DNA from: Lachnospiraceae bacterium MC2017
GTDB taxonomy: Bacteria; Bacillota; Clostridia; Lachnospirales; Lachnospiraceae
Direction of reading: 5' to 3'
Assembly: GCA_000701625.1 (NCBI GenBank)
Contig: JNJK01000016.1
Location: 1 to 64,000, forward strand
DNA: 64,000 nt
Positions within the stretch are counted from its first letter, which is position 1. Every line of letters starts with the position of its first letter. The notes below the pieces were generated by a model. It had not been told where the DNA came from and ran no database searches. It was given only the letters and a program-made list of their open reading frames with translations. The translations under genes were made by a program, and so were the position numbers. Of this stretch, positions 1-64,000 are shown piece by piece.

Positions 1-359
1 GCATGTGTTGCTATTTCTGAGCAGTAATTAAACATAATTGCTCTGGCATATACTTCTTGAACAATGTAATTGTATTTCTTGCTGTGAAAAGCCTTTAAAC
101 ATAAAGGATATTTTAGATCCCTGTACGCAGTTTCCTGATCCCAACGCTTATGATAGAGTTCTTTTAGCTCTTCGATATCAAACTCAACATCAGGCAGGTT
201 GGTTATAAGATTTTCATAGGTGTTTTCTGATATTTCAATTCGGACTATGCGCAATGACATATGATATTCGGTGCATTCAGAATTCAGGTAATCAAATGGA
301 ACTTCTTGACAAATGTATCTATAATCCATAGAACGCTCAGGATGAAGACGCTTTTTCTT
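1..359 (-). pseudogene. IS4-type transposase fragment (C-terminal part)
   Basis: The minus strand is open from 359 off the left edge. It encodes residues typical of the C-terminal catalytic half of IS4-family DDE transposases. The exact Y-x2-R-x3-E-x6-K signature is visible in YHKRWDQETAYRDLK, followed by a family-like stretch ending QEVYARAIMFNYCSE. About 200 or more N-terminal residues carrying the first two catalytic Asp are missing. The frame is closed by TAA at 360-362, and the only in-frame ATG (329) lies inside the conserved region. It is therefore a remnant; its C-terminus lies outside the window. A 12-bp tandem repeat sits directly beyond the break. Confidence 0.82.
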
Positions 360-364
360 TTAAA

Positions 365-399
365 CCATGAGGTTCCCCATGAGGTTCCCCATGAGGTTC
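365..399. repeat. 12-bp tandem repeat, about 2.9 copies
   Basis: The unit ATGAGGTTCCCC is repeated almost three times between the transposase remnant and the stop codon of the P1 peptidase. On the minus strand it reads as in-frame Met-Gly-Asn-Leu repeats ending in the TAA that closes the transposase frame. It probably marks a slippage or recombination scar. Confidence 0.8.
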
Positions 400-1369
400 A
401 TTTATTGAAATCCGCGGCTGAGGTAAATCCATATGCGGTTTCAGCAGATGTAATTGCACGTGTTATTGCTTCGCTCATGACTTCTGCAGCGAGAGTGCCG
501 ACGAGATCCATATCAGCGCTGACATCACCAACAGAGAGCGCATAGATACTGTCTCCATCTGCAGAAGTGTGAACAGGTCTGATAGACCGTGCATATCCAT
601 TGTGTGTCATGCCTGCGATCTTGCAAAGCTGTGATTTATCGAAAGCAGCGTTAGTGATGATGGCTCCGATAGTCGTGTTTTCTGCAAATCTGTTTTCATG
701 AACAGCGATACTTTCTTTCATGAGAGAAACGCTATCGCGAAATGCTGACTTGTCCGGAGTTAAAAGACCGGCAATTTTTTGTCCCGTTTTGTGATCGTAT
801 ATATCTCCGAGAGCATTGACTGCGACTATGGCACCGATCTGCAGAGAATCAATCTGAATAGCATAGCTTCCGATTCCGGACTTCATACAGGTGTCCATGC
901 CACCGAGTTTACCTACGGTCGCGCCGCATCCTGCACCAAAGTTTCCGTCTTTATAATTAGGGGCTTCCATGGCGTTTTTGGCAGCCTCGTAACCCATTGC
1001 ACGGTCAGGTCGCACAGATTTATCACCCACTGTCAGGTCAAATATATCCGACTGAACCACAAGAGGAACTTTTGTAACACCTACATCAAAACCAATATCA
1101 TGCTCTTCCAGATATTCCATGACTCCGTTTGCTGCACCAAGTCCAAAAGCACTGCCGCCTGCAAGCAGGATCGCATGGACAAATTGTGCAGCGGTCAGAG
1201 GATTTAGGAGCTGACTATCTCTGGATGCAGGACCACCGCCTCGCACATCCAGTCCGGCACGCATGCCATTCTTACTTATCAGGACAGTACAACCTGTACC
1301 GGCACTGCTGTTTTCTGCCTGTCCTATACAAATCCCCTTAATATCGCTTATCGAAATCTCTCGTTCCAT
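398..1369 (-). CDS. P1 family peptidase (DmpA/NylC-like aminopeptidase)
   Basis: Product of 323 residues, normal for the P1 family of N-terminal nucleophile hydrolases (L-aminopeptidase/D-esterase DmpA, NylC). These are autocatalytically cut into alpha and beta chains. The N-terminal part has the family's RGGGPASRD and GGSAFGLGAANGV motifs. The predicted self-cleavage site is Asn231-Thr232 in ENTTIGAI, making Thr232 the nucleophile as in NylC, and the beta chain ends with HTSADGDSIYALS. I chose ATG 1369 because GGGGGT lies 5-9 nt upstream; an in-frame ATG 21 nt earlier lacks a site. No signal peptide, so cytoplasmic. The physiological substrate cannot be told from sequence. It is monocistronic. 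Confidence 0.88.
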   Translation of the reverse strand: MEREISISDIKGICIGQAENSSAGTGCTVLISKNGMRAGLDVRGGGPASRDSQLLNPLTAAQFVHAILLAGGSAFGLGAANGVMEYLEEHDIGFDVGVTKVPLVVQSDIFDLTVGDKSVRPDRAMGYEAAKNAMEAPNYKDGNFGAGCGATVGKLGGMDTCMKSGIGSYAIQIDSLQIGAIVAVNALGDIYDHKTGQKIAGLLTPDKSAFRDSVSLMKESIAVHENRFAENTTIGAIITNAAFDKSQLCKIAGMTHNGYARSIRPVHTSADGDSIYALSVGDVSADMDLVGTLAAEVMSEAITRAITSAETAYGFTSAADFNK

Positions 1370-1474
1370 AATTACCCCCGATAATTGCAAGAAAACCTAA
1401 ACAGCTGAGTAATGACTTCAACATTATTATCGTGATTAATTCTATGATCCGCAAGACTGAGATAGGGCAAAAAA

Positions 1475-1503
1475 TTGTTATGTGTGATCAGATGATTTAT
1501 AAT
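1475..1503 (+). promoter_or_regulatory. Sigma-A-type promoter for the lipoprotein gene
   Basis: TTGTTA (1475-1480), a 17-nt spacer and a perfect TATAAT (1498-1503), 67 nt before the TTG start at 1571. Confidence 0.6.
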
Positions 1504-1570
1504 AAGCGGATATTGGGTCAAATACGCATTTATGGCCAAATATTAATATTTTTATGGAGGAAAAGCGGGT

Positions 1571-2653
1571 TTGATTAAAAGAATAATAGCGATCATAGGT
1601 GTTTGTACGCTGATCGTCGGATGCAGTAATATTGGGCTTAAAGAAGCGTCAGAGGAAGCAGCTACAGAGGAAGAGCAGGTTGATGCTGAGAGCGTAGAAG
1701 CTTCGACAGAATCAGCAGAAGAGATCATGACAGAGAGTGCTGAAACCGTAAGCTCTGAGACAGAGGATTCCGAGCAGTCTGATGCAGATTCTCTTGAGGC
1801 GTTTATTTCTGGTGAGGGGAAGCTTAGCTTTGATTATTACGGTAGAAATGTATTTAAGAGCAATGAGGAGTATATTTCCAACGAAGACGAGATCCTTAAG
1901 GACATCATAGATTCAGGTAAGGACTATACTCTTGCAGAGTTTCGTGACAAACTCAATGAAATCTTTAATTCGGAGGATAACTATTTATACGAGGGAGAAG
2001 TTAATTCCATTTCGTACGCATATATTGATTGCGGGAATGATGGAGTAAAAGAACTTGCCCTAGAAATGGTAGGTCCTTTTGCTGATCCGACAGAAAGCAC
2101 TATGACCTTTATTATTAAAGAACTCGACGGAAAGCCGGAGCTTGTATATGCGTTTTCTCAGTGGTCACGAAGTGAGACAACTATCAATAAGTATGGATTT
2201 ATCTCCGGAGGCGGAAGTAACAGTGCATCAAATCACGGTTATGATGAAGCTTATATCAATGCTGACGGAAAGTATATGTATGGCTTTTACGAAGAAGAGG
2301 AGTATGATATAAACGCTTTCGGTATGCTCAGAGACCATGATGATTTTGATGCAGAAGGCTTAGATAATATGCTGGCAGTTTACACGCTGAGGCTCGATCA
2401 ATATGACGCTGCAAATCCGCAGAATGAGTATTATTCCTACAACGTCTATGACAGCAACACATATGAGGAAGTGGACGTTCCGAACCTCTATACAGACAGC
2501 AAGTATAAGGATATCATGGACAGTTTCAAAGATATCAGTTTTATCTCCATGGATGAGATGAATAAGATGGAAAAAGAAAAGATGGAATCCATAGGTGTCA
2601 CCGACGAAATAAGAAATGCCGAAGTGCCGGAATACACGGAAGTGAAAATCTGA
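1571..2653 (+). CDS. Acidic lipoprotein of unknown function
   Basis: Predicted surface lipoprotein of 360 residues. It has a short hydrophobic signal and lipobox LIVGC (lipidated Cys18), then a Ser/Glu-rich linker (about 25-80) that should span the wall. A globular acidic domain without a recognised fold follows (about 85-360). The start is TTG, with GGAGG ending 10 nt upstream. It has its own promoter and is followed by a structured RNA region, so it appears monocistronic. The DxGxDGVKEL segment (residues about 154-163) resembles repeats found in many clostridial secreted proteins, but I cannot assign a function. Confidence 0.8.
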   Translation: MIKRIIAIIGVCTLIVGCSNIGLKEASEEAATEEEQVDAESVEASTESAEEIMTESAETVSSETEDSEQSDADSLEAFISGEGKLSFDYYGRNVFKSNEEYISNEDEILKDIIDSGKDYTLAEFRDKLNEIFNSEDNYLYEGEVNSISYAYIDCGNDGVKELALEMVGPFADPTESTMTFIIKELDGKPELVYAFSQWSRSETTINKYGFISGGGSNSASNHGYDEAYINADGKYMYGFYEEEEYDINAFGMLRDHDDFDAEGLDNMLAVYTLRLDQYDAANPQNEYYSYNVYDSNTYEEVDVPNLYTDSKYKDIMDSFKDISFISMDEMNKMEKEKMESIGVTDEIRNAEVPEYTEVKI

Positions 2654-2774
2654 TATATTACGATAAATAATTAACAGCATGGGACAAGAATTTGTATTAT
2701 AAATTGCTACAATACCATGCTGTTGATCGTAATTCTCACTTGAGAAAATAGCAATCAAATGATAAGCTAATAAT

Positions 2775-2952
2775 TGCGCGTAAGCGCAGGAAAAGTATCC
2801 ATGACAGGGTGGCTGCCTCTCTACTGACATCAGATCAGGAAGGGAGGTAACGTAAATAAAAATGCCTCTCCTGTCGGCCAACAGAAGAGGCGGCTCACGT
2901 AATGTGAGTTAAAACATCGACTGAGGCATCCACTTTGGAGTGGGTGCTTTTT
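2775..2952 (+). ncRNA. Structured RNA candidate of five consecutive hairpins
   Basis: No convincing gene lies here, but hairpins follow one another: TGCGC-GTAA-GCGCA (2775-2788), CCTCTCT/AGGGAGG (2816-2847, inner CTGA/TCAG), GCCTCT/AGAGGC (2864-2891, inner CTGT/ACAG), CTCAC/GTGAG (2894-2908), then a terminator (2926-2952). The arrangement, with a CCACTTTGGAGTGG-like terminator, recalls RNAs of small type I toxin loci in Firmicutes, but no hydrophobic toxin frame is present. Only a 16-codon frame (MPLLSANRR...) starts after the GGGAGGT at 2842. It could also be the 3' UTR of the lipoprotein gene. Confidence 0.4.
2926..2952 (+). terminator. Intrinsic terminator
   Basis: GCATCCACT (2926-2934) pairs with AGTGGGTGC (2939-2947, one wobble), loop TTGG, then five T. 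Confidence 0.8.
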
Positions 2953-3035
2953 CTATATTCAATATAACATTTTCCACACAAGGATTCAACGGAATTATTA
3001 TCATACAACTTTAATGTAAAAAATATGTCTGCACC

Positions 3036-3064
3036 TTGATTTTGCGTGTAATAACGACTAATAT
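3036..3064 (+). promoter_or_regulatory. Promoter of the thiamine uptake operon
   Basis: TTGATT (3036-3041), 17-nt spacer, TAATAT (3059-3064), about 35 nt before the TPP aptamer. Confidence 0.5.
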
Positions 3065-3098
3065 GATGATGTTCGGTTTTTTGAACATTAAAATATCA

Positions 3099-3183
3099 TA
3101 CCGGGGGAGCGATCGCGCTGAGAGGAAGGTTTGAGCCTTCGACCCTTTGAACCTGTCGGATAATGCCGCTGAAGGAAGAGTTA
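3099..3183 (+). promoter_or_regulatory. TPP riboswitch (THI element)
   Basis: Contains the diagnostic conserved parts in order: GGGGGAGC, CGCTGAGAGG, a variable stem, GACCCTTTGAACCTG, then GGATAATGCCGCTGAAGGAA. It lies 220 nt before a thiamine-related operon. A strong hairpin with a T-tract follows at 3215, so control is probably by transcription termination when TPP is bound. Confidence 0.95.
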
Positions 3184-3214
3184 TATATAGTCATATCTTT
3201 GGAGATCAGAAACT

Positions 3215-3252
3215 CCCGACATGGAAATTTTTCTATGTCGGGTTTTCTTTTT
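3215..3252 (+). terminator. Riboswitch-controlled terminator
   Basis: CCCGACAT (3215-3222) pairs with ATGTCGGG (3235-3242), followed by TTTTCTTTTTT. It is the expression platform expected for the TPP riboswitch. Confidence 0.85.
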
Positions 3253-3403
3253 TATCTTATAGGAAATTCTGATGGAAATCCTGTAAAGATCAAATCCTAT
3301 GCCGGCAAAGGCCAACAAGTCAAATAGTCCCCCCTGTAACGTCACTGCTGTACAAATGCACTCTGCGTATATGATGCAACGCGCGGAAAGAAAAGGAGAG
3401 AAA

Positions 3404-3700
3404 ATGGAAGCAAGTGTAGCAATTCAGGTATTACCCAAGGCAGATAACGATGACGAAGTATGCCGCATAGTAGATGAGGTCATCGCGTATATCGCATCGA
3501 CCGGCCTTAATTACTATGTAGGTCCCTGCGAGACTTCTATTGAAGGCGATTACGATACCCTTATGGAGATTGTAAAGAACTGTCAGAAGATCGCTATCAA
3601 GGCAGGATGCGTATCAGTAAGTTCATATGTAAAGATTTCTTACAGACCGGAAGGAGAAGTGCTGACAATTGACCGGAAGATTTCAAAATATCACGAATAA
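3404..3700 (+). CDS. Thiamine-binding protein (MTH1187/YkoF-like)
   Basis: A 98-residue cytoplasmic protein of the MTH1187/thiamine-binding family (Pfam Thiamine_BP, formerly UPF0045). The pattern SVAIQVLPKA ... TGLNYYVGPCETSIEGDYD ... AGCVSVSSYVKISYRP is typical. Members bind thiamine or its pyrimidine part and often sit with ThiXYZ transport genes, as here. ATG 3404 is preceded by AAAGGAGAG. An in-frame ATG further upstream (3299) has no site and would add unconserved residues. It is the first gene after the TPP riboswitch and overlaps the permease gene by 32 nt, so translation may be coupled. Confidence 0.85.
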   Translation: MEASVAIQVLPKADNDDEVCRIVDEVIAYIASTGLNYYVGPCETSIEGDYDTLMEIVKNCQKIAIKAGCVSVSSYVKISYRPEGEVLTIDRKISKYHE

Positions 3701-4430
3701 ACTGCCGGCGGCAGCGGCGCTTATGCTGCTTCTTATGCTATGGCAGGTGATCACCGGTTTTGGGATAGTGCCTTCATATATGATGCCGACGCCGGTGTCC
3801 GTGGTAACAGCACTTGTGACACAGTTCTCAGTAATAATCACACATGCTATCGTAACGCTGCAGGAAGCGTTTTACGGGTTATTGATAGGAATTATTCTGG
3901 CGGTGGTTACGGCAACGGCGATGATACATATCCCTGTCTTGGATAAGGCACTTTATCCGTTAATGGTGATCACTCAGACGATACCGACGATTGCCATTGC
4001 GCCGATACTGGTACTGTGGATGGGGTTTGGAATGGCGCCCAAGATAGCACTCGTGGTATTGACTACATTTTTCCCGATAGCAGTTGGAACGCTTGATGGT
4101 TACAGGAGTGTTGATCCTGATTATATCGATATGATGCGCTCTATGGGGGCAGGAAAGAGAGCGGTATTTATACATGTACTTTTTCCTATGGCTCTGCCGG
4201 GATTCTTCTCGGGACTCAAGATATCTGCATCCTATGCAGTAGTAGGAGCAGTCGTATCAGAGTGGCTCGGGGGCTTTGAGGGACTTGGTGTATATATGAC
4301 GAGAGTCCGCAAAGCATATGCTTTTGACAGGATGTTTGCGGTGATCATATTTATCGTAGTGATAAGTCTGCTTTTAATGCTGTGCGTAAAGCTGATAGCG
4401 AGAGCAGTGATGCCGTGGACAAGGAAATGA
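3669..4430 (+). CDS. thiX: ABC permease for thiamine pyrimidine precursor (ThiX-like)
   Basis: Integral membrane permease of the NitT/TauT class, 253 residues with about six membrane segments. The cytoplasmic EAA-type loop is clear around residues 155-185 (MRSMGAGKRAVF...LFPMALPGFFSG), the contact site for the ATPase. The start is TTG 3669, preceded by AAGGAG with long spacing; it overlaps the previous gene, so coupling is likely. With the neighbouring NMT1/THI5-type binding protein and ATPase it forms a complete importer. Under a TPP riboswitch the substrate is inferred to be a hydroxymethylpyrimidine-type precursor, although riboflavin or nitrate/taurine relatives share this fold. Confidence 0.85.
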   Translation: MTGRFQNITNKLPAAAALMLLLMLWQVITGFGIVPSYMMPTPVSVVTALVTQFSVIITHAIVTLQEAFYGLLIGIILAVVTATAMIHIPVLDKALYPLMVITQTIPTIAIAPILVLWMGFGMAPKIALVVLTTFFPIAVGTLDGYRSVDPDYIDMMRSMGAGKRAVFIHVLFPMALPGFFSGLKISASYAVVGAVVSEWLGGFEGLGVYMTRVRKAYAFDRMFAVIIFIVVISLLLMLCVKLIARAVMPWTRK

Positions 4431-4440
4431 GAGGAAGATT

Positions 4441-5553
4441 ATGAAAAAGATAATAACAACTGTTATAACTGCATTTACAGCGGTTTCTCTACTTACAGCG
4501 TGCGGCGCGTCATCTGCAGCAGGAACAACCGCATCGGGTGCGGAAAATGCAGGAAGTGCTGCAAATACCGAAGCCGGATCAGAAAATGCAGGAAGTACTG
4601 CAGGAGAAACAAACGGTGAATTAAAGAAGATCACTTTTTGTCTCGACTGGACACCTAATACAAACCATACAGGAATCTATGCTGCAAAGGCGCTTGGATA
4701 TTATGAAGAGGCAGGACTTGATGTAAGCATAGTTCAGCCGCCGGAAGATGGATCAACGCAGATGTGCGCAGCAGGTCAGGCACAGTTTGCGATTCAGGCA
4801 CAGGACACCATGGCAGCGGCACTTGATCTGGATGAGCCGCTTGGCATAACAGCTGTAGCCGCTGTACTTCAGCACAATACATCATGTATCATGTCCAGAA
4901 AAGAGGATAATATCACGAGTCCCAAGGCTCTCGAAGGAAAGACCTATTCCACTTGGGAATCACCTGTTGAACTTGCCATGCTTGACTATGTAATGAAAGA
5001 AGATGGCGGAGATTTTTCAAAGGTAAAACAGATTCCTAATGACATCACAGATGAGCCGGCAGGACTTGCGGCACACCAGACAGATGCCCTTTGGGTTTTT
5101 TATGGCTGGGGTGGAATAAATGCGGATATAGAAGAAGTTCCGGTAAATACATGGATGTTCTCAGATATCAGCCCGGAACTTGATTATTATACGCCTGTTA
5201 TTATTGCAAATGATGCGTTTTTACAGGCAGATCCGGATGCGGCTCATGCGTTTATGAGCGCAACTGCAAGGGGCTATGAGTATGCTGCAAAGAACCCTAA
5301 GGATGCGGCGGATATACTGATAGCCGGAGACGATACACAGTCTCTTACAGGTTCTAAAGATCTGGTATACGCGAGCCAGGATTACATTTCTGGTCAGTAT
5401 ATCGCGGATGCAGATTCCTGGGGTATCATCGATCCTGTGAGATGGGATGGATTTTACGGATGGCTTTATGAAAACAAGCTCACTGCACATGATCTGAGAG
5501 GCAAGGGTTATACCAACGATTATCTGAAAAATACAGACGGAGCAGCAGAATGA
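4441..5553 (+). CDS. thiY: Thiamine-precursor-binding lipoprotein (ThiY-like)
   Basis: Substrate-binding lipoprotein of 370 residues with signal peptide and lipobox LLTAC (Cys21). An Ala/Gly/Glu linker follows (about 22-60), then an NMT1/THI5-like domain. Family hallmarks are LDWTPNTNHTGIYAAKALGYY (about 69-89), the CAAGQAQFAIQAQD stretch and TWESPVELAM. ThiY of Bacillus binds formylaminopyrimidine from thiamine degradation, and a similar ligand is inferred. ATG 4441 follows GAGAGGAAG. The stop overlaps the ATPase start by 4 nt (ATGA), so the operon is tightly coupled. Confidence 0.88.
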   Translation: MKKIITTVITAFTAVSLLTACGASSAAGTTASGAENAGSAANTEAGSENAGSTAGETNGELKKITFCLDWTPNTNHTGIYAAKALGYYEEAGLDVSIVQPPEDGSTQMCAAGQAQFAIQAQDTMAAALDLDEPLGITAVAAVLQHNTSCIMSRKEDNITSPKALEGKTYSTWESPVELAMLDYVMKEDGGDFSKVKQIPNDITDEPAGLAAHQTDALWVFYGWGGINADIEEVPVNTWMFSDISPELDYYTPVIIANDAFLQADPDAAHAFMSATARGYEYAAKNPKDAADILIAGDDTQSLTGSKDLVYASQDYISGQYIADADSWGIIDPVRWDGFYGWLYENKLTAHDLRGKGYTNDYLKNTDGAAE

Positions 5554-6296
5554 GCCTTCTTACGGCAGAACATGTAACTAAGATATATGACAACAAAACT
5601 ATAATTGATGACATTTCCATAGAGCTCAATAAAGGTGAGATTGTATCAGTACTGGGACTCAGCGGCTCCGGAAAAACCACGTTATTTCAGTGTATCTCAG
5701 GTCTTGTATCGCCTGAGAAAGGACAGATAGTTCTAAACGGAGAAAACATAACGGGTATTCCAGGGAAGATAAGTTACATGCTTCAAAAGGATCTGCTGCT
5801 TCCGCATAAAAAGGTCATAGATAATGTATCTCTGCCCCTCGTCCTTAAGGGAAAGAAAAAGGCAGATGCCCGAAAAAATGCTGGGGAGTATTTTGAATAT
5901 TTTGGCCTGTCAGGGACAGAGATGCAGTATCCTTCTCAGTTGTCGGGAGGGATGAAACAGAGAGCGGCGCTCCTTAGAACTTACCTCTCCGCAGACGGTG
6001 GAGTAGCACTTCTTGATGAACCTTTTAGCGCATTGGATCAGATCACTAAGGAAGCCATGCATGAATGGTATCTCAATGTTATGCGAAAGATCGAGCTCTC
6101 AACTATTTTTATAACGCATGATATCGATGAAGCGATAGTGCTTTCTGACAGGATATATATAATGACCGGATCTCCCGGAAGGATCAGGGATGAGATAGTA
6201 GTAAATAAAAAGCGGCCAAGAAATAAGGATTTTGGACTTAGTGAGGAATTCCTTAAGATCAAGCGCCAGATCCGGGGTATACTTGAAAGAGGATAA
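5550..6296 (+). CDS. thiZ: ABC transporter ATPase (ThiZ-like)
   Basis: Cytoplasmic ATPase of 248 residues that powers the ThiX/ThiY importer. Walker A is GLSGSGKTT (about 36-44), Q-loop MLQKD, signature LSGGMKQRAAL (about 132), Walker B VALLDEPFSALD and H-loop ITHDIDEA. The length fits the NitT/TauT ATPase class. It starts inside the stop of thiY (ATGA overlap) and is the last gene of the riboswitch operon; a new promoter lies 26 nt after its stop. Confidence 0.88.
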   Translation: MSLLTAEHVTKIYDNKTIIDDISIELNKGEIVSVLGLSGSGKTTLFQCISGLVSPEKGQIVLNGENITGIPGKISYMLQKDLLLPHKKVIDNVSLPLVLKGKKKADARKNAGEYFEYFGLSGTEMQYPSQLSGGMKQRAALLRTYLSADGGVALLDEPFSALDQITKEAMHEWYLNVMRKIELSTIFITHDIDEAIVLSDRIYIMTGSPGRIRDEIVVNKKRPRNKDFGLSEEFLKIKRQIRGILERG

Positions 6297-6321
6297 AAAA
6301 GTACAAAAATCACTGGTATTT

Positions 6322-6350
6322 TTGGCATTTTTCTGAGAATCTGCTATAAT
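6322..6350 (+). promoter_or_regulatory. Promoter of the ECF transporter operon
   Basis: TTGGCA (6322-6327), 17-nt spacer and perfect TATAAT (6345-6350). The ~95-nt leader to 6452 can form small hairpins (for example GTCA/TGAC near 6425-6440). It matches no riboswitch I recognise. Confidence 0.75.
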
Positions 6351-6451
6351 CCGATTGATATACTTAAAATCTTAAGATTTGGATAGGTGCCGTTACAAAA
6401 AAGCGGACATCGGACAGCATTTCGTCAGACATGGATTGACGAGGAGGAAAA

Positions 6452-7009
6452 ATGGAGATTAAAAAGTTTGGTATCAGAGAAGTCGTTGCCATGGGAATCG
6501 GTACAGCACTTTTTGTTGTGTTAACAACAGTTCAGATCCCGTGCGGAATCCCTAATACATATCTGCAGCCCAGAATGGCAGTACTTGCATTCTTTTCAGC
6601 TATATTCGGACCGATAGTCGGTGCAGTGGTAGGTCTTTTGGGACACGCTCTCGGAGACGCGATATTTTACGGATCCGTATGGTGGAGCTGGGTATTTCCG
6701 GAGGCAGTTACAGGTATTCTTGTAGGATGCTTTGCGAAAAAGTTTGCAGTTCAGGAAGGCGGCTTTATAACTGCTCCGAACATCATTCTATTTAATATAG
6801 TTCAGATCGCAGCTAATGCCATCGCATGGATCGTAGCAGCTCCGATACTTGATATCGTTGTTTATGCAGAGCCTGCAAAAAAGGTATTTAGCCAGGGCGT
6901 TGTAGCATTTGTAGGAAATATCATTGTAATAGGTGTCCTCGGAACTCTCGTGCTCGTAGGATACTCAAAAGCATCAGGAAATTCACAGGGACTCAAGAAA
7001 GAAGACTGA
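6452..7009 (+). CDS. ECF transporter S component (UPF0397 family)
   Basis: Membrane protein of 185 residues with about five or six hydrophobic segments. The family motif is strong: RMAVLAFFSAIFGPIVGAVV, then GHALGDAIFYGSVWWSWVFP (about 66-85). UPF0397/ECF-ribofla_trS proteins are substrate-capture subunits of group I ECF transporters, encoded with a fused double ATPase and a T protein as here. The substrate is not known from sequence; a vitamin or vitamin precursor is likely. The GAGGAGG site is ideal. Its own promoter separates it from the TPP operon, so it need not be thiamine-related. Confidence 0.85.
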   Translation: MEIKKFGIREVVAMGIGTALFVVLTTVQIPCGIPNTYLQPRMAVLAFFSAIFGPIVGAVVGLLGHALGDAIFYGSVWWSWVFPEAVTGILVGCFAKKFAVQEGGFITAPNIILFNIVQIAANAIAWIVAAPILDIVVYAEPAKKVFSQGVVAFVGNIIVIGVLGTLVLVGYSKASGNSQGLKKED

Positions 7010-7056
7010 GTACAGCTGATATATTTCAGATGAACATTCAGAAAAAGAAATAAAGT

Positions 7057-7086
7057 AATGGCGGACGGCTACTGCTGCCCGCCATT
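7057..7086 (+). other. Intercistronic hairpin between S and A genes
   Basis: AATGGCGG (7057-7064) pairs perfectly with CCGCCATT (7079-7086). There is no T-tract, so it is more likely an mRNA-processing or stability element than a terminator. Confidence 0.5.
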
Positions 7087-7111
7087 AATGTGTTTAATAA
7101 GGCAGGTAGTA

Positions 7112-8815
7112 ATGGAGCCTATCATCGAGTTCAAAGATTTTTCATTTCAATATAAATCTCAGACAGAACCCACTTTACATGACATAAATTTAAGGATAAT
7201 GCACGGAGAAAAGATCCTCATAGCAGGCCCGTCAGGTTCGGGAAAGTCGACGCTGGCGCATTGCATAAATGCGCTTATCCCATGTTCGTATCCGGGAAAA
7301 ACCGGCGGAAGCCTGAATGTAGCCGGGTTAAATCCGGAAAAAGAGGGGGTTTTTGGCATGTCCAAAAAGGTCGGGACCGTACTGCAGGATACGAACGGAC
7401 AGTTCATAGGTCTCACCGTAGCAGAGGATCTCGCATTTGCACTTGAAAATGACAACGTTCCGCAGGAAGAAATGAAGAAAAAAGTCATGGAAGCTGCAGA
7501 AGTAGTTGATATGACGAGATTTTTACGTCGTTCACCGGAGGCACTTTCAGGTGGGCAGAAACAGCGTGTGTCCATGGGCGGCGTGTTAGTTGATGACGTT
7601 GACATACTGCTTTTTGACGAGCCTCTTGCAAATCTTGATCCGGCGACGGGAAAAAAGACCATCGAACTAATTGATCAAATTACAAAGAACAAGGACATTA
7701 CGGTTCTGATCATTGAGCACAGGCTTGAGGATGTGTTGTATAAAGACGTTGACCGCATAATCGTTGTAAATGATGGAACGATCATTGCAGATGAAAAGCC
7801 TGATGATCTTCTATGCGGAAATGTGCTTGGAGAACAGGGAATACGTGAGCCTTTATATCTTTCTGCGATCCGTCATACAGGTCAGACTGTGGCACCGAAT
7901 GATCGTCCCCAGCATGTTGAATCTATGAATCTGGAACCCTATTCTGATGGAGTCAGAAAGTGGTTTAAGGCGGCGCCGCCAAAGGCAGAAAAGAGTCTTG
8001 GCGATCCTGTATTGGAATTACGCCATGTAAACTTTTCTTATGTTCCGGGACAGCCGGTGCTGCAGGACATAAGTTTTTCGGTCCGAAAGGGAGAGATGCT
8101 CAGTATCGTTGGAAAGAACGGTGCGGGGAAATCGACCTGTGCTTCGTTGATCTGCGGCTTTAATGAGGCTGATTCCGGTGAGATACTGCTTAATGGCAGG
8201 GATATAACACCTCTTTCAGTAAAAGAGAGAGGTGAAAAGATCGGATTTGTGATGCAGAGTCCAAATCAGATGATCTCTAAACCGATGATACGCGATGAAG
8301 TAGGCCTGGGACTCGCTGTACGAGGTGTTCCCGAGGAAGAGATCAGGGAAAGGGTTGATGAAACCCTTAAAATCTGCGGACTCTATCCGTTTAGAAACTG
8401 GCCTGTAAGCGCGTTGTCTTTCGGTCAGAAAAAGAGAGTTACTATCGCTTCCATACTTGTAATGAAGCCGGAGATCATGATACTTGATGAGCCTACGGCA
8501 GGACAGGATTTTAGGCATTATACCGAGATCATGGAGTTTCTAAAGGAACTTAATGAAAAGCATGGACTGACTATTCTTATGATAACACATGATATGCATC
8601 TTATGCTTGAGTATACAGACCGCGCTATAGTGTTGTCAGAAGGACATCTTCTTACAGATGAGACTCCTGCACGTGTGCTTACTGATGAATGTACGGCTGA
8701 GAAGGCCTGCCTTAAGAAAACTTCGCTCTATGATCTTGCTCTCAGATGCGGGATATCCGATGCAGATGAGTTTGTAGACAGGTTTATTGCGTGGGAGAGA
8801 GAGGAACGAAGATGA
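7112..8815 (+). CDS. ECF transporter fused double ATPase (A1-A2)
   Basis: Cytoplasmic energising subunit of 567 residues with two complete ABC domains. The first has Walker A GPSGSGKSTL, signature LSGGQKQRVSMGG and Walker B ILLFDEPLANLD. The second, starting near residue 310, has GKNGAGKSTC, the slightly altered signature LSFGQKKRVTIA and IMILDEPTAGQD. It binds the T subunit through coupling helices. ATG 7112 begins exactly at MEPIIEFKDFSFQY, the usual domain start; an upstream in-frame ATG (7058) lies inside the hairpin. The stop overlaps the T gene by 4 nt. Confidence 0.9.
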   Translation: MEPIIEFKDFSFQYKSQTEPTLHDINLRIMHGEKILIAGPSGSGKSTLAHCINALIPCSYPGKTGGSLNVAGLNPEKEGVFGMSKKVGTVLQDTNGQFIGLTVAEDLAFALENDNVPQEEMKKKVMEAAEVVDMTRFLRRSPEALSGGQKQRVSMGGVLVDDVDILLFDEPLANLDPATGKKTIELIDQITKNKDITVLIIEHRLEDVLYKDVDRIIVVNDGTIIADEKPDDLLCGNVLGEQGIREPLYLSAIRHTGQTVAPNDRPQHVESMNLEPYSDGVRKWFKAAPPKAEKSLGDPVLELRHVNFSYVPGQPVLQDISFSVRKGEMLSIVGKNGAGKSTCASLICGFNEADSGEILLNGRDITPLSVKERGEKIGFVMQSPNQMISKPMIRDEVGLGLAVRGVPEEEIRERVDETLKICGLYPFRNWPVSALSFGQKKRVTIASILVMKPEIMILDEPTAGQDFRHYTEIMEFLKELNEKHGLTILMITHDMHLMLEYTDRAIVLSEGHLLTDETPARVLTDECTAEKACLKKTSLYDLALRCGISDADEFVDRFIAWEREERR

Positions 8816-9636
8816 GCAGAATGATTTCATACCAGGAGAAAGATACCTGGATCCACAGACTCAGCGGTGTTACAAAGCTTATCTTTTTAATGCTTTGGTG
8901 CATTACCAGCGCTCTTACATATGATACGATGGTGCTGGTTATCATGATCCTCATCGGAGCTTCGATATATGCTGTATCACGGACGGAATGGAAACAGGTA
9001 AGTACAGTATTTAAGACGATTCTGTTTTTTATGGTACTTAACCTCGTATTTATCTTTATATTTGCACCTTATGAGGGATGCGGGATCTACGGCAGCAGAA
9101 CGGAGATGATCAGGCTTTTCGGAGACATTTATCTTACAAAAGAGCAGCTTTTTTATGAGCTTAATGTAATGATAAAATACTTTACAGTGATCCCTGCGGT
9201 CTTTATCTTTTTGGTGACGACAGACCCAAGCGAATTTGCAGCATCCCTTAATCTTGTGGGAGTGCCGTATTCTTTTGCTTATTCGGTTGCTATCGCGCTC
9301 CGGTATATTCCGGATGTACAGGACGATTTCATAAGGATACGAAATGCGCAGGAAGCCCGCGGCATCGAGATGTCTGGAAAAGCGAGCCTTAAAGACAGAC
9401 TTATAAGGACTTCCAGCATTATTTTTCCGCTTCTTTTTTCTACAATGGAAAGAATAGACGTGGTCAGTAATGCAATGGAGCTTCGCGGCTTTGGAAAAAA
9501 GAAAAAGAGGTCATGGTATGCGCAGAGAAAGCTCATGAGAAATGACTGGATAGTGATCATCAGTGCAGTAGTTTTTTCTATAGCAGCACTTATTTATACG
9601 TTTTATGACGGGAACAGATTTTATAATCCGTTCTAA
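8812..9636 (+). CDS. ECF transporter T component
   Basis: Integral membrane coupling subunit of 274 residues with about five transmembrane segments. Both ARG-type coupling motifs are visible: QEARGIEMSG (about 180) and MELRGFGKKKK (about 220). They lie on long amphipathic helices that dock to the ATPases. ATG 8812 overlaps the ATPase stop (ATGA), preceded by a GAGAGAGGAA stretch. It completes the S-A-A-T module. A basic 35-residue protein gene follows after 56 nt. Confidence 0.9.
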   Translation: MSRMISYQEKDTWIHRLSGVTKLIFLMLWCITSALTYDTMVLVIMILIGASIYAVSRTEWKQVSTVFKTILFFMVLNLVFIFIFAPYEGCGIYGSRTEMIRLFGDIYLTKEQLFYELNVMIKYFTVIPAVFIFLVTTDPSEFAASLNLVGVPYSFAYSVAIALRYIPDVQDDFIRIRNAQEARGIEMSGKASLKDRLIRTSSIIFPLLFSTMERIDVVSNAMELRGFGKKKKRSWYAQRKLMRNDWIVIISAVVFSIAALIYTFYDGNRFYNPF

Positions 9637-9692
9637 ATTGTTTTTATCCGGTAATCGTTGTATAGTTCTATCGGGGAATCGAGGTGAGTCAC

Positions 9693-9800
9693 GTGTCAAA
9701 GCTTGGAAAGAAAAAGAGTTCAAAGATAGGTGAGCAGAAAAAAATGCAGCAGCAGCTCGCCGCACTTAGCCGCAAGAATGCAGCAAAAAAGAAAAAGTAA
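9693..9800 (+). CDS. Very basic 35-residue small protein
   Basis: GTG start with a well-placed GAGGTGAG (9681-9688). The product is rich in Lys (KLGKKKSSK..., ending KNAAKKKK) with a short QQQLAAL helix-forming middle. No domain is recognised. The good ribosome site and in-frame codons typical of neighbouring genes support translation, but the short length leaves doubt. A nucleic-acid-binding role would fit the charge; this is inference. Confidence 0.55.
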   Translation: MSKLGKKKSSKIGEQKKMQQQLAALSRKNAAKKKK

Positions 9801-9809
9801 TCTAATTGT

Positions 9810-9828
9810 CAGAACCTATAAGGTTCTG
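9810..9828. repeat. Small hairpin followed by TGAACAGTTAC motif
   Basis: CAGAACC/GGTTCTG stem directly followed by TGAACAGTTAC (9827-9837). A sister hairpin with a different stem and a similar tail occurs at 47660-47687. Confidence 0.5.
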
Positions 9829-9880
9829 AACAGTTACTAAGTAATCATAAACGAATCCTAGAAAGGATAAATGGTAATAC

Positions 9881-10915
9881 ATGAAAAACCGAAAATACGG
9901 AAAGCCGGTAGGAGACATTGTAAAGATAAAAAATGATTTCTTTGAGCATAACGATAAGATGCTCGAGATGTCGGCATTTCAGGCAGATTCATTATTATGT
10001 CAACCTAAGCGAAGCATGTGCAAGATCTGCCATGAGCCTATAAAGGGTGAGAAGCTCTACACAAGTCAGCGTATGGGTTATTATCTCTGCCCGAAGTGCG
10101 GTCACTTAAACAGCGAGTTTGAGGATACGGATGACTTTGCAAATCGTGTATATATACAGGACAGCTACGAGAATAACTATTCCGAAGCTGATCGGGAGAA
10201 GTATGAGAACCGTCTCAATACAATATATATTCCAAAGGCACAGTTTCTCCTGGACAGCTTAAAGGAAGACGGTATCGAGGCTAAGGATGTACATCTCCTT
10301 GATGATGGAGCGGGAAGCGGATATTTTGTACGTGCGATGAGAAAACTTGGCGCGGATGCAAATGGTATCGAGATTTCAAAGGCTCAGGTGGAATTTGCAA
10401 ATACCATGGCTGGTGAGGAGATCCTTCGTCAGGTAGACAGCGAAAACATCGCGCCGATCATTTCAGAAACAAAGTGCAATGTTCTTTCTTTTATAGGTGT
10501 ATTTGAGCACATCATAAATCTTGATGAGATCCTTGAGTGCATCAGAAAAAATCCGGAAGTAAAGTATGTTTACCTTTCTGTACCGATGTTTTCGATGAGC
10601 TGTGTATTTGAGGCATCACACCAGAAGTGCTATAACCGTCATGCAGGAGGCACACATACACATCTTTTCTCGGATTCATCTCTTAAATATATGGCAGAAG
10701 AAATGGGCTTTGAGGAAGCTGCCAGCTGGAAATTCGGTTCCGATATGATGGATCTCTACCGTATGCTTTGTGTGAGCCTCGATCAGAACGGGAACAGCGC
10801 ACTTAAAGATTATTTTGCCCCGAAATTCCTTTCTATGCTGGATGACCTCCAGATGGTAGTGGATAAGAGTGAATTTGCATCGGAAATCCACCTGCTTCTC
10901 AGAAGGAAAGGATAA
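9881..10915 (+). CDS. Class I SAM-dependent methyltransferase with N-terminal Zn-ribbon
   Basis: Predicted 344-residue cytoplasmic methyltransferase. The N-terminal part has a Cys-knuckle pair, CKIC (about 47-50) and CPKC (about 68-71), likely binding zinc. The Rossmann SAM domain starts near residue 135 with motif I HLLDDGAGSGYFVRAM, acidic residue in NGIEISK, and NVLSFIGVFEHI as the Methyltransf_23-type post-motif. HxxC and HTHLFSDSSL near 245-265 are typical of sugar or small-molecule methyltransferases. It is followed after 5 nt by a membrane protein gene, so the pair may act in envelope glycan or lipid modification (inference). The substrate is unknown. Confidence 0.8.
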   Translation: MKNRKYGKPVGDIVKIKNDFFEHNDKMLEMSAFQADSLLCQPKRSMCKICHEPIKGEKLYTSQRMGYYLCPKCGHLNSEFEDTDDFANRVYIQDSYENNYSEADREKYENRLNTIYIPKAQFLLDSLKEDGIEAKDVHLLDDGAGSGYFVRAMRKLGADANGIEISKAQVEFANTMAGEEILRQVDSENIAPIISETKCNVLSFIGVFEHIINLDEILECIRKNPEVKYVYLSVPMFSMSCVFEASHQKCYNRHAGGTHTHLFSDSSLKYMAEEMGFEEAASWKFGSDMMDLYRMLCVSLDQNGNSALKDYFAPKFLSMLDDLQMVVDKSEFASEIHLLLRRKG

Positions 10916-10920
10916 TAATA

Positions 10921-12585
10921 ATGAATCTGAAAGAATTCATGAAGAAACCGTCGCTGAATAAGAGGCGGTTTCTGCTTGTTTTTTTCATTACGATGATAAC
11001 TGCATGCCTTCCGCTTTTTACAGTGAACTGCATACAGGGACATGACATTCAATATCATCTGTTACGGATAGAAGCTCTCAAAGTGGGTATCCAGAATGGG
11101 TTGCCGTTTCTACGAGTGAACATGCTGTTTTTTGGCGGCGCAGGATATGCAAGTTCAATGTTTTATCCGGACTTTTTACTATATATCCCGGCGCTACTGA
11201 GAGCAGCAGGCTTTGAGATCAATTCTACATTTCATATTTTTATAGCACTGTGTATCGCAGCGAGCTTTTTTACATGCTATTTTTCCGTGAAAGAGATCAC
11301 AAATGATCAGCTTCCGGCGATGATCGCAGCGGTGATATATATACTTACCCAGTATCATCTGGATGATGTATATGTTCGTTGTGCAGTAGGAGAAATTACG
11401 GCATTTATTTTTATTCCGTTAGTTATCGCAGGTCTGCACGATCTGGCACTTAGGGAGTTTAAGAAGCCATGGCTTCTCGGGATAGGTATGGCGGGAGTTC
11501 TGCTTTGTCATACATTATCAACAGTTTTTTGTCTGGTACTTTGTGTTGTTGCATTTATCTTTGCTCTGCCGCGTATCATGCGTAAACCTGAAATTTTAAT
11601 AAAACTTGTAATAACTGCTGTTATTTGCATGGTGATTACATCTTTTTACTGGCTTCCGATGATCGAGCAGATGCAGTCTACAGTATTTAAGTATACGAAG
11701 TCGGAGTTTGACGTAGCATTTGAAGCACTTCTTTTTAAGGATGTTTTTGCAGATGCATGGCCTGGGATCGGTATAGCACCGTTTATATTTCTGTTGCCTG
11801 CTTTCTTTATATCTCATAAAGAAAAGCTGATAAGATTTGCAGATGCCTGCACAGTTGCGGGTATAGGAGCTGTTCTTTGTACGACTCGTTTCTTTCCATG
11901 GAAGAGATTCGCAAATATACTTAAGTCAATTCAGTTTCCGTGGCGTCTCTTTATCATGGCTACGGCATTGTTGTCAGTGAGCGGCGCGATCTATTGCTGG
12001 AAGTATGTGAAAGAGGCTTCGGAAGAGCGGAAAGAAATAAATAACTCAAGGTATTATGGCATTGCGCTGATGTTGGTGCTTGGCATCATGGTAGTTTCGG
12101 CGGTTAATGTCATCGGAAGGACAGAAATAGAGTACTATTCCTATTCAGGAGATTACTATGACTACGAGCCGTTTACAGAGACGGTTATCGCAGGAGAATG
12201 GCTTCCGGATACTGTTGAAGTAAGAGACAGTATTGGCAAGCATGTAGGAGAAGCGTATACTGATAGCAATACGCTGTCTGTTACCCGTGACAGAAACACA
12301 CTAACTGTCGTTGATCTCAGCGGTACAGAGAAATATGTTGATGTTCCGTTTACTTTTTATCTTGGCTACGCAGCTACTGATGAAAATGGAGATCAGCTAA
12401 AGGTTGATGGAACAGGTAAGAACGGTCGTGTCAGGGTTTACCCTGATGGAGCAACAAGTGTACATGTTTATTATGCAGGAACAGCGCTTCAGCATATGGC
12501 GGACATCCTTTCCGCAGTGACACTTGCAGGTTTGGTGATCTATATGATCATTAATTTCAGAAAAAAGTTTATTCGACAGAAATAG
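10921..12585 (+). CDS. PTPS-related multi-pass membrane protein (GT-C-like)
   Basis: Membrane protein of 554 residues with about 10-11 hydrophobic segments and a C-terminal extracytoplasmic domain (about 400-520) before a final membrane helix. The N-terminal layout, including GHDIQYHLLRIEALKVGIQNG and the FYPDFLLYIPALL region, matches the '6-pyruvoyl-tetrahydropterin synthase-related' membrane domain family (PF10131), thought to resemble GT-C glycosyltransferases. The Asp in HDIQYH sits where GT-C enzymes carry a catalytic acidic residue. AAGGATAATAATA precedes ATG 10921. Co-transcribed with the upstream methyltransferase. The activity is unproven. Confidence 0.7.
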   Translation: MNLKEFMKKPSLNKRRFLLVFFITMITACLPLFTVNCIQGHDIQYHLLRIEALKVGIQNGLPFLRVNMLFFGGAGYASSMFYPDFLLYIPALLRAAGFEINSTFHIFIALCIAASFFTCYFSVKEITNDQLPAMIAAVIYILTQYHLDDVYVRCAVGEITAFIFIPLVIAGLHDLALREFKKPWLLGIGMAGVLLCHTLSTVFCLVLCVVAFIFALPRIMRKPEILIKLVITAVICMVITSFYWLPMIEQMQSTVFKYTKSEFDVAFEALLFKDVFADAWPGIGIAPFIFLLPAFFISHKEKLIRFADACTVAGIGAVLCTTRFFPWKRFANILKSIQFPWRLFIMATALLSVSGAIYCWKYVKEASEERKEINNSRYYGIALMLVLGIMVVSAVNVIGRTEIEYYSYSGDYYDYEPFTETVIAGEWLPDTVEVRDSIGKHVGEAYTDSNTLSVTRDRNTLTVVDLSGTEKYVDVPFTFYLGYAATDENGDQLKVDGTGKNGRVRVYPDGATSVHVYYAGTALQHMADILSAVTLAGLVIYMIINFRKKFIRQK

Positions 12586-12623
12586 AGAAGTATTGTCCTT
12601 TATCCGGACGCAGAAAGGAAATC

Positions 12624-13670
12624 ATGAAGATAGTAGTACTTGCCGGCGGAACGTCGACAGAAAGAGATGTATCATTTGTAACAGGTTCCATGGTATATAA
12701 GGCACTTAAAAAGAAGGGACATCAGGTTATCCTTCTGGATGTATTCTATGGTTACAACGGAATGGACGCAAATGAGACGGATCTGCTTTTTGAGGCAGAC
12801 AGAGACTGGGCGGCTGACATAAAGGAGATTACAGATACAGATCCTGATCTTGAAAAGATCAAGGAACAGAGACCTGATCAGTCAGATAGCTATTTCGGAC
12901 CTCATGTAATAGAAATCTGTCAGCATTCGGACATTGTATTCCTTGCTTTGCATGGTGGTGATGGTGAGAACGGAAAGGTTCAGGCTGCTTTTGATCTTCT
13001 CGGGATCAAATATACAGGTACCGGATATCTCAGTTCTGCGCTTGCCATGGATAAGTTCTATACAAAGGCTCTCTTTGAGGTAAATGGTATTCCTAATCCC
13101 AAGTGGACGCTTGTAAAGAAGGGCTCTGAAAATGAGGAGATCCCGTTTGCGCTTCCTTGTGTGGTTAAGATCTGTTCCGGAGGTTCATCCGTAGGTGTTT
13201 ATATCCCTAAGACAGAGGAAGAGTACAGAAAGAGTCTACACAAGGCATTTGAGTACAATGACGATGTTCTTATCGAGGAATATATTCCCGGACGTGAGTT
13301 TTCTGTAGGTGTTATTGATGGTCGTGCTTATCCTATAATCGAGATCGTTCCGAAGGTTGGTTTCTATGATTACAAGAATAAGTATCAGGCAGGAAGCACC
13401 GAGGAATTTTGTCCGGCAAATATTTCTCCTGAAAAGACTGCTGAGATGCAGCAGTGCGCGGTAGATGTATATAACGCACTCGGTATGGAGAGCTATGCCA
13501 GAATGGACTTCCGTATGGATGATAATGGCGGAATCTACTGCCTCGAAGCAAATACGCTTCCCGGAATGACGCCCACAAGCCTCGTTCCTCAGGAAGCAGC
13601 AGCAGAAGGCATGAATTTCGAAGATCTTTGCGAGCTTCTGATCGATGTTTCTATGAAGAAGTACGAATAA
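12624..13670 (+). CDS. ddl: D-alanine--D-alanine ligase
   Basis: ATP-grasp enzyme of 348 residues joining two D-Ala for peptidoglycan precursors in the cytoplasm. Evidence includes the N-terminal VVLAGGTSTERDVSF, the substrate motif LHGGDGENGKVQ (about 110-121) and the ATP-grasp loop CSGGSSVGVY. The metal-binding end is RMDFRMDDNGGIYCLEANTLPGMT (Glu and Asn in LEANTLPG). Length is normal. ATG 12624 follows AGAAAGGAAATC. It is followed by two terminators, so it ends this transcription block. Confidence 0.9.
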   Translation: MKIVVLAGGTSTERDVSFVTGSMVYKALKKKGHQVILLDVFYGYNGMDANETDLLFEADRDWAADIKEITDTDPDLEKIKEQRPDQSDSYFGPHVIEICQHSDIVFLALHGGDGENGKVQAAFDLLGIKYTGTGYLSSALAMDKFYTKALFEVNGIPNPKWTLVKKGSENEEIPFALPCVVKICSGGSSVGVYIPKTEEEYRKSLHKAFEYNDDVLIEEYIPGREFSVGVIDGRAYPIIEIVPKVGFYDYKNKYQAGSTEEFCPANISPEKTAEMQQCAVDVYNALGMESYARMDFRMDDNGGIYCLEANTLPGMTPTSLVPQEAAAEGMNFEDLCELLIDVSMKKYE

Positions 13671-13687
13671 ATCTATGAAGCAGCAAA

Positions 13688-13711
13688 AGAATCCGGCATC
13701 TGCCGGATTCT
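13688..13711 (+). terminator. Hairpin after ddl
   Basis: AGAATCCGGC (13688-13697) pairs with GCCGGATTCT (13702-13711), loop ATCT, followed by CTTATAAG. The T-tract is weak. Confidence 0.6.
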
Positions 13712-13720
13712 CTTATAAGT

Positions 13721-13757
13721 AAAAAAAGAGCAGTTCCCGTGGGAACTGCTCTTTTTA
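13721..13757. terminator. Bidirectional terminator between ddl and ferredoxin
   Basis: Perfect 12-bp stem AGAGCAGTTCCC/GGGAACTGCTCT (13727-13752) flanked by A7 on one side and T5 on the other. It should stop ddl transcripts on plus and ferredoxin transcripts on minus. Confidence 0.9.
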
Positions 13758-13783
13758 AGTACTTAATGTATAAAGGTTGATAA

Positions 13784-13954
13784 TTACTCAGCCTTGATAG
13801 CGCCTGTAGGGCATCCACCCTCGCATGCACCGCAATCGATGCAAGTAGCAGCGTCAACTTCGTACTTTCCATCACCCTCAGCGATAGCGCCAACCGGGCA
13901 AGTAGATGCACAAGCACCACAGTTTACACAAGTATCATCAATTACATGAGCCAT
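13784..13954 (-). CDS. 2[4Fe-4S] ferredoxin
   Basis: A 56-residue clostridial-type ferredoxin. Two cluster motifs of the form C-x2-C-x2-C-x3-C-P are visible: CVNCGACASTCPVGAI and CIDCGACEGGCPTGAI. It is a soluble low-potential electron carrier, likely serving fermentative oxidoreductases. Start ATG 13954 has AAGGAGG 9 nt upstream. It is monocistronic, with a promoter at 14021-14049 and a strong shared terminator. Function is certain as a class; its partners are not shown. Confidence 0.95.
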   Translation of the reverse strand: MAHVIDDTCVNCGACASTCPVGAIAEGDGKYEVDAATCIDCGACEGGCPTGAIKAE

Positions 13955-14020
13955 TTTAAAATTCCTCCTTAATAGATTATAGCCATTATTACCTATTCAG
14001 ACTCTTAAGTCATATATCGT

Positions 14021-14049
14021 ATTGTAATATATTCACATCAGCAATTCAA
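14021..14049 (-). promoter_or_regulatory. Ferredoxin promoter
   Basis: On the minus strand TTGAAT (14049-14044), 17-nt spacer and TACAAT (14026-14021). A second TATAAT nearer the gene lacks a -35 partner. Confidence 0.55.
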
Positions 14050-14169
14050 GAATGTTGTGCTGTGCTAATTGTTAAAACATTCACGGGAAAAATCGGGATT
14101 TTATTTAATCTTTGCTCTTATTGACTTATAAGGTTATAAAATTTTAATCTTCATTGTAACGAGGGATAC

Positions 14170-14198
14170 TTGTCAGAAAAAAGTTCAAAGTGTAAAAT
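14170..14198 (+). promoter_or_regulatory. Promoter of the DUF1858 gene
   Basis: TTGTCA (14170-14175), 17-nt spacer, TAAAAT (14193-14198). The ~95-nt leader holds an inverted repeat AACTATT...AATAGTT (about 14226-14263). The rest of 13955-14299 shows nothing further. Confidence 0.65.
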
Positions 14199-14299
14199 AG
14201 CATAAACTATTGTCAAAAAATATGACGCAACTATTCAGAACAGTTTCCATACGACAAAATAGTTAAATATAAACCTGCTATAAATAAGGAGGACTAATA

Positions 14300-14503
14300 A
14301 TGGGTGTTGTAACAAAGGACACTACTATTGGAGATGTTTTAAGAATTAAGCCGTCAGCAGTACCGCTTCTCATGGAAATCGGAATGCACTGTCTTGGATG
14401 CCCGGCTTCACAGGGTGAGACAGTTGAGGAAGCTGCTATGGTTCATGGTATCGATGCAGATGATCTGGTTCAGCAGATGAATGCTATGCCGGATGAACAG
14501 TAA
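14300..14503 (+). CDS. DUF1858 domain protein
   Basis: A 67-residue protein consisting of a single DUF1858 domain: TIGDVLRIKPSAVPLLMEIGMHCLGCPAS with the conserved Cys pair CLGC. The domain is common in anaerobes as small stand-alone proteins or fused to hybrid-cluster or redox proteins, and a redox or metal role through the Cys pair is assumed. AAGGAGG lies 9 nt before ATG 14300. It has its own promoter and terminator. It lies divergently from the ferredoxin gene, which hints at a common redox theme (inference). Confidence 0.88.
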   Translation: MGVVTKDTTIGDVLRIKPSAVPLLMEIGMHCLGCPASQGETVEEAAMVHGIDADDLVQQMNAMPDEQ

Positions 14504-14530
14504 TTGCGAACTAATTCGAATAAAAACGCT

Positions 14531-14562
14531 AAAAACCCGCTGACATTTGCCAGCGGGTTTTT
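14531..14562. terminator. Bidirectional terminator
   Basis: AAAAACCCGCTG (14531-14542) pairs with CAGCGGGTTTTT (14551-14562). It separates the DUF1858 gene from the convergent mecA. Confidence 0.9.
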
Positions 14563-14607
14563 GCATTATTAACGCATAAGCGCCAGAGTGGTCGCCTTGC
14601 ATCATTA

Positions 14608-15411
14608 TCAGATTTTTGCAAGTGACTGCAATGCGTCGTCGCGGATTATCAGTTCACCATGCTCCTCGTACCATGCCTGCACTGAAGGAGTAAATTTTTC
14701 TGGACCTGCATACTCTGTAATAATATTGCAGATCTTATTGAACTGCTCCGGAGTATGAGACGATTTTTTCGCGATCAGGTAATAACGATGATCAACAGGA
14801 TCTCGGTAAAGAGTGTTTTCGCCATCGTAATATCCATTGAGGATATGTCCGAGTTGTGTAACTCCCTCAAGATCGTTGAAGGAATAAAGTTTTGTAATTT
14901 CTACAGGAACTGTTATCTGGACTTCATCAGCCTTTTTCTGCACAGGTTTTGCGGTAACAGCATTTCCGAAAGTCTGAGGGATCGTATTGCCGTTACTGTT
15001 CTTATTAGAAGCAGTCTTATCATTTCCTGCGTCCGTGCCCTCCTTGATCTTCCTGAAGAGATCGAGGACATCGTCTGCACCGGAATGAACCTCAGCTGCT
15101 GCTACTGCTTCGTCACCACGAAGAGAAGGAGCAAATTTGGAAAAACGTGTATCAAGTTCCTCCGGATCCTCTACCTTTGTAATAATGAGAACAATTGCTT
15201 CACTGGAAAGAGGAATAGCCTCGATCATAAGAGGGATGTCCTCTGCTTCAAATCCAAACTGATATGAGGCCTGCTGGATCATATCGCGGAAAAGACTCTT
15301 GGCTTTATCTGTTCCATAAGCAAGTTCACTTATTTTAAGCTCGCGTTCTGCGAGATCTGCCTTTGTAAGGGTGCAGCGGATCTGATGGTCATTAACTTTT
15401 TCAATCTTCAT
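14608..15411 (-). CDS. mecA: Adaptor protein MecA
   Basis: Adaptor of 267 residues that delivers substrates to the ClpC protease. The N-terminal domain (MKIEKVNDHQIRCTLTKADL, residues 1-20) binds targets. An acidic/Asn-rich linker (about 115-160) follows, then the C-terminal ClpC-binding domain with LYSFNDLEGVTQLGHIL (about 189-205). Its order and length fit MecA/YpbH of Firmicutes. In this lineage the targets are unknown. A promoter (15506-15534) and a leader hairpin lie upstream. It is monocistronic and divergent from a candidate small RNA. Confidence 0.88.
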   Translation of the reverse strand: MKIEKVNDHQIRCTLTKADLAERELKISELAYGTDKAKSLFRDMIQQASYQFGFEAEDIPLMIEAIPLSSEAIVLIITKVEDPEELDTRFSKFAPSLRGDEAVAAAEVHSGADDVLDLFRKIKEGTDAGNDKTASNKNSNGNTIPQTFGNAVTAKPVQKKADEVQITVPVEITKLYSFNDLEGVTQLGHILNGYYDGENTLYRDPVDHRYYLIAKKSSHTPEQFNKICNIITEYAGPEKFTPSVQAWYEEHGELIIRDDALQSLAKI

Positions 15412-15505
15412 GAGCTCACCACGTCCTTTCTGTTATATATCTGACGACCGATAAACGAGGGTCGTTAGTTGTCTACCCTCACTAATGATTTTCAGATTAA
15501 CATTC

Positions 15506-15534
15506 TTTATATACTTTTCCGAGAATCAAGTCAA
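15506..15534 (-). promoter_or_regulatory. mecA promoter and leader hairpin
   Basis: Minus-strand TTGACT (15534-15529), 17-nt spacer, TATAAA (15511-15506). The ~90-nt leader contains ACGACC/GGTCGT (15444-15465), a possible control hairpin about 30 nt before the start. Confidence 0.65.
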
Positions 15535-15662
15535 GCAAGATAATCATATGTTCTTTAAAATTTAATAATGACAGGAGAATATCTCCCTTATATCTTTTTT
15601 ATCGGCGGTATATAAAAAAATGTAATGTATACTTTATACATAAATTGCACGAAATTATGAAC

Positions 15663-15691
15663 TTGCATTAGATAAGGGCTGTACGTATAAT
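15663..15691 (+). promoter_or_regulatory. Promoter of a candidate small RNA
   Basis: TTGCAT (15663-15668), 17-nt spacer, perfect TATAAT (15686-15691). No gene begins within 350 nt downstream; a chain of hairpins does. Confidence 0.65.
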
Positions 15692-15697
15692 ATCAAT

Positions 15698-15890
15698 TCG
15701 TGAGTCAGCGAGACAACGCTCCGTAAGAAAGGAGGCTTTCGCTGCACTGCATTTTCAGACATTCAGGTCTTTGATCAAAAAGACCTTTTATTATCTGTCG
15801 GCTGTATGGTCAGCGTTCTGTAGACCTTCAGCACAGATAATTTTTCAGATCACCTCTCGGTGATAGAATCCCAAAGCTATTTTTATTTTA
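15698..15890 (+). ncRNA. Candidate small RNA or long leader with four hairpins
   Basis: Downstream of a good promoter, the sequence can fold as follows: CAGCGA/TCGCTG (about 15705-15745, inner CTCC/GGAG); GACA-AGGTCTTT/AAAGACCT-TGTC (about 15768-15812); a long stem ATCTGT-GGCTG-GGTC/GACC-CAGC-ACAGAT (about 15807-15841) followed by AATTTTT; and ATCACC-TCTC-GGTGAT (about 15851-15866). No coding frame is visible. It does not match 6S, SRP, RNase P or tmRNA by eye. It may be independent or the 5' leader of the 70-residue gene at 16055. Confidence 0.5.
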
Positions 15891-16054
15891 GAACGAAAAA
15901 ACAAAGTTATGCAGTGTGTTTTTGCGGACGGAGACTATAGTGTCGGCTCATGGAACCAAAGTGGTTCAGGAGACTTATGGATCGTCTGTATGATTCTGGC
16001 AGGGTATATCACAGTTCCTTAAGGTCATGCAGATTTTTAACGCAGGGTAGAAAA

Positions 16055-16267
16055 ATGTATAAATTTAATGATATTGAAAATCTGATCGAATGGCTTGAGA
16101 GTTTCGTTGATCGTGGTATTTCTCTTTTTTTAATGGGAGAGCGAGTATCGCCGATACAGGCAGCAGAAGCGGTGATGAATATGAGCGGAGCTTTTATGGC
16201 AGACTTCGTTCATGATAACGCAGGCTGTCTCAGAGAAATCCGCTATGATATGGTCAGATATGTGTAA
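16055..16267 (+). CDS. Hypothetical 70-residue protein
   Basis: Small soluble protein beginning MYKFNDIENLIEWLESFVDRG, mostly helical with a hydrophobic middle and no recognised domain. The frame is open further back to an ATG at 15950. I prefer ATG 16055, which has AGGGTAG at a normal distance and begins the acidic helix. It is followed by a terminator and may share the transcript of the structured RNA at 15698. Its reality as a gene is plausible but not proven. Confidence 0.5.
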   Translation: MYKFNDIENLIEWLESFVDRGISLFLMGERVSPIQAAEAVMNMSGAFMADFVHDNAGCLREIRYDMVRYV

Positions 16268-16285
16268 AATTTAAGTGAATATTAA

Positions 16286-16371
16286 GAAACGGTCGGAGAA
16301 TCGTATGCAGCATTTCGAAAGGCGCCCCAAAAGCTTAAAAACTGCAGGTTTCTTCGGCCGTTTCTTTTTTT
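16286..16371 (+). terminator. Terminator with a long insert loop
   Basis: GAAACGGTCGGAG (16286-16298) pairs with CTTCGGCCGTTTC (16352-16364, two wobbles), followed by T7. The 53-nt loop contains TGCAG/CTGCA, giving a two-tier hairpin. Confidence 0.75.
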
Positions 16372-16388
16372 CTTTATCTATTTATATA

Positions 16389-16397
16389 TGTTATAAT
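16389..16397 (+). promoter_or_regulatory. Extended -10 promoter of the GH18 gene
   Basis: TGTTATAAT (TG at 16389-16390, TATAAT at 16392-16397). The -35 region is poor. Confidence 0.5.
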
Positions 16398-16458
16398 ATT
16401 TAGACTGTGGGGTTAAGGGGTATGCGTAGCAATATCATCAAAATAGGTTATGAAAGGT

Positions 16459-16492
16459 ACAGAATTTATACTGGGTTAAAAATTCTGTTTTT
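16459..16492 (+). terminator. Attenuator-like hairpin just before the GH18 start
   Basis: ACAGAATTT (16459-16467) pairs perfectly with AAATTCTGT (16480-16488), followed by T5, ending 8 nt before ATG 16501. It looks like an intrinsic terminator placed so that it could stop transcription or mask initiation. Confidence 0.55.
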
Positions 16493-16500
16493 AGTGATTT

Positions 16501-18312
16501 ATGAAGCTTAACGATGGCAGCCTTAACGAAATAGAGCATGAGGACATTGAGACTGTTCGACGCCGGGTTGAGAACAGGAAGCGTGGACACAGAAGACACC
16601 GCAGATCCGGACACGATGGTCATAGAAAGGGAAGGATCATTGTACTGCTTATCCCCGTTTTAATAATTCTTATCATAGCAGGGATCATCATAGGTGCTAT
16701 TAAGGGCGGAGCGTTGGATGATATAGGTTCGTCCAATGAGGAAGCAGATCGAAATGCCTTATTTGGGATAACAGATGAAAAACAGGTCGGTATACTGTTA
16801 AACAATAATTATATAGAAGATACAGCGGTTCTTTCTAATGGAAAGATATATCTTCCGTTGGAATTTGTGTTAGAAAATCTAAATTCATGGTTTTATTACG
16901 ATTCAAATGAAGGGCTTTTGCTGTATTCCACACCTTCAGAAACAAGGCAGTGGGCCGAAGGAGATACAAACCTCCTGAAACAGGATGGAAAAACATATAT
17001 CGCACTGGATCTGGTAAAAGAATATACATCACTTACCGTAAGTGAACTTATGGAAGATCCGTCGAGGATCGTTATAAGAACAGAATTTGGGACAGTTACG
17101 ACTGCAGATGTTACAAAGAGCAGTGCGGTCCGTGTATCAGATTCAAAGAAGAGCGAAGTGATCACCAAAGCTAAAAAAGGTGATAAGGTACGCATCATTA
17201 GTTCTAATAATCTTTGGAGCACAGTTGAAACTTCTGACGGATATATTGGATATATCAGAAATAAGCGCCTTGCTTCATTTAGTGAGAGTGAAGAAACGGC
17301 AGACAATACAGTTGCAGATCTCAATTATGACAATATTTCCTATGGTGGAAAAATAATACTTGGATGGCATCAGGTTACAAATAAAGATGCAAATACGACA
17401 ATAGACAGTATGCTTACGTCCGACAGATCGATGAATGTGATAAGTCCGACATGGTATTCCATTACAGATACAGAGGGAAATCTTTCTGATTTATCATCTG
17501 CGGATTATGTTACTAAAGCGCATAACGCAGGGGTTAGAGTTTGGGCAGTCGTTGATAATTTCAATGTCTCAGGATTCAGTGCAACAGAGGGTTCATTTGA
17601 AGTCCTGTCATATACATCCAAGAGACAGAAACTTATCAGCACGCTGGTTTCCAGTGTGGCTGCTTCGGGTGCAGACGGTATCAATGTAGATTTTGAGGAA
17701 TTATCCGGAGAAACCGGACTTCACTTTGCTCAGTTTGTAAAGGAACTTTACATCGCAGCTCATGCACAGGGGCTTGTGGTATCTGTAGATAACTATGTTC
17801 CTAAGGCATATTCAATGCTGTATCACAGAGAGGTTCAGGGCGTTGTATGTGACTATGTTGTTATAATGGGATATGATGAACATACAGCTGGCTCAGATGA
17901 GGCTGGACCGGTAGCATCTATTGATTTTGTGCGCGATGGCATCGAGCAGACGATGTTAGATGTGAATCCGTCAAAGATCATAAATGGTGTTCCTTTCTAT
18001 ACGAGGATATGGGAAGAAGAAAATGGAACAGTAAAGAATTCTTCTGCAGTTGGCATGAATGAGGCAGCGTCCTTTGTGTCAAATCATGGAATGACAACCG
18101 CTTGGGATGATGTTTCAGGTGCAAATTATGCAGAGGGAACATCAGGAAACACCACTTACAGGGTATGGCTTGAGGATGAAGAGTCAATAAAAGAAAAGTT
18201 TTCTGTGATGGATGCAAATAATATCGCAGGAGCTGCATTTTGGAAATTGGGACTTGAGTCTTCTGATATATGGAATTGTATAGAAGCGTATGCTTCCGGA
18301 AATAGTCAGTGA
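16501..18312 (+). CDS. Membrane-anchored SH3/GH18 wall protein
   Basis: 603 residues. A very basic cytoplasmic tail (about 20-42) precedes one membrane helix (about 44-65). Outside the cell come a copper-amine-oxidase-like stalk region (about 95-165), a bacterial SH3 domain (about 205-260, AVRVSDSKKSEVITKAKKGDKV) and a glycoside hydrolase 18 domain (about 280-600). The GH18 motif is DGINVDFEEL with catalytic Glu399. It resembles YaaH/YdhD-type hydrolases that cut N-acetylglucosamine bonds in wall or spore cortex. No strong ribosome site is seen; only AGTGAT precedes the ATG. Likely cell-wall remodelling. Confidence 0.85.
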   Translation: MKLNDGSLNEIEHEDIETVRRRVENRKRGHRRHRRSGHDGHRKGRIIVLLIPVLIILIIAGIIIGAIKGGALDDIGSSNEEADRNALFGITDEKQVGILLNNNYIEDTAVLSNGKIYLPLEFVLENLNSWFYYDSNEGLLLYSTPSETRQWAEGDTNLLKQDGKTYIALDLVKEYTSLTVSELMEDPSRIVIRTEFGTVTTADVTKSSAVRVSDSKKSEVITKAKKGDKVRIISSNNLWSTVETSDGYIGYIRNKRLASFSESEETADNTVADLNYDNISYGGKIILGWHQVTNKDANTTIDSMLTSDRSMNVISPTWYSITDTEGNLSDLSSADYVTKAHNAGVRVWAVVDNFNVSGFSATEGSFEVLSYTSKRQKLISTLVSSVAASGADGINVDFEELSGETGLHFAQFVKELYIAAHAQGLVVSVDNYVPKAYSMLYHREVQGVVCDYVVIMGYDEHTAGSDEAGPVASIDFVRDGIEQTMLDVNPSKIINGVPFYTRIWEEENGTVKNSSAVGMNEAASFVSNHGMTTAWDDVSGANYAEGTSGNTTYRVWLEDEESIKEKFSVMDANNIAGAAFWKLGLESSDIWNCIEAYASGNSQ

Positions 18313-18322
18313 GAAGTTTGAA

Positions 18323-19378
18323 ATGGAAACAGAGATAATAAAAGCGTACGGCGATCCTGAAAGAGATGCCGCACTGATGGAAAAAGCAGGAAAGATAATA
18401 AAGGACGGCGGATTGGTTGCCATGCCTACAGAAACTGTATATGGTCTCGCAGGAGATGCACTTAATCCCGGATCCTCAAAAAAGATCTATGAGGCAAAGG
18501 GAAGGCCGTCTGATAATCCTTTGATCGTTCATATAGCTGAGCTTTCTGCTCTTGAAAGAATAGTGAGCGAAATACCTGACAGTGCAAGGAAGCTGGCAGA
18601 GAAGTTTTGGCCCGGGCCACTTACCATGGTATTTCGTAAATCAGACGTGGTTCCGCTTGAGACTACCGGAGGGCTTGATACGGTAGCTGTAAGAATGCCT
18701 GTAAATGAGATTTCAAGGGAATTTATCCTGGCATCGGGCGGATATATTGCAGCACCGAGTGCAAACAGATCCGGAAGACCGAGCTGCACGACAGCTGAGC
18801 ACGTCATGGAAGACATGAATGGCGTGATACCTCTTATAATAGATGGAGGAGAGGTCGGGATCGGTATTGAGTCTACGATAATCGATCTGACAGGTGATAT
18901 ACCGTGTCTTCTTAGACCCGGATACATAAATCTGGAGATGCTTTCGGAGGTGTTGGGAAAGGTTGACGTAGATCCGTCAATAGGAGGTGTATTAAGTCCT
19001 GATGCACATCCAAAGGCTCCCGGCATGAAGTATAAGCATTATGCCCCTAAGGGAGAGCTGTTCATAGTAAAAGGTTCTCAGGAAAAAGTCGTGGAAAAGA
19101 TAAACTCTCTTGCCCGTGAACATGAAGTCAGGGGAGAAAAAACGGCTGTTATCGCGACAGATGAGACACGCGATCGATATAAATGTGATATTGTTGAGAC
19201 AGTGGGAACACGTGATAAAGAGGAGACTATAGCGCATAATCTGTTCCGTGTACTTAGAGACATGGATGATCTGGGTGTCTCGACTATTTATACAGAGGAA
19301 TTTAATACTCCCGTCATGGGAATGGCTATAATGAACAGGCTCATAAGGGCAGCAGGACATAAGATCATAGAGTGTTGA
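18323..19378 (+). CDS. sua5: L-threonylcarbamoyladenylate synthase (Sua5)
   Basis: 351 residues: YrdC domain (about 20-200) plus the C-terminal Sua5 domain, so the long Sua5/YwlC form. It makes threonylcarbamoyl-AMP from Thr, bicarbonate and ATP for the t6A37 modification of ANN-decoding tRNAs. Motifs are MPTETVYGLAGDA, KGRPSDNPLIVHI, PSANRSGRPSCTTAEHV and CLLRPG. ATG 18323 lies 10 nt after the GH18 stop with a weak GAGAAG; another ATG at 18290 lies inside the previous gene. Probably co-transcribed with GH18 and rpiB. Confidence 0.92.
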   Translation: METEIIKAYGDPERDAALMEKAGKIIKDGGLVAMPTETVYGLAGDALNPGSSKKIYEAKGRPSDNPLIVHIAELSALERIVSEIPDSARKLAEKFWPGPLTMVFRKSDVVPLETTGGLDTVAVRMPVNEISREFILASGGYIAAPSANRSGRPSCTTAEHVMEDMNGVIPLIIDGGEVGIGIESTIIDLTGDIPCLLRPGYINLEMLSEVLGKVDVDPSIGGVLSPDAHPKAPGMKYKHYAPKGELFIVKGSQEKVVEKINSLAREHEVRGEKTAVIATDETRDRYKCDIVETVGTRDKEETIAHNLFRVLRDMDDLGVSTIYTEEFNTPVMGMAIMNRLIRAAGHKIIEC

Positions 19379-19454
19379 TCTATATGATGATAAAGGTTGT
19401 TTATGCATGAAGTCACATGCTTTACACATATGAAAAAAGTTGGAGGATATAAAA

Positions 19455-19895
19455 ATGAAAATCGCAATAGGATGTGATCATGGTGGATATGATCTGAAGA
19501 TGCAGGTCATTGAGCACCTGAAGGAAGAAGGCTATGAGGTAAAGGATTTCGGATGTCATGACAAGGAATCCTGTGATTATCCTGTATATGGTCATGCAGT
19601 AGCTAAATCCGTAGCTTCTGGGGAATCAGACCGCGGAATCGTTATCTGTACTACAGGAATCGGCATTTCTATCGCTGCAAATAAAGTTCCGGGTATCCGT
19701 GCTGCCATCTGTACAAATGAGCTTATGGCAAAGATGACACGTCTCCATAATAATGCAAATGTACTTGCACTCGGAGCAAATGTGGTAGGCCCTGGTCTTG
19801 CATTCTCGATTACAGATATTTTCCTTTCAACCGAATTTTCTGAAGGCGAACGTCATATCAGACGAATCAACGCGATAGAGGATCTTAACGTATAA
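19455..19895 (+). CDS. rpiB: Ribose-5-phosphate isomerase B
   Basis: 146-residue RpiB interconverting ribulose 5-phosphate and ribose 5-phosphate. The start IAIGCDHGGYDLK, the DYPVYGH segment and CTTGIGISIAANK (catalytic Cys and anion hole) are diagnostic, as is TRLHNNANVLALG. GGAGG at 19442-19446 fits ATG 19455. The stop overlaps the next start by one base (TAATG), indicating coupling. It supplies pentose phosphate usable by Prs and the nucleoside salvage enzymes in the window. Confidence 0.94.
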   Translation: MKIAIGCDHGGYDLKMQVIEHLKEEGYEVKDFGCHDKESCDYPVYGHAVAKSVASGESDRGIVICTTGIGISIAANKVPGIRAAICTNELMAKMTRLHNNANVLALGANVVGPGLAFSITDIFLSTEFSEGERHIRRINAIEDLNV

Positions 19896-21271
19896 TGAAA
19901 AAACGACTCCTGAAAAACTGCATGCTGCTTTTGCTGTGTGCGGCAGTGGGAGCTGGATCTTTGAGCTCTGCATTGTCAGTGCAGGCAAAGTCTACGTCTG
20001 AAAAATTAAAAGAGGCGCAGCAGAACAAAAAAGATACAGAAAAGAAACTCGATGACACTTCGGATCGTATAGATGATCTGAAGGATACAAAACAGGGTCT
20101 CCAGAATAATCTGAGTGACCTAAATACCCAGCTTGCTTCTGTTTCTGACAAGATCGCTGAGATTGAGGGCCAGGAAGCTGATAAGGAAGCTGAGATAGAA
20201 GAAACGACAAAAGCTCTGGCGGCAGCCGAGGAACAGCAGGCTGCCCAGTATGAATACATAAAAGCCAGAATCCGTGTTGTCTATGAGAGAGGTAAGGAAA
20301 ACTATCTGGAACTATTTCTCAGGACAACAAATTTCAGTGAATTTCTGAACCGTGCCGAATATGTGTCAAAGGTAAATCAGTACGATGAGCAGATGCTGGA
20401 TAAATATGAGAAGCTGGTAGAGGATACAAAAGAGAAAAAAGCCGAGCTGGAGGAAGATAAGGCAGAGCTTGAAAGTCTGCACGAAGATGCAAAGGTTGAG
20501 CAGGCAAAGGTGCAGAAACTTGTAGACTCTACAAAGAACTCGATTACGGCATATGCCGGTGCGATCTCTGAGGCAGAAGCTGAAGCACTTGCGTATGAAG
20601 CAAAGCTCATAGCGGCTAAGAATACCATCAGTGCATTGAAAGAACAGCTGAAAAAGGAAGAAGAACTGGCGCGTCTCTCTGCTTCCATGAAGAAGAGAAG
20701 CCTTTCTGAAGTAACTATAGGGAAGGGAGAAAAAGAGATGCTGGCAGCGCTTATCCAATGCGAAGCCGGTGGAGAGCCTTGGGCAGGAAAGATCGCGGTA
20801 GGTGCGGTCGTAATGAACCGTGTAATGTCCGGAGCATTTCCTAATACCATTACCGGTGTAATATACCAGTCAGGTCAGTTTGAACCGGTTTCCTCCGGAC
20901 GATTTGCAATCGTTCTCGGGCAGGGAGCTAATTCGGAGTGTACAAAGGCTGCTGAGCAGGCAATGGCCGGATCAAATAACATAGGTGAGTGCCTGTTCTT
21001 CAGAACGATCGTGCCCGGAATCAAGGGAACGATAATCGGCCACCACGTATTCTACCTGTATTGGACAGGAAAATACTCGGGTTACGGAACAGCAGAAGAT
21101 TCGTTAAAAGATGGTCCCGGAGCTGCAACCGGAGCACCGGAGAGTAGTTCTGAATCATCAGATGAGAAGGAGTCAGAGGAGAATTCCGATGACAAGTCAG
21201 AAGACACATCAGATGAAAAATCTGATGATAAGGGCGATGATGAAGATGATGAGGATGAAGAAGAAAATTGA
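19895..21271 (+). CDS. Secreted coiled-coil SleB-type cell wall hydrolase
   Basis: 458 residues. A signal peptide (1-31, ending VQAKS) is followed by a long coiled coil (about 35-255, rich in Lys/Glu/Ala/Gln) like the PcsB/CwlO N-terminal domain. A Hydrolase_2 (SleB-like) domain follows (about 280-400) with ALIQCEAGGEPWAGKIAVGAV, where Glu of QCEAGGE is the expected catalytic acid, and VIYQSGQFEPV. A Ser/Asp/Glu-rich tail (about 405-458) ends the protein. This combination suggests a peptidoglycan hydrolase controlled through its coiled coil, as in division-linked PcsB/CwlO systems. It is translationally coupled to rpiB and followed by a terminator. Confidence 0.88.
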   Translation: MKKRLLKNCMLLLLCAAVGAGSLSSALSVQAKSTSEKLKEAQQNKKDTEKKLDDTSDRIDDLKDTKQGLQNNLSDLNTQLASVSDKIAEIEGQEADKEAEIEETTKALAAAEEQQAAQYEYIKARIRVVYERGKENYLELFLRTTNFSEFLNRAEYVSKVNQYDEQMLDKYEKLVEDTKEKKAELEEDKAELESLHEDAKVEQAKVQKLVDSTKNSITAYAGAISEAEAEALAYEAKLIAAKNTISALKEQLKKEEELARLSASMKKRSLSEVTIGKGEKEMLAALIQCEAGGEPWAGKIAVGAVVMNRVMSGAFPNTITGVIYQSGQFEPVSSGRFAIVLGQGANSECTKAAEQAMAGSNNIGECLFFRTIVPGIKGTIIGHHVFYLYWTGKYSGYGTAEDSLKDGPGAATGAPESSSESSDEKESEENSDDKSEDTSDEKSDDKGDDEDDEDEEEN

Positions 21272-21302
21272 GCAGTAACCCCAAAGGTTTCTGACAGTTA
21301 AT

Positions 21303-21353
21303 AAACCGGAAAGATTTCGCATATTTACGCGAGTCTCTCCGGTTTTCGTTTTT
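21303..21353 (+). terminator. Terminator of the wall hydrolase operon
   Basis: AAACCGGA (21303-21310) pairs with TCCGGTTTT (21338-21346), then TTTTT at about 21349-21353. Confidence 0.7.
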
Positions 21354-21828
21354 ACACAACACGGGAAGTTAATTCCTGTGTCAGAGTATCAAATTTTCCC
21401 GAATAAATAATGTCTAAAAGAGCTGCAAGAGAATGAAGGGCGCGCTTAACACCTTCTGCATCAAGCAGACCCTTATCAAGCGCCTCCCCAAATTCATCAA
21501 TATCCATAACTTTCACAAATCCGTCCGGATAAACCAGAACATCAGCAAGTAAATCCCTGATGATCAGTGTAGTATCATCGGGATACTCGTAATCAACAAT
21601 ATCACAATACCAGTAAATCGGGTTTCCGTCAGGCTTTAAAAAGCGGCTGACCTTATAACCCTCTTTAAGGAAATAACAGGACATTCCATGATCGAAATTT
21701 TTCTTTGGATGAAGCGTCCGCCATTTGGTCACAATGATTCGGTCATCAGCATAGATGATCTCATCATCTTTCAGGAGAATACACTCCTCCGGGATTAGTC
21801 TCTTACGAAATAGCTTAAGCTCTGGCAT
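21352..21828 (-). CDS. DUF402 domain protein
   Basis: 158 residues of a DUF402/FAU-1-like fold. Typical motifs are RTLHPKKNFDHGMSCYFL, the strongly conserved NPIYWYCDIVDYEY (about 69-82) and LLADVLVYPDGFVKVMDIDE (about 94-113) with metal-binding acids. Some members are nucleoside di/triphosphatases with Mg2+ (Ntdp), so a similar activity is possible. I chose ATG 21828 because AAGGA lies 8 nt before it; ATG 21837 has no spacing. It follows atpC by about 11 nt, so it is the last gene of the ATP synthase transcript. Confidence 0.78.
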   Translation of the reverse strand: MPELKLFRKRLIPEECILLKDDEIIYADDRIIVTKWRTLHPKKNFDHGMSCYFLKEGYKVSRFLKPDGNPIYWYCDIVDYEYPDDTTLIIRDLLADVLVYPDGFVKVMDIDEFGEALDKGLLDAEGVKRALHSLAALLDIIYSGKFDTLTQELTSRVV

Positions 21829-21839
21829 ATTGGGCATCC

Positions 21840-22256
21840 TTATGAAGAATGGTTCTTTCCGGCAGTCTCGATACGAACAAGAGAGCGATAAAGTTTCGCC
21901 TCAGCCCGATTTCTTGCTTCTTTACTCAGGTTTTGCTTATTAAGACGTTCCTGGGCTTCTCTATGTGCAGCCTCGGCACGCGCCACGTCGATATCTTCAC
22001 TCCACTCCCAGGTGGTAGGAAGAACACGGCACTCTCCGTTCATTACAGATATCATACCACCAATGCAGGCTGCTGTGCGCTCGGAATTATCTTCCATTAC
22101 AACAACTGCAGTACCCATACCTATGGCAGAACAGTAATTCATATGCCGTGCCAGGATGGCGACATCGCCATCCACGGTACGGAGCATGATGCGCTGCACG
22201 TTTCCCTCATATTCCAGGCCATCCATGGAAACTACCTGTAAAGGAAAGGTAGACAT
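21840..22256 (-). CDS. atpC: ATP synthase epsilon subunit
   Basis: 138-residue F1 central-stalk subunit that binds gamma and can inhibit ATP hydrolysis. An N-terminal beta-sandwich (about 1-85, FPLQVVSMDGLEYEGNVQRI ... GDVAILARHMNYCSAIG) and a C-terminal helical hairpin (ARAEAAHREAQERL) are visible. GAGGTG precedes ATG 22256. It lies 26 nt after atpD and just before the DUF402 gene. Confidence 0.92.
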   Translation of the reverse strand: MSTFPLQVVSMDGLEYEGNVQRIMLRTVDGDVAILARHMNYCSAIGMGTAVVVMEDNSERTAACIGGMISVMNGECRVLPTTWEWSEDIDVARAEAAHREAQERLNKQNLSKEARNRAEAKLYRSLVRIETAGKNHSS

Positions 22257-22282
22257 ATTATCACCTCATTTCAATGAGAGAC

Positions 22283-23695
<1,413 letters not shown>

Positions 23696-23763
23696 TTATT
23701 TGTTTGCGAATTGCGGGAGTCTGATTCCCTTTACTCCCCTTATTTTTTACACGGAACAGGATT

Positions 23764-24624
23764 TTACGAACCACCCTCGGCACCTGCCACGATTTCTGTA
23801 ATTTCCTGTGTAATGCTTGCCTGTCTTGCTCTGTTGTAGAACAGCGACAGTTTATCGATCATCTCTGAAGCATTATCGGTTGCTGCTTCCATGGCTGTCC
23901 GGCGTGCGGCAAGCTCACTGGCAACAGAAACATTTATACTTGTATAGAGAAGACCGGACAAGTATTCCGGTACGATATCATTAAATACTGTTTCACTATC
24001 CGGCTCGTACAGGATAAGATCCCGGGCTTTGCCGGTCTCTTTCTCATCAGATGCGAAATCTGAGAGAGGAAGCATGGAACTTGCTTCCGGTACCTGAGAC
24101 AGCATGGAGACAAAATTCGTATAACACAGATATACGTGTCCGAACTCGCCCTTTTTGAATGCCTCGCAGATCAGGCGTCCGATCTCAAAGCAGTCCGAGA
24201 TGGTAACTGCAGCAACCTCAGCGTACTCCTCTGTAAAGAGAGGTACCTTTTTGTGCTTAAAGTATTCCACACTCTTCTTACCGATAGGGAAAACGGTGAT
24301 ATCACGTCCCTCAGTGGCTTTCTCAACAAACTTGAAAAGGTTTGAATTATATCCGCCTGCAAGTCCGCGGTCACCGGCTATGACAATATAGAGCCATTTG
24401 TCATTATCTGTCGCCTTTGTATAAGGAGACTGAAAATCGGTATTTCCGTTCGCGATATTTGTAAGGGTATCCTTTAAAATATCGAGATAAGGTTTGCTCT
24501 GATCGGCTTTTTCCTTAGCTTTACGAAGTTTAGATGCAGCTACGAGCTGCATGGCCTTCGTGATCTGCATGGTACTCTGTACGCTTTTGATCCGGAGTTT
24601 CACAGCCTTCATATTTGCAGCCAT
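23764..24624 (-). CDS. atpG: ATP synthase gamma subunit
   Basis: 286-residue rotor stalk of F1. The N-terminal helix LRIKSVQSTMQITKAMQLVAASK and C-terminal ITQEITEIVAGAE are conserved and form the coiled coil turning inside alpha3beta3. AGGAGG lies before ATG 24624. Positioned normally between atpA and atpD. Confidence 0.95.
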   Translation of the reverse strand: MAANMKAVKLRIKSVQSTMQITKAMQLVAASKLRKAKEKADQSKPYLDILKDTLTNIANGNTDFQSPYTKATDNDKWLYIVIAGDRGLAGGYNSNLFKFVEKATEGRDITVFPIGKKSVEYFKHKKVPLFTEEYAEVAAVTISDCFEIGRLICEAFKKGEFGHVYLCYTNFVSMLSQVPEASSMLPLSDFASDEKETGKARDLILYEPDSETVFNDIVPEYLSGLLYTSINVSVASELAARRTAMEAATDNASEMIDKLSLFYNRARQASITQEITEIVAGAEGGS

Positions 24625-24674
24625 GTTTCCTCCTAGCTGGCAGAGTATTGAACTCTGTCAAAAACCTCCGGCGT

Positions 24675-26198
24675 TTAAGCTCTCTGCTTTACGAAGTTGT
24701 CCGTAAATGCCTTAAGGGCTGCCTTCAGCTTGTCTTCAGTATCCTGTTCCAGCTTTCCGGTCTCGCGGATAGCCTTCATAGCTGCGAGTCCGTCCGGATC
24801 CTGGTCGAGGTAACGATTCAGCTCGGCTTCATAGGTTCGGATATCCGAAACCTCTACCGGAGCAAGAATGTTATTGACTACGGCATAAAGAATAGCAACC
24901 TGCTTTTCAACCTCAGCCGGAGAATTCTTGTCCTGCTTCAGGACTTCAACGATTCTTTCACCCTGTGCCAGACGAGCCTTTGTATCTTCGTCAAGATCGG
25001 AACCGAACTGAGCGAAGCTCTGCAGCTCACGGTACTGGGAATAGATCAGCTTAAGGGTACCGGCAACCTTCTTCATTGCCTTTGTCTGTGCGTTACCACC
25101 AACTCGGGATACAGAGATACCGGGGTTAACAGCCGGCATGATACCGGAGTGGAAAAGCTCTGTCTCCAGGAAGATCTGTCCGTCTGTGATGGAGATAACG
25201 TTTGTCGGGATGTATGCAGATACGTCGCCCGCCTGTGTCTCGATGATAGGAAGAGCAGTAAGAGAACCGCCGCCCTTTTCCTGAGAAAGCTTAGCAGCTC
25301 TCTCAAGCAGTCTTGAGTGCAGGTAGAAAACGTCACCCGGGTAAGCCTCACGTCCGGGCGGTCTGCGGATCAGGAGGGAAAGTGCACGGTAAGCAACCGC
25401 ATGCTTACTTAAGTCATCATAGATGATGAGGACGTGCTTGCCCTTCTCCATAAAGTATTCACCCATAGCACATCCTGCGTACGGTGCGATGTACTGAAGC
25501 GGGCTTGGCTCTGAAGCAGTAGCTGCAACTACGATACTGTAGTCCATTGCTCCGTTATTCTTCAGATCTGTAACGAGTGAAGCAACTGTCGAACGTTTCT
25601 GACCGATAGCTACATAGATACAGATAACATCCTTACCCTTCTGGTTAATGATGGTATCGATAGCGATAGTGGTCTTACCTGTCTGACGGTCACCGATAAT
25701 AAGCTCACGCTGGCCTCTTCCGATAGGGATCATGGAGTCGATAGCCTTGATACCTGTCTGAAGCGGCTCTTTAACGGGCTGTCTGTCAATGATTCCGGGA
25801 GCCGGTGTCTCAACCGGACGGAAATCGTCTGATTCGATCGGTCCTGCACCATCGATTGGCTGTCCAATCGCATTTACAACACGGCCGATCATTTTCTCGC
25901 CTACCGGTACAGAAACGACTCTACCGGTACGTTTAACGGTCTGTCCTTCGCTGATACCTGTATCAACACCGAACAGAACCGCGGAAACTACGGTCTCTTC
26001 AAGGTTCTGTGCCATACCAAAAGTTCCGTTCTGGAACTCCAGAAGCTCGCCGGCCATACAGTTCAGGAGTCCGCTCACACGAGCGATACCATCACCTACG
26101 GTAAGTACCGATCCGGTTTCATTCTGAATGATAGCATTCTGGTAATTCTTGATCTGGCTTCGGATAACCTCGGAAATTTTTTCTGGTTTCAGTTCCAT
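24675..26198 (-). CDS. atpA: ATP synthase alpha subunit
   Basis: 507-residue non-catalytic nucleotide-binding F1 subunit. Walker [12 protein letters not shown], the [10 protein letters not shown]-like [15 protein letters not shown] and the signature [17 protein letters not shown] are present. ATG 26198 ([12 protein letters not shown]) has a perfect GGAGG 9 nt upstream; an in-frame ATG 42 nt earlier is unsupported. The 53-nt gap to atpH holds a hairpin (AACCTGTGC/GCACAGGGTT), perhaps affecting mRNA processing between subunits of different stoichiometry. Confidence 0.96.
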
Positions 26199-26251
26199 TT
26201 TATCCTCCGAGTAAACCTGGGTTAACAACCCTGTGCACAAAGCACAGGTTC

Positions 26252-26791
26252 TTACATAACAGTTTCATTGATTTCTCTGCGGAGCGTATCAAGCCTTCCC
26301 TGCACTGTTCCATCGAGGAGTTTTCCATCGACTTCAACACGGAGACCGCCCATAACAGAAGGATCGTTCTTTTGCTGGAGAATGATCTTTTTGCCGGTCA
26401 TCCGGCTGAGCTTCTCGGTAAGTGCAGAAATATGCGCATCGCTCAAAGGTACGGCAGAAACGACAAGTGCGTCTGCAATGCCGTTATCTTTGAAGTAGCT
26501 CGCACGGAAACGCTTATAGCAGGCAGAGAATTCATGAAGCATTCCACGTTCAGTAAGTATCTTGAGGAAATTCAAAAGATACGGCTGTATGGAATCTCCG
26601 AATGCCTCGTCTAAAAGACGGAGGCGTTCCTTTTTGGGAATGGATGGCTCCAACAGGAGCCTGATGTAATCCGGATTCTCTGCAAAGATCTTCCTTAGCT
26701 CCTCCATTTCATGAAGGATAGCATCAGTCAGATTTTCGGAGAGTGCCAGATCATACAGACTCTGTCCGTATAAATCTCCGGCTTTTGTCAT
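26252..26791 (-). CDS. atpH: ATP synthase delta subunit
   Basis: 179-residue peripheral stalk subunit (OSCP-like) linking F1 to the b subunits. The beginning [14 protein letters not shown] and the C-terminal [36 protein letters not shown] are characteristic. GGGGAGG precedes ATG 26791, which overlaps the stop of atpF by 4 nt. Confidence 0.92.
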
Positions 26792-27318
26792 GATGCCTCC
26801 CCTACTTTGTTGATGAATTCATCAATGAGCTTCTTATGATCAGCTTCGCTGATCTCTTTTTCAACTACCTTGCCGGCAATATCCATGGCAAGACCGCCAA
26901 TCTCGTTTTTGGCATCGTTGATAGCTTTTTTCTTTTCCTGTTCGATATCTGCTTCTGCCTTGGCTTTGATACCCTTGGCATCGGCCTCTGCTTTACGGAT
27001 CATTTCATCTGCACGTGTCTGTGCAGCTTTCTCTGCATCAGCAACAATTCTGGATGCCTCTGCATGAGCGTCACTGAGACTGCTTTCATACTGATCTTTC
27101 AGGCTGTCAGCCTTTTCCTGGGCCTCTCTGGCCTCACGGATCGTCTGATCTGCGAGTTCTTTCCTCTTTTCGAGGATATTATTAATAGGCTTGAAGAGAA
27201 ATCGTTTGATCAGATACAACTGAATAAAGAGATTCAGGATCTGGGCAATGAATGTCCAGGGAATGATGGTAACGAGATCCTGAGTCCCTTCGGATGTCAG
27301 TAACAGCATCATATGCAT
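26788..27318 (-). CDS. atpF: ATP synthase b subunit
   Basis: 176-residue Fo peripheral stalk. One N-terminal membrane helix (about 17-40, TIIPWTFIAQILNLFIQLYL) precedes a long charged coiled coil with the usual KRFLFKPINNILEKRK. Two further ATG codons lie two and three codons after 27318; AAGGAAAAG upstream suits any of them. An unusual 245-nt gap with a dispersed repeat separates it from atpE. Confidence 0.92.
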   Translation of the reverse strand: MHMMLLLTSEGTQDLVTIIPWTFIAQILNLFIQLYLIKRFLFKPINNILEKRKELADQTIREAREAQEKADSLKDQYESSLSDAHAEASRIVADAEKAAQTRADEMIRKAEADAKGIKAKAEADIEQEKKKAINDAKNEIGGLAMDIAGKVVEKEISEADHKKLIDEFINKVGEAS

Positions 27319-27462
27319 ATGATCTCACTTTTCCTTTCATAGTGTTTTACAGATGCATTATCATGATGACAAGGTCAAAAGTAAAAAATACGATTGTGCG
27401 TGCACAAGGAGGATTTTTTATTTGGGACCCATAAAACACGAGCATGTAGCTTAATTAAGCGA

Positions 27463-27519
27463 AATGCGAGTGCTTTAGAATTGCGTGAGCTGCATCAGCT
27501 GCGGAGCAATTCGTGTCAT
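27463..27519. repeat. 57-bp dispersed hairpin repeat, copy A
   Basis: Begins AATGCGAGTGCTTTAG and contains GAATTGC.../...GCAATTC flanking an inner stem. The same 57-bp element occurs at 45631-45687 with about 8 differences, several inside the loop arms. It sits between atpF and atpE within the ATP synthase operon. Confidence 0.8.
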
Positions 27520-27521
27520 CC

Positions 27522-27549
27522 GTAAGGGGCAAAAGTTTTTGACCCTTAC
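27522..27549. repeat. Palindrome before atpE
   Basis: GTAAGGG (27522-27528) pairs with CCCTTAC (27543-27549) and the inner CAAAA with TTTTG. A related sequence with GGGTCAAAAG...CTTTTG and the same TTACATCAT tail is at about 61140-61170. Confidence 0.5.
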
Positions 27550-27563
27550 ATCATTATCATTGA

Positions 27564-27890
<327 letters not shown>

Positions 27891-27917
27891 TCATGCAGCA
27901 GCCGTTTCTGCAAAACA

Positions 27918-28667
27918 TCATTCCTCTGCAGCGTTTGCGATGTACATGATAGTCAGCATTGTAAAGATAAATGCCTGCATTACACCGGTAAACCAGTCAA
28001 AATAGAATGAAAGAATGGCAGGAATACCGACTTCTAAGATCGGAATCTGCGCCAGTGTGGAACTGATCAGTCCAAGAAGTGCAGATGATGCAATACCAAG
28101 TGCACAATAGATCAGTCCGTTAATAACTATACCGGACAGAATGTTACCGAAATGACGGCAAGCCAGACTGACCGGAGTTGCCAGTTCAGACAGCACGTTG
28201 AACGGTGTCATAACTGGGATCGGGGTCGTGAATCCCTTTAAGTAACCAAGGAATCCAGACGTCTTGATCTTTTGAGCGGTGATCATGACGAAGACCACAA
28301 CAGCCCAGGCCGCTTCTGTTGAAAGATCGGCAGTAGGGCTTCGGAGTCCGGTCAAGCTGATCATGTTGGAAACTACACTCGTTGCAAATAGAGCAGCGGC
28401 GAATGGTATGAGCTTGTCAAAACGTGTAGTTCCGGTGTTTGTGCGGACAAAATTATTTGCCGCTTCCACCAGCATCTCCGCGATGGCCTGACGCTTTGAG
28501 ATATTCTCAACTTTCAGGTTTCTTGTCAGGAAGATACACAGCAAAGTAATGATTGCCATGACAAGCCAGCTGACCACCAGCGTTTCCGTGATCAGAAAAT
28601 CACCCAGGACCGGGATTCCCGTAGGGATCCGGGCAAATATCCGGGCACCAGCGACTTCAAAATCCAT
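27918..28667 (-). CDS. atpB: ATP synthase a subunit
   Basis: 249-residue Fo stator subunit forming the ion half-channels, with about five or six membrane segments. The fourth helix region reads TPVSLACRHFGNILSGIVI, giving the essential Arg in SLACRHFGN. ATG 28667 has AAGGGGGG at a proper distance; the ATG 39 nt upstream lies in atpI coding and lacks a site. It overlaps the end of the atpI-like gene by 11 nt. Confidence 0.93.
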   Translation of the reverse strand: MDFEVAGARIFARIPTGIPVLGDFLITETLVVSWLVMAIITLLCIFLTRNLKVENISKRQAIAEMLVEAANNFVRTNTGTTRFDKLIPFAAALFATSVVSNMISLTGLRSPTADLSTEAAWAVVVFVMITAQKIKTSGFLGYLKGFTTPIPVMTPFNVLSELATPVSLACRHFGNILSGIVINGLIYCALGIASSALLGLISSTLAQIPILEVGIPAILSFYFDWFTGVMQAFIFTMLTIMYIANAAEE

Positions 28668-29085
28668 TAAGCTTTTTCCCCCCCTTTCTCGCGGATAGGA
28701 TTCCACGGAATTTTATAGTAAGGCTAGGTATAAACAGCGGTATAATGCCGGCCGCTGCATTGAAAACCGGGAGAAAGATGGCAAGTACTACCCAGAGTAG
28801 CTGGGTAAGAGTGCGGTAGCGATAACTCAGAGCCATAGTCTTTCTTGCCCGATCATCATTCTCAATGGAAACAACTTTTTGTACCGTAAGAGCCATCCAG
28901 AAGAAGTTTCCGGCGGCGATAAGACCCCCGACAATTCCGCCGGCGATCACTTTAAAATTAAAAGGAATGAGTGCCGGCTCAAGATGTTTTCCGATAGCAA
29001 AGCAGAGGATCATAATTATAACGCCGATAGCGGTTGATACCACTACGTAGATACTTTCCTTAAGTACGGCGTCCTGTATTTTCAT
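28657..29085 (-). CDS. atpI: ATP synthase subunit I-like membrane protein
   Basis: 142 residues with four predicted membrane helices (about 10-30, 42-65, 85-105, 108-128) and a basic tail. Its place before atpB and its hydrophobic pattern fit the ATP synthase I family, which helps c-ring assembly or Mg2+ supply. AGGAG precedes ATG 29085. Similarity in this family is low, so the name rests partly on context. Confidence 0.72.
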   Translation of the reverse strand: MKIQDAVLKESIYVVVSTAIGVIIMILCFAIGKHLEPALIPFNFKVIAGGIVGGLIAAGNFFWMALTVQKVVSIENDDRARKTMALSYRYRTLTQLLWVVLAIFLPVFNAAAGIIPLFIPSLTIKFRGILSARKGGKKLNGF

Positions 29086-29141
29086 CTGTCAATCTCCTGT
29101 CATCCGTGACAACCGGAAAAACCAGCTGCCATGCGGTTTTT

Positions 29142-29414
29142 TTAATAATGCCGGTTAAAAGATACACCACGTTTTTTTCGAGTGTTGCGAGAAGTTTTCT
29201 GTTCCTTCTTCATAATGGCGAGATAAGTCTTCCAGGCTGTCATGCCTGATCCTCCGAGACCAAAGATAAATCCCGGGACATAGATCCATCCGCCGACAGA
29301 AAAATGCGCACAAATGTAGTAACACCCGACTACGCAGATCAGCAGGGGCATGATAAGAGCCAGTCCTAACTGACCCACCATTGCAAATTGATTTAGAATA
29401 GAAAAATTTTTCAT
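29142..29414 (-). CDS. AtpZ/AtpI-family small membrane protein
   Basis: 90 residues with two membrane helices (about 8-30 and 38-58) and a basic C-terminus. The FGLGGSGMTAWKTYLAIMKK segment follows the pattern of AtpZ (putative FoF1-ATPase subunit) proteins that precede atpI-atpB in many Firmicutes. I chose ATG 29414 (MKNFSILNQF); an in-frame ATG 21 nt upstream falls in the likely promoter. It is the first gene of the ATP synthase operon. Confidence 0.72.
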   Translation of the reverse strand: MKNFSILNQFAMVGQLGLALIMPLLICVVGCYYICAHFSVGGWIYVPGFIFGLGGSGMTAWKTYLAIMKKEQKTSRNTRKKRGVSFNRHY

Positions 29415-29422
29415 CAGACCCC

Positions 29423-29451
29423 ATTTTAACGGCAAAAGAAAGCATAGTCAA
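29423..29451 (-). promoter_or_regulatory. Candidate promoter of the ATP synthase operon
   Basis: Minus-strand TTGACT (29451-29446), 17-nt spacer, TAAAAT (29428-29423). Only 8 nt separate the -10 box from ATG 29414, so this mRNA would be nearly leaderless. An alternative start further upstream cannot be excluded. Confidence 0.45.
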
Positions 29452-29596
29452 TTAGAACTAAAAAAGCACATAAAAAAGACCACATTTTATCAAAAATGCT
29501 TAAGAAAGCATTTTCTAATATTTTATCGTCAAAAAAAGAACAATTCTTTATAAAAATGTCAGAACTGTGGCTCAAAATATTTTAAAAGTCTATCAG

Positions 29597-29625
29597 TTGA
29601 GGTTTACGAAAGAGTGAATTACAAT
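29597..29625 (+). promoter_or_regulatory. Promoter of the 841-residue protein gene
   Basis: TTGAGG (29597-29602), 17-nt spacer, TACAAT (29620-29625), about 98 nt before ATG 29723. The 29415-29722 region is otherwise AT-rich with no gene. Confidence 0.55.
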
Positions 29626-29722
29626 AGTGGAACACGTAATTCTTTTATTTAAAATGTAAGAAAAAAATATTTTTTGAAAAAGTTAGACATAAAGAGAAAT
29701 AATTATTCAAAAGGAAAGATAT

Positions 29723-32248
29723 ATGACTAAGTCGATCATCAAAGCAGCAGTTTTTATAGTAGTATTTGTGCTTTCTATATTTATCATAAGCGCGGTAATG
29801 AATCGCGGAACCACGGATATGACTGTGAAAATGGCAGATGCGAGTTATCCGGTGGTAAACATGCATTATGAGGATAAAGATATTAATCTGATGCATGGCT
29901 ACAGCAACAAAGAGATAAAACCGGAAACACTTAGAGACACATTGACACCTCTGAATCAAGACCGGAGTGCGAACATAGTTATCAATACCTATGGACAGAA
30001 GATAGCCGGTCTTTCCTATGAAGTCCGTTCGGCAGATGCAAAGCGCCTGGTTGAGGATACAGAAGTTACGGATTATCTGCAAAAAGGCGATATCATCACG
30101 GCAAAGCTTTCGATAAAGAATCTAATTAAAGATGATACGGAGTATATCCTTGCAGTAGTACTAAAAGATCCTGAGGGGCATGAGATCAGATATTTCACGC
30201 GAATTATTCATAGCAATGACCTTCATGGAAGAGAACTCCTGCAGTTTGTTACTGATTTTTCAAAAAAGACTTTCGATAAGACTCAGGCAAAGAGCCTGAC
30301 CTCCTATCTGGAAAGTGATTCCACAGGCGATAATTCCTCATTCGCAAATGTGAATATCCATTCGAGTTTTGATCAGATCACCTGGGGGAATCTGGGTTTT
30401 GCCGCTCCGGAAAAGATTAATACGAAGATTTTTGAGATGGATGACACGACAGCTTCTATATCTCTTTCGTATACTTTGAACCGAAATGATAATGGCAATG
30501 CGAGATTTTATGATGTAACGGAGTTTTATCGTGTGAGATACACTGACCGCCGTATATATCTCCTTAATTTTGAGAGGAGTATGAAACAGGTTTTTGACCC
30601 GGATGCATCAGGCATATTTGCAGCGGACAAGATAATGCTCGGTATTACCGATCCTAATGTAAATATGGTGGAAAATGAAGATGGAAAGGTTGTGGCCTTT
30701 GTACAGAACGGAGCTCTTTATGCATACAGAAATACGGATTTCAGAGCGGTAAGGATCTTTTCTTTCTTTAAGAAGGGTGACGATGATGAGCGTAATAGAT
30801 TTAATGACCATGGGATAAGGATACTCCGTGTAGATGAAGTCGGAAATGTATATTTTATTGTATATGGCTACATGAATCGCGGACGGCATGAAGGAGAAGT
30901 CGGGGTATCTGTTTATTACTACAATAGTGCATTAAATCAGATTGAAGAAGAAGTTTATATTCCTTATGACCGTTCTTATGCTTATCTAAAGTGTGAGATT
31001 GAAAAGCTTTCGTATTCTTCCGGAGGAAATGAAATTTATTTCTTCCTCGACAGCAAGATATTGGAAGTTCATCTGGATACACAAACTGCGGAAATTGTTG
31101 CAGGAAACATAAATTATGATGAGTTAGTGGTTTCAAAGAGCAGCCGTATGGCAGGATGGCAGTCGGAAAATGGTTCGGCTGTGAAGCTTTGTGATTTCAA
31201 TACCGGAGAGATCAGAGAGATAAGCAAGGGTGAAAATACGGAGGTTCGGCCGCTTGGTTTCATCGGAGAAGATCTGGTATATGGCATTGCAGATCCGTCT
31301 GATACTGTGAACAGCAGCATAGGTGTCATTTTGAAACCCATGCATACTATCTGTATAGAGAGCAGCAGCGGAGAACTGCTGAAGAATTATCAGCGTGACG
31401 GTATTTACATAACGGATGTAAATATAAATGAAGATGAGATAGTTCTGAATCGTATTCAGATGGCTCATGGAAGCGGAACATTTGTTAGTATTGCTGCTGA
31501 TCAGATCGTCAACAATATGGAAAACGATACTGACAGAAACTCTGTGATGTTAGCTGCAACAGAAGACTATGAAAATATCGTAGAGATAGCGCTTGCAGGG
31601 CGCATCAATAAGAATTCTGTGCATGTGCTGACTCCGGAAGAGGTTCTTTATGAAGGTGGCAGAGAGCTTGCTCTGGAGGACACAGAGGACCGGCAGGAGA
31701 TATACCTGGTTTACGCAAAGGGCGAGATCATTGGTATATATGATATGGTATATGAAGCGGTTAACGTGGCTGACGAACAGAGTGGAGTTGTCCTTGATAT
31801 GGATCAGCACTATATCTGGCAGAAGGGGAACCGCGCTGTTACAAAGGAACTAAGGGGTATAAATTCCGGATCTTCAGAGGGCGGAAAATCTTCACTTAGC
31901 GTATGTCTTGATGCAGTTCTTAAAAACGAGGGCGTAGTTGTAGATGCTTCGACTCTCTTAAACAGCGGTATGGATGTCATGGAAGTGATAAATACCGAGA
32001 TTGAAGGCGCAAAGGCACTTAACCTGGGCGGATGTTCGTTAAGCTCGGTTCTTTACTACGTGAGCATCGGCAGACCGGTTTTTGCTGAGGTCGAGACAGG
32101 GCAGGTTGTTCTGATCGTAGGCTATGACGCCAAGAACACAGTGATCATGGATCCGTCCACAGGAACGATCTACAAGAAGGGCATGAATGATTCCAGAGAG
32201 TGGTTTGAGAATCACGGAAATGAGTTTGTATCATACATATTGAACTAA
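29723..32248 (+). CDS. Large membrane-anchored protein with degenerate C39-like domain
   Basis: 841 residues: one N-terminal membrane anchor (about 7-26), a long extracytoplasmic region that looks like beta-strand repeats (about 280-620, propeller-like), and a C-terminal domain (about 715-841) with the layout of papain-like C39 peptidases. The segment SLSVCLDAVLKNEG has Ser where the catalytic Cys is expected, and the His position in ETGQVVLIVGYD is Val. The VIMDPSTG segment with the C39 Asp remains. So it is probably a non-catalytic binding domain. AAGGAAAG precedes ATG 29723. Function unknown; monocistronic with a strong terminator. Confidence 0.75.
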   Translation: MTKSIIKAAVFIVVFVLSIFIISAVMNRGTTDMTVKMADASYPVVNMHYEDKDINLMHGYSNKEIKPETLRDTLTPLNQDRSANIVINTYGQKIAGLSYEVRSADAKRLVEDTEVTDYLQKGDIITAKLSIKNLIKDDTEYILAVVLKDPEGHEIRYFTRIIHSNDLHGRELLQFVTDFSKKTFDKTQAKSLTSYLESDSTGDNSSFANVNIHSSFDQITWGNLGFAAPEKINTKIFEMDDTTASISLSYTLNRNDNGNARFYDVTEFYRVRYTDRRIYLLNFERSMKQVFDPDASGIFAADKIMLGITDPNVNMVENEDGKVVAFVQNGALYAYRNTDFRAVRIFSFFKKGDDDERNRFNDHGIRILRVDEVGNVYFIVYGYMNRGRHEGEVGVSVYYYNSALNQIEEEVYIPYDRSYAYLKCEIEKLSYSSGGNEIYFFLDSKILEVHLDTQTAEIVAGNINYDELVVSKSSRMAGWQSENGSAVKLCDFNTGEIREISKGENTEVRPLGFIGEDLVYGIADPSDTVNSSIGVILKPMHTICIESSSGELLKNYQRDGIYITDVNINEDEIVLNRIQMAHGSGTFVSIAADQIVNNMENDTDRNSVMLAATEDYENIVEIALAGRINKNSVHVLTPEEVLYEGGRELALEDTEDRQEIYLVYAKGEIIGIYDMVYEAVNVADEQSGVVLDMDQHYIWQKGNRAVTKELRGINSGSSEGGKSSLSVCLDAVLKNEGVVVDASTLLNSGMDVMEVINTEIEGAKALNLGGCSLSSVLYYVSIGRPVFAEVETGQVVLIVGYDAKNTVIMDPSTGTIYKKGMNDSREWFENHGNEFVSYILN

Positions 32249-32292
32249 ACCACAGCTCCGCAGGCTTTGTCGTCTGCGGAGCTGTGGTTTTA
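32248..32292 (+). terminator. Strong intrinsic terminator
   Basis: Near-perfect stem AACCACAGCTCCGCAG (32248-32263) with CTGCGGAGCTGTGGTT (32274-32289), then TTTAAATTTT. Confidence 0.92.
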
Positions 32293-32310
32293 AATTTTGG
32301 GGCAAGGGTA

Positions 32311-32507
32311 CGTACAAGACGTATAGTTATTTCTTTCCGCGCTCGGACAGACACTAAGCTCACGCACTGCCTTCGCGGACTCGGTAATTTTCGCGAAACT
32401 CGCCGCAAAAGCGGCTCAAACAGTTCGCAAAAATTACCTGCTCAGTCAGCGTGTTTGCTAAGTGCTGCCGGCTGATTGCTACAAGAAATAACTATACGTC
32501 TTGCACG
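32311..32507 (-). repeat. ~200-nt hairpin repeat, copy 1 (inverted)
   Basis: On the minus strand it shares with copies 2 and 3 the blocks GCCGGCAGCACTTAG, AACACG, GGTAATT, AACTGTTTGAG, CGAGTTT, AATTACC, GCGTGAGCTTAGTG and CTGTCCGAGC. Its outer arms (21 perfect bp, 32315-32335 with 32483-32503) and apical stem (CCGC-TTTT-GCGG) differ from the other copies yet pair with each other. No gene is inside. Confidence 0.85.
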
Positions 32508-32552
32508 ATGGTTTTTGGCATAACAAAGAAACTGTTCAGAATTGCCATAACG

Positions 32553-32753
32553 TAAGTGCAGGACTTGTAGATTTCTCTTGGAACAATTAGCCGGCAGCAC
32601 TTAGAGAACACATTGTCCGAATAGGTAATTCAGGATAACTGTTTGAGACGCGAAGCGTCGAGTTTAGACTGAATTACCGTGTTTATGAGGACAATGCGTG
32701 AACTTAGTGCCTGTCCGAGCCGTGACAAGAGAAATCTACAAGCCCTGCACGTA
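32553..32753 (+). repeat. ~200-nt hairpin repeat, copy 2
   Basis: Outer arms starting near TAAGTGCAGGACTTGTAG and ending at CTGCACGTA pair over about 25 bp. The inner stem GGTAATTCAG/CTGAATTACC and the apical GACGC-GAA-GCGTC are perfect. It lies head-to-head with copy 1 between convergent genes and is about 85-90% identical to copy 3. Confidence 0.88.
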
Positions 32754-32803
32754 AAAACTTATTCAATACGTACACCCCTTGTACGTACACATCTGTCAAA
32801 ATC

Positions 32804-33307
32804 TTACATGCACTCAGGATGAAAAACCTTCTTAACAGGCAGGATAGCAGCGTAGAGGAGCTGCCCCAGGATGCCGCAGGAAATGACCTCGCCGATACCA
32901 ATAGTGATCATAAAGAAAGGAATTGTTCCCTCAGCATGATAGAAAAATTTAAGAGTGATGGGAACGATAAGGGTATTGGCAACAATCGGAGGGACAGACG
33001 CAAGGAAACGGTGCCTCTTGCGGAGAAGGTAAGTGCCTACAGCTCCGATAAGAGTGGCAATACTTCCGAGAATGACGTCGGGCGGTATACATCCTGTAGC
33101 GATATTACTGATGATGCATCCGGCGTATAACCCCGGGATAGCAGCAGGAGTAAAAGCCGGAAGGATGGTCATTGCCTCGGAAATACGTATCTGGATAGCG
33201 TTAGAAGCAAGACCAAACGCGTTGATAAAGCAGGTTAGTACAACATACAGGGCAGCAATCATGGCACCCTGTGTAATGTAAATGATCTTTTTCTGAAAAT
33301 TTGACAT
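32804..33307 (-). CDS. queT: QueT-type ECF substrate-binding component (queuosine precursor uptake)
   Basis: 167 residues, about five membrane helices. The pattern AALYVVLTCFINAFGLASNAIQIRISEAMTILPAF with RISEA(M/L) and GLYAGCIISNIATGCIPPDVILGS is characteristic of QueT (PF06177). QueT captures a queuosine precursor such as preQ1 and works with a shared ECF A/T module; no such module is adjacent. ATG 33307 has GAGGAG; the ORF's earlier start at 33358 is unsupported. It follows prs after a terminator, so it needs its own or read-through promoter. No clear preQ1 riboswitch was found. Confidence 0.88.
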   Translation of the reverse strand: MSNFQKKIIYITQGAMIAALYVVLTCFINAFGLASNAIQIRISEAMTILPAFTPAAIPGLYAGCIISNIATGCIPPDVILGSIATLIGAVGTYLLRKRHRFLASVPPIVANTLIVPITLKFFYHAEGTIPFFMITIGIGEVISCGILGQLLYAAILPVKKVFHPECM

Positions 33308-33362
33308 GTTTTTCTCCTCAAGAACAACGAATCTGACTTTGCAGGATTCTGCGTACAAGTTA

Positions 33363-33392
33363 AAAAATTCGTGCCGGACGAATCCGGCACGA
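33363..33392 (-). terminator. prs terminator
   Basis: CGTGCCGGA/TCCGGCACG stem (33371-33392) with a T6 run on the minus strand (33368-33363). Confidence 0.85.
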
Positions 33393-33413
33393 AAAATGAT
33401 ATCGTTTTATAAA

Positions 33414-34598
33414 TTACAGTTCTCCGTTGCGATAGCGGTTAACAAGAGCCTGAATACGGTTATTAGGATTCAGGAGATCGCTTATAGAAGAATCGTGGTT
33501 AAGTGTATCGATGATGAAAGCAATATACTTACTCATATCGCAGGATACATAGTATTCACGCTTTAAGAGCTCAGGACTCTGGTAGATACAGTTAGTAGTA
33601 AGAACGCGTGTAATAGTACCGTTTTTGTAAGCCTCATCAAATTCTTCAAGCCCATTTGTGAAAAGACCAAATGTAGCCATGATGAAAATACGCTTAGCTT
33701 TACGTGCCTTAAGCTCACGTGCAACGTCGAGAACACTCTCACCGGAGGAGATCATGTCGTCGATAACGAGAACATCCTTGCCTTCAACGGAAGAACCAAG
33801 GAATTCGTGAGCAACGATAGGATTCTTGCCATCCACGATCTCAGTATAGTCACGACGCTTATAGAACATACCCATATCAAGACCAAGTACGTTAGCGAGA
33901 TAGATAGCACGCTTCATACCGCCTTCATCCGGGCTGATAACCATCATGTGTTCTGCATCGATCTTGAGGTCATCTACATTGTTAAGAAGACCCTTCATAA
34001 ACTGATAAGCAGGCTGGATGGTCTCAAAACCATGAAGAGGAATGGAATTCTGAACACGGGCATCATGTGCATCAAATGTAATGATGTTATCAACACCCAT
34101 AGCAACCAGTTCCTGAAGTGCGATAGCACAGTCGAGAGACTCGCGGGAATTTCTCTTGTGCTGGCGACCTTCATAAAGGAAGGGCATGATCACAGTGATA
34201 CGACGAGCCTTACCGCCTACAGCTGCGATGATACGCTTCAGATCCTGATAATGATCATCAGGGGACATGTGGTTTTCTCTGCCGCAGAGCTTGTAAGTCA
34301 TGCTGTAATTGCAAATATCGCAGAGAAGGAAAAGATCCATACCACGGATGGACTCATTGATGGTTCCCTTTGCTTCGCCTGTACCGAAACGGGCGATGGA
34401 AGCCTTGATCATGTAGGAATCACGCTGATAGCCGGCAAAAGCAAGGCTGTTCTTGTGTTCATTCTCACGCTCTGTGCGCCAGTCAACAAGGTATTTGTCG
34501 ACCAATCCGGAGAGATCTCTGCATCCTTCGAGCGGAATTACACCAAGTTTACCAACCGGGATACTATCAAGCTTACGCTTACCTTCATGCACTGCCAT
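33414..34598 (-). CDS. prs: Ribose-phosphate pyrophosphokinase
   Basis: 394 residues, longer than the usual ~315-residue Prs. It makes PRPP from ribose 5-phosphate and ATP. The PRPP-binding loop VLVIDDMISSGESV, ITFDAHDARVQ (metal site) and MPFLYEGRQHKRNSRESLDC are clear. The extra N-terminal part and the ~30-residue tail (SISDLLNPNNRIQALVNRYR) fit the long Prs subgroup found in clostridia. GAGGAATTTTAGGA precedes ATG 34598. It lies downstream of the DnaD-DnaC-like pair and is probably in the same transcript. Confidence 0.9.
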   Translation of the reverse strand: MAVHEGKRKLDSIPVGKLGVIPLEGCRDLSGLVDKYLVDWRTERENEHKNSLAFAGYQRDSYMIKASIARFGTGEAKGTINESIRGMDLFLLCDICNYSMTYKLCGRENHMSPDDHYQDLKRIIAAVGGKARRITVIMPFLYEGRQHKRNSRESLDCAIALQELVAMGVDNIITFDAHDARVQNSIPLHGFETIQPAYQFMKGLLNNVDDLKIDAEHMMVISPDEGGMKRAIYLANVLGLDMGMFYKRRDYTEIVDGKNPIVAHEFLGSSVEGKDVLVIDDMISSGESVLDVARELKARKAKRIFIMATFGLFTNGLEEFDEAYKNGTITRVLTTNCIYQSPELLKREYYVSCDMSKYIAFIIDTLNHDSSISDLLNPNNRIQALVNRYRNGEL

Positions 34599-34649
34599 TC
34601 CTAAAATTCCTCACTTTCTGTGAAACAAAAAAATTTGCCATATATGGGA

Positions 34650-35612
34650 TCAGAGGCCAGTTTTCCTGAGCCGGAGATCCTCCCCTTTAAACCTATACAG
34701 ATTATACCCGCTAAGAATTCTGGAAAACGAACGTTCCGAGTAATCCTCCTTAAGTCTGGAAAGATCCAGATTACTGGAAATGATCGTGGAGCGCCTTCTA
34801 AGATTTCTTTCATTCAGGATTAGAAACAGTTCGGATCTTACAAAAGAATTTACCGTTTCGGTGCCGAGATCATCAATTATTAAGAGATCGGCATCAAAAA
34901 TATTCTTGTAAAAATCATTGTCTTCGGCTGTATCGCTATTTTGATTGAAAGTATGATCTGCAAGCGCACGAAAAAGCCGGAAGGCAGAAAAATATACCAC
35001 ACTGTATCCCTTATCCAGTACTGCTTTAGCAATACAATTAGAAAGGAACGTTTTTCCACTCCCGACGTTTCCTAAGAATAACATATTGGTATATGTGTTG
35101 GCAAATGTTTTTACGAACTCACGGGCGTCATTATACGCTTTTTCCATGTCCGGACGAACATTGTCCGAAAAAAGATCCATTCTGCATGCCGAAAAGTTCT
35201 CTTTATCGAGAACCTCGATGAGGTTCGACTGGGCATACATGGCATTGATGAGCTTCTGCTTCAAGCAGTGACATTTCTCAGATCCGATGTATCCGGTATC
35301 CTTGCAGTCAGGACAGTTATAGATGGGAGAGAGCCAGTTTTCGGGGTAGCCGAAAGAACAGAGCAGCTCTGATTTTTTTTCTGAAAGAGCACCTATTTTT
35401 TCACGAAGCATAGCGATAGCGGAATCGTCACCTTTTATGTAACGTTCGGCAGACTCAGTAGCTGCATCCGCAATCTCCTTTTCAAGTTCCTGAAATCCGG
35501 GAACATCGCGTCTTATCGCTTCTTTACGCTCGGTAAGGATTTTTGCGTTTTTTGTGCGGACAGTTTCGTATCCGCTCATTATTTCATTAAAACAGCGGTC
35601 AGACAGTGCCAT
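34650..35612 (-). CDS. DnaC/DnaI-like helicase loader ATPase
   Basis: 320-residue AAA+ protein. The N-terminal helical half contains a Zn knuckle CPDCKDTGYIGSEKCHCLKQ (about 99-118). The ATPase part has Walker A LGNVGSGKTFLSN (about 183), Walker B LLIIDDLGTE and sensor STIISSNLDLS. It should load DnaB-type helicase at origins, together with the upstream DnaD protein. GTGGAG precedes ATG 35612. It overlaps nothing and lies 17 nt after dnaD. Confidence 0.9.
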   Translation of the reverse strand: MALSDRCFNEIMSGYETVRTKNAKILTERKEAIRRDVPGFQELEKEIADAATESAERYIKGDDSAIAMLREKIGALSEKKSELLCSFGYPENWLSPIYNCPDCKDTGYIGSEKCHCLKQKLINAMYAQSNLIEVLDKENFSACRMDLFSDNVRPDMEKAYNDAREFVKTFANTYTNMLFLGNVGSGKTFLSNCIAKAVLDKGYSVVYFSAFRLFRALADHTFNQNSDTAEDNDFYKNIFDADLLIIDDLGTETVNSFVRSELFLILNERNLRRRSTIISSNLDLSRLKEDYSERSFSRILSGYNLYRFKGEDLRLRKTGL

Positions 35613-35629
35613 AGATTTTCTCCACTTTA

Positions 35630-36700
35630 TCAGTTTTTAGCAAATCTTTTTTCCAGATCATCATAATCGTAGCTGCGTTCTTCAAAGTTCTTGAATTTAT
35701 CCCTGCGTTCAGGAACAGCAGCTCTTTCACGGCTTGCGGGAGCTGAGCTCTTTGCGTGATCTGCATCGAGAGCATCGAGATCGGACTTCTTTCTGACATG
35801 CTTTGCCTTCCAGTTTTTCATGATGCTATCTGCATAGCTGAAGCTGGGCTTTGCAATGGAACGCATAGTACGGTTAACTGCTTCGATGATGAGATCCATG
35901 TCAAATCCGTACTCGTCTTTCCAACGCTTTATAAAATCAATTTCTGTCTGAACGGGATTTCTTCCGTTCAGGCCGAAGGCGCGGAGTACTGTGTAGTAGT
36001 CCTTGCGAAAAGTACTTGTGGCTGCGCGTGCGGAACTTACATCATGTATGCCCTGCTCGTCCCAAGCAATAGCGGTGGCTTCTATATAGCGCATGCTTCT
36101 GTGACCAGCATTTACGCAGTATTCAACCAGATATTCGATGAGATCCACATTGAAGCTAAGCTTGTCGTAGATAAAAAGGATAGTACTGATATCGGACATG
36201 CTCATAGGACGTCCAATATACTGTTCGGTCATAAAGAGTAAACCCTTAATATCTTCACGGCTTTTAAATTCATCAAGCTTGTCTGCGGAGTAGAAAGGAC
36301 GTGTCCCTTTTTTGTCCTCCTGCGGAGCGGAGGGAACTTCCGGGGCAGCGGGCTTTTCTTCTTTAACCACAGGTTTTACAGTGGAAATATTTGCTTTTGC
36401 GTTACTCTTAACTTTGTTAAGGCATATGCCGCAGATATTTTTTTCAGAATCATATTCAAGGGAAAGAAGACCTTGACGATCCCAGTATTGAAGGGATCTG
36501 AGAATATCGCTTTCTGTGAAATTGAAACGGTCTGCAAGGGTAGAAACGGAAATTTCAAGATCACCGCCGGCTGCGCGGAGCAGATACAGATAAATTTTTA
36601 TCTGTGCTTCGTTTGCTTCGGTCATGAACTGATCGATGAAGATATTTGAAACTAATGTGGAACCTGTGTTGCTCTTTTCGTATAATGCAATGCTGCTCAT
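35630..36700 (-). CDS. dnaD: DnaD domain replication initiation protein
   Basis: 356 residues. The N-terminal winged-helix region (about 20-100, ANEAQIKIYLYLLRAAGGDLEIS) and a charged linker precede a DnaB/DnaD C-terminal domain (DnaB_2; about 150-230, MSDISTILFIYDKLSFNVDLIEYLVEYC). A second related stretch follows (YYTVLRAFG... to FSYADSIMKNWK). DnaD proteins recruit the helicase loader after DnaA opens an origin. The gene directly follows a DnaA-box cluster, suggesting DnaA control. It is the first gene of dnaD-dnaC-like-prs. Confidence 0.85.
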   Translation of the reverse strand: MSSIALYEKSNTGSTLVSNIFIDQFMTEANEAQIKIYLYLLRAAGGDLEISVSTLADRFNFTESDILRSLQYWDRQGLLSLEYDSEKNICGICLNKVKSNAKANISTVKPVVKEEKPAAPEVPSAPQEDKKGTRPFYSADKLDEFKSREDIKGLLFMTEQYIGRPMSMSDISTILFIYDKLSFNVDLIEYLVEYCVNAGHRSMRYIEATAIAWDEQGIHDVSSARAATSTFRKDYYTVLRAFGLNGRNPVQTEIDFIKRWKDEYGFDMDLIIEAVNRTMRSIAKPSFSYADSIMKNWKAKHVRKKSDLDALDADHAKSSAPASRERAAVPERRDKFKNFEERSYDYDDLEKRFAKN

Positions 36701-36844
36701 AGTACCGCCTTCAAAAAACTGGATTTCTAATGGATCTTCTGTGATTCTATGTCATCAAGTCAGTGCGATTATAGCATAAGAAATTAACAATTTACAATGA
36801 GAAAACGTACGCAAACCCGCATAAAATGGGCGTTTTCGGAGTTT

Positions 36845-36959
36845 TGTGGATAATGTGGATATCGTGGATTACTCATCTGAAAGCTGAAATTACGCGAAAA
36901 AGAAATCCACACCTTTTTGTGGAGAGTTTTTCACAAAAAGATGTGGACAATGTGGATAA
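36845..36959. promoter_or_regulatory. DnaA-box cluster upstream of dnaD
   Basis: Two perfect boxes TGTGGATAA (36845-36853, 36951-36959, complement TTATCCACA) and a consensus TTTTTCACA (36927-36935). Near matches are TGTGGATAT (36854-36862) and TGTGGACAA (36942-36950), with weaker AAATCCACA and CGTGGATTA. Six to seven boxes fall in 115 bp of non-coding DNA between murC and dnaD. Confidence 0.8.
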
Positions 36960-36960
36960 C

Positions 36961-38340
36961 TTATTCGCCAAGGAGGTCTGTGCCAACTTTATACACATCT
37001 CCGGCTCCCATAGTTATTAACAGATCACCGTTGATACAATGTTCATGAATAAATTTTTCAATTTCTTCAAAAGAGTCGAAATAATAGGCATTTCCGCCAA
37101 TTCTGTTGATTTCGTCCGCCAGGGTTTTGGAGCTGATACCAAGTGTATCGGTTTCACGAGCAGCATAAATATCAGCAAGTATCACATTTTCTGCATGAGT
37201 GAGAGCTTCTGCAAACTCGGGAAGGAGTGCCTTTGTTCTGGTATAAGTATGAGGCTGGAAAACACACCAGAGTGATTTATGCGGATAGTGAGCAGCAGCT
37301 TCCAGTGTGGCTTTGATCTCTGTAGGATGATGAGCGTAGTCATCAATCACTGTGATTCCGTCAAATTCGCCCTTTTTCTCAAAACGGCGTTCTGTTCCGT
37401 GGAATTCGGAAAGAGCTTTGAGAGCCGGTGCCATGTCGATACCCAGGATGTGGGCAGCGGCTGCTGCAGCACAGGCGTTACCTACATTGTGCTCACCGGG
37501 GACGTGGAGGGAAATTCTTCCTATTTCTTCACCCTTATGATTGAGTGTGAAAGAAGGGTGAGCAAATTCATCATATGAAATATCGGTAGGATACCAGTCA
37601 GAACTGTTGTCCATGCCGAAGGTTACGATATTGCAGGAAAGTCCGTCAGTAATCGTATTAAAACCGGTGTCCTGTCCGTTCATGATGAGCGTACCGTCCG
37701 ACGGAATGAGAGCTGCGAAACGGCGGAAAGACTGACGGATGTCATCAAGATCCTTAAAGAAATCAAGGTGATCCGCATCGACATTCAGTATGATTCCGAT
37801 CTTGGGGAAGAAACTCAGGAAGCTGTTTGTATATTCACATGCTTCTGTTACAAAATAACGGTCGCCTCCAACTCGGAAATTTCCGTTGATGGAATGGAGC
37901 ATGCCACCTACGGAAATTGTAGGATCAGCATCAGCTTTAAGGAGGATCTCGGAAAGCATTGACGTGGTAGTTGTCTTACCATGAGTTCCTGCTACTGCGA
38001 CGGGAAGCTCGTAATGCTGCATTACCTGTCCGAGAAGTTCTGCACGGGTAAGAACAGGAAGGTTTCTCCTGCGAACCTCAGCGAGTTCGGGGTTGCCCTC
38101 ACGGATAGCAGCGGTCATGACAACGAGGTCGATGCCGTCGGTGATGTTTTCTGCAGCCTGAGGATAATGAATATCAGCTCCGAGAGAAGAAAGCATACGA
38201 GTGAGATCGCCTTCTTTCATATCTGAACCGGAAACAGTAAATCCCTTAGACAGCAGCAACTCAGCGAGACCGCTCATACTGATACCGCCTATACCGATGA
38301 AATGAATGTGAATCTTCTTATTAAAATCTATCTGATACAT
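36961..38340 (-). CDS. murC: UDP-N-acetylmuramate--L-alanine ligase
   Basis: 459-residue Mur ligase adding L-Ala to UDP-MurNAc in the cytoplasm. The N-terminal HFIGIGGISMSGLAELL nucleotide loop, ATP site AVAGTHGKTTTTSML (about 112-126), SFLSFFPKIGIILNVDADHLDF and DDYAHHPTEI are diagnostic. The length is normal. CGGAG lies before ATG 38340. The stop is just beside the DnaA-box cluster, so it does not belong to the dnaD operon by spacing, although read-through is possible. Confidence 0.95.
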   Translation of the reverse strand: MYQIDFNKKIHIHFIGIGGISMSGLAELLLSKGFTVSGSDMKEGDLTRMLSSLGADIHYPQAAENITDGIDLVVMTAAIREGNPELAEVRRRNLPVLTRAELLGQVMQHYELPVAVAGTHGKTTTTSMLSEILLKADADPTISVGGMLHSINGNFRVGGDRYFVTEACEYTNSFLSFFPKIGIILNVDADHLDFFKDLDDIRQSFRRFAALIPSDGTLIMNGQDTGFNTITDGLSCNIVTFGMDNSSDWYPTDISYDEFAHPSFTLNHKGEEIGRISLHVPGEHNVGNACAAAAAAHILGIDMAPALKALSEFHGTERRFEKKGEFDGITVIDDYAHHPTEIKATLEAAAHYPHKSLWCVFQPHTYTRTKALLPEFAEALTHAENVILADIYAARETDTLGISSKTLADEINRIGGNAYYFDSFEEIEKFIHEHCINGDLLITMGAGDVYKVGTDLLGE

Positions 38341-38594
38341 ATGAACTCCGTTTTTATTAAAATTTCATTTTGACTCTGTCATCCATTATATGATTTCTTA
38401 TATAAAAAGCAACATTGAGGCCTGGGTTAAAAAATTTGGAAATTAGCGTGTATCCTAGGATAAGATTTGTGCAAAAATGTAATCTGTATACAAAAGCAAT
38501 CAACATGATATGATCATTCGGTGATAAAAATGATGAAAAAGTCACAAAATAATTAATTTAATTTGTAAAAAACATCCCAAACAGCAATTGAAAA

Positions 38595-38603
38595 TGCTAT
38601 AAT
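38595..38603 (+). promoter_or_regulatory. Extended -10 promoter of the glycogen genes
   Basis: TGCTATAAT (38595-38603), no good -35. It starts a leader of about 225 nt. The 38341-38594 stretch is AT-rich without other signals. Confidence 0.55.
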
Positions 38604-38609
38604 GAAAGC

Positions 38610-38826
38610 ACGCTGTAACACTGAAGAGTTCGTGTGTAACTGTTCACACGTAAACGGAGCATTTACTGCGGAGTTTACGGCCCAAAACATTGAATAGACA
38701 CGTTTGTAATTTGTGGCATAAAGGGGCACGAACAGAGGGGTTTATACGGCTAAGACAGAGGATTTCCAAGGAAACGGTCCGGGCTAACGGATACGCGGGT
38801 GAAATCTGACAAACAAACAGGATGAG
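38610..38826 (+). promoter_or_regulatory. Long structured leader of glgC
   Basis: Contains hairpins CGTGTG-TAACTGTT-CACACG (38631-38650) and CGTAAAC/GTTTACG (about 38649-38679), then a G-rich part with repeated GGCTAA and a GATTTC/GAAATC stem enclosing TCCG/CGGA (about 38762-38808). No T-tract terminator. It does not match any riboswitch class I can name, but size and position suggest RNA-based control of glycogen synthesis. Confidence 0.4.
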
Positions 38827-38835
38827 GTGATGCGT

Positions 38836-40110
38836 ATGATCAAGAAGGAGATGATCGCCATGCTTCTCGCTGGAGGACAGGGAAGCAGACTAGGCGTTCT
38901 GACGACACACATGGCAAAACCGGCCGTACCATTTGGGGGAAAGTACCGCATTATTGATTTCCCTCTCAGTAACTGTATCAATTCTGGAGTTGATACAGTC
39001 GGTGTACTTACACAGTACCAGCCACTGAGACTGAATTCACATATCGGAATCGGTACACCGTGGGATCTCGACCGCTATATCGGAGGAGTATCTATCCTGC
39101 CGCCATTTGAAAAGAATGTCAGCAGTGAATGGTATACCGGTACTGCGAATGCGATCCTGCAGAATATTGAGTACATGGAAAGCTGCAATCCGGACTATGT
39201 ACTCATTCTTTCTGGTGACCATATCTACAAGATGGATTACGAGGTAATGCTGGATTACCACAAGCAGCAGAAGGCAGATGTTACCATCGCCTGTATGCCG
39301 GTACCGCTTGAGGAAGCAAAGAGATTCGGTATCATGATCACTGATGATGATCGCCGTATCGTAGATTTTGAGGAGAAGCCGGAGCATCCGAGAGGAAATC
39401 TGGCGTCGATGGGTATCTATATCTTCTCATGGAAGGTGCTGAAAGATGCACTTCTGGCACTTGCTGACCAGCCTAGTCTCGACTTTGGTAAGCATGTAAT
39501 TCCGTACTGCCGTGAAAAAGACCAGCGTATGTTCGCATACGAGTATAACGGCTATTGGAAGGATGTAGGAACTCTTAATTCATATTGGGAAGCCAATATG
39601 GAGCTTATCGATATCATTCCGGAATTTAATCTTTATGAAGAATACTGGAGGATCTTTACAAAGAGTGAAATCCTTCCGCCGCAGTATGTCGCAGACAATA
39701 CAGCGATCGAGAAGAGTATCATTGGTGAAGGTTCTACTATTTACGGACAGGTCATCAATTCTGTCATTGGATGCGGTGTAGTGATCGGAAAGGGTACAGT
39801 AGTACGTGATTCCATCATAATGAACAGAACCGTGATCGGTGAAGGATGTAATCTTGATAAGGCTATCATTGCTGAGGATTGTACTGTTGGTGATCGCGTA
39901 CAGCTGGGTGTTGGCGAGGAAGAAGAAAATGATACCAGACCGGATATTTACAATCACGGTCTTGTGACTATAGCTGAAAAGTCTGTCATTCCGTCAGGTC
40001 TGACAGTTGGAAAGAATACGGTTCTGTCCGGTTCCTTCCAGATTTCTGAATTTAAGAATGAGAGCCTTCCTTCCGGAAAAACATTCATTAAGGGAGGTGA
40101 CGAGAAATGA
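38836..40110 (+). CDS. glgC: Glucose-1-phosphate adenylyltransferase
   Basis: 424 residues making ADP-glucose from glucose 1-phosphate and ATP, the first committed step of glycogen synthesis. [16 protein letters not shown] (nucleotide loop), [20 protein letters not shown] (effector/active site), and a C-terminal left-handed beta-helix of hexapeptide-like repeats are present. ATG 38836 fits GAGGTG; GTG and ATG just upstream share the frame. It overlaps glgD by 4 nt. Confidence 0.95.
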
Positions 40111-41225
40111 GAGCGATCGGAGTAATTCTTGCAGGTGGTAATAACCACCGTATGAAAGAGCTGACAAAGAAGCGTGCGATAGCAGCAATGCCTATTGCCG
40201 GCAGTTACAGAGGTGTGGATTTTGCTCTGAGTAATATGACAAACTCTCATATTCAGAAAGTTGGTGTATTTACACAGTACAACGCAAAATCACTGACACA
40301 GCACCTTTCATCCTCCAAATGGTGGGATTTCGGACGTAAACAGGGCGGATTATTCGTATTTACGCCGTCCATTACCCCTGATCACAGCTTCTGGTCCAGA
40401 GGAACAGTGGATGCGATCTATCAGAACATCTCATTCCTGAAGGATAGTCATGAGCCTTACGTTATCATCACTTCCGGAGATGGTATCTATAAGCTTGATT
40501 ATAACAAGATCCTGGAATATCACATTGATAAAAAGGCAGATATCACTATTGTCTGCAAGGATTTCCCGGAGACTGAAAATGTAGATAGATACGGTGTACT
40601 CACAATGAACGAGGAATCCCGTATCACAGATTTTGAAGAAAAACCCATCGAGGCAAGAAGTCACACTGTTTCATGCGGTATCTATGTTATTCGCCGCAGA
40701 CAGCTTATTGAGCTTGTTGAAAAGTGCGAGGAAGAAGATCGCCATGATTTTGTGGCAGACATCCTTGTCCGTTACAGGACACAGAAGAGGATCTATGGCT
40801 ACAAGATAAATGAGTATTGGAGCAATATTGCGACTGTTGAGGATTATTTCCGCACAAACATGGACTTCCTGAAACCTGAAGTAAGAGATTATTTCTTTAA
40901 TCAGTATCCTGAAGTATATTCAAAGGTAGATGACCTGCCGCCTGCAAAGTACAATGTAGGTTCTGCGGTTCAGAACAGCTTGATCTCTTCAGGATGTATC
41001 GTAAACGGTGCGGTGCAGGATTCCGTTGTTTTCAAGAAAGTATTTATCGGAAATAACTGCTATATCAAGAATTCGATCATCCTGAATGACGTATACATAG
41101 GGGATAATACACATATTGAGAATTGCATTGTTGAGAGTCATGGAACTATCCGTGCAAACTCATATTATAAGGGAGAAGACGGAATACAGATCGTTGTGGA
41201 GAAGAACGATCGGTTCGTCCTGTAA
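40107..41225 (+). CDS. glgD: Glucose-1-phosphate adenylyltransferase subunit GlgD
   Basis: 372-residue GlgC paralogue. Compared with GlgC the nucleotide loop is altered ([19 protein letters not shown]), as in GlgD partners of Firmicutes that have weak catalysis but shape regulation of the GlgC-GlgD heterotetramer. The ATG overlaps the glgC stop (ATGA) with AAGGGAGG upstream. Together with glgP at 55210 it covers synthesis and breakdown; glgA and glgB are outside the window. Confidence 0.93.
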
Positions 41226-41260
41226 AGTCTTTCTCTTGTGAAGGGCAAAGGGGGCAGACA

Positions 41261-41545
41261 TTGAATATTACAGATGTGAGAGTTAGGAGACTCACCAATA
41301 CAGGAAAAATGCGTGCATTAGTATCGATTACTTTGGATAATGAATTTGTGGTTCATGATATCAAGGTTATCGAAGGGGAAAAGGGATTATTTATCGCAAT
41401 GCCAAGCAGAAAGGCTTCTGATGGTGAGTTTCGTGATATTGCGCATCCTATAAACAGTGATACGCGTGAAAGAATCCAGGATATCATCCTGAAACGTTAT
41501 TATGAAGTGCTGGATCAGGAAGAAACGCAGGTTGTAGCAAAGTAG
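41261..41545 (+). CDS. spoVG: SpoVG regulator
   Basis: 94-residue RNA/DNA-binding regulator. [39 protein letters not shown] and [19 protein letters not shown] match SpoVG closely. TTG start with AAAGGGGG upstream. In Firmicutes SpoVG affects division, capsule and sporulation, and it is retained in non-sporulating species. It lies 35 nt after glgD, probably on the same transcript. Beyond its end a hairpin ATCCGGC-AAA-GCCGGAT (41574-41590) may be a weak terminator. Confidence 0.95.
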
Positions 41546-41625
41546 GAGTCTACGGCGCCTGCGCTTGCGAAGAGAATCCGGCAAAGCCGGATGCGTTGTT
41601 CTTTCTGAAAGCGAGTGAACAGTAA

Positions 41626-41805
41626 CGAAACTGGGGAGGGTATGTTATAATAAGGGGCTCCGTCCGAGAGGACGGAGCTCTACTGGTTTTAAATGCCTCG
41701 GGGACGCAATGCATTATTCCGGATTTACCGGACGTATCCTACTCGATAAAAAGCTATGTTGTAACCGATATATATGATGACATGGTCATCGTGCTTGCAA
41801 GATAG
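41626..41805 (+). pseudogene. Orphan coding-like frame without a start
   Basis: A 60-codon frame ends at TAG 41803-41805 and contains protein-like sequence (EDGALLVLNASGTQ, then IIPDLPDVSYSIKSYVVTDI, YDDMVIVLAR). There is no ATG, GTG or TTG near its beginning. GGGGAGGG (41633-41640) precedes an ATG at 41642 that is one base out of frame; a single-base loss could explain this. It ends 12 nt before mfd. It could be a broken small gene or a remnant. Confidence 0.35.
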
Positions 41806-41817
41806 AAAGGTGCTGCT

Positions 41818-44800
41818 ATGAATTTTCTGACATCGCCCCTAACGGAGCTTGGTATATATGAAGATCTGAATAATGCCTTGAAAAAAGTCGGAATCACGGA
41901 AGTCGAGGGATGTGTCGATTCTGAAAAGGTGAATTTTGCGGCATCTCTTCGAGAAGATGCAAAATATAAGGTTATTGTGACTACAGATGATACCAGGGCG
42001 AGGGAAATACTCTCAGACCTGAGAGTCTATGACAGTAATGCTGTATATTATCCTGCCCGGGATCTGATATTTTATCAGTCTGACCTAAACGGAAATCAGC
42101 TGATAAAGGACAGGATGACTGCGATCCGTGCCATGCTTGAGGAGAAAAGCGTTACGGTGGTGACTACTTTTGACGCCTTTATGGAAAAGATTCCCGGACT
42201 TGAGCTGATACGTGATCATGTAATGGAGATAGATGACGAGTCCGAGTTTGAAGTAGACGAATTGGCGCATGATCTCGTGAGTCGTGGATATACGAGAACT
42301 TCTCAGGTTGAGAGCGAAGGGCAGTTTGCTGTGCGCGGCGGTATAGTTGATATCTGGCCGCTTACAGAAGAAAATCCTATCCGAATGGAACTCTGGGGAG
42401 AGGAAGTGACATCGATAAGGAGCTTTGATGCTGTGAGTCAGCGCTCCATAGAAGATGTGCCCTGGTTTCGCGTATATCCTGCAACAGAGCTGATACTTAC
42501 TGGTGATGAGCGTGAGGCGGGACTCAATGCGATAAAAAAGGAATTTGATTCCCGATATAAAGCTTTACGAAAAGAAATGAAAACCGAAGAGGCCTTTCGG
42601 TTAAAGAGTACTATAGGCGAATTTTGTGATGAACTTACGGATGGAACAGGTACGGTCAGTTCGGCAGGTTATGTAAACTACTTTTTTGAATCACTGAATT
42701 CCTTTCTTGATTTCTTTAAGCCGCAAGAAACCGTAATTTTTCTCGATGAACCTGTGCACCTGATCGAGAAAGCGGATGCAGTCATGGCAGAGTTTACGGA
42801 GAGCATGACTGCGCGTCTTGAAAAAGGTTATACGTTGTCGGGTGCGGCAGATCTTCTTTATGATAAAAAAGAGATATTTGCAAGGATAATTTCCCGCCCG
42901 ACATTAGCGATGGCAACGATCCTGCAGAGGCAGGATCAGTACAAAACAGAGACCAGATACAGTGTAAGTACGAGGTCTGTTAATTCCTATAATGGTTCTT
43001 TCGAATCACTGGTTGAAGATCTGAAAAAATACAGAAAAAATCATTACCGGATAGTTATCCTGTCTGCGTCGGTAACCCGTGCAAGGCGGCTTGCGGATAA
43101 TCTGAATGATAATGGTATTCCGGCTTTTTTCTCTGATGATAAAAGCCGTGAGCTGAAGCCGGCGGAAGTAATGACGGCTTACGGTTCTGTACGTCAGGGC
43201 TTTGAATATCCGGATATTCGTTTCTGCGTCATGAGTGAGACGGATATTTTCGGTGGTATACGAAAAAAGAAAAGAAAGCATCACAAATATGAGGGCGAGC
43301 GTATCGCGAGCTTCACGGATCTCTCGGTTGGTGACTATGTGATCCATGAAAATTATGGAGTAGGTCAGTACCAGGGTATCGAGCATCTGGATATCGATGG
43401 CGTTACCCGTGATTATGTAAAGATAAATTATAAGGATAATTCCTCGGTTTATGTCATTGCGTCAAATCTGGATGCGCTGCAGAAATATGCGTCGAGAGAT
43501 GCGGAAAAAAAGCCTAAACTGAATAAGCTTGGGACACAGGAGTGGGCAAAGACAAAGGCGAGAGTCCATAAATCTGTGGAAGGAGTCGCAAAGAGACTGG
43601 TTGCTCTTTATGCAGCGCGGCAGAACGGAAAGGGTTTTGCCTGCGGACCGGATACGGTGTGGCAGCGGGAATTTGAAGAAATGTTTCCGTTTGAAGAAAC
43701 GGAAGATCAGGAGATGGCGATCGAAGCAGTCAAGCATGATATGGAAAGTACACGTATCATGGACCGCCTGATCTGTGGAGATGTTGGATTTGGTAAAACG
43801 GAAGTTGCCATAAGGGCGGCATTTAAGGCGGTTCAGGAAAGTAAGCAGGTTGCGATACTCGTACCGACGACCATTCTTGCGGAGCAGCACTATAATACTT
43901 TCCGGCAGCGATTAAAGAATTATCCTGTGCGAATAGATCTTCTCTGTCGTTTCAGAACGGCAGCTGAGCAGCGAAAGACTATTGCTGATCTTAAAAAGGG
44001 TCAGGTAGATATTGTTGTCGGAACTCACAGGCTTCTTTCGAAGGACGTGGAATTTAGTGATCTTGGGCTTTTGGTCATAGACGAGGAGCAGCGTTTTGGA
44101 GTGACACATAAGGAAAAGATAAAGGAACTCCGACAAAATGTGGATGTTTTGGCACTTACGGCTACGCCTATTCCGAGAACACTGCATATGAGTCTGGTCG
44201 GCATCAGAGATATGAGTGTCCTTGAGGAAGCACCGCAGGATCGTATGCCTATCCAGACCTTTATCATGGAATACTCCGATGAAATGGTCAGAGAGGCAGT
44301 GTCCCGTGAACTTGCCCGCGGAGGACAGGTTTACTATGTTTACAATCGCGTGAATGACATCGCTCAGATAGCAGCGGATCTGCAGACTATGATTCCGAAT
44401 GCCACGGTAGCATATGCACATGGACAGATGAGAGAACGTGAGCTTGAAGATATAATGAGTGACTTCATAAACGGAGCCATAGATGTACTGGTTTCCACGA
44501 CCATAATCGAGACAGGCCTTGATATTTCCAATGCAAATACGATGATCATCCATGATGCGGATCGCATGGGACTTTCGCAGCTGTATCAGCTTCGAGGCAG
44601 AGTCGGGAGATCGAACCGCACAGCTTACGCCTTTCTCATGTACAAGAGAAATAAGCTCCTAAAAGAGACTGCTGAGAAACGACTGGCAGCTATAAGGGAA
44701 TTTACCGATCTTGGAAGCGGATTCCGTATAGCTATGAAGGATCTTGAGATCAGAGGATCCGGTAATGTCCTCGGTGCAGAGCAGAGCGGTCACATGGAAG

Positions 44801-45351
44801 AAGTAGGATATGACCTTTACTGCAAGATGCTGGACACAGCCGTAAAAGAAGAAAAAGGAGAAAAAGTTTTTCCGGAATTCACAACCACCGTTGATATGGA
44901 CGAAGATGCCTTTATTCCAAATAGCTATGTAAAAAATGAAAATCAGAAGCTGGATCTTTATAAGAGGATCGCTGTTATAGACAACAGAGATGAAGCGGAA
45001 GATATGGTGCAGGAATTGAAAGACAGATTCGGCGCACCTCCGAAGAGTGTATTAAATCTTATCGAGATCGCACTTGTACGGCAGAAGGCACATAAAGTAT
45101 TTATCGAAAATCTGTCCGCAAAGGAAAATTCGATCATGTTCCATGTGTTTGCAAAGGCAGAATTAAATCCTGTAAAAATACCGGAACTCCTCGATAAATA
45201 TGACGGTGGGCTCACTTTTAAGGCAGTCGGAAAACCTGTATTTGTATATAAATATGGAAAGAACGAAAGTCGCGATTATATAAAAACGGCAAATAATGTT
45301 CTTGATCAGATGCAAATTTTACTTAATAATCTGATAGACGACTCAGAATAA
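41818..45351 (+). CDS. mfd: Transcription-repair coupling factor
   Basis: 1177 residues, full-length Mfd. Domains in order: UvrB-like N-terminal (about 20-330), RNA-polymerase-binding CarD-like domain (about 490-560, GDYVIHENYGVGQYQG), RecG-like helicase with Walker A LICGDVGFGKTEVAIRAAF, DEEQ box LLVIDEEQRFGVTHKEK, QLRGRVGRS motif VI, and the TRCF C-terminal domain (about 1010-1150). It removes stalled RNA polymerase and recruits UvrA. AGAAAGG precedes ATG 41818. Confidence 0.96.
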   Translation: MNFLTSPLTELGIYEDLNNALKKVGITEVEGCVDSEKVNFAASLREDAKYKVIVTTDDTRAREILSDLRVYDSNAVYYPARDLIFYQSDLNGNQLIKDRMTAIRAMLEEKSVTVVTTFDAFMEKIPGLELIRDHVMEIDDESEFEVDELAHDLVSRGYTRTSQVESEGQFAVRGGIVDIWPLTEENPIRMELWGEEVTSIRSFDAVSQRSIEDVPWFRVYPATELILTGDEREAGLNAIKKEFDSRYKALRKEMKTEEAFRLKSTIGEFCDELTDGTGTVSSAGYVNYFFESLNSFLDFFKPQETVIFLDEPVHLIEKADAVMAEFTESMTARLEKGYTLSGAADLLYDKKEIFARIISRPTLAMATILQRQDQYKTETRYSVSTRSVNSYNGSFESLVEDLKKYRKNHYRIVILSASVTRARRLADNLNDNGIPAFFSDDKSRELKPAEVMTAYGSVRQGFEYPDIRFCVMSETDIFGGIRKKKRKHHKYEGERIASFTDLSVGDYVIHENYGVGQYQGIEHLDIDGVTRDYVKINYKDNSSVYVIASNLDALQKYASRDAEKKPKLNKLGTQEWAKTKARVHKSVEGVAKRLVALYAARQNGKGFACGPDTVWQREFEEMFPFEETEDQEMAIEAVKHDMESTRIMDRLICGDVGFGKTEVAIRAAFKAVQESKQVAILVPTTILAEQHYNTFRQRLKNYPVRIDLLCRFRTAAEQRKTIADLKKGQVDIVVGTHRLLSKDVEFSDLGLLVIDEEQRFGVTHKEKIKELRQNVDVLALTATPIPRTLHMSLVGIRDMSVLEEAPQDRMPIQTFIMEYSDEMVREAVSRELARGGQVYYVYNRVNDIAQIAADLQTMIPNATVAYAHGQMRERELEDIMSDFINGAIDVLVSTTIIETGLDISNANTMIIHDADRMGLSQLYQLRGRVGRSNRTAYAFLMYKRNKLLKETAEKRLAAIREFTDLGSGFRIAMKDLEIRGSGNVLGAEQSGHMEEVGYDLYCKMLDTAVKEEKGEKVFPEFTTTVDMDEDAFIPNSYVKNENQKLDLYKRIAVIDNRDEAEDMVQELKDRFGAPPKSVLNLIEIALVRQKAHKVFIENLSAKENSIMFHVFAKAELNPVKIPELLDKYDGGLTFKAVGKPVFVYKYGKNESRDYIKTANNVLDQMQILLNNLIDDSE

Positions 45352-45416
45352 TTTTGTTATGATTAATTTTTGAAATTTGATAGTTACCAACCAATGTTGT
45401 TAAAGGAGGTAATATA

Positions 45417-45632
45417 ATGGATAACGCAGCTATGGATAATAATCCGATCAATAATCTCGAATTTACACCCGGAGCACATATCCGTTTTAAGGATGAGAAG
45501 GATAAGATGGTAGGAGGAAAGCTCTTAAAGGAATATCCTTACATCGTAACTGTTCAGGCAGATACTCTGCATGGAAAGGTTTATGGCGTAGCTAAGAATT
45601 CATTCGTATGCGGTGACGCGAAGTTTGAGTAA
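45417..45632 (+). CDS. Small 71-residue protein, SH3-like
   Basis: Cytoplasmic protein with an Asn-rich start and a predicted beta-barrel core (FTPGAHIRFKDEKDKMVGGKLLKEYPYIVTVQADTL...). The alternation of Gly and hydrophobic residues is like an SH3-type nucleic-acid-binding fold; this is inference and no family is recognised. An excellent AAAGGAGGT lies 8 nt before ATG 45417. The stop overlaps the beginning of the 57-bp repeat copy B. Position between mfd and pth suggests a housekeeping transcript. Confidence 0.7.
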   Translation: MDNAAMDNNPINNLEFTPGAHIRFKDEKDKMVGGKLLKEYPYIVTVQADTLHGKVYGVAKNSFVCGDAKFE

Positions 45633-45687
45633 TGCGAGTGTTTTAGAATTGCGGGAGCTTCGTAAGAAGCGGAGCAATTCGTATCAT
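45631..45687. repeat. 57-bp dispersed hairpin repeat, copy B
   Basis: Same length and ends as copy A (27463-27519). Inner arms here read GCTTC-GTAA-GAAGC, where copy A has GCTGC...GCTGC with one mismatch; flanking GAATTGC/GCAATTC is identical. It abuts the stop of the preceding gene. Confidence 0.8.
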
Positions 45688-45741
45688 TTAGTTAGAAGTC
45701 GGATACTTCTGCTGAAATGCGGCAGATGACGGAGTAAGAAA

Positions 45742-46320
45742 ATGTATATAATTGCAGGTCTGGGAAATCCCGGACGTCAGTACGAAGGCACCCGCCACAA
45801 TGTCGGTTTCTCTGTGATCGATATTCTGGCAGATAAGTATGGGATCGCACTTGATTTTGAGAAGCATAAGGCAATCTGTGGAAAGGGTGTCATCGAAGGA
45901 GAAAAGGTGATCCTTGTGAAGCCGCTTACATTTATGAATCTAAGCGGTGAAAGCCTGCAGGAAGTGATTCATTATTACAAAGTGGATCCGGAAAATGATC
46001 TGATCGTGATATCTGATGATATAGACCTTGATGTGGGCAGGATACGTGTGCGTCCAAAGGGAAGCGCCGGTGGCCATAATGGGTTGAAGAATATCATAGC
46101 TCACCTTGGTACAGATGGATTTGCCAGAGTTAAGGTCGGGGTCGGATCAAAGCCTAAGGGCTGGGATCTGGCAGACTGGGTACTTGGACATTTCTCTGAT
46201 GAGGATGAGAAACTTGTACAGGAGTCAAAGAAAAACGCTGCTCTTGCAGTTGTTGACATTATGCAGGAAGGCTGCGAGAAGGCAATGAATCATTTTAATA
46301 AAAAGGATTTATCGTTATGA
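45742..46320 (+). CDS. pth: Peptidyl-tRNA hydrolase
   Basis: 192 residues that release tRNA from drop-off peptidyl-tRNA. IIAGLGNPGRQYEGTRHNVGF (catalytic His of RHN), KPLTFMNLSGES, VISDDIDLDVGRIRVRPKGSAGGHNGLKNI are diagnostic. ATG 45742 lies after GGAGTAAGAAA. It overlaps the MATE gene by 4 nt (ATGA). Confidence 0.95.
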   Translation: MYIIAGLGNPGRQYEGTRHNVGFSVIDILADKYGIALDFEKHKAICGKGVIEGEKVILVKPLTFMNLSGESLQEVIHYYKVDPENDLIVISDDIDLDVGRIRVRPKGSAGGHNGLKNIIAHLGTDGFARVKVGVGSKPKGWDLADWVLGHFSDEDEKLVQESKKNAALAVVDIMQEGCEKAMNHFNKKDLSL

Positions 46321-47654
46321 GGGATCTGACAAAGGGCAAGCCCATCCGACTGATCTTTTTATTTGTGCTTCCGTTGGTGTTGGGGCAGCTTTTTCAGCAG
46401 TTTTACAGCATAGTAGATGTTCATATCGTTGGAGAGACATTAGGGGAGGTCCCGTTGGCAGCAGTCGGCGCGACAACCCCTCTTTCTGACTTTCTGATCG
46501 GTTTCTTAAATGGATTCTGTAATGGCTTTGCGATAGTAGTGGCCACCTGCTTTGGCGCGAAAGATGAAAAACGTGTCAGAAAGGCAGTTGCAGCATCGTT
46601 TATAGTCGGTGCTGTTTTAGCGGTCGCACTTACGATACCCGGGACACTGTTTTTGAAACCTGTACTGCATTTTCTGAATGTCGAAGATAGCCTGATACCA
46701 ATGTCGGTATCATATATAAGAGTTATCATTACAGGTCTTATTTTTTCTGTACTGTATAATACCTGCGCAGCAGTACTACGAGGTATCGGGGATACGGTTA
46801 CACCGCTGATCTTTCTAATACTTTCGGCAGGCTTGAATATCGGTCTCGATTATCTGCTTATAGTCGGTTTTCACATGGGAGTATCCGGAGCTGCACTAGC
46901 GACAGTGCTGTCGCAGGCAATTTCAGCAGGGCTTTGCGTGATGCGCATAATCAAGAGATATCCTATGCTTCATGTAGCCGGTCCGGATCTGAAGTTTGAC
47001 AGTAAACTGTATAAAAATATTTTAACTACGGGCGTATCCATGGGACTCATGATCTCTCTCGTAAATCTCGGTACGCTGGTTCTTCAGAGTGCGATCAATT
47101 CCTTTGGACCATATGTGATAGTTGCACATACGGCAGCAAGGAAAGCAACCAGCGTATATATGCTTCCGAACAGCGTATTCGGTTCGGCGCTTGCGACCTT
47201 TGCCGGGCAGAATTTCGGTGCAGGAAAGTATGACAGGATAAGAGTTGGTTTTCGTCAGTCCATGATAGCGGTATGCATTTGGGATTTGATGATCTGTGCG
47301 CTGTCATGGATAGCAGGAGAGCAGATAATAGGACTTATAACAGCCAGTCAGAATAAAGAAGTACTCTTTTGGGGTGCCTGGTATCTGAAGTTTGATACCA
47401 TATTTTATGCACTTGCAACAGCCGTAGTCCTTTTTAGAAATACACTTCAGGGAATGGGATTTGCTGTGATGACGATACTCTCGAGCTTTTTTGAACTGGC
47501 TACAAAGGCTGTCGTTGCATTTATGCTGGCACCTGTAATGGGATATCGTGGAATCATCCTTTGTGAACCGGTTGCATGGGCAGTCATGCTCATACCGCTG
47601 GTCATCAAGTGGATAATGATAATAAGATCGCCTAAGATGGTTAAAGAAAAGTAA
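46317..47654 (+). CDS. MATE family multidrug efflux transporter
   Basis: 445 residues with 12 predicted membrane helices in two related halves. The beginning GKPIRLIFLFVLPLVLGQLFQQFYSIVDVHIVG and internal NPVLRGIGDT-like TCAAVLRGIGDTVTPLIFL match clostridial MATE (NorM/DinF-like) exporters driven by H+ or Na+. Given the predicted Na+ ATP synthase, Na+ drive is possible but not shown. It starts inside the pth stop. A small hairpin follows at 47660. Confidence 0.9.
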   Translation: MRDLTKGKPIRLIFLFVLPLVLGQLFQQFYSIVDVHIVGETLGEVPLAAVGATTPLSDFLIGFLNGFCNGFAIVVATCFGAKDEKRVRKAVAASFIVGAVLAVALTIPGTLFLKPVLHFLNVEDSLIPMSVSYIRVIITGLIFSVLYNTCAAVLRGIGDTVTPLIFLILSAGLNIGLDYLLIVGFHMGVSGAALATVLSQAISAGLCVMRIIKRYPMLHVAGPDLKFDSKLYKNILTTGVSMGLMISLVNLGTLVLQSAINSFGPYVIVAHTAARKATSVYMLPNSVFGSALATFAGQNFGAGKYDRIRVGFRQSMIAVCIWDLMICALSWIAGEQIIGLITASQNKEVLFWGAWYLKFDTIFYALATAVVLFRNTLQGMGFAVMTILSSFFELATKAVVAFMLAPVMGYRGIILCEPVAWAVMLIPLVIKWIMIIRSPKMVKEK

Positions 47655-47659
47655 CTTTT

Positions 47660-47677
47660 AGAACTCAAAAGAGTTCT
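47660..47677. repeat. Small hairpin with TGAATAGTTAT tail
   Basis: AGAACTC-AAAA-GAGTTCT stem followed by TGAATAGTTAT (47677-47687). It is the sister of the element at 9810-9837, with a changed but still paired stem. Confidence 0.45.
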
Positions 47678-47701
47678 GAATAGTTATAACGGTAAGTCAG
47701 A

Positions 47702-48745
47702 ATGACAATAGATCATAAATATCCGTGGCAGGAGGATGGAGAGCGTTGGTATACGTTCTCGTCCTTCTGCCGACGTACTTTTGGGAAAAAATTATTTCGT
47801 GTGCCATTAGACATAGGGTGCACCTGCCCCAACAGGGATGGAAGTCTGGGGAAGAACGGATGCATTTTTTGTGATGAGGGCGGAAGCGGAGATTTCGCAA
47901 TAAAATATGAGGGGCAGAGTCTTACGGAAGATGATTTCATATGGAATCATCAGAAAAAAAGAGATGGGGATCCTTGTGGAAAATACATAGCATATTTTCA
48001 ATCATATACAAATACATATGCGAGCATAGAGAGGCTTGAAAAAGTATTCGGAGCGGCGCTTGATGATCCGCTTTTTTCCGGAATATCCATAGGCACGAGA
48101 CCTGACTGCCTTGGAATCTATGGGGTTACAAATCGTTCACTATCAATGCCTGATGGGCCTGTGATACCGATGCTTATGAGATTAAAAATGTTGCACCCGG
48201 AGAAATTTATCTGGGTGGAGCTCGGGCTACAGACTATCCATGAAAAAACAGCAGGATTTATCAGACGGGGCTATCCTCTGGAAGTATTTGATAAGGCTGT
48301 AGATGAACTTCATAAAGCAGACATACCGGTCATATGTCATGCCATCCTGGGACTCCCGGGAGAAACAGAGGAAATGAACCTTCAGACCATAGACTACTTA
48401 AATAAAGCTGGAATCTCCGGTATAAAGCTTCAGCTCCTGCATTACCTAAAAGGCACAGATCTTGGACGGATGTGGCAGATGCAGCACCCTGAGGGCGAGG
48501 AGAATGCGGTACCTTCAGGCGGAACAGAGATGGCACTCGAAGCATTATCTAAAATAGATTATGTAAACAAAGTAGCAAACTGTCTGGCGTATCTGTCTTC
48601 TGACACAGTAGTCCACCGATTAACCGGAGACGGAGCCCTTGACCTCCTTCTATCCCCAACCTGGAGCCGCGCCAAAAAACGCGTAATAAATGAAATCCGC
48701 CACACCATGAAAGAACGGGGACTAGTGCAGGGGTGTGAGGTGTGA
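47702..48745 (+). CDS. TIGR01212 family radical SAM protein
   Basis: 347-residue radical SAM enzyme of the YhcC/TIGR01212 type. The cluster-binding Cys are in CTCPNRDGSLGKNGCIFC (about 41-58), followed by IAYFQSYTNTYA, SIGTRPDCL and WVELGLQTIHEKT. The reaction of this family is not established. No strong ribosome site is near ATG 47702. A weak hairpin ATCAC/GTGAT (48782-48797) follows the gene. Confidence 0.88.
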   Translation: MTIDHKYPWQEDGERWYTFSSFCRRTFGKKLFRVPLDIGCTCPNRDGSLGKNGCIFCDEGGSGDFAIKYEGQSLTEDDFIWNHQKKRDGDPCGKYIAYFQSYTNTYASIERLEKVFGAALDDPLFSGISIGTRPDCLGIYGVTNRSLSMPDGPVIPMLMRLKMLHPEKFIWVELGLQTIHEKTAGFIRRGYPLEVFDKAVDELHKADIPVICHAILGLPGETEEMNLQTIDYLNKAGISGIKLQLLHYLKGTDLGRMWQMQHPEGEENAVPSGGTEMALEALSKIDYVNKVANCLAYLSSDTVVHRLTGDGALDLLLSPTWSRAKKRVINEIRHTMKERGLVQGCEV

Positions 48746-48848
48746 TGATATAATGGTAGGAAGGTTTTGGGTGTGAAATTGATCACTCAAAGGTGATTGT
48801 TAAAAAGCAGTGTCTGCCTATATATGTAGAGTAGATGTTGTAGAAGTG

Positions 48849-49049
48849 TAAGTGAAAGGTGAATATTTATCTCTTGGAACAATTAGCCGGCAGCACTTAG
48901 TGAACACGTTGTCCGAATAGGCAATTCAGGATAACTGTTTGAGACGCGAAGCGTCGAGTTTAGACTGAATTGCCGTGTATATGAGGACAATGCGTGAGCT
49001 TAGTGACTGTCCGAGCCGTGACAAGAGATAAATGTTCAACTTGAACGTA
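48849..49049 (+). repeat. ~200-nt hairpin repeat, copy 3
   Basis: Same length as copy 2 (201 nt). The inner stem is GGCAATTCAG/CTGAATTGCC where copy 2 has GGTAATTCAG/CTGAATTACC, a compensatory change. The outer arms (TGAATATTTATCTCTTG with CAAGAGATAAATGTTCA) differ from copy 2 but still pair. It lies between the radical SAM gene and udp, and transcription of udp may pass from or through it. Confidence 0.88.
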
Positions 49050-49082
49050 AATAAAGACAACATTTAAGAAGGGAGAAAAAAC

Positions 49083-49856
49083 ATGCACTATTCAGAAGAT
49101 CCTGACAGACAATATCACATTCAGGTCGCAAAGGGCGAAGTCGGAAAATACGTAATCCTTCCCGGCGACCCCAAAAGATGCGAAAAAATAGCAAAATATT
49201 TTGAAAATCCGGTGCTCATTGCAGACAGTAGGGAATATGTAACCTACACAGGAACCTTAGACGGAGAAAAGGTATCGGTAACATCCACCGGAATCGGTGG
49301 TCCATCAGCATCGATCGCTATCGAAGAACTAACAAAATGCGGAGCAGATACCTTTGTACGAGTCGGAACCTGTGGAGGAATGCAGGAAGATGTGCAGAGC
49401 GGGGATCTGGTAATAGCCAGCGGAGCGATCCGTATGGAGGGAACCAGTAAAGAATATGCGCCCATTGAATATCCGGCGGTACCTGATATAGATGTGTTAA
49501 ACGCGCTGCGTCAGGCAGGAAAAAATCTGGAACAGCGCTGCCACACAGGTGTGGTACAATGTAAAGACGCTTTCTACGGACAACATAATCCGGAACTCAT
49601 GCCCGTAAGCTACGAACTTCAGAATAAATGGCAGGCATGGCTCCGTATGGGATGCCTCGCGTCAGAAATGGAATCAGCTGCACTCTTTATCGCAGGAAGT
49701 TATCTGAGAGTGCGTGTGGGCTCTGTATTCCTTGTAATGGCAAATCAGGAGCGTGAAGCCAGGGGGCTTCCGAATCCGGTAGTCCACGATACAGATATGG
49801 CGATCCGTACAGCAGTTGAAGCACTTAGGATTCTGATCAGAGAAGAAAGGAAATAA
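49083..49856 (+). CDS. udp: Uridine phosphorylase
   Basis: 257-residue NP-I family phosphorylase splitting uridine into uracil and ribose 1-phosphate. [15 protein letters not shown] (phosphate site), [10 protein letters not shown], and [15 protein letters not shown] (ribose site Glu-Met-Glu) point to Udp rather than purine phosphorylase; [10 protein letters not shown] fits the uracil pocket region. GAAGGGAG precedes ATG 49083. First gene of the salvage run udp-deoC-cdd; the start is 33 nt after hairpin repeat copy 3. Confidence 0.9.
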
Positions 49857-49857
49857 A

Positions 49858-50532
49858 ATGAAAACAGAAGAAATAATGAAATATGTAGACCATACACTGC
49901 TTGCTCAGACAGCAACATGGGATGAAATAAAGGTAGTATGTGATGATGCGATGCACTATGGCGTGGCATCTGTAATGATACCGCCTTGCTATGTAAAGCC
50001 TGCATATGACTATGTAAAGGGCGGCGTAAAAGTAGCTACAGTCATCGGCTTCCCGAATGGAAACTGCACTACAGCAACAAAAGTATTTGAAGCAAAGGAT
50101 GCGATCGCAAACGGTGCTGCAGAAATTGATATGGTCATCAATATCGGCTGGCTCAAGGACAAAAAGTATGATGAAGTAGAGCAGGAGATCCGTGCGCTTA
50201 AAGAAGCAGCGGGAGACCTTGTTCTTAAAGTAATAATCGAGACATGTCTCCTCACAGACGAAGAAAAGATCAAGGCATGTGAGATAGTTACAAAAGCAGG
50301 TGCAGACTACATCAAGACATCAACCGGTTTTTCAACAGGCGGAGCAACCTTTGATGACATCAAGCTCATGGTAGAGCACGTAGGAGAAAATGTAAAAGTA
50401 AAGGCTTCCGGAGGAATCAGTTCTCTGGAAGATGCCGAGAAATATATCGGGCTCGGAGCAGAGCGACTTGGAACAAGCCGCATCATCAAGATCGTAAAAG
50501 GTCAGGAAAAAGAAGTTTCGGGTAATTATTGA
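49858..50532 (+). CDS. deoC: Deoxyribose-phosphate aldolase
   Basis: 224-residue class I aldolase converting 2-deoxyribose 5-phosphate to glyceraldehyde 3-phosphate and acetaldehyde. [51 protein letters not shown] and [15 protein letters not shown] (Schiff-base Lys in KASGGI region; Lys in TCLLTDEEK downstream [11 protein letters not shown]) are typical. AGAAAGGAAATAAA precedes the ATG, 1 nt after the udp stop. Confidence 0.94.
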
Positions 50533-50596
50533 TGTTCACTGTGTATATCAGATAAAACTATAATGGTTGACATAATGCAATGGAGCAGTGTGTATC

Positions 50597-51025
50597 ATGA
50601 AAAAAATAAGCAAAGAACTGGAAGAAATATTGTTTGAAAAAGCAGAAGAAATGATGCAAAGATCATATATTCCGTATTCCGGGTTTGCAGTCGGTGCAGC
50701 ACTCCTTGCAAAAAACGGGACTATCTATACGGGATGCAACGTCGAAAATGCAGCATTCACTCCATCCAATTGTGCTGAACGCACAGCGTTTTTCAAAGCA
50801 GTGAGTGATGGAGTAAAAGAATTCGATGCAATAGCGATACTTGGCGGAAAAGACAGAAAGGTCAGCGACCTCTGCACTCCATGCGGAGTTTGCCGTCAGG
50901 TTATGGCAGAATTCTGTAAGCCCGACGACTTTCTGATCCTTATGCGTGACGGAAATGGAAATGTTGAAAGACAGCTTCTGAGTGAGCTGCTCCCGGCGTC
51001 ATTCGGTCCGGGAAATCTACTATAA
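50597..51025 (+). CDS. cdd: Cytidine deaminase
   Basis: 142-residue zinc enzyme turning (deoxy)cytidine into (deoxy)uridine. YIPYSGFAVGAALL, the catalytic NAAFTPSNCAERTAFFKAV (Cys and Glu of CAE) and CTPCGVCRQVMAEF (two zinc Cys) are complete. ATG 50597 is preferred; GGAG lies 11 nt upstream, and an in-frame GTG (50588) is too close to it. It completes pyrimidine nucleoside salvage with udp and deoC. Confidence 0.94.
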   Translation: MKKISKELEEILFEKAEEMMQRSYIPYSGFAVGAALLAKNGTIYTGCNVENAAFTPSNCAERTAFFKAVSDGVKEFDAIAILGGKDRKVSDLCTPCGVCRQVMAEFCKPDDFLILMRDGNGNVERQLLSELLPASFGPGNLL

Positions 51026-51036
51026 GATAAAAAAAG

Positions 51037-51064
51037 AAAGCCGGGAGAAGTAACTCTCGGCTTT
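51037..51064. terminator. Bidirectional terminator between cdd and nrdI
   Basis: AAAGCCGGGAG (51037-51047) pairs with CTCTCGGCTTT (51054-51064, one wobble), with A-rich and T-rich flanks. Confidence 0.85.
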
Positions 51065-51072
51065 CGTAATAT

Positions 51073-51426
51073 TCAATCAAATGCAGCAGTGATCTTTTTG
51101 ACTGTGGTCTCGTTTCCGTCTTTATCGAATTTATCAAGAATTCTGATATTGTATTTATCTATGATCTTGTCTGCAGCAAAGCAGAACGTATCTGCATGTC
51201 TTTCAAGACTGCCGCTAACGGCAGCGCCTTTGCAATGACCTTTATTTGCATCCAGAAATTTCTCCACTATCGGTGGTATTATCCCCTTGCCGTCAGTGTA
51301 AGTGATAAAGATAAAATCATCATCAGCAATCTCGGAACCATCTGTGATCTTAACAGATTCCGGAATCCCCAGTTTCTGAACAAGCTTCTCAACATTACCG
51401 GTGCGTGAAGCATAATACAGTTTCAT
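51073..51426 (-). CDS. nrdI: NrdI-like flavodoxin
   Basis: 117-residue flavodoxin-like protein. KLYYASRTGNVEKLVQKLG is the FMN phosphate loop of NrdI. FITYTDGKGIIPPIVEKFL and KGAAVSGSLERHADTFCFAADKI follow the NrdI order, although GN of the usual SGN(R)N is changed to GSLE. NrdI activates the Mn2 cofactor of class Ib ribonucleotide reductase with NrdE/NrdF, which are not in the window. GGGGGA-type site precedes ATG 51426. Divergent from ileS. Confidence 0.8.
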   Translation of the reverse strand: MKLYYASRTGNVEKLVQKLGIPESVKITDGSEIADDDFIFITYTDGKGIIPPIVEKFLDANKGHCKGAAVSGSLERHADTFCFAADKIIDKYNIRILDKFDKDGNETTVKKITAAFD

Positions 51427-51577
51427 AAATAATCCCCCTTCAATATATAAAATATGCTGAATCCTACCCCATAGACCAGCAAGAAAATCTGATATATCTG
51501 AATTTTAGCATAGACAAAAACGAGTAGATGTATTTTTTAGCACACATGAAATAATGTATTTTTTTCATATACTGTCG

Positions 51578-51607
51578 TTGACAGCAAGCAGTACAAGTGC
51601 ATATAAT
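51578..51607 (+). promoter_or_regulatory. ileS promoter
   Basis: Perfect TTGACA (51578-51583), 18-nt spacer, perfect TATAAT (51602-51607). Confidence 0.85.
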
Positions 51608-51612
51608 AAACA

Positions 51613-51898
51613 CATCTGTGATTTTATTACAGCAATCTGTTAAAGGCTATGACGAAGATATCACTTCCGAGCTGTGACTCTGAACGGCGTAGTGGTGTGG
51701 AAACACATCATGAAACTCATTAAGTCAATCCGGTTGCATTCCCCGTTACAGGAATGGTGCATGATGTATGAGTGTTCAATGGTTGGATTTCCAGCTGAAA
51801 ATTGTGCAGTCACGGTGCATATAGGTGGTATAACGGAAAGAACACAAGGGTCCCCGTCCTATAGGCATAGGAAGAGGACCCTTTTACTATTTTTTAGG
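51613..51898 (+). promoter_or_regulatory. Ile T-box riboswitch leader of ileS
   Basis: The leader holds a GAAG-ATATCA-CTTCC specifier loop offering ATC for Ile, the T-box sequence TAGGTGGTATAACGG (51822-51836), and a terminator AAGGGTCC/GGACCCTT (51846-51883) followed by TTACTATTTTTT. Uncharged tRNA-Ile would stabilise the antiterminator and permit ileS transcription. Confidence 0.88.
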
Positions 51899-51922
51899 AA
51901 CATTTGAAAGGAGCAAAAACAA

Positions 51923-54900
51923 ATGTCAGTCTACAGTAAAGTAAATACGGACATGAACTTTGTGGAGCGTGAGAAGGCTATCGAGAAATTCTGGAAAGAT
52001 CATGACGTATTTCAGAAGTCCATGGACACAAGAAAGAAATGCGAAACATATACATTTTATGATGGACCGCCGACAGCAAACGGAAAGCCTCATATCGGAC
52101 ACGTTCTCACACGTGTGATCAAGGATATGATCCCGAGATATCGTACAATGAAGGGCTACTACGTACCGAGAAAGGCCGGTTGGGATACACATGGTCTGCC
52201 GGTTGAACTTGAAGTAGAGAAAAAGCTCGGCCTTGATGGAAAGGAACAGATTGAGAAGTATGGTCTGGAGCCTTTCATCAAAGAATGTAAGGAATCCGTA
52301 TGGAAATACAAGGGGATGTGGGAGAAGTTCTCCGATCAGGTTGGCTTCTGGGCTGACATGGAGCATCCTTATGTAACATATGAGGATAACTATATTGAGT
52401 CTGAGTGGTGGGCTCTTAATGAGATCTGGAATAAGGGTCTCCTTTATAAGGGATTTAAGGTAGTACCTTACTGTCCTCGCTGCGGTACTCCTCTTTCCAG
52501 CCATGAGGTAGCTCAGGGCTATAAGGCTGTGAAGGAACGTTCTGCGATCGCACGTTTCAAGGTGAAGGATAAAGATGAGTATATCCTCGCATGGACAACC
52601 ACACCCTGGACACTTCCGAGTAACGTTGCACTCTGCGTAAATCCTGAGGAGAAGTACGTAAAGGTAAAGACAGCTGACGGATATACATACTACCTTGCGA
52701 AGGCTCTTTGCGAGAAGGTTCTCGGCGGTGAAGAAGCACCGACGGCTCCTTATGAGATCCTTGAGGAGTTTGACGGAAAGAGCATGGAGCGCATGGAATA
52801 TGAGCCCCTCTTTGAATGTGCAGCAAAAGAGTCTGAAAAGCAGCACAAAAAGGCTCATTTCGTAGTAGTTGATGACTATGTAACTATGGAAGACGGTACA
52901 GGTGTCGTTCATATCGCTCCTGCATTTGGTGAAGATGATGCCCGTGTAGGTCGTAAGTATGATATGCCTCTTGTACAGTTTGTAGATGACAAGGGATGCA
53001 TGAAGCCGGAAACTCCTTTTGACGGTCTCTTTGTAAAGGATGCAGATCCGGAAGTGCTTAAGGATCTCGAGGCGCGCGGACTTCTCTTCTCAGCACCGAA
53101 GTTCGAGCATGATTATCCTTTCTGCTGGAGATGTGATACGCCCCTTATCTACTATGCTCGTGAGTCATGGTTCATTAAGATGACAGAGGTTCGTGATGAC
53201 CTCGTAAAGAATAATGAGGAGATCAACTGGATCCCTCAGACTATCGGAACAGGACGTTTCGGTGAGTGGATCAGAAATATCCAGGACTGGGCTGTATCCC
53301 GTAACCGTTATTGGGGAACTCCTCTGAATATCTGGGAGTGCCCGGACTGTGGAGAGAGACTTTCCATCGGTTCAAGAGAAGAGCTTTACAGATTGTCCGG
53401 AAATGAAAAGGCAAAGACAGTAGAGCTTCATCGTCCGTTTATTGATGAGATCACATGCAAGTGTGAGAAGTGCGGCGGCACAATGAAGAGAGTACCGGAA
53501 GTTATCGACTGCTGGTTCGATTCAGGAGCAATGCCTTTTGCACAGCATCATTATCCGTTTGAAAATAAGGAGACATTTGAGCAGCAGTTCCCGGCAGCGT
53601 TTATTTCAGAAGCTGTTGACCAGACACGTGGATGGTTCTACTCACTTCACGCTGAGTCTACACTGCTCTTTAACCGTCCGGCATACAAGAACGTAATCGT
53701 ACTCGGTCTTGTTCTTGATGAAGACGGAAATAAAATGAGTAAGTCCAAGGGAAATGCGGTAGATCCTTTTGAAGCACTTGATAAATTCGGTGCAGATGCG
53801 ATCCGTTGGTACTTCTATGTAAACAGCGCACCGTGGCTTCCTAACCGCTTCCATGACAGAGCAGTTATGGAAGGACAGAGAAAGTTCATGGGAACTCTCT
53901 GGAATACATATGCATTCTATGTACTGTACGCAAATATCGATGAATTTGATGCTTCCAGACACAATTTGGATAAGGACAGCCTGAGTGTAATGGATCAGTG
54001 GGTTCTGTCCCGTCTTCAGAGTACTGTAAAGACTACAGATGCGTACCTCGATAAGTACAGGATCACAGAAGCTGCAAAGACACTCCAGCAGTTTGTAGAT
54101 GAGCTCAGTAACTGGTATGTCAGAAGATGCCGTAAGAGATTCTGGGCTAAGGGAATGGAGCAGGATAAGATCAACGCATACATGACCCTTTACACCTGTC
54201 TCGTTACTATCAGTAAGGCAGCAGCTCCGATGATTCCGTTCATGACAGAGCAGATTTACCAGAATCTTGTTCTTTCTGTAAATAAGGAAGCTCCGGAATC
54301 AATCCACCTTTGCGATTATCCGGTTGCTGATGAGAAGTTCATCAACACAGAACTTGAGAAAGATATGGAAGAAGTTCAGGATATCGTTGTTCTTGGACGT
54401 GCTGCCAGAAACGAAAGCGGTATCAAGAACCGTCAGCCGATCGGAAACATGTATGTAAAGGCTGCAGCTGTATCTGATTTCTATCGTGATATTATCGCAG
54501 ATGAGCTGAATGTAAAGGAAGTTCAGTTCTCTGATGACGTAAGAGCTTTTACAACCTATACTTTCAAGCCGCAGCTCAGAACTGTAGGTCCTAAGTACGG
54601 AAAAGTTCTTGGAAAGATCAAGGAAGCACTTTCCGCACTGGATGGAAATGCTGCAATGGATACACTTAAGGCAGAAGGTTCTCTCAAGTTTGACTTTGAT
54701 GGAACAGACGTTGTATTATCAGAAGAAGACCTGCTTATTGAAATGAGTAATAAGGAGGGCTTTGTAGAACAGAGCGATGCAAATATGACAGTCGTTCTCG
54801 ACACAAACCTTACACCTGAGCTCCTTGAGGAAGGCTACGTACGTGAGCTTATAAGCAAGATCCAGACAATGCGTAAGGAAGCTGGATTTGAGGTTATGGA

Positions 54901-55078
54901 CAAGATCGTTATCTCCATGAGTGGAAATGACAAGCTTGAGAAATATCTCATCAATAATGCCGATATCGTCAAGGTTGAGACTATGGCGGATGCTATCGAT
55001 CTTGCCGGTGCATCAGGATACACCAAGGAATGGGATATCAATGATGAGCATGTAACACTTGGTGTTAGCAAGGTTTGA
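51923..55078 (+). CDS. ileS: Isoleucyl-tRNA synthetase, long (type 2-like) form
   Basis: 1051 residues, class I synthetase charging tRNA-Ile. HIGH motif in TANGKPHIGHVLTRVIKD (about 51-68), KMSKS in GNKMSKSKGNAVDP (about 604), and an editing domain between (about 190-400). Zn-type knuckles CPRCG (about 189) and CPDCG/CEKCG (about 473-525) are seen. Length and the ANGKPHIGHVLTR form fit the eukaryote-like IleRS2 group, which is often insensitive to mupirocin, rather than the ~920-residue type 1. AAAGGAG precedes ATG 51923. T-box controlled. Confidence 0.93.
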   Translation: MSVYSKVNTDMNFVEREKAIEKFWKDHDVFQKSMDTRKKCETYTFYDGPPTANGKPHIGHVLTRVIKDMIPRYRTMKGYYVPRKAGWDTHGLPVELEVEKKLGLDGKEQIEKYGLEPFIKECKESVWKYKGMWEKFSDQVGFWADMEHPYVTYEDNYIESEWWALNEIWNKGLLYKGFKVVPYCPRCGTPLSSHEVAQGYKAVKERSAIARFKVKDKDEYILAWTTTPWTLPSNVALCVNPEEKYVKVKTADGYTYYLAKALCEKVLGGEEAPTAPYEILEEFDGKSMERMEYEPLFECAAKESEKQHKKAHFVVVDDYVTMEDGTGVVHIAPAFGEDDARVGRKYDMPLVQFVDDKGCMKPETPFDGLFVKDADPEVLKDLEARGLLFSAPKFEHDYPFCWRCDTPLIYYARESWFIKMTEVRDDLVKNNEEINWIPQTIGTGRFGEWIRNIQDWAVSRNRYWGTPLNIWECPDCGERLSIGSREELYRLSGNEKAKTVELHRPFIDEITCKCEKCGGTMKRVPEVIDCWFDSGAMPFAQHHYPFENKETFEQQFPAAFISEAVDQTRGWFYSLHAESTLLFNRPAYKNVIVLGLVLDEDGNKMSKSKGNAVDPFEALDKFGADAIRWYFYVNSAPWLPNRFHDRAVMEGQRKFMGTLWNTYAFYVLYANIDEFDASRHNLDKDSLSVMDQWVLSRLQSTVKTTDAYLDKYRITEAAKTLQQFVDELSNWYVRRCRKRFWAKGMEQDKINAYMTLYTCLVTISKAAAPMIPFMTEQIYQNLVLSVNKEAPESIHLCDYPVADEKFINTELEKDMEEVQDIVVLGRAARNESGIKNRQPIGNMYVKAAAVSDFYRDIIADELNVKEVQFSDDVRAFTTYTFKPQLRTVGPKYGKVLGKIKEALSALDGNAAMDTLKAEGSLKFDFDGTDVVLSEEDLLIEMSNKEGFVEQSDANMTVVLDTNLTPELLEEGYVRELISKIQTMRKEAGFEVMDKIVISMSGNDKLEKYLINNADIVKVETMADAIDLAGASGYTKEWDINDEHVTLGVSKV

Positions 55079-55104
55079 AATTTTAATAAGAAGTGAGCTT
55101 TACC

Positions 55105-55141
55105 CCCGCGATGCCGCTACCGGGGAGTGCGGTACCGCGGG
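55105..55141 (+). other. GC-rich hairpin upstream of glgP
   Basis: CCCGCG-ATG-CCGC/GCGG-TAC-CGCGGG encloses TACCGGGGAGT, in the 131-nt gap after ileS. No T-tract follows. It could separate ileS and glgP messages or affect glgP translation. Confidence 0.45.
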
Positions 55142-55209
55142 CAACATGTAGACACAGGATTGCAGATGCCGGTTGGGCGGCAGATGCCGAAAAGATCAGG
55201 GGGTTTGAT

Positions 55210-57696
55210 ATGGTAAGCAAACCGAAATTCGACAAGGCAAAGTTCAAAGAATCTATTGAGTCCAATCTGAGAATGCTTTATCGTAAAACTGTACGTGAAG
55301 CAGATGAGCAGCAGTTGTTTCAGGCTGTATGCTACACGGTAAAGGACACGATCATTGAGAAGTGGATGGAAACCCAGGAAGTATATGAGAAAGAAGATCC
55401 GAAAACGGTCTACTATCTTTCCATGGAATTTCTGATGGGACGTGCACTTGGAAATAACCTCATTAATCTTTGTGAGTACAAAGAAGTAAAAGAAGCACTG
55501 GATGAAATGGGGATAGATCTGAATGTTGTTGAAGATCAGGAGCCGGATGCTGCACTCGGAAACGGCGGTCTCGGACGTCTGGCAGCATGTTTCCTTGATT
55601 CTCTGGCAACACTTGGATACAGCTCATATGGATGCGGCATCAGATATCGTTATGGTATGTTCAAGCAGCAGATACGTAACGGCTATCAGATTGAGATTCC
55701 GGATGACTGGCTTAGAGAGGGAAATCCTTTCGAGCTTCGCCGGAGAGAATACAAAAAAGAAGTTAAGTTTGGCGGTTTCGTAAAGGTAGAGACCGGTTCC
55801 GACGGCAGGAATCACTTTGTACAGGAGGGGTATCAGTCTGTAATGGCTATCCCGTACGATATGCCTATCGTTGGATACGGCAATGGAATCGTAAATACAC
55901 TCCGTGTATGGGATGCAGAGCCTGTAGAGTGCTTCCAGCTTGATTCCTTTGATAAGGGAGATTACAAGAAAGCTGTAGAGCAGGAAAATCTTGCCCGCAA
56001 CATAGTTGAAGTTCTTTATCCTAATGACAATCACTATGCAGGTAAAGAGCTTCGCCTGAAGCAGCAGTATTTCTTTATTTCCGCATCTGTTCAGGAGGCT
56101 GTTGAGAAGTACATGCGTAAGCATGACGATATCCGTCATTTTGCTGACAAGAATATTTTCCAGCTGAATGATACACATCCGACTGTAGCAGTACCGGAGC
56201 TCATGCGTGTCCTTATGGATGATTACGATCTTTCATGGGACGAGGCCTGGGAAGTAACATCACACACATGTGCATACACAAACCATACGATCATGTCCGA
56301 AGCACTTGAAAAATGGCCGATAGAGCTGTTCTCAAGACTGCTTCCGAGAATCTACCAGATCGTTGAGGAGATAAACAGAAGATTCTGCCTGCGTATACAG
56401 GAGAAGTATCCGAACGATCAGGAAAAGATCAAGAACATGGCGATCATTTATGATGGACAGGTTCGTATGGCATATCTTGCTATCTGTGCAGGTTTCTCTG
56501 TAAACGGTGTGGCAAGACTGCATACGGAGATCCTTAAGAAGCGCGAGCTTAAGGACTTTAACGAGATGATGCCGAAGAAGTTCAATAATAAGACTAACGG
56601 TATCACTCAGCGTAGATTCCTGCTTCACGCAAATCCGCTCCTCGCTGACTGGGTAACAGATCACGTAGGTCCTGAATGGATCACTGATCTTCCAAAGATA
56701 CATGGTATCGAAGTCTATGCAGAGGATAAAAAGGCTCAGAATGAGTTCATGAACATAAAGTTCAAGAATAAAGAGCGTCTGGCAAAATATATCCTGGATC
56801 ATAACGGCGTCGAGGTAGATCCCAGATCTATCTTTGATGTTCAGGTTAAGCGTCTCCACGAGTACAAGAGACAGCTCATGAATATCCTGCATGTTATGTA
56901 TCTGTACAATAAGATAAAGCGTAATCCAAATATGGATTTCTATCCTCGTACTTTTATCTTTGGTGCAAAGGCAGCCGCAGGCTATCGTAATGCGAAGCTT
57001 ACGATCAAGCTTATAAATTCTGTTGCAGATGTCATCAATAATGATGCAAGCATCGGCAACAAGATCAAAGTCGTATTCATCGAGGATTACAGAGTATCTA
57101 ATGCAGAGCTCATATTTGCAGCTGCAGATGTTTCCGAGCAGATCTCAACTGCTTCAAAGGAAGCTTCCGGTACGGGCTGTATGAAGTTTATGCTGAACGG
57201 TGCACTGACTATAGGTACTATGGATGGTGCAAATGTTGAGATGGCAGAGGAAGTTGGCGAAGAGAACATGTTCATCTTTGGTATGTCTGCAGATGAAGTC
57301 ATGGAGCATGAGCGCAACAGAGATTACAATCCGATGGATATCTTCAACAGAGATCAGGAAATTCGTGATGTGCTGACACAGCTTATCAACGGATTTTATT
57401 CAAAAGACGATCCGGAAAGATTCCGCGATCTCTATAATTCGCTCCTTAATACACTTAGTACGGATAGAGCAGATACATACTTTATCCTGAAAGACTTCCG
57501 TTCCTATGCGGAAGCTCAGGAAAAAGTCGAGGAACAGTATAGAGACAAGAAGGAATGGGCTAGAAAAGCCATTCTTAATGTAGCAGCTGTTGGAAAGTTC
57601 TCATCTGATCGTACTATTCAGGAGTATGTTGACGAGATATGGCATCTCGACAAGGTTGTGCTTCCAAAGAAGCCGGCTTCAACCGGTCGTAAATAA
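55210..57696 (+). CDS. glgP: Glycogen/starch phosphorylase
   Basis: 828-residue PLP enzyme releasing glucose 1-phosphate from glycogen. EFLMGRALGNNLINL, AALGNGGLGRLAACFLDSLA, GGKAAPGY-like FGAKAAAGYRNAKLTIKLIN and the PLP-Lys site EASGTGCMKFMLNGALTIGT are clear; Cys replaces the more usual Asn before the Met-Lys. ATG 55210 follows AGGGGG with correct spacing. The open frame extends 117 nt further back through the GC-rich hairpin and is not conserved-looking. A terminator follows. Confidence 0.95.
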   Translation: MVSKPKFDKAKFKESIESNLRMLYRKTVREADEQQLFQAVCYTVKDTIIEKWMETQEVYEKEDPKTVYYLSMEFLMGRALGNNLINLCEYKEVKEALDEMGIDLNVVEDQEPDAALGNGGLGRLAACFLDSLATLGYSSYGCGIRYRYGMFKQQIRNGYQIEIPDDWLREGNPFELRRREYKKEVKFGGFVKVETGSDGRNHFVQEGYQSVMAIPYDMPIVGYGNGIVNTLRVWDAEPVECFQLDSFDKGDYKKAVEQENLARNIVEVLYPNDNHYAGKELRLKQQYFFISASVQEAVEKYMRKHDDIRHFADKNIFQLNDTHPTVAVPELMRVLMDDYDLSWDEAWEVTSHTCAYTNHTIMSEALEKWPIELFSRLLPRIYQIVEEINRRFCLRIQEKYPNDQEKIKNMAIIYDGQVRMAYLAICAGFSVNGVARLHTEILKKRELKDFNEMMPKKFNNKTNGITQRRFLLHANPLLADWVTDHVGPEWITDLPKIHGIEVYAEDKKAQNEFMNIKFKNKERLAKYILDHNGVEVDPRSIFDVQVKRLHEYKRQLMNILHVMYLYNKIKRNPNMDFYPRTFIFGAKAAAGYRNAKLTIKLINSVADVINNDASIGNKIKVVFIEDYRVSNAELIFAAADVSEQISTASKEASGTGCMKFMLNGALTIGTMDGANVEMAEEVGEENMFIFGMSADEVMEHERNRDYNPMDIFNRDQEIRDVLTQLINGFYSKDDPERFRDLYNSLLNTLSTDRADTYFILKDFRSYAEAQEKVEEQYRDKKEWARKAILNVAAVGKFSSDRTIQEYVDEIWHLDKVVLPKKPASTGRK

Positions 57697-57722
57697 TCCG
57701 GAATGTAAATATGTAATGGTCC

Positions 57723-57757
57723 AAGGGAGGCGATTAATCCTCGTCTCCCTTATTTTA
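57723..57757 (+). terminator. glgP terminator
   Basis: AAGGGAG-GCGA (from 57723) pairs with TCGT-CTCCCTT (57741-57751), then ATTTTAG. Confidence 0.75.
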
Positions 57758-57834
57758 GAACTAATTCGCTTTAGCATTTTAATGCGAAAGAGTGGATTGC
57801 ATCTTTAAACTGGCGTTCATAGAGGAGGAATCAA

Positions 57835-60108
57835 ATGACAGATGCGGTAACTGTAAAAGGCGGCGGAGCTTATCTTGTTAATGGAACGGAGTGGGCAGCG
57901 GAAGCCGGAGTATCAAAGGATGAGGCAAAGAAGGGAACTATTGCGTATGGTATCCTTTCTGCACATAATACGTCCGGAAACATGGACAGACTGAAGGTTA
58001 AGTTTGACTGCATTACATCTCATGACATTACTTATGTCGGAATCATCCAGACAGCGAGAGCATCGGGATTAAAGAAATTTCCGATTCCCTATGTACTGAC
58101 AAACTGCCATAATTCTCTCTGCGCAGTTGGCGGAACGATTAACGAGGATGATCATGTATTTGGACTTACAGCTGCCAGAAAATATGGCGGAACCTATGTA
58201 CCGCCTCATCAGGCAGTAATCCACCAGTATGCACGTGAGATGCTTGCAGGCTGTGGAAAGATGATTCTTGGATCAGATTCCCATACCCGTTACGGAGCAC
58301 TCGGAACCATGGCAATGGGTGAGGGTGGACCGGAGCTTGTAAAGCAGCTTCTTTCTCAAACATATGATATTGATTATCCGGGAGTAGTGGCTATTTACCT
58401 TACAGGTGAGCCGCAGTTTGGCGTGGGTCCTCAGGACGTGGCACTTGCGCTTATCGGAAATCTTTTTAAGGATGGTATCGTAAAGAACCGTGTAATGGAA
58501 TTTGTAGGCCCGGGTGTGTCAAAGCTTTCTATGGATTTCCGTATCGGTGTTGATGTAATGACGACAGAAACAACCTGCCTTTCTTCTATTTGGAGAACAG
58601 ACTCTGAGACAGAGGAATTCCTTGCACTTCACGGACGTGCAGGTGATTATAAAGAGCTGAATCCCGGAGCAGTTGCATATTATGACGAGGTAGTAACCGT
58701 AGATCTCTCTGCGATAAAGCCTATGATCGCTATGCCTTTCCACCCGTCAAATACATATACGATCGAAGAAGTGAATGCAAATCTTTCTGACATCCTTGCA
58801 GACGTTGAGAAGCGTGCTCAGGTTTCATTCGGTGATAAAGTGAAGTTTGATCTCCACAGCAAGATCAGAGATGGAAAACTCCTTGTGGATCAGGGAATCA
58901 TCGCAGGATGCGCGGGCGGTGGATTTGAAAACCTCTGTGCAGCAGCTGATATCCTGGATGGGGCAGATATCGGAAACAATGAGTTTACAATGAGCGTTTA
59001 TCCTGCATCTACACCAATCTATGCAGAACTTGTAAAGAACGGTGCTATGATGAAGTTCCTGGATGCAGGTGTAGTAGTTAAGACATGTTTCTGTGGACCT
59101 TGCTTTGGCGCTGGTGACACTCCTGCAAACAATGCATTCTCCATTCGTCACTCTACACGTAACTTCCCGAACCGTGAAGGCTCAAAAGTACAGAACGGTC
59201 AGATCTCAAGTGTTGCACTTATGGATGCACGTTCAATCGCCGCAACAGCAGCAAATAAGGGAATCCTTACTCCTGCAACAGAGATGGATGTTCAGATCGG
59301 TAAGTATAAGTACTTCTTTGACAGTGCTATTTATGAAAAGAGAGTATTTGATTCTAAGGGAGAGGCAGACGGTACTCAGGAACTGGTTCTTGGCCCCAAT
59401 ATCAAGGATTGGCCTGAGATGTCTGCTCTTACAGATAATCTGCTCTTAAAGTGCGTATCGGAGATTCATGATCCGGTAACTACCACAGATGAACTGATCC
59501 CATCCGGAGAAACAAGCTCCTATCGTTCAAATCCGCTTGGACTTGCAGAATTCACTCTGTCCAGAAAAGATCCGGAGTACGTTGGACGGGCAAAAGAAAT
59601 ACAGGCGTTTGAAAAGGCTCGTGAAGACGGTGTGAACGCAATGCAAAAGGTAGTAGAAGCTTCTGTTGAAATGCAGAGTACATTAAATGCCATAAAAAAA
59701 CAGTTCCCGGATATGAACTGGGACAATACGGGTGTAGGTTCTACGATTTATGCAGTAAAGCCGGGTGATGGTTCTGCACGTGAGCAGGCAGCTTCCTGTC
59801 AGAAAGTGCTCGGAGGCTGGGCGAATATCGCTACAGAATATGCGACAAAGAGATACCGCAGTAATCTTATTAACTGGGGAATGCTTCCTTTCATTATCGA
59901 AAAGGGTGAGCTCCCGTTCAAGAACCTCGACTATATCTTTGTCCCGGGAATTCGCAAGGCAGTAGAGGAAAAACAGGATGACATCACAGCATATGCAGTT
60001 AAGGACGGAGATTTAAAAGAATTCCATCTTTCGCTTGGCGGTCTCACTGATAATGAGAGACAGATAATCCTTGACGGATGCCTTATCAATTTCAATAGAG
60101 TGGATTAA
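57835..60108 (+). CDS. Aconitase-family hydratase (YbhJ-like)
   Basis: 757 residues of the aconitase superfamily. [4Fe-4S] ligands appear as Cys in [13 protein letters not shown] (in the place of the classical CTNSS) and the pair in [35 protein letters not shown] is the conserved active-site stretch. The order and length resemble E. coli YbhJ and uncharacterised clostridial hydratases rather than AcnA/AcnB. It may hydrate a substrate other than citrate. AGGAGG lies before ATG 57835. No citrate-cycle genes are adjacent; it looks monocistronic. Confidence 0.82.
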
Positions 60109-60165
60109 CTAACGGGATTATTAATCTTTATTTAAGATTTACTGCAACTGGTAGTATTAAAATTT

Positions 60166-60189
60166 ACGGTGTGATATTATTTACACCGT
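60166..60189. other. Hairpin downstream of the hydratase gene
   Basis: ACGGTGT (60166-60172) pairs with ACACCGT (60183-60189), AT-rich loop, no following T-tract. Confidence 0.4.
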
Positions 60190-60292
60190 TGGATACTGTC
60201 GGTTGCAGTTTATTTATCTTGCAGGAAATTCCGATAGAATTCCTATAAGATAAAAATGGTCATAAAAAATGCCAAAGCTTGAAAGGAGAAAT

Positions 60293-61069
60293 ATGAAGAA
60301 AATCGTTATTTCTAAAGCTGCATGTATATTGGTAACGGCAGCCATGCTTGCATCATCTCTTACAGGATGCGCAGCTGCAGCATCATCTGACTGGGTTGGA
60401 ACATCTCCTTCCATACCTGCCGGAGAGGCAGAAAAAACCGGTGGATCAGTTGCGGATGAGGGCGCAGGTGCAGTTGTAGAATCTGATACAGAAGCAGGTC
60501 AGGTTGAAAATGACAGCGCAGGTGAAGAGAACACAGGTGATGATGCATTAGAGGAAGACACTGCTGCTGAGGATACCGCAAACGCTAATAATGATGTAAC
60601 AGCCGGTTCCTATGATGATAGTGACTGGTCAGCAGAAGCATATATCGGCGATGACAATTCTGTCAGCGTGACAGTATATGCAAATAAGTCTTCGATGGTA
60701 GAGGAAAAGGTAGATTCTGCAGATGCAATAAAAGATAAATCAGGAGACCTTGATAAGGCAAGACTTAAGTGGCTCACATCTTACTATGAGGGTGATGATG
60801 ATTCTGCAAAAGAAGATATGGAAGAGTTCGAGGGTGTTGATGCTCCTTCAGATTCACAGATCTCAGAAGTTAAAAAGTATGCAGATGATCTTGGAAAGCT
60901 CTTTAAGCAGTTTGGTGTAACAGACTATAATCTCAGTGCGCCTGAAAGCTGCGAATCAGATGAAATTGTGTATGATGTATACACATCAAAAGACTGTCAG
61001 TTCAAGCTTACAATTGGTTTTGCTGAAGGCACATTAACAACAATCGATTTCTCTCTTGAAGAGATGTAA
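60293..61069 (+). CDS. Lipoprotein of unknown function
   Basis: 258 residues. A signal peptide with lipobox SLTGC (Cys25) precedes a long Asp/Glu/Ala/Gly-rich linker (about 30-110), then a small globular domain (about 115-258) with alternating charged and hydrophobic residues ending ITIGFAEG-like LTIGFAEGTLTTIDFSLEEM. No family is recognised. AAAGGAG precedes ATG 60293; an in-frame ATG 24 nt upstream is weaker. It is similar in style to the acidic lipoprotein at 1571. A strong terminator follows. Confidence 0.8.
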   Translation: MKKIVISKAACILVTAAMLASSLTGCAAAASSDWVGTSPSIPAGEAEKTGGSVADEGAGAVVESDTEAGQVENDSAGEENTGDDALEEDTAAEDTANANNDVTAGSYDDSDWSAEAYIGDDNSVSVTVYANKSSMVEEKVDSADAIKDKSGDLDKARLKWLTSYYEGDDDSAKEDMEEFEGVDAPSDSQISEVKKYADDLGKLFKQFGVTDYNLSAPESCESDEIVYDVYTSKDCQFKLTIGFAEGTLTTIDFSLEEM

Positions 61070-61088
61070 TAACCAAAACAACCAAAAT

Positions 61089-61118
61089 CCCCCGGCAGTG
61101 AAAACTGTCCGGGGGTTT
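61089..61118 (+). terminator. Lipoprotein gene terminator
   Basis: CCCCCGGCAGT (61089-61099) pairs with ACTGTCCGGGGG (61104-61115, one bulge or mismatch), GAAA loop, then TTTGTGTT. Confidence 0.8.
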
Positions 61119-61167
61119 GTGTTATCATAATATAATGACAGGGTCAAAAGTACTTTTGTCCATTACA

Positions 61168-61902
61168 TCATAATATTGAGATGAAACGGAACATCAGTAT
61201 ATAGTGGCATATTGTGCCGGCCATGATAAACAAATGAAAAATCGTATGTGAATTAAAATAAAGATGTTTCTCGTTAAAGCTCTTGAGCTTCATGGCATAG
61301 ATGACTGCGCCGACAGTATAGAGAACTCCGCCGGAAACAAGCCAGAAAAAGGCTTCACGCGGAAGTAAAGTCCATAGCGGAGCAATAGTGAAAACACAGA
61401 GCCATCCCATGATGAGGTATAGAGCAGACGAAAAAATATGCGGACAGTTTATCCAAAAGAGTTTGATCATGATACCGGCGATAGCCAGTACCCAGATGGC
61501 TGTCAGCAGAATGTGACCTCGTGTATCGGAGAGAACGGACAAGCAGACCGGAGTATAGGATCCGGCGATCATGATAGAGATCATGCTGTGATCGATCTTT
61601 CGGAATATGTTTGTCTTCCTTTTATCTAAAACTACTGTGTGATAAGCGGTGCTGGCTGCATAGAGAAGGCAGCATGACAAGAGGAAGATCACCATTGAAA
61701 AGAGGGTGATTGAGGAACCAAAAAGGGATGCTCGCATAGTGAGCGGCCCAAAACCTATAAGGAGCATGAGGAATGCGGCGAAATGAGAGAGCGCCGGACC
61801 CGGTTCCCGGATAGAAAGAGAAATAGTCGAAGGGAGAATACCTGCCCTTGTTATATTTCTATGAATGACATGTTTTTTAGCAATAGGACGGATGATTTCC
61901 AT
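61168..61902 (-). CDS. Hemolysin III family (PAQR-like) membrane protein
   Basis: 244 residues with seven predicted membrane helices. STAYHTV, KIDHSMISIMIAGSYTPVCL (about 114-133) and FNSHTIFHLFIMAGTICHY (His pair near the C-terminus) supply the conserved Ser, Asp and three His of the PAQR/CREST zinc site. Bacterial members (YqfA, HlyIII) are poorly characterised and may act on membrane lipids. The N-terminal ~30 residues are more polar than usual. AGGAGG precedes ATG 61902. Divergent from the alarmone synthetase gene. Confidence 0.9.
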   Translation of the reverse strand: MEIIRPIAKKHVIHRNITRAGILPSTISLSIREPGPALSHFAAFLMLLIGFGPLTMRASLFGSSITLFSMVIFLLSCCLLYAASTAYHTVVLDKRKTNIFRKIDHSMISIMIAGSYTPVCLSVLSDTRGHILLTAIWVLAIAGIMIKLFWINCPHIFSSALYLIMGWLCVFTIAPLWTLLPREAFFWLVSGGVLYTVGAVIYAMKLKSFNEKHLYFNSHTIFHLFIMAGTICHYILMFRFISIL

Positions 61903-62053
61903 AAAACTCCTCCTCTATATACACAGACTGTGATCGAACGAACACATAAAACCATGACATGTGGTTTTTGAAACTACATATGAGTGACATAAATATACAC
62001 CACTGTCGATTAAAATGCAAGTGAAAGAGTGGTTACTGTTATCACCTTTATTG

Positions 62054-62062
62054 TGTTATAAT
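62054..62062 (+). promoter_or_regulatory. Extended -10 promoter of the alarmone synthetase gene
   Basis: TGTTATAAT (62054-62062), weak -35, about 56 nt before ATG 62118. Confidence 0.5.
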
Positions 62063-62117
62063 ATTAACAATTAAGAAGGAACGGAGTATGGTCCACGAAA
62101 TGTGGATCTAAAAGAAA

Positions 62118-62840
62118 ATGGGTAATATGACAGGAAATTATGAAGGTGTTGATAGCTGGGAAACTATTATGCTCCTCTACAATTCTGCACTGAAGGAAAT
62201 AGGAACTAAGCTGGAAATCTTAAATAATGAATTTCAGCATGTTCATCAGTATAATCCGATCGAGCACATCAAATCGCGCGTAAAAACACCGGAAAGTATC
62301 GTAAAGAAATTAAAACGTCGTGGATATGAATCGACGATTGAAAATATGGTAAAGTATGTAAATGACATTGCAGGGATTCGTGTCATATGTTCATTTACGT
62401 CCGATATTTACAGAGTTGCGGAGATACTTGCCAATCAAAGTGATATAAATGTCCTTTCCATCAAGGACTATATCAAGCATCCTAAGGAAAGCGGATACAA
62501 AAGCTATCATATGATAGTGACTGTTCCTATTTTTCTGTCTGATGGTGTAGTTGATACAAAGGTCGAGATACAGATCCGTACTGTAGCGATGGACTTTTGG
62601 GCAAGCCTTGAGCATAAGATCAAATATAAATATGAAGGGTATGCTCCGGAACATATAAAAAGAGAGCTTTTTGAATGTGCGGAGATGGTGTCAGATCTGG
62701 ATGCAAAGATGATGTCTCTTAATGAAGAGATCCGTGGAGTTGCAGCAGAGCATGGTGCTGATGACCGTGAAAGAGAAAAGCAGAAGAGGGAAGCTGAACG
62801 TACGCTCCTTAAAGAGCGGTTTTACGGTGAAGCGGAATAA
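62118..62840 (+). CDS. Small alarmone (p)ppGpp synthetase
   Basis: 240 residues with a single RelA/SpoT synthetase domain (about 20-190) and no HD hydrolase, ACT or TGS domains, so a RelQ/YjbM-type SAS. GIRVICSFTSDIYRVAEIL, HPKESGYKSYHMIVTVP (GTP/G-loop Tyr), EIQIRTVAMDFWASLEHKIKYK (catalytic Glu) and the charged C-terminal helix are typical. It makes pppGpp/ppGpp/pGpp and links to stringent control. Only a weak ribosome site (AAAGAAAATGGG area) is seen before ATG 62118; another ATG lies three codons later. Confidence 0.92.
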   Translation: MGNMTGNYEGVDSWETIMLLYNSALKEIGTKLEILNNEFQHVHQYNPIEHIKSRVKTPESIVKKLKRRGYESTIENMVKYVNDIAGIRVICSFTSDIYRVAEILANQSDINVLSIKDYIKHPKESGYKSYHMIVTVPIFLSDGVVDTKVEIQIRTVAMDFWASLEHKIKYKYEGYAPEHIKRELFECAEMVSDLDAKMMSLNEEIRGVAAEHGADDREREKQKREAERTLLKERFYGEAE

Positions 62841-62844
62841 TGGA

Positions 62845-62876
62845 TTTTTTCGGGGGTGCGCGACAGCGCACCCCCG
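62845..62876. other. Very stable GC-rich hairpin
   Basis: CGGGGGTGCGC-GACA-GCGCACCCCCG (62851-62876) is perfect. T6 precedes rather than follows it on plus, so it is not a normal terminator. It ends 5 nt after the alarmone synthetase stop. Confidence 0.6.
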
Positions 62877-63129
62877 AATAGATTCTTTAAAAGAAACAGT
62901 CAGAATCCAAATGTGGCTGAACAGTTACCTTTAAAAGAGGAGTGCCCCGGAACCTTTCGGCCCCGAGGCTTATTATGAAAAAATCATCTACATTTCTGTA
63001 TGTCTTTCTTAAGACATTATTAATATAGCAATAACTTATGAACAAATTATGAATTACATGTTAATATATAGTAAATACAACCAAACGAACCAAAGAAAAA
63101 ACTAAAATATAGGTGAAAATGCACATATA

Positions 63130-63300
63130 AAAATCGGATGCTCGTTCTGAGAATTGAGAAAAACGACTTTTCTCTCTGACTCCGTAAGAAAGTGATATGG
63201 GCGTGAGCGTATTTTTGCCTCGGGCAAATTCTCAAAAATGCGCAAAGTTGTTACCTGAGCGAGCTGTAAGCGAGTGAAAGTAACTAATATTGCAGGTAGT
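63130..63300. other. Non-coding region with nested hairpins
   Basis: Part of the 557-nt gene-free stretch 62841-63397. Stems GAGAATT/AATTCTC, GAGAAAA/TTTTCTC and TTTGCC-TCG-GGCAAA could form a multi-branched fold near 63152-63233. An alternative CGTATTTTT/AAAAATGCG is possible. TTAC/GTAA encloses GAGCGAGCTGTAAGCGAGTG (63253-63282). No promoter or coding frame was convincing. Confidence 0.35.
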
Positions 63301-63397
63301 TATAAAAGGTGCTAGAATACGATAGAATTGCTGTTGCAGGGGTGTTGATCATACGGTAATTAAATGACTATTTCGTTACTGTTCAGAGGGGGATGGG

Positions 63398-63874
63398 ATG
63401 AACGTTTTTTCAGATAGCCGTAATTCAGAGGATAGCACAAATAAAAGTGCATATCAAAAGAGTGAACTTGTATTGACAGAGCGCTCTGTTAATGATAAAT
63501 TATCGAGCAGTCTGAATTTAATTCCGATCCGTTCTGAAAAGATGGAAGATATAAGTATCGATGATACTGATAATAAGTCTGTCTTGCAGCAGGAATCAGC
63601 AGAAATGACGGCTAATAACATTAGCTCAGAGGCTCCGGTGGATATGAATGAAGAAATGGAACATCTGAGAAATGAACTGATCACACATGTGCATCATGAG
63701 AATGTCCGTTGTTATCGCAATGTTCAGGCAGTAATAATTGACAATACAGATAAGATCATGAAACAGGCAGAAAAGAATCAGAGGAGCCTAAAGAGGGTTA
63801 TGACACTGGTGTGTGTCCTCCTTATTCTGAATCTCGCAGCAGTAGCTGCACTGGCTGTTTTCGTGTTACGTTAA
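63398..63874 (+). CDS. Tail-anchored hypothetical protein
   Basis: 158 residues: a long polar, Ser/Asn/Asp/Glu-rich N-terminal region with no obvious domain (1-85), an amphipathic charged stretch (about 86-130, EMEHLRNELITHVHHENVRCYRN) and one C-terminal membrane helix (about 135-157). The topology suggests a cytoplasmic protein tethered to the membrane by its tail. GAGGGGGATGGG precedes ATG 63398. It lies 7 nt before a flavin reductase gene. Function unknown. Confidence 0.68.
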   Translation: MNVFSDSRNSEDSTNKSAYQKSELVLTERSVNDKLSSSLNLIPIRSEKMEDISIDDTDNKSVLQQESAEMTANNISSEAPVDMNEEMEHLRNELITHVHHENVRCYRNVQAVIIDNTDKIMKQAEKNQRSLKRVMTLVCVLLILNLAAVAALAVFVLR

Positions 63875-63881
63875 GTAAAAT

Positions 63882-64000
63882 ATGAAACAATTCTGGAAGC
63901 CCGGAAATATGCTTTTTCCGGTACCCGCAGTTATGCTTAGCTGTGGACGGGAAAAAGAGAAACCGAATATAATCACGCTGGCATGGGCAGGCAATGTCTG
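63882..64000 (+). CDS. Flavin reductase family protein (5' part only)
   Basis: The first 39 codons are present, the rest lies beyond the window. MKQFWKPGNMLFPVPAVMLS, CGREKEKPNIITLAWAGNV matches the start of FMN-binding flavin reductase-like proteins (the PVPAVMVSC...NIITVAWAG pattern) common in anaerobic Firmicutes. It starts 7 nt after the preceding stop, without a strong ribosome site, so it may be translated by coupling. Confidence 0.75.
   Translation, partial: MKQFWKPGNMLFPVPAVMLSCGREKEKPNIITLAWAGNV

What the first reader, a model, noticed from the sequence alone, without database searches (positions are those of the whole stretch)
32311..49049. Three-copy ~200-nt hairpin family with compensatory changes
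Copies at 32311-32507 (minus), 32553-32753 and 48849-49049 share a conserved core and tips (YTGnACGTA at the right end, a complementary ACGTnCARG-like left end). Paired segments differ between copies while staying paired inside each copy. The inner stem is GGTAATTCAG/CTGAATTACC against GGCAATTCAG/CTGAATTGCC. The apical stem is GACGC/GCGTC against CCGC/GCGG. The outer arms are ...AGATTTCTCTTG, ...TTATTTCTT and ...ATTTATCTCTTG, each with its own complement. Ordinary MITE terminal repeats would be conserved in sequence; here structure is conserved. This suggests a selected RNA, or a mobile hairpin that is copied and corrected through a folded single-strand form. No protein is encoded inside.
Basis: seen in the sequence. 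Interest (0 to 1): 0.85.

Follow-up and report, generated by a model that had tools for sequence, protein, structure and literature searches.

The report
Multicopy long-hairpin elements with conserved tip
The three hairpins belong to a large, unnamed family of dispersed long hairpins in gut and rumen bacteria whose arms differ from copy to copy yet stay paired, while a small motif at the tip hardly changes; this points to a folded RNA (or one folded DNA strand) as the thing being preserved.

Summary
The three copies lie where stated, fold far better than shuffles (z -9 to -12), and are 3 of 25 full copies found in this genome. Pairing is kept through two-sided changes (95.4% of cells paired against 27-42% when slid; 51 of 64 pairs). 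No Rfam family matches. Related hairpins occur in 25 of 397 Lachnospiraceae genomes; across genera they share a tip, ACTGTYTGAG-[small stem]-CGAGTT, laid out like a kink-turn, on arms unrelated in sequence. In the home genus many same-site copies are more alike than their flanks, and one-sided changes favour G-U over A-C (37:9) on the strand read from the left end, as for a folded RNA or one folded DNA strand; other sites carry quite different elements. In genus g16 arms change on both sides together without strand preference (13:15), which looks like arm-to-arm correction in DNA. Close neighbours nearly always face each other by their left ends. No transposase, guide target or promoter could be tied to the element. 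Best reading: an old non-autonomous dispersed element whose transcript is a selected structured RNA. Mobility is inferred; function is unproven.

The parts
32311..32507 (-). hairpin copy 1 (reads leftwards; right end at 32311)
32397..32424 (-). tip motif of copy 1, ACTGTTTGAG-CCGC..GCGG-CGAGTT
   Evidence: motif tested
32508..32552 (.). short spacer between the facing left ends of copies 1 and 2; no gene
32553..32753 (+). hairpin copy 2
32638..32664 (+). tip motif of copy 2, ACTGTTTGAG-ACGC..GCGT-CGAGTT
48849..49049 (+). hairpin copy 3, between a radical-SAM gene (47702-48745) and a nucleoside phosphorylase gene (49083-49856)
48934..48960 (+). tip motif of copy 3

Best explanation
The copies are members of an old, dispersed, non-autonomous hairpin element. 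Shown: the strand that runs from the left end (ACGTAAGTGCAG) to the right end (CTGCACGT) folds into one long hairpin; arms may take almost any sequence that keeps pairing; the tip is conserved and its sequence has the order of a kink-turn (bulge UGUYU, then G.A and A.G against GA); at many sites in this genus a copy keeps its own arms between species. Inferred: the hairpin is transcribed, mostly by read-through from neighbouring genes since no promoter of its own was found; an RNA-binding protein reads the tip (a k-turn protein of the L7Ae kind is a guess) and the internal loops; the folded RNA then protects, processes or separates the transcripts of the genes around it. The element first spread by an unknown enzyme acting in trans, and in this genus most copies are now held in place by selection on the RNA fold.
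For: Folding and covariation. Element identity mean 96.8% against 81.4% (left 100 bp) and 84.7% (right 60 bp) at 20 same-site pairs chosen from the conserved group. One-sided changes WC to GU 37, WC to AC 9 in a strand-balanced, reciprocal count over 19 same-genus pairs, p = 4e-5; 29 to 9 with the consensus structure, p = 0.002. Tip motif: 31 of 299 Lachnospiraceae genomes (12 of them with five or more sites) and 25 of 398 genomes over the phylum (7 with five or more), with the backwards pattern as control 0-2 per genome; 104 of 107 tip sites in loci fetched from other genomes have arms above the 99th percentile of 642 random positions. Intergenic, right end 15-60 bp from the next gene in 38 of 68 copies by a crude gene call.
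Against: No promoter enrichment in the left flank (mean best score 7.0 left, 6.6 right, 6.2 shuffled; scores of 10 or more: 4 left, 9 right of 68), so transcription is unshown. The strand asymmetry alone cannot tell RNA from one folded DNA strand. In genus g16 the asymmetry is absent (13:15) and in 4 of 5 counted pairs the element is less alike than its flanks. At least 6 same-site pairs of the home genus carry quite different elements (73-79% identity) and 7 more are at 81-88%, so constraint per site is not universal. Gene orientation next to the element is mixed, which does not fit one fixed cis-regulatory role.
Confidence: 0.45

Rival explanations
1. One folded DNA strand is the active form: a single-strand recombination or transposition substrate, as attC sites or REP hairpins are, with the tip and bulges read by a nuclease or transposase.
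For: G.T is also tolerated better than A.C in a folded DNA strand (recalled), so the 37:9 asymmetry fits; conserved ends AACGTAAGTGCAG and CTGCACGT; left ends of close neighbours face each other in 17 of 17 pairs under 300 bp; near-identical copies in G414 and in G647.
Against: No enzyme found: none of 16 RAYT-like Y1 loci is framed by these hairpins; other enzyme families were not searched. Conservation above the flanks at many sites is not expected of an idle substrate. No target duplication seen in the sites viewed.
Confidence: 0.27
2. A neutral miniature element whose arms are kept complementary by mutation, not selection: template switching or snap-back repair copies one arm onto the other.
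For: Genus g16: over 5 same-site pairs, 41 of 605 pairs changed on both sides against about 5 expected, 39 of the 41 still paired, with no GU over AC bias; in 4 of the 5 the element is less alike than its flanks.
Against: In the window's genus one-sided changes prevail (51 one-sided, 8 two-sided) and are strand-biased; tip and internal loops are conserved although they are not Watson-Crick paired.
Confidence: 0.15
3. Terminal inverted repeats of a RAYT-type Y1 transposon (TIRtron), left behind as singles and facing pairs.
For: TIRs of TIRtrons also occur as singles and close dimers (PMC3733652, section 16 read). Long Y1 genes (open frame of 220 aa or more) are commoner in the carriers I picked (9 of 17) than in the non-carriers (2 of 18), p = 0.01.
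Against: None of 16 long-Y1 loci fetched (13 from carriers) has the tip motif in its flanking repeats; 7 of 16 are framed by repeats with GGGGAC and two by GGGACATGTCC repeats. Carriers G328 (complete genome, 25 sites), G265, G257 and G176 have no Y1 match at all.
Confidence: 0.04
4. The variable arms are guides or antisense stretches aimed at another gene.
For: Arms are copy-specific and at many sites held constant.
Against: 22-nt arm probes of copies 2 and 3, allowing 3 mismatches, match nowhere else in the own genome except the partner arm of copy 2; only 2 of 25 copies were tested, and only against the own genome.
Confidence: 0.03

Closest known systems
REP / REPIN palindromes and TIR dimers of RAYT/TIRYT transposons (PMC3733652, abstract and section 16 read)
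   Same: Dispersed, extragenic, palindromic, many copies, close inverted dimers, plausibly transcribed and acting as RNA hairpins
   Different: REPs are 20-40 bp with GTAG or CGTC tags; here about 200 nt, arms not conserved, conserved tip, no linked Y1 gene
ERIC/IRU, NEMIS/Correia and RUP/BOX type hairpin repeats (recalled)
   Same: Intergenic palindromic elements of 100-200 bp, co-transcribed with neighbours, able to fold as RNA
   Different: Those keep their arm sequence between copies (recalled); this family keeps only pairing, internal motifs and tip
K-turn RNAs bound by L7Ae-family proteins, e.g. OLE RNA with OapC (PMC9723947, title and start of abstract seen in a search listing)
   Same: Helix, bulge, tandem G.A/A.G, helix at the tip matches the k-turn order (PMC4316175, passages read)
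   Different: Bulge is 5 nt (UGUYU) instead of the usual 3; folding and protein binding untested; OLE is about 600 nt
Integron attC sites (recalled)
   Same: Structure conserved over sequence; one strand folds
   Different: No RYYYAAC/GTTRRRY ends seen; about 200 nt; no search for an integrase was made

Membership tests
Any Rfam family (release 15) | covariance model match at the gathering score | tested here: not met
   whole window: only Clostridiales-1 at 27364-27521, about 5 kb from the copies; best sub-threshold hits around copies 1 and 2 MIR444 E 0.017 and RsmY E 0.48; four loci of distant genomes: 0
REP/TIRtron elements | repeat flanks a Y1 (RAYT/TIRYT) transposase gene | tested here: not met
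   0 of 16 RAYT-like loci have the tip motif in their flanking repeats; the tip occurs about 2.7 kb away in two loci
REP/TIRtron elements | GTAG or CGTC tag next to a 20-40 bp palindrome | tested here: not met
   ends are AACGTAAGTGCAG / CTGCACGT and length is about 200 nt
MITE (TIR-type) | terminal inverted repeats conserved in sequence between copies | tested here: not met
   outer helix: all 16 pairs vary on both sides, 90.4% of cells paired; only about 8-13 bases at the very ends are conserved
MITE (TIR-type) | target site duplication and empty sites | tested here: inconclusive
   two seemingly empty sites keep a right-end remnant, so they look like deletions
Structured RNA | base-pair covariation above controls | tested here: met
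Structured RNA | transcription of the folded strand | not testable with these tools
   no expression data; no promoter signal in the left flank
K-turn RNA | C helix, bulge, G.A then A.G, NC helix | tested here: inconclusive
   sequence order fits with a 5-nt bulge; 60 of 68 own-genus copies have the strict motif; folding not tested
attC site | RYYYAAC ... GTTRRRY ends | tested here: not met
   end profiles; attC consensus recalled

The most novel reading that the evidence does not exclude
A widespread class of mobile hairpins that multiply through a folded single-strand (RNA or DNA) form recognised at one conserved tip, so that the arms are rewritten from each other and can drift without limit while every copy stays folded; in some hosts single copies have since become selected RNA genes.
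Probability: 0.18. Interest if true: 0.87.

Novelty: new variant of a known kind. Interest (0 to 1): 0.62.

Why it matters
A repeat family recognised by its fold and tip rather than by its sequence is invisible to ordinary repeat and RNA annotation; here some sampled genomes from four families of the phylum carry 5-37 tip sites each, and no Rfam family covers the copies tested. If the RNA reading is right, some rumen and gut Clostridia hold dozens of unnamed structured RNAs per genome. If the arm-rewriting reading is right, it gives a natural system for watching how palindromes are copied and corrected in bacteria.

Tried and rejected
Rfam at gathering and E-value thresholds: nothing credible at the copies tested. 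Own sigma-70 promoter: no enrichment. Terminator: no T-run after the right end (mean longest run 2.2 in 40 nt). Riboswitch-like leader: neighbour orientation is mixed (up/down strands ++ 26, +- 15, -- 14, -+ 11, two with no upstream call, of 68). Y1 transposase partner: see rivals. Guide arms. Cargo between facing copies at larger distance: ordinary genes in L194, L247, L268; one DUF2971 gene in viral contig L207. Plasmid and phage records: a 40-nt tip query gave no match in either at E 0.05, and a 451-bp L207 query none in phages. Viral contigs: full-element pattern 0 stretches, tip pattern 1, L207; the arms of both L207 tip sites are short and fail the random-position control, so L207 is a doubtful member. 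I take it for proteobacterial from composition and recalled repeats; no call names its host. Three of the 57 genome contigs stretches (L077 Prevotellaceae, L084, L120 Rhizobiales) gave no covariance-model match and I take them as chance. My first GU:AC count (35:2) was biased because pairs were taken from the fold of one partner; the corrected counts are 37:9 and 29:9, and I use those. The arm scores are too lenient; arm lengths are and the control. Literature: searches showed no description of this family in the titles and abstract starts listed (one search listed 30 of 174 papers); read were passages of PMC4666352 and PMC4316175 and the abstract plus section 16 of PMC3733652; the others were seen as listings only. 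The library holds open-licence papers only.

Full report
What is there. Copies 1 (32311-32507, minus), 2 (32553-32753) and 3 (48849-49049) were read from the sequence. Each folds as one hairpin from end to end, with z-scores of -9.2, -11.6 and -9.8 and no shuffle as stable out of 200. No reading frame of 100 aa or more lies inside them. Copies 1 and 2 face each other by their left ends across a spacer of about 43-45 bp, between a gene ending at 32248 (no Pfam match) and the QueT-like transporter gene 32804-33358 (minus); copy 3 ends 34 bp before a nucleoside phosphorylase gene.

How many. BLAST of copy 2 against the own genome gives 28 matches. After a profile search of the fetched loci, with minus-strand echoes removed, there are 25 full copies in G000, 19 in G001, 19 in G047 and 3 in G030 (full means more than 180 model positions; for the congeners only listed matches were fetched, so these are lower bounds). 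Only 4 of 48 genomes of the genus, own genome included, have BLAST matches. No two full copies within G000, G001 or G047 exceed 87% identity, so there was no recent burst in these genomes.

Covariation. In an alignment of 43 copies, 39 of this genus and 4 from more divergent Lachnospiraceae records, 95.4% of 2737 cells pair, 51 of 64 pairs have a two-sided change, and none of 500 shuffles reaches any measure. Sliding one side by 1-3 columns drops pairing to 27-42%. All 16 pairs of the outer helix vary. Conserved places outside plain pairing are the GGAACAAUCA/GAGCCGUGA junction, a CUUAG/CUUAG stretch with a U.U mismatch, and the tip.

The tip. Distant members found with the covariance model (25 of 397 family genomes in 22 of 334 genera; at most 6 candidates per genome were scored, so copy numbers are lower bounds) have arms unrelated to ours, and most share ACTGTYTGAG-[stem]-CGAGTT (the group of L074, L091, L106 and L111 and a few others do not). 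Used as a pattern, the tip occurs in 31 of 299 Lachnospiraceae genomes (I sum 188 matches; the backwards control gives 13) and in 25 of 398 genomes over the phylum, with 37 matches in G647, 23 in G812 and 15 in G470. Some single matches will be chance: several have long middles that do not pair, and L204 has no hairpin. Of 107 distinct tip sites in loci of distant genomes, 104 have arms above the 99th percentile of 642 random positions in the same loci; the three that fail are L204 and both sites of viral contig L207, and three more (L269+, L271, L212) have arms of only 12-14 nt by this scoring. The largest random score, 158.6, exceeds all tip sites; I suppose that position fell on another palindrome but did not look. 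In genus g16 (G062, G386) 55 sites have a median arm of 126 nt (5th-95th percentile 76-182) with 88% Watson-Crick columns. The tip reads as C helix, UGUYU bulge, G.A, A.G, NC helix, which is the k-turn order (PMC4316175, passages read) with a longer bulge. That is a resemblance, not a test.

Evolution at fixed sites in the home genus. I compared elements at sites where flanks match between genomes. They fall into groups: 19 pairs at 92-99.5% element identity, 7 at 81-88% and 6 at 73-79% with both flanks matching (its output was cut, so the last two are lower bounds). For 20 pairs, the 19 of the conserved group plus one from two more divergent MAGs (L118/L122), the element averages 96.8% against 81.4% for 100 bp on the left (higher in 18 of 20) and 84.7% for 60 bp on the right (17 of 20). 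These pairs were chosen as the conserved ones, so the comparison shows constraint where an element is kept, not at every site. The pair L010/L045, whose elements are identical over the aligned hairpin, fell out because near-identical copies had been merged. At the phosphorylase site G000, G001 and G047 carry three different elements beside nearly the same gene start, and G030 has an unrelated repeat there. No copy closer than 83% was found for the G001 element or 79% for the G047 element (G047 is 75% complete). One copy (L024_1159) looks like a chimera, with a left half like its orthologue and a right half like its neighbour, so copies do recombine.

RNA or DNA. If a single strand is selected, a Watson-Crick pair should decay to G-U on that strand more readily than to A-C. 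The balanced count (pairs present in folds of both strands, both directions, 19 same-genus pairs) gives 37 GU and 9 AC, p = 4e-5; the consensus structure gives 29 to 9, with 11 to 6 in the outer arms and 18 to 3 in the core. Unpaired positions show 13 C/T and 8 A/G differences, no bias that would explain it. So the strand running from left end to right end is the selected one, as RNA or as folded DNA; the signal is stronger in the core than in the outer arms. In genus g16 five same-site pairs give 13 GU and 15 AC, and 41 of 605 pairs changed on both sides where about 5 are expected. Four of these five elements (76-90%) are less alike than their flanks (88-94%); the fifth, L206/L255, is more alike (91%) than its one matched flank (81%). 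Twelve matches were found; I left out three that point to one and the same locus (L220) and four whose arms were too different to align (26-65%). This looks like one arm being copied from the other, or DNA-level pairing, rather than RNA selection. The two genera differ (Fisher p = 0.004).

Arrangement. Within 300 bp, 17 of 17 neighbouring pairs (partial copies counted; 9 distinct sites once orthologous ones are merged by my reading) have facing left ends; the only two others within 1 kb, at 822 and 835 bp, are -- and +-. In other genera 7 of 9 neighbours less than 1 kb apart in the loci I had fetched do the same: L160, L186, L211, L242, L265, L269 and L304, against L183 (++) and L243 (--). The right end sits 15-60 bp from a gene in 38 of 68 copies, whichever way the gene points. 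I have no tested explanation; facing dimers are also typical of REP and TIR elements (PMC3733652).

Mobility. G414 has six copies 96-99.6% alike over 252-537 bp, carrying a very distant version of the hairpin (29.7 bits) plus other shared sequence. In G647 all 9 fetched sites lie within 150 bp of a contig end with near-identical inner arms, as expected of a repeat that breaks assembly. These suggest movement, in relatives and not in the window's genome. The two seemingly empty sites in the home genus retain right-end remnants and are better read as deletions. Long Y1 (RAYT-like) genes occur in 9 of 17 carriers and 2 of 18 non-carriers that I picked by hand, but none of 16 such loci is framed by tip-bearing hairpins.

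Verdict. A real and large family, unlabelled in Rfam, conserved in fold and tip rather than in arm sequence. In the home genus it behaves as a selected structured RNA (or one folded DNA strand); in g16 as a hairpin whose arms evolve together. Function and means of spread remain open.

Noticed in passing
window 27364-27521 (+): A Clostridiales-1 RNA (Rfam RF01699, 101 bits) lies about 5 kb from the hairpin pair.
   Followed up: no
L207 (viral contig) 9043-9077 and about 10240-10267: Two tip motifs with short arms face outward around a DUF2971 gene (9253-10164) in a GC-rich viral contig; the only viral contig with the stricter tip pattern.
   Followed up: partly
L177-L182 (G414): Six near-identical 250-540 bp repeats with a distant version of the hairpin followed by a terminator-like stem-loop: a possibly active element.
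   Followed up: partly
L130 upstream of the phosphorylase gene; L061 and L098 left flanks: Another dispersed repeat (around GAATGCGAAGCATTGCCCAT) occupies the site where G000, G001 and G047 carry hairpins.
   Followed up: no
L308, L312, L314, L315, L317, L318, L321 (GGGGAC); L309, L310 (GGGACATGTCC): Long Y1 transposase genes framed by their own inverted repeats: TIRtron-like elements in Clostridia.
   Followed up: partly
G000:C1:234164-234262; G047:C3:21427-21538; G000:C22:10647-10742: Shortened hairpins that lack the middle of the element (model about 58 to 144-154), broken near the two CTTAG stretches.
   Followed up: no
G000:C26:39668-39712, G000:C7:188027-188072, G001:C3:18806-18850: Solo right-end fragments (about model positions 157-202) lie opposite full copies, as remnants of facing pairs.
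   Followed up: no
G000:C7:198444 and 205463 with L062, L063, L086: Two element types seem to have exchanged places between two sites 7 kb apart when G000 is compared with G047 and G001.
   Followed up: no
own genome: 14 Y1_Tnp matches, one on the window's contig outside the window (C15:76841-77203).
   Followed up: no
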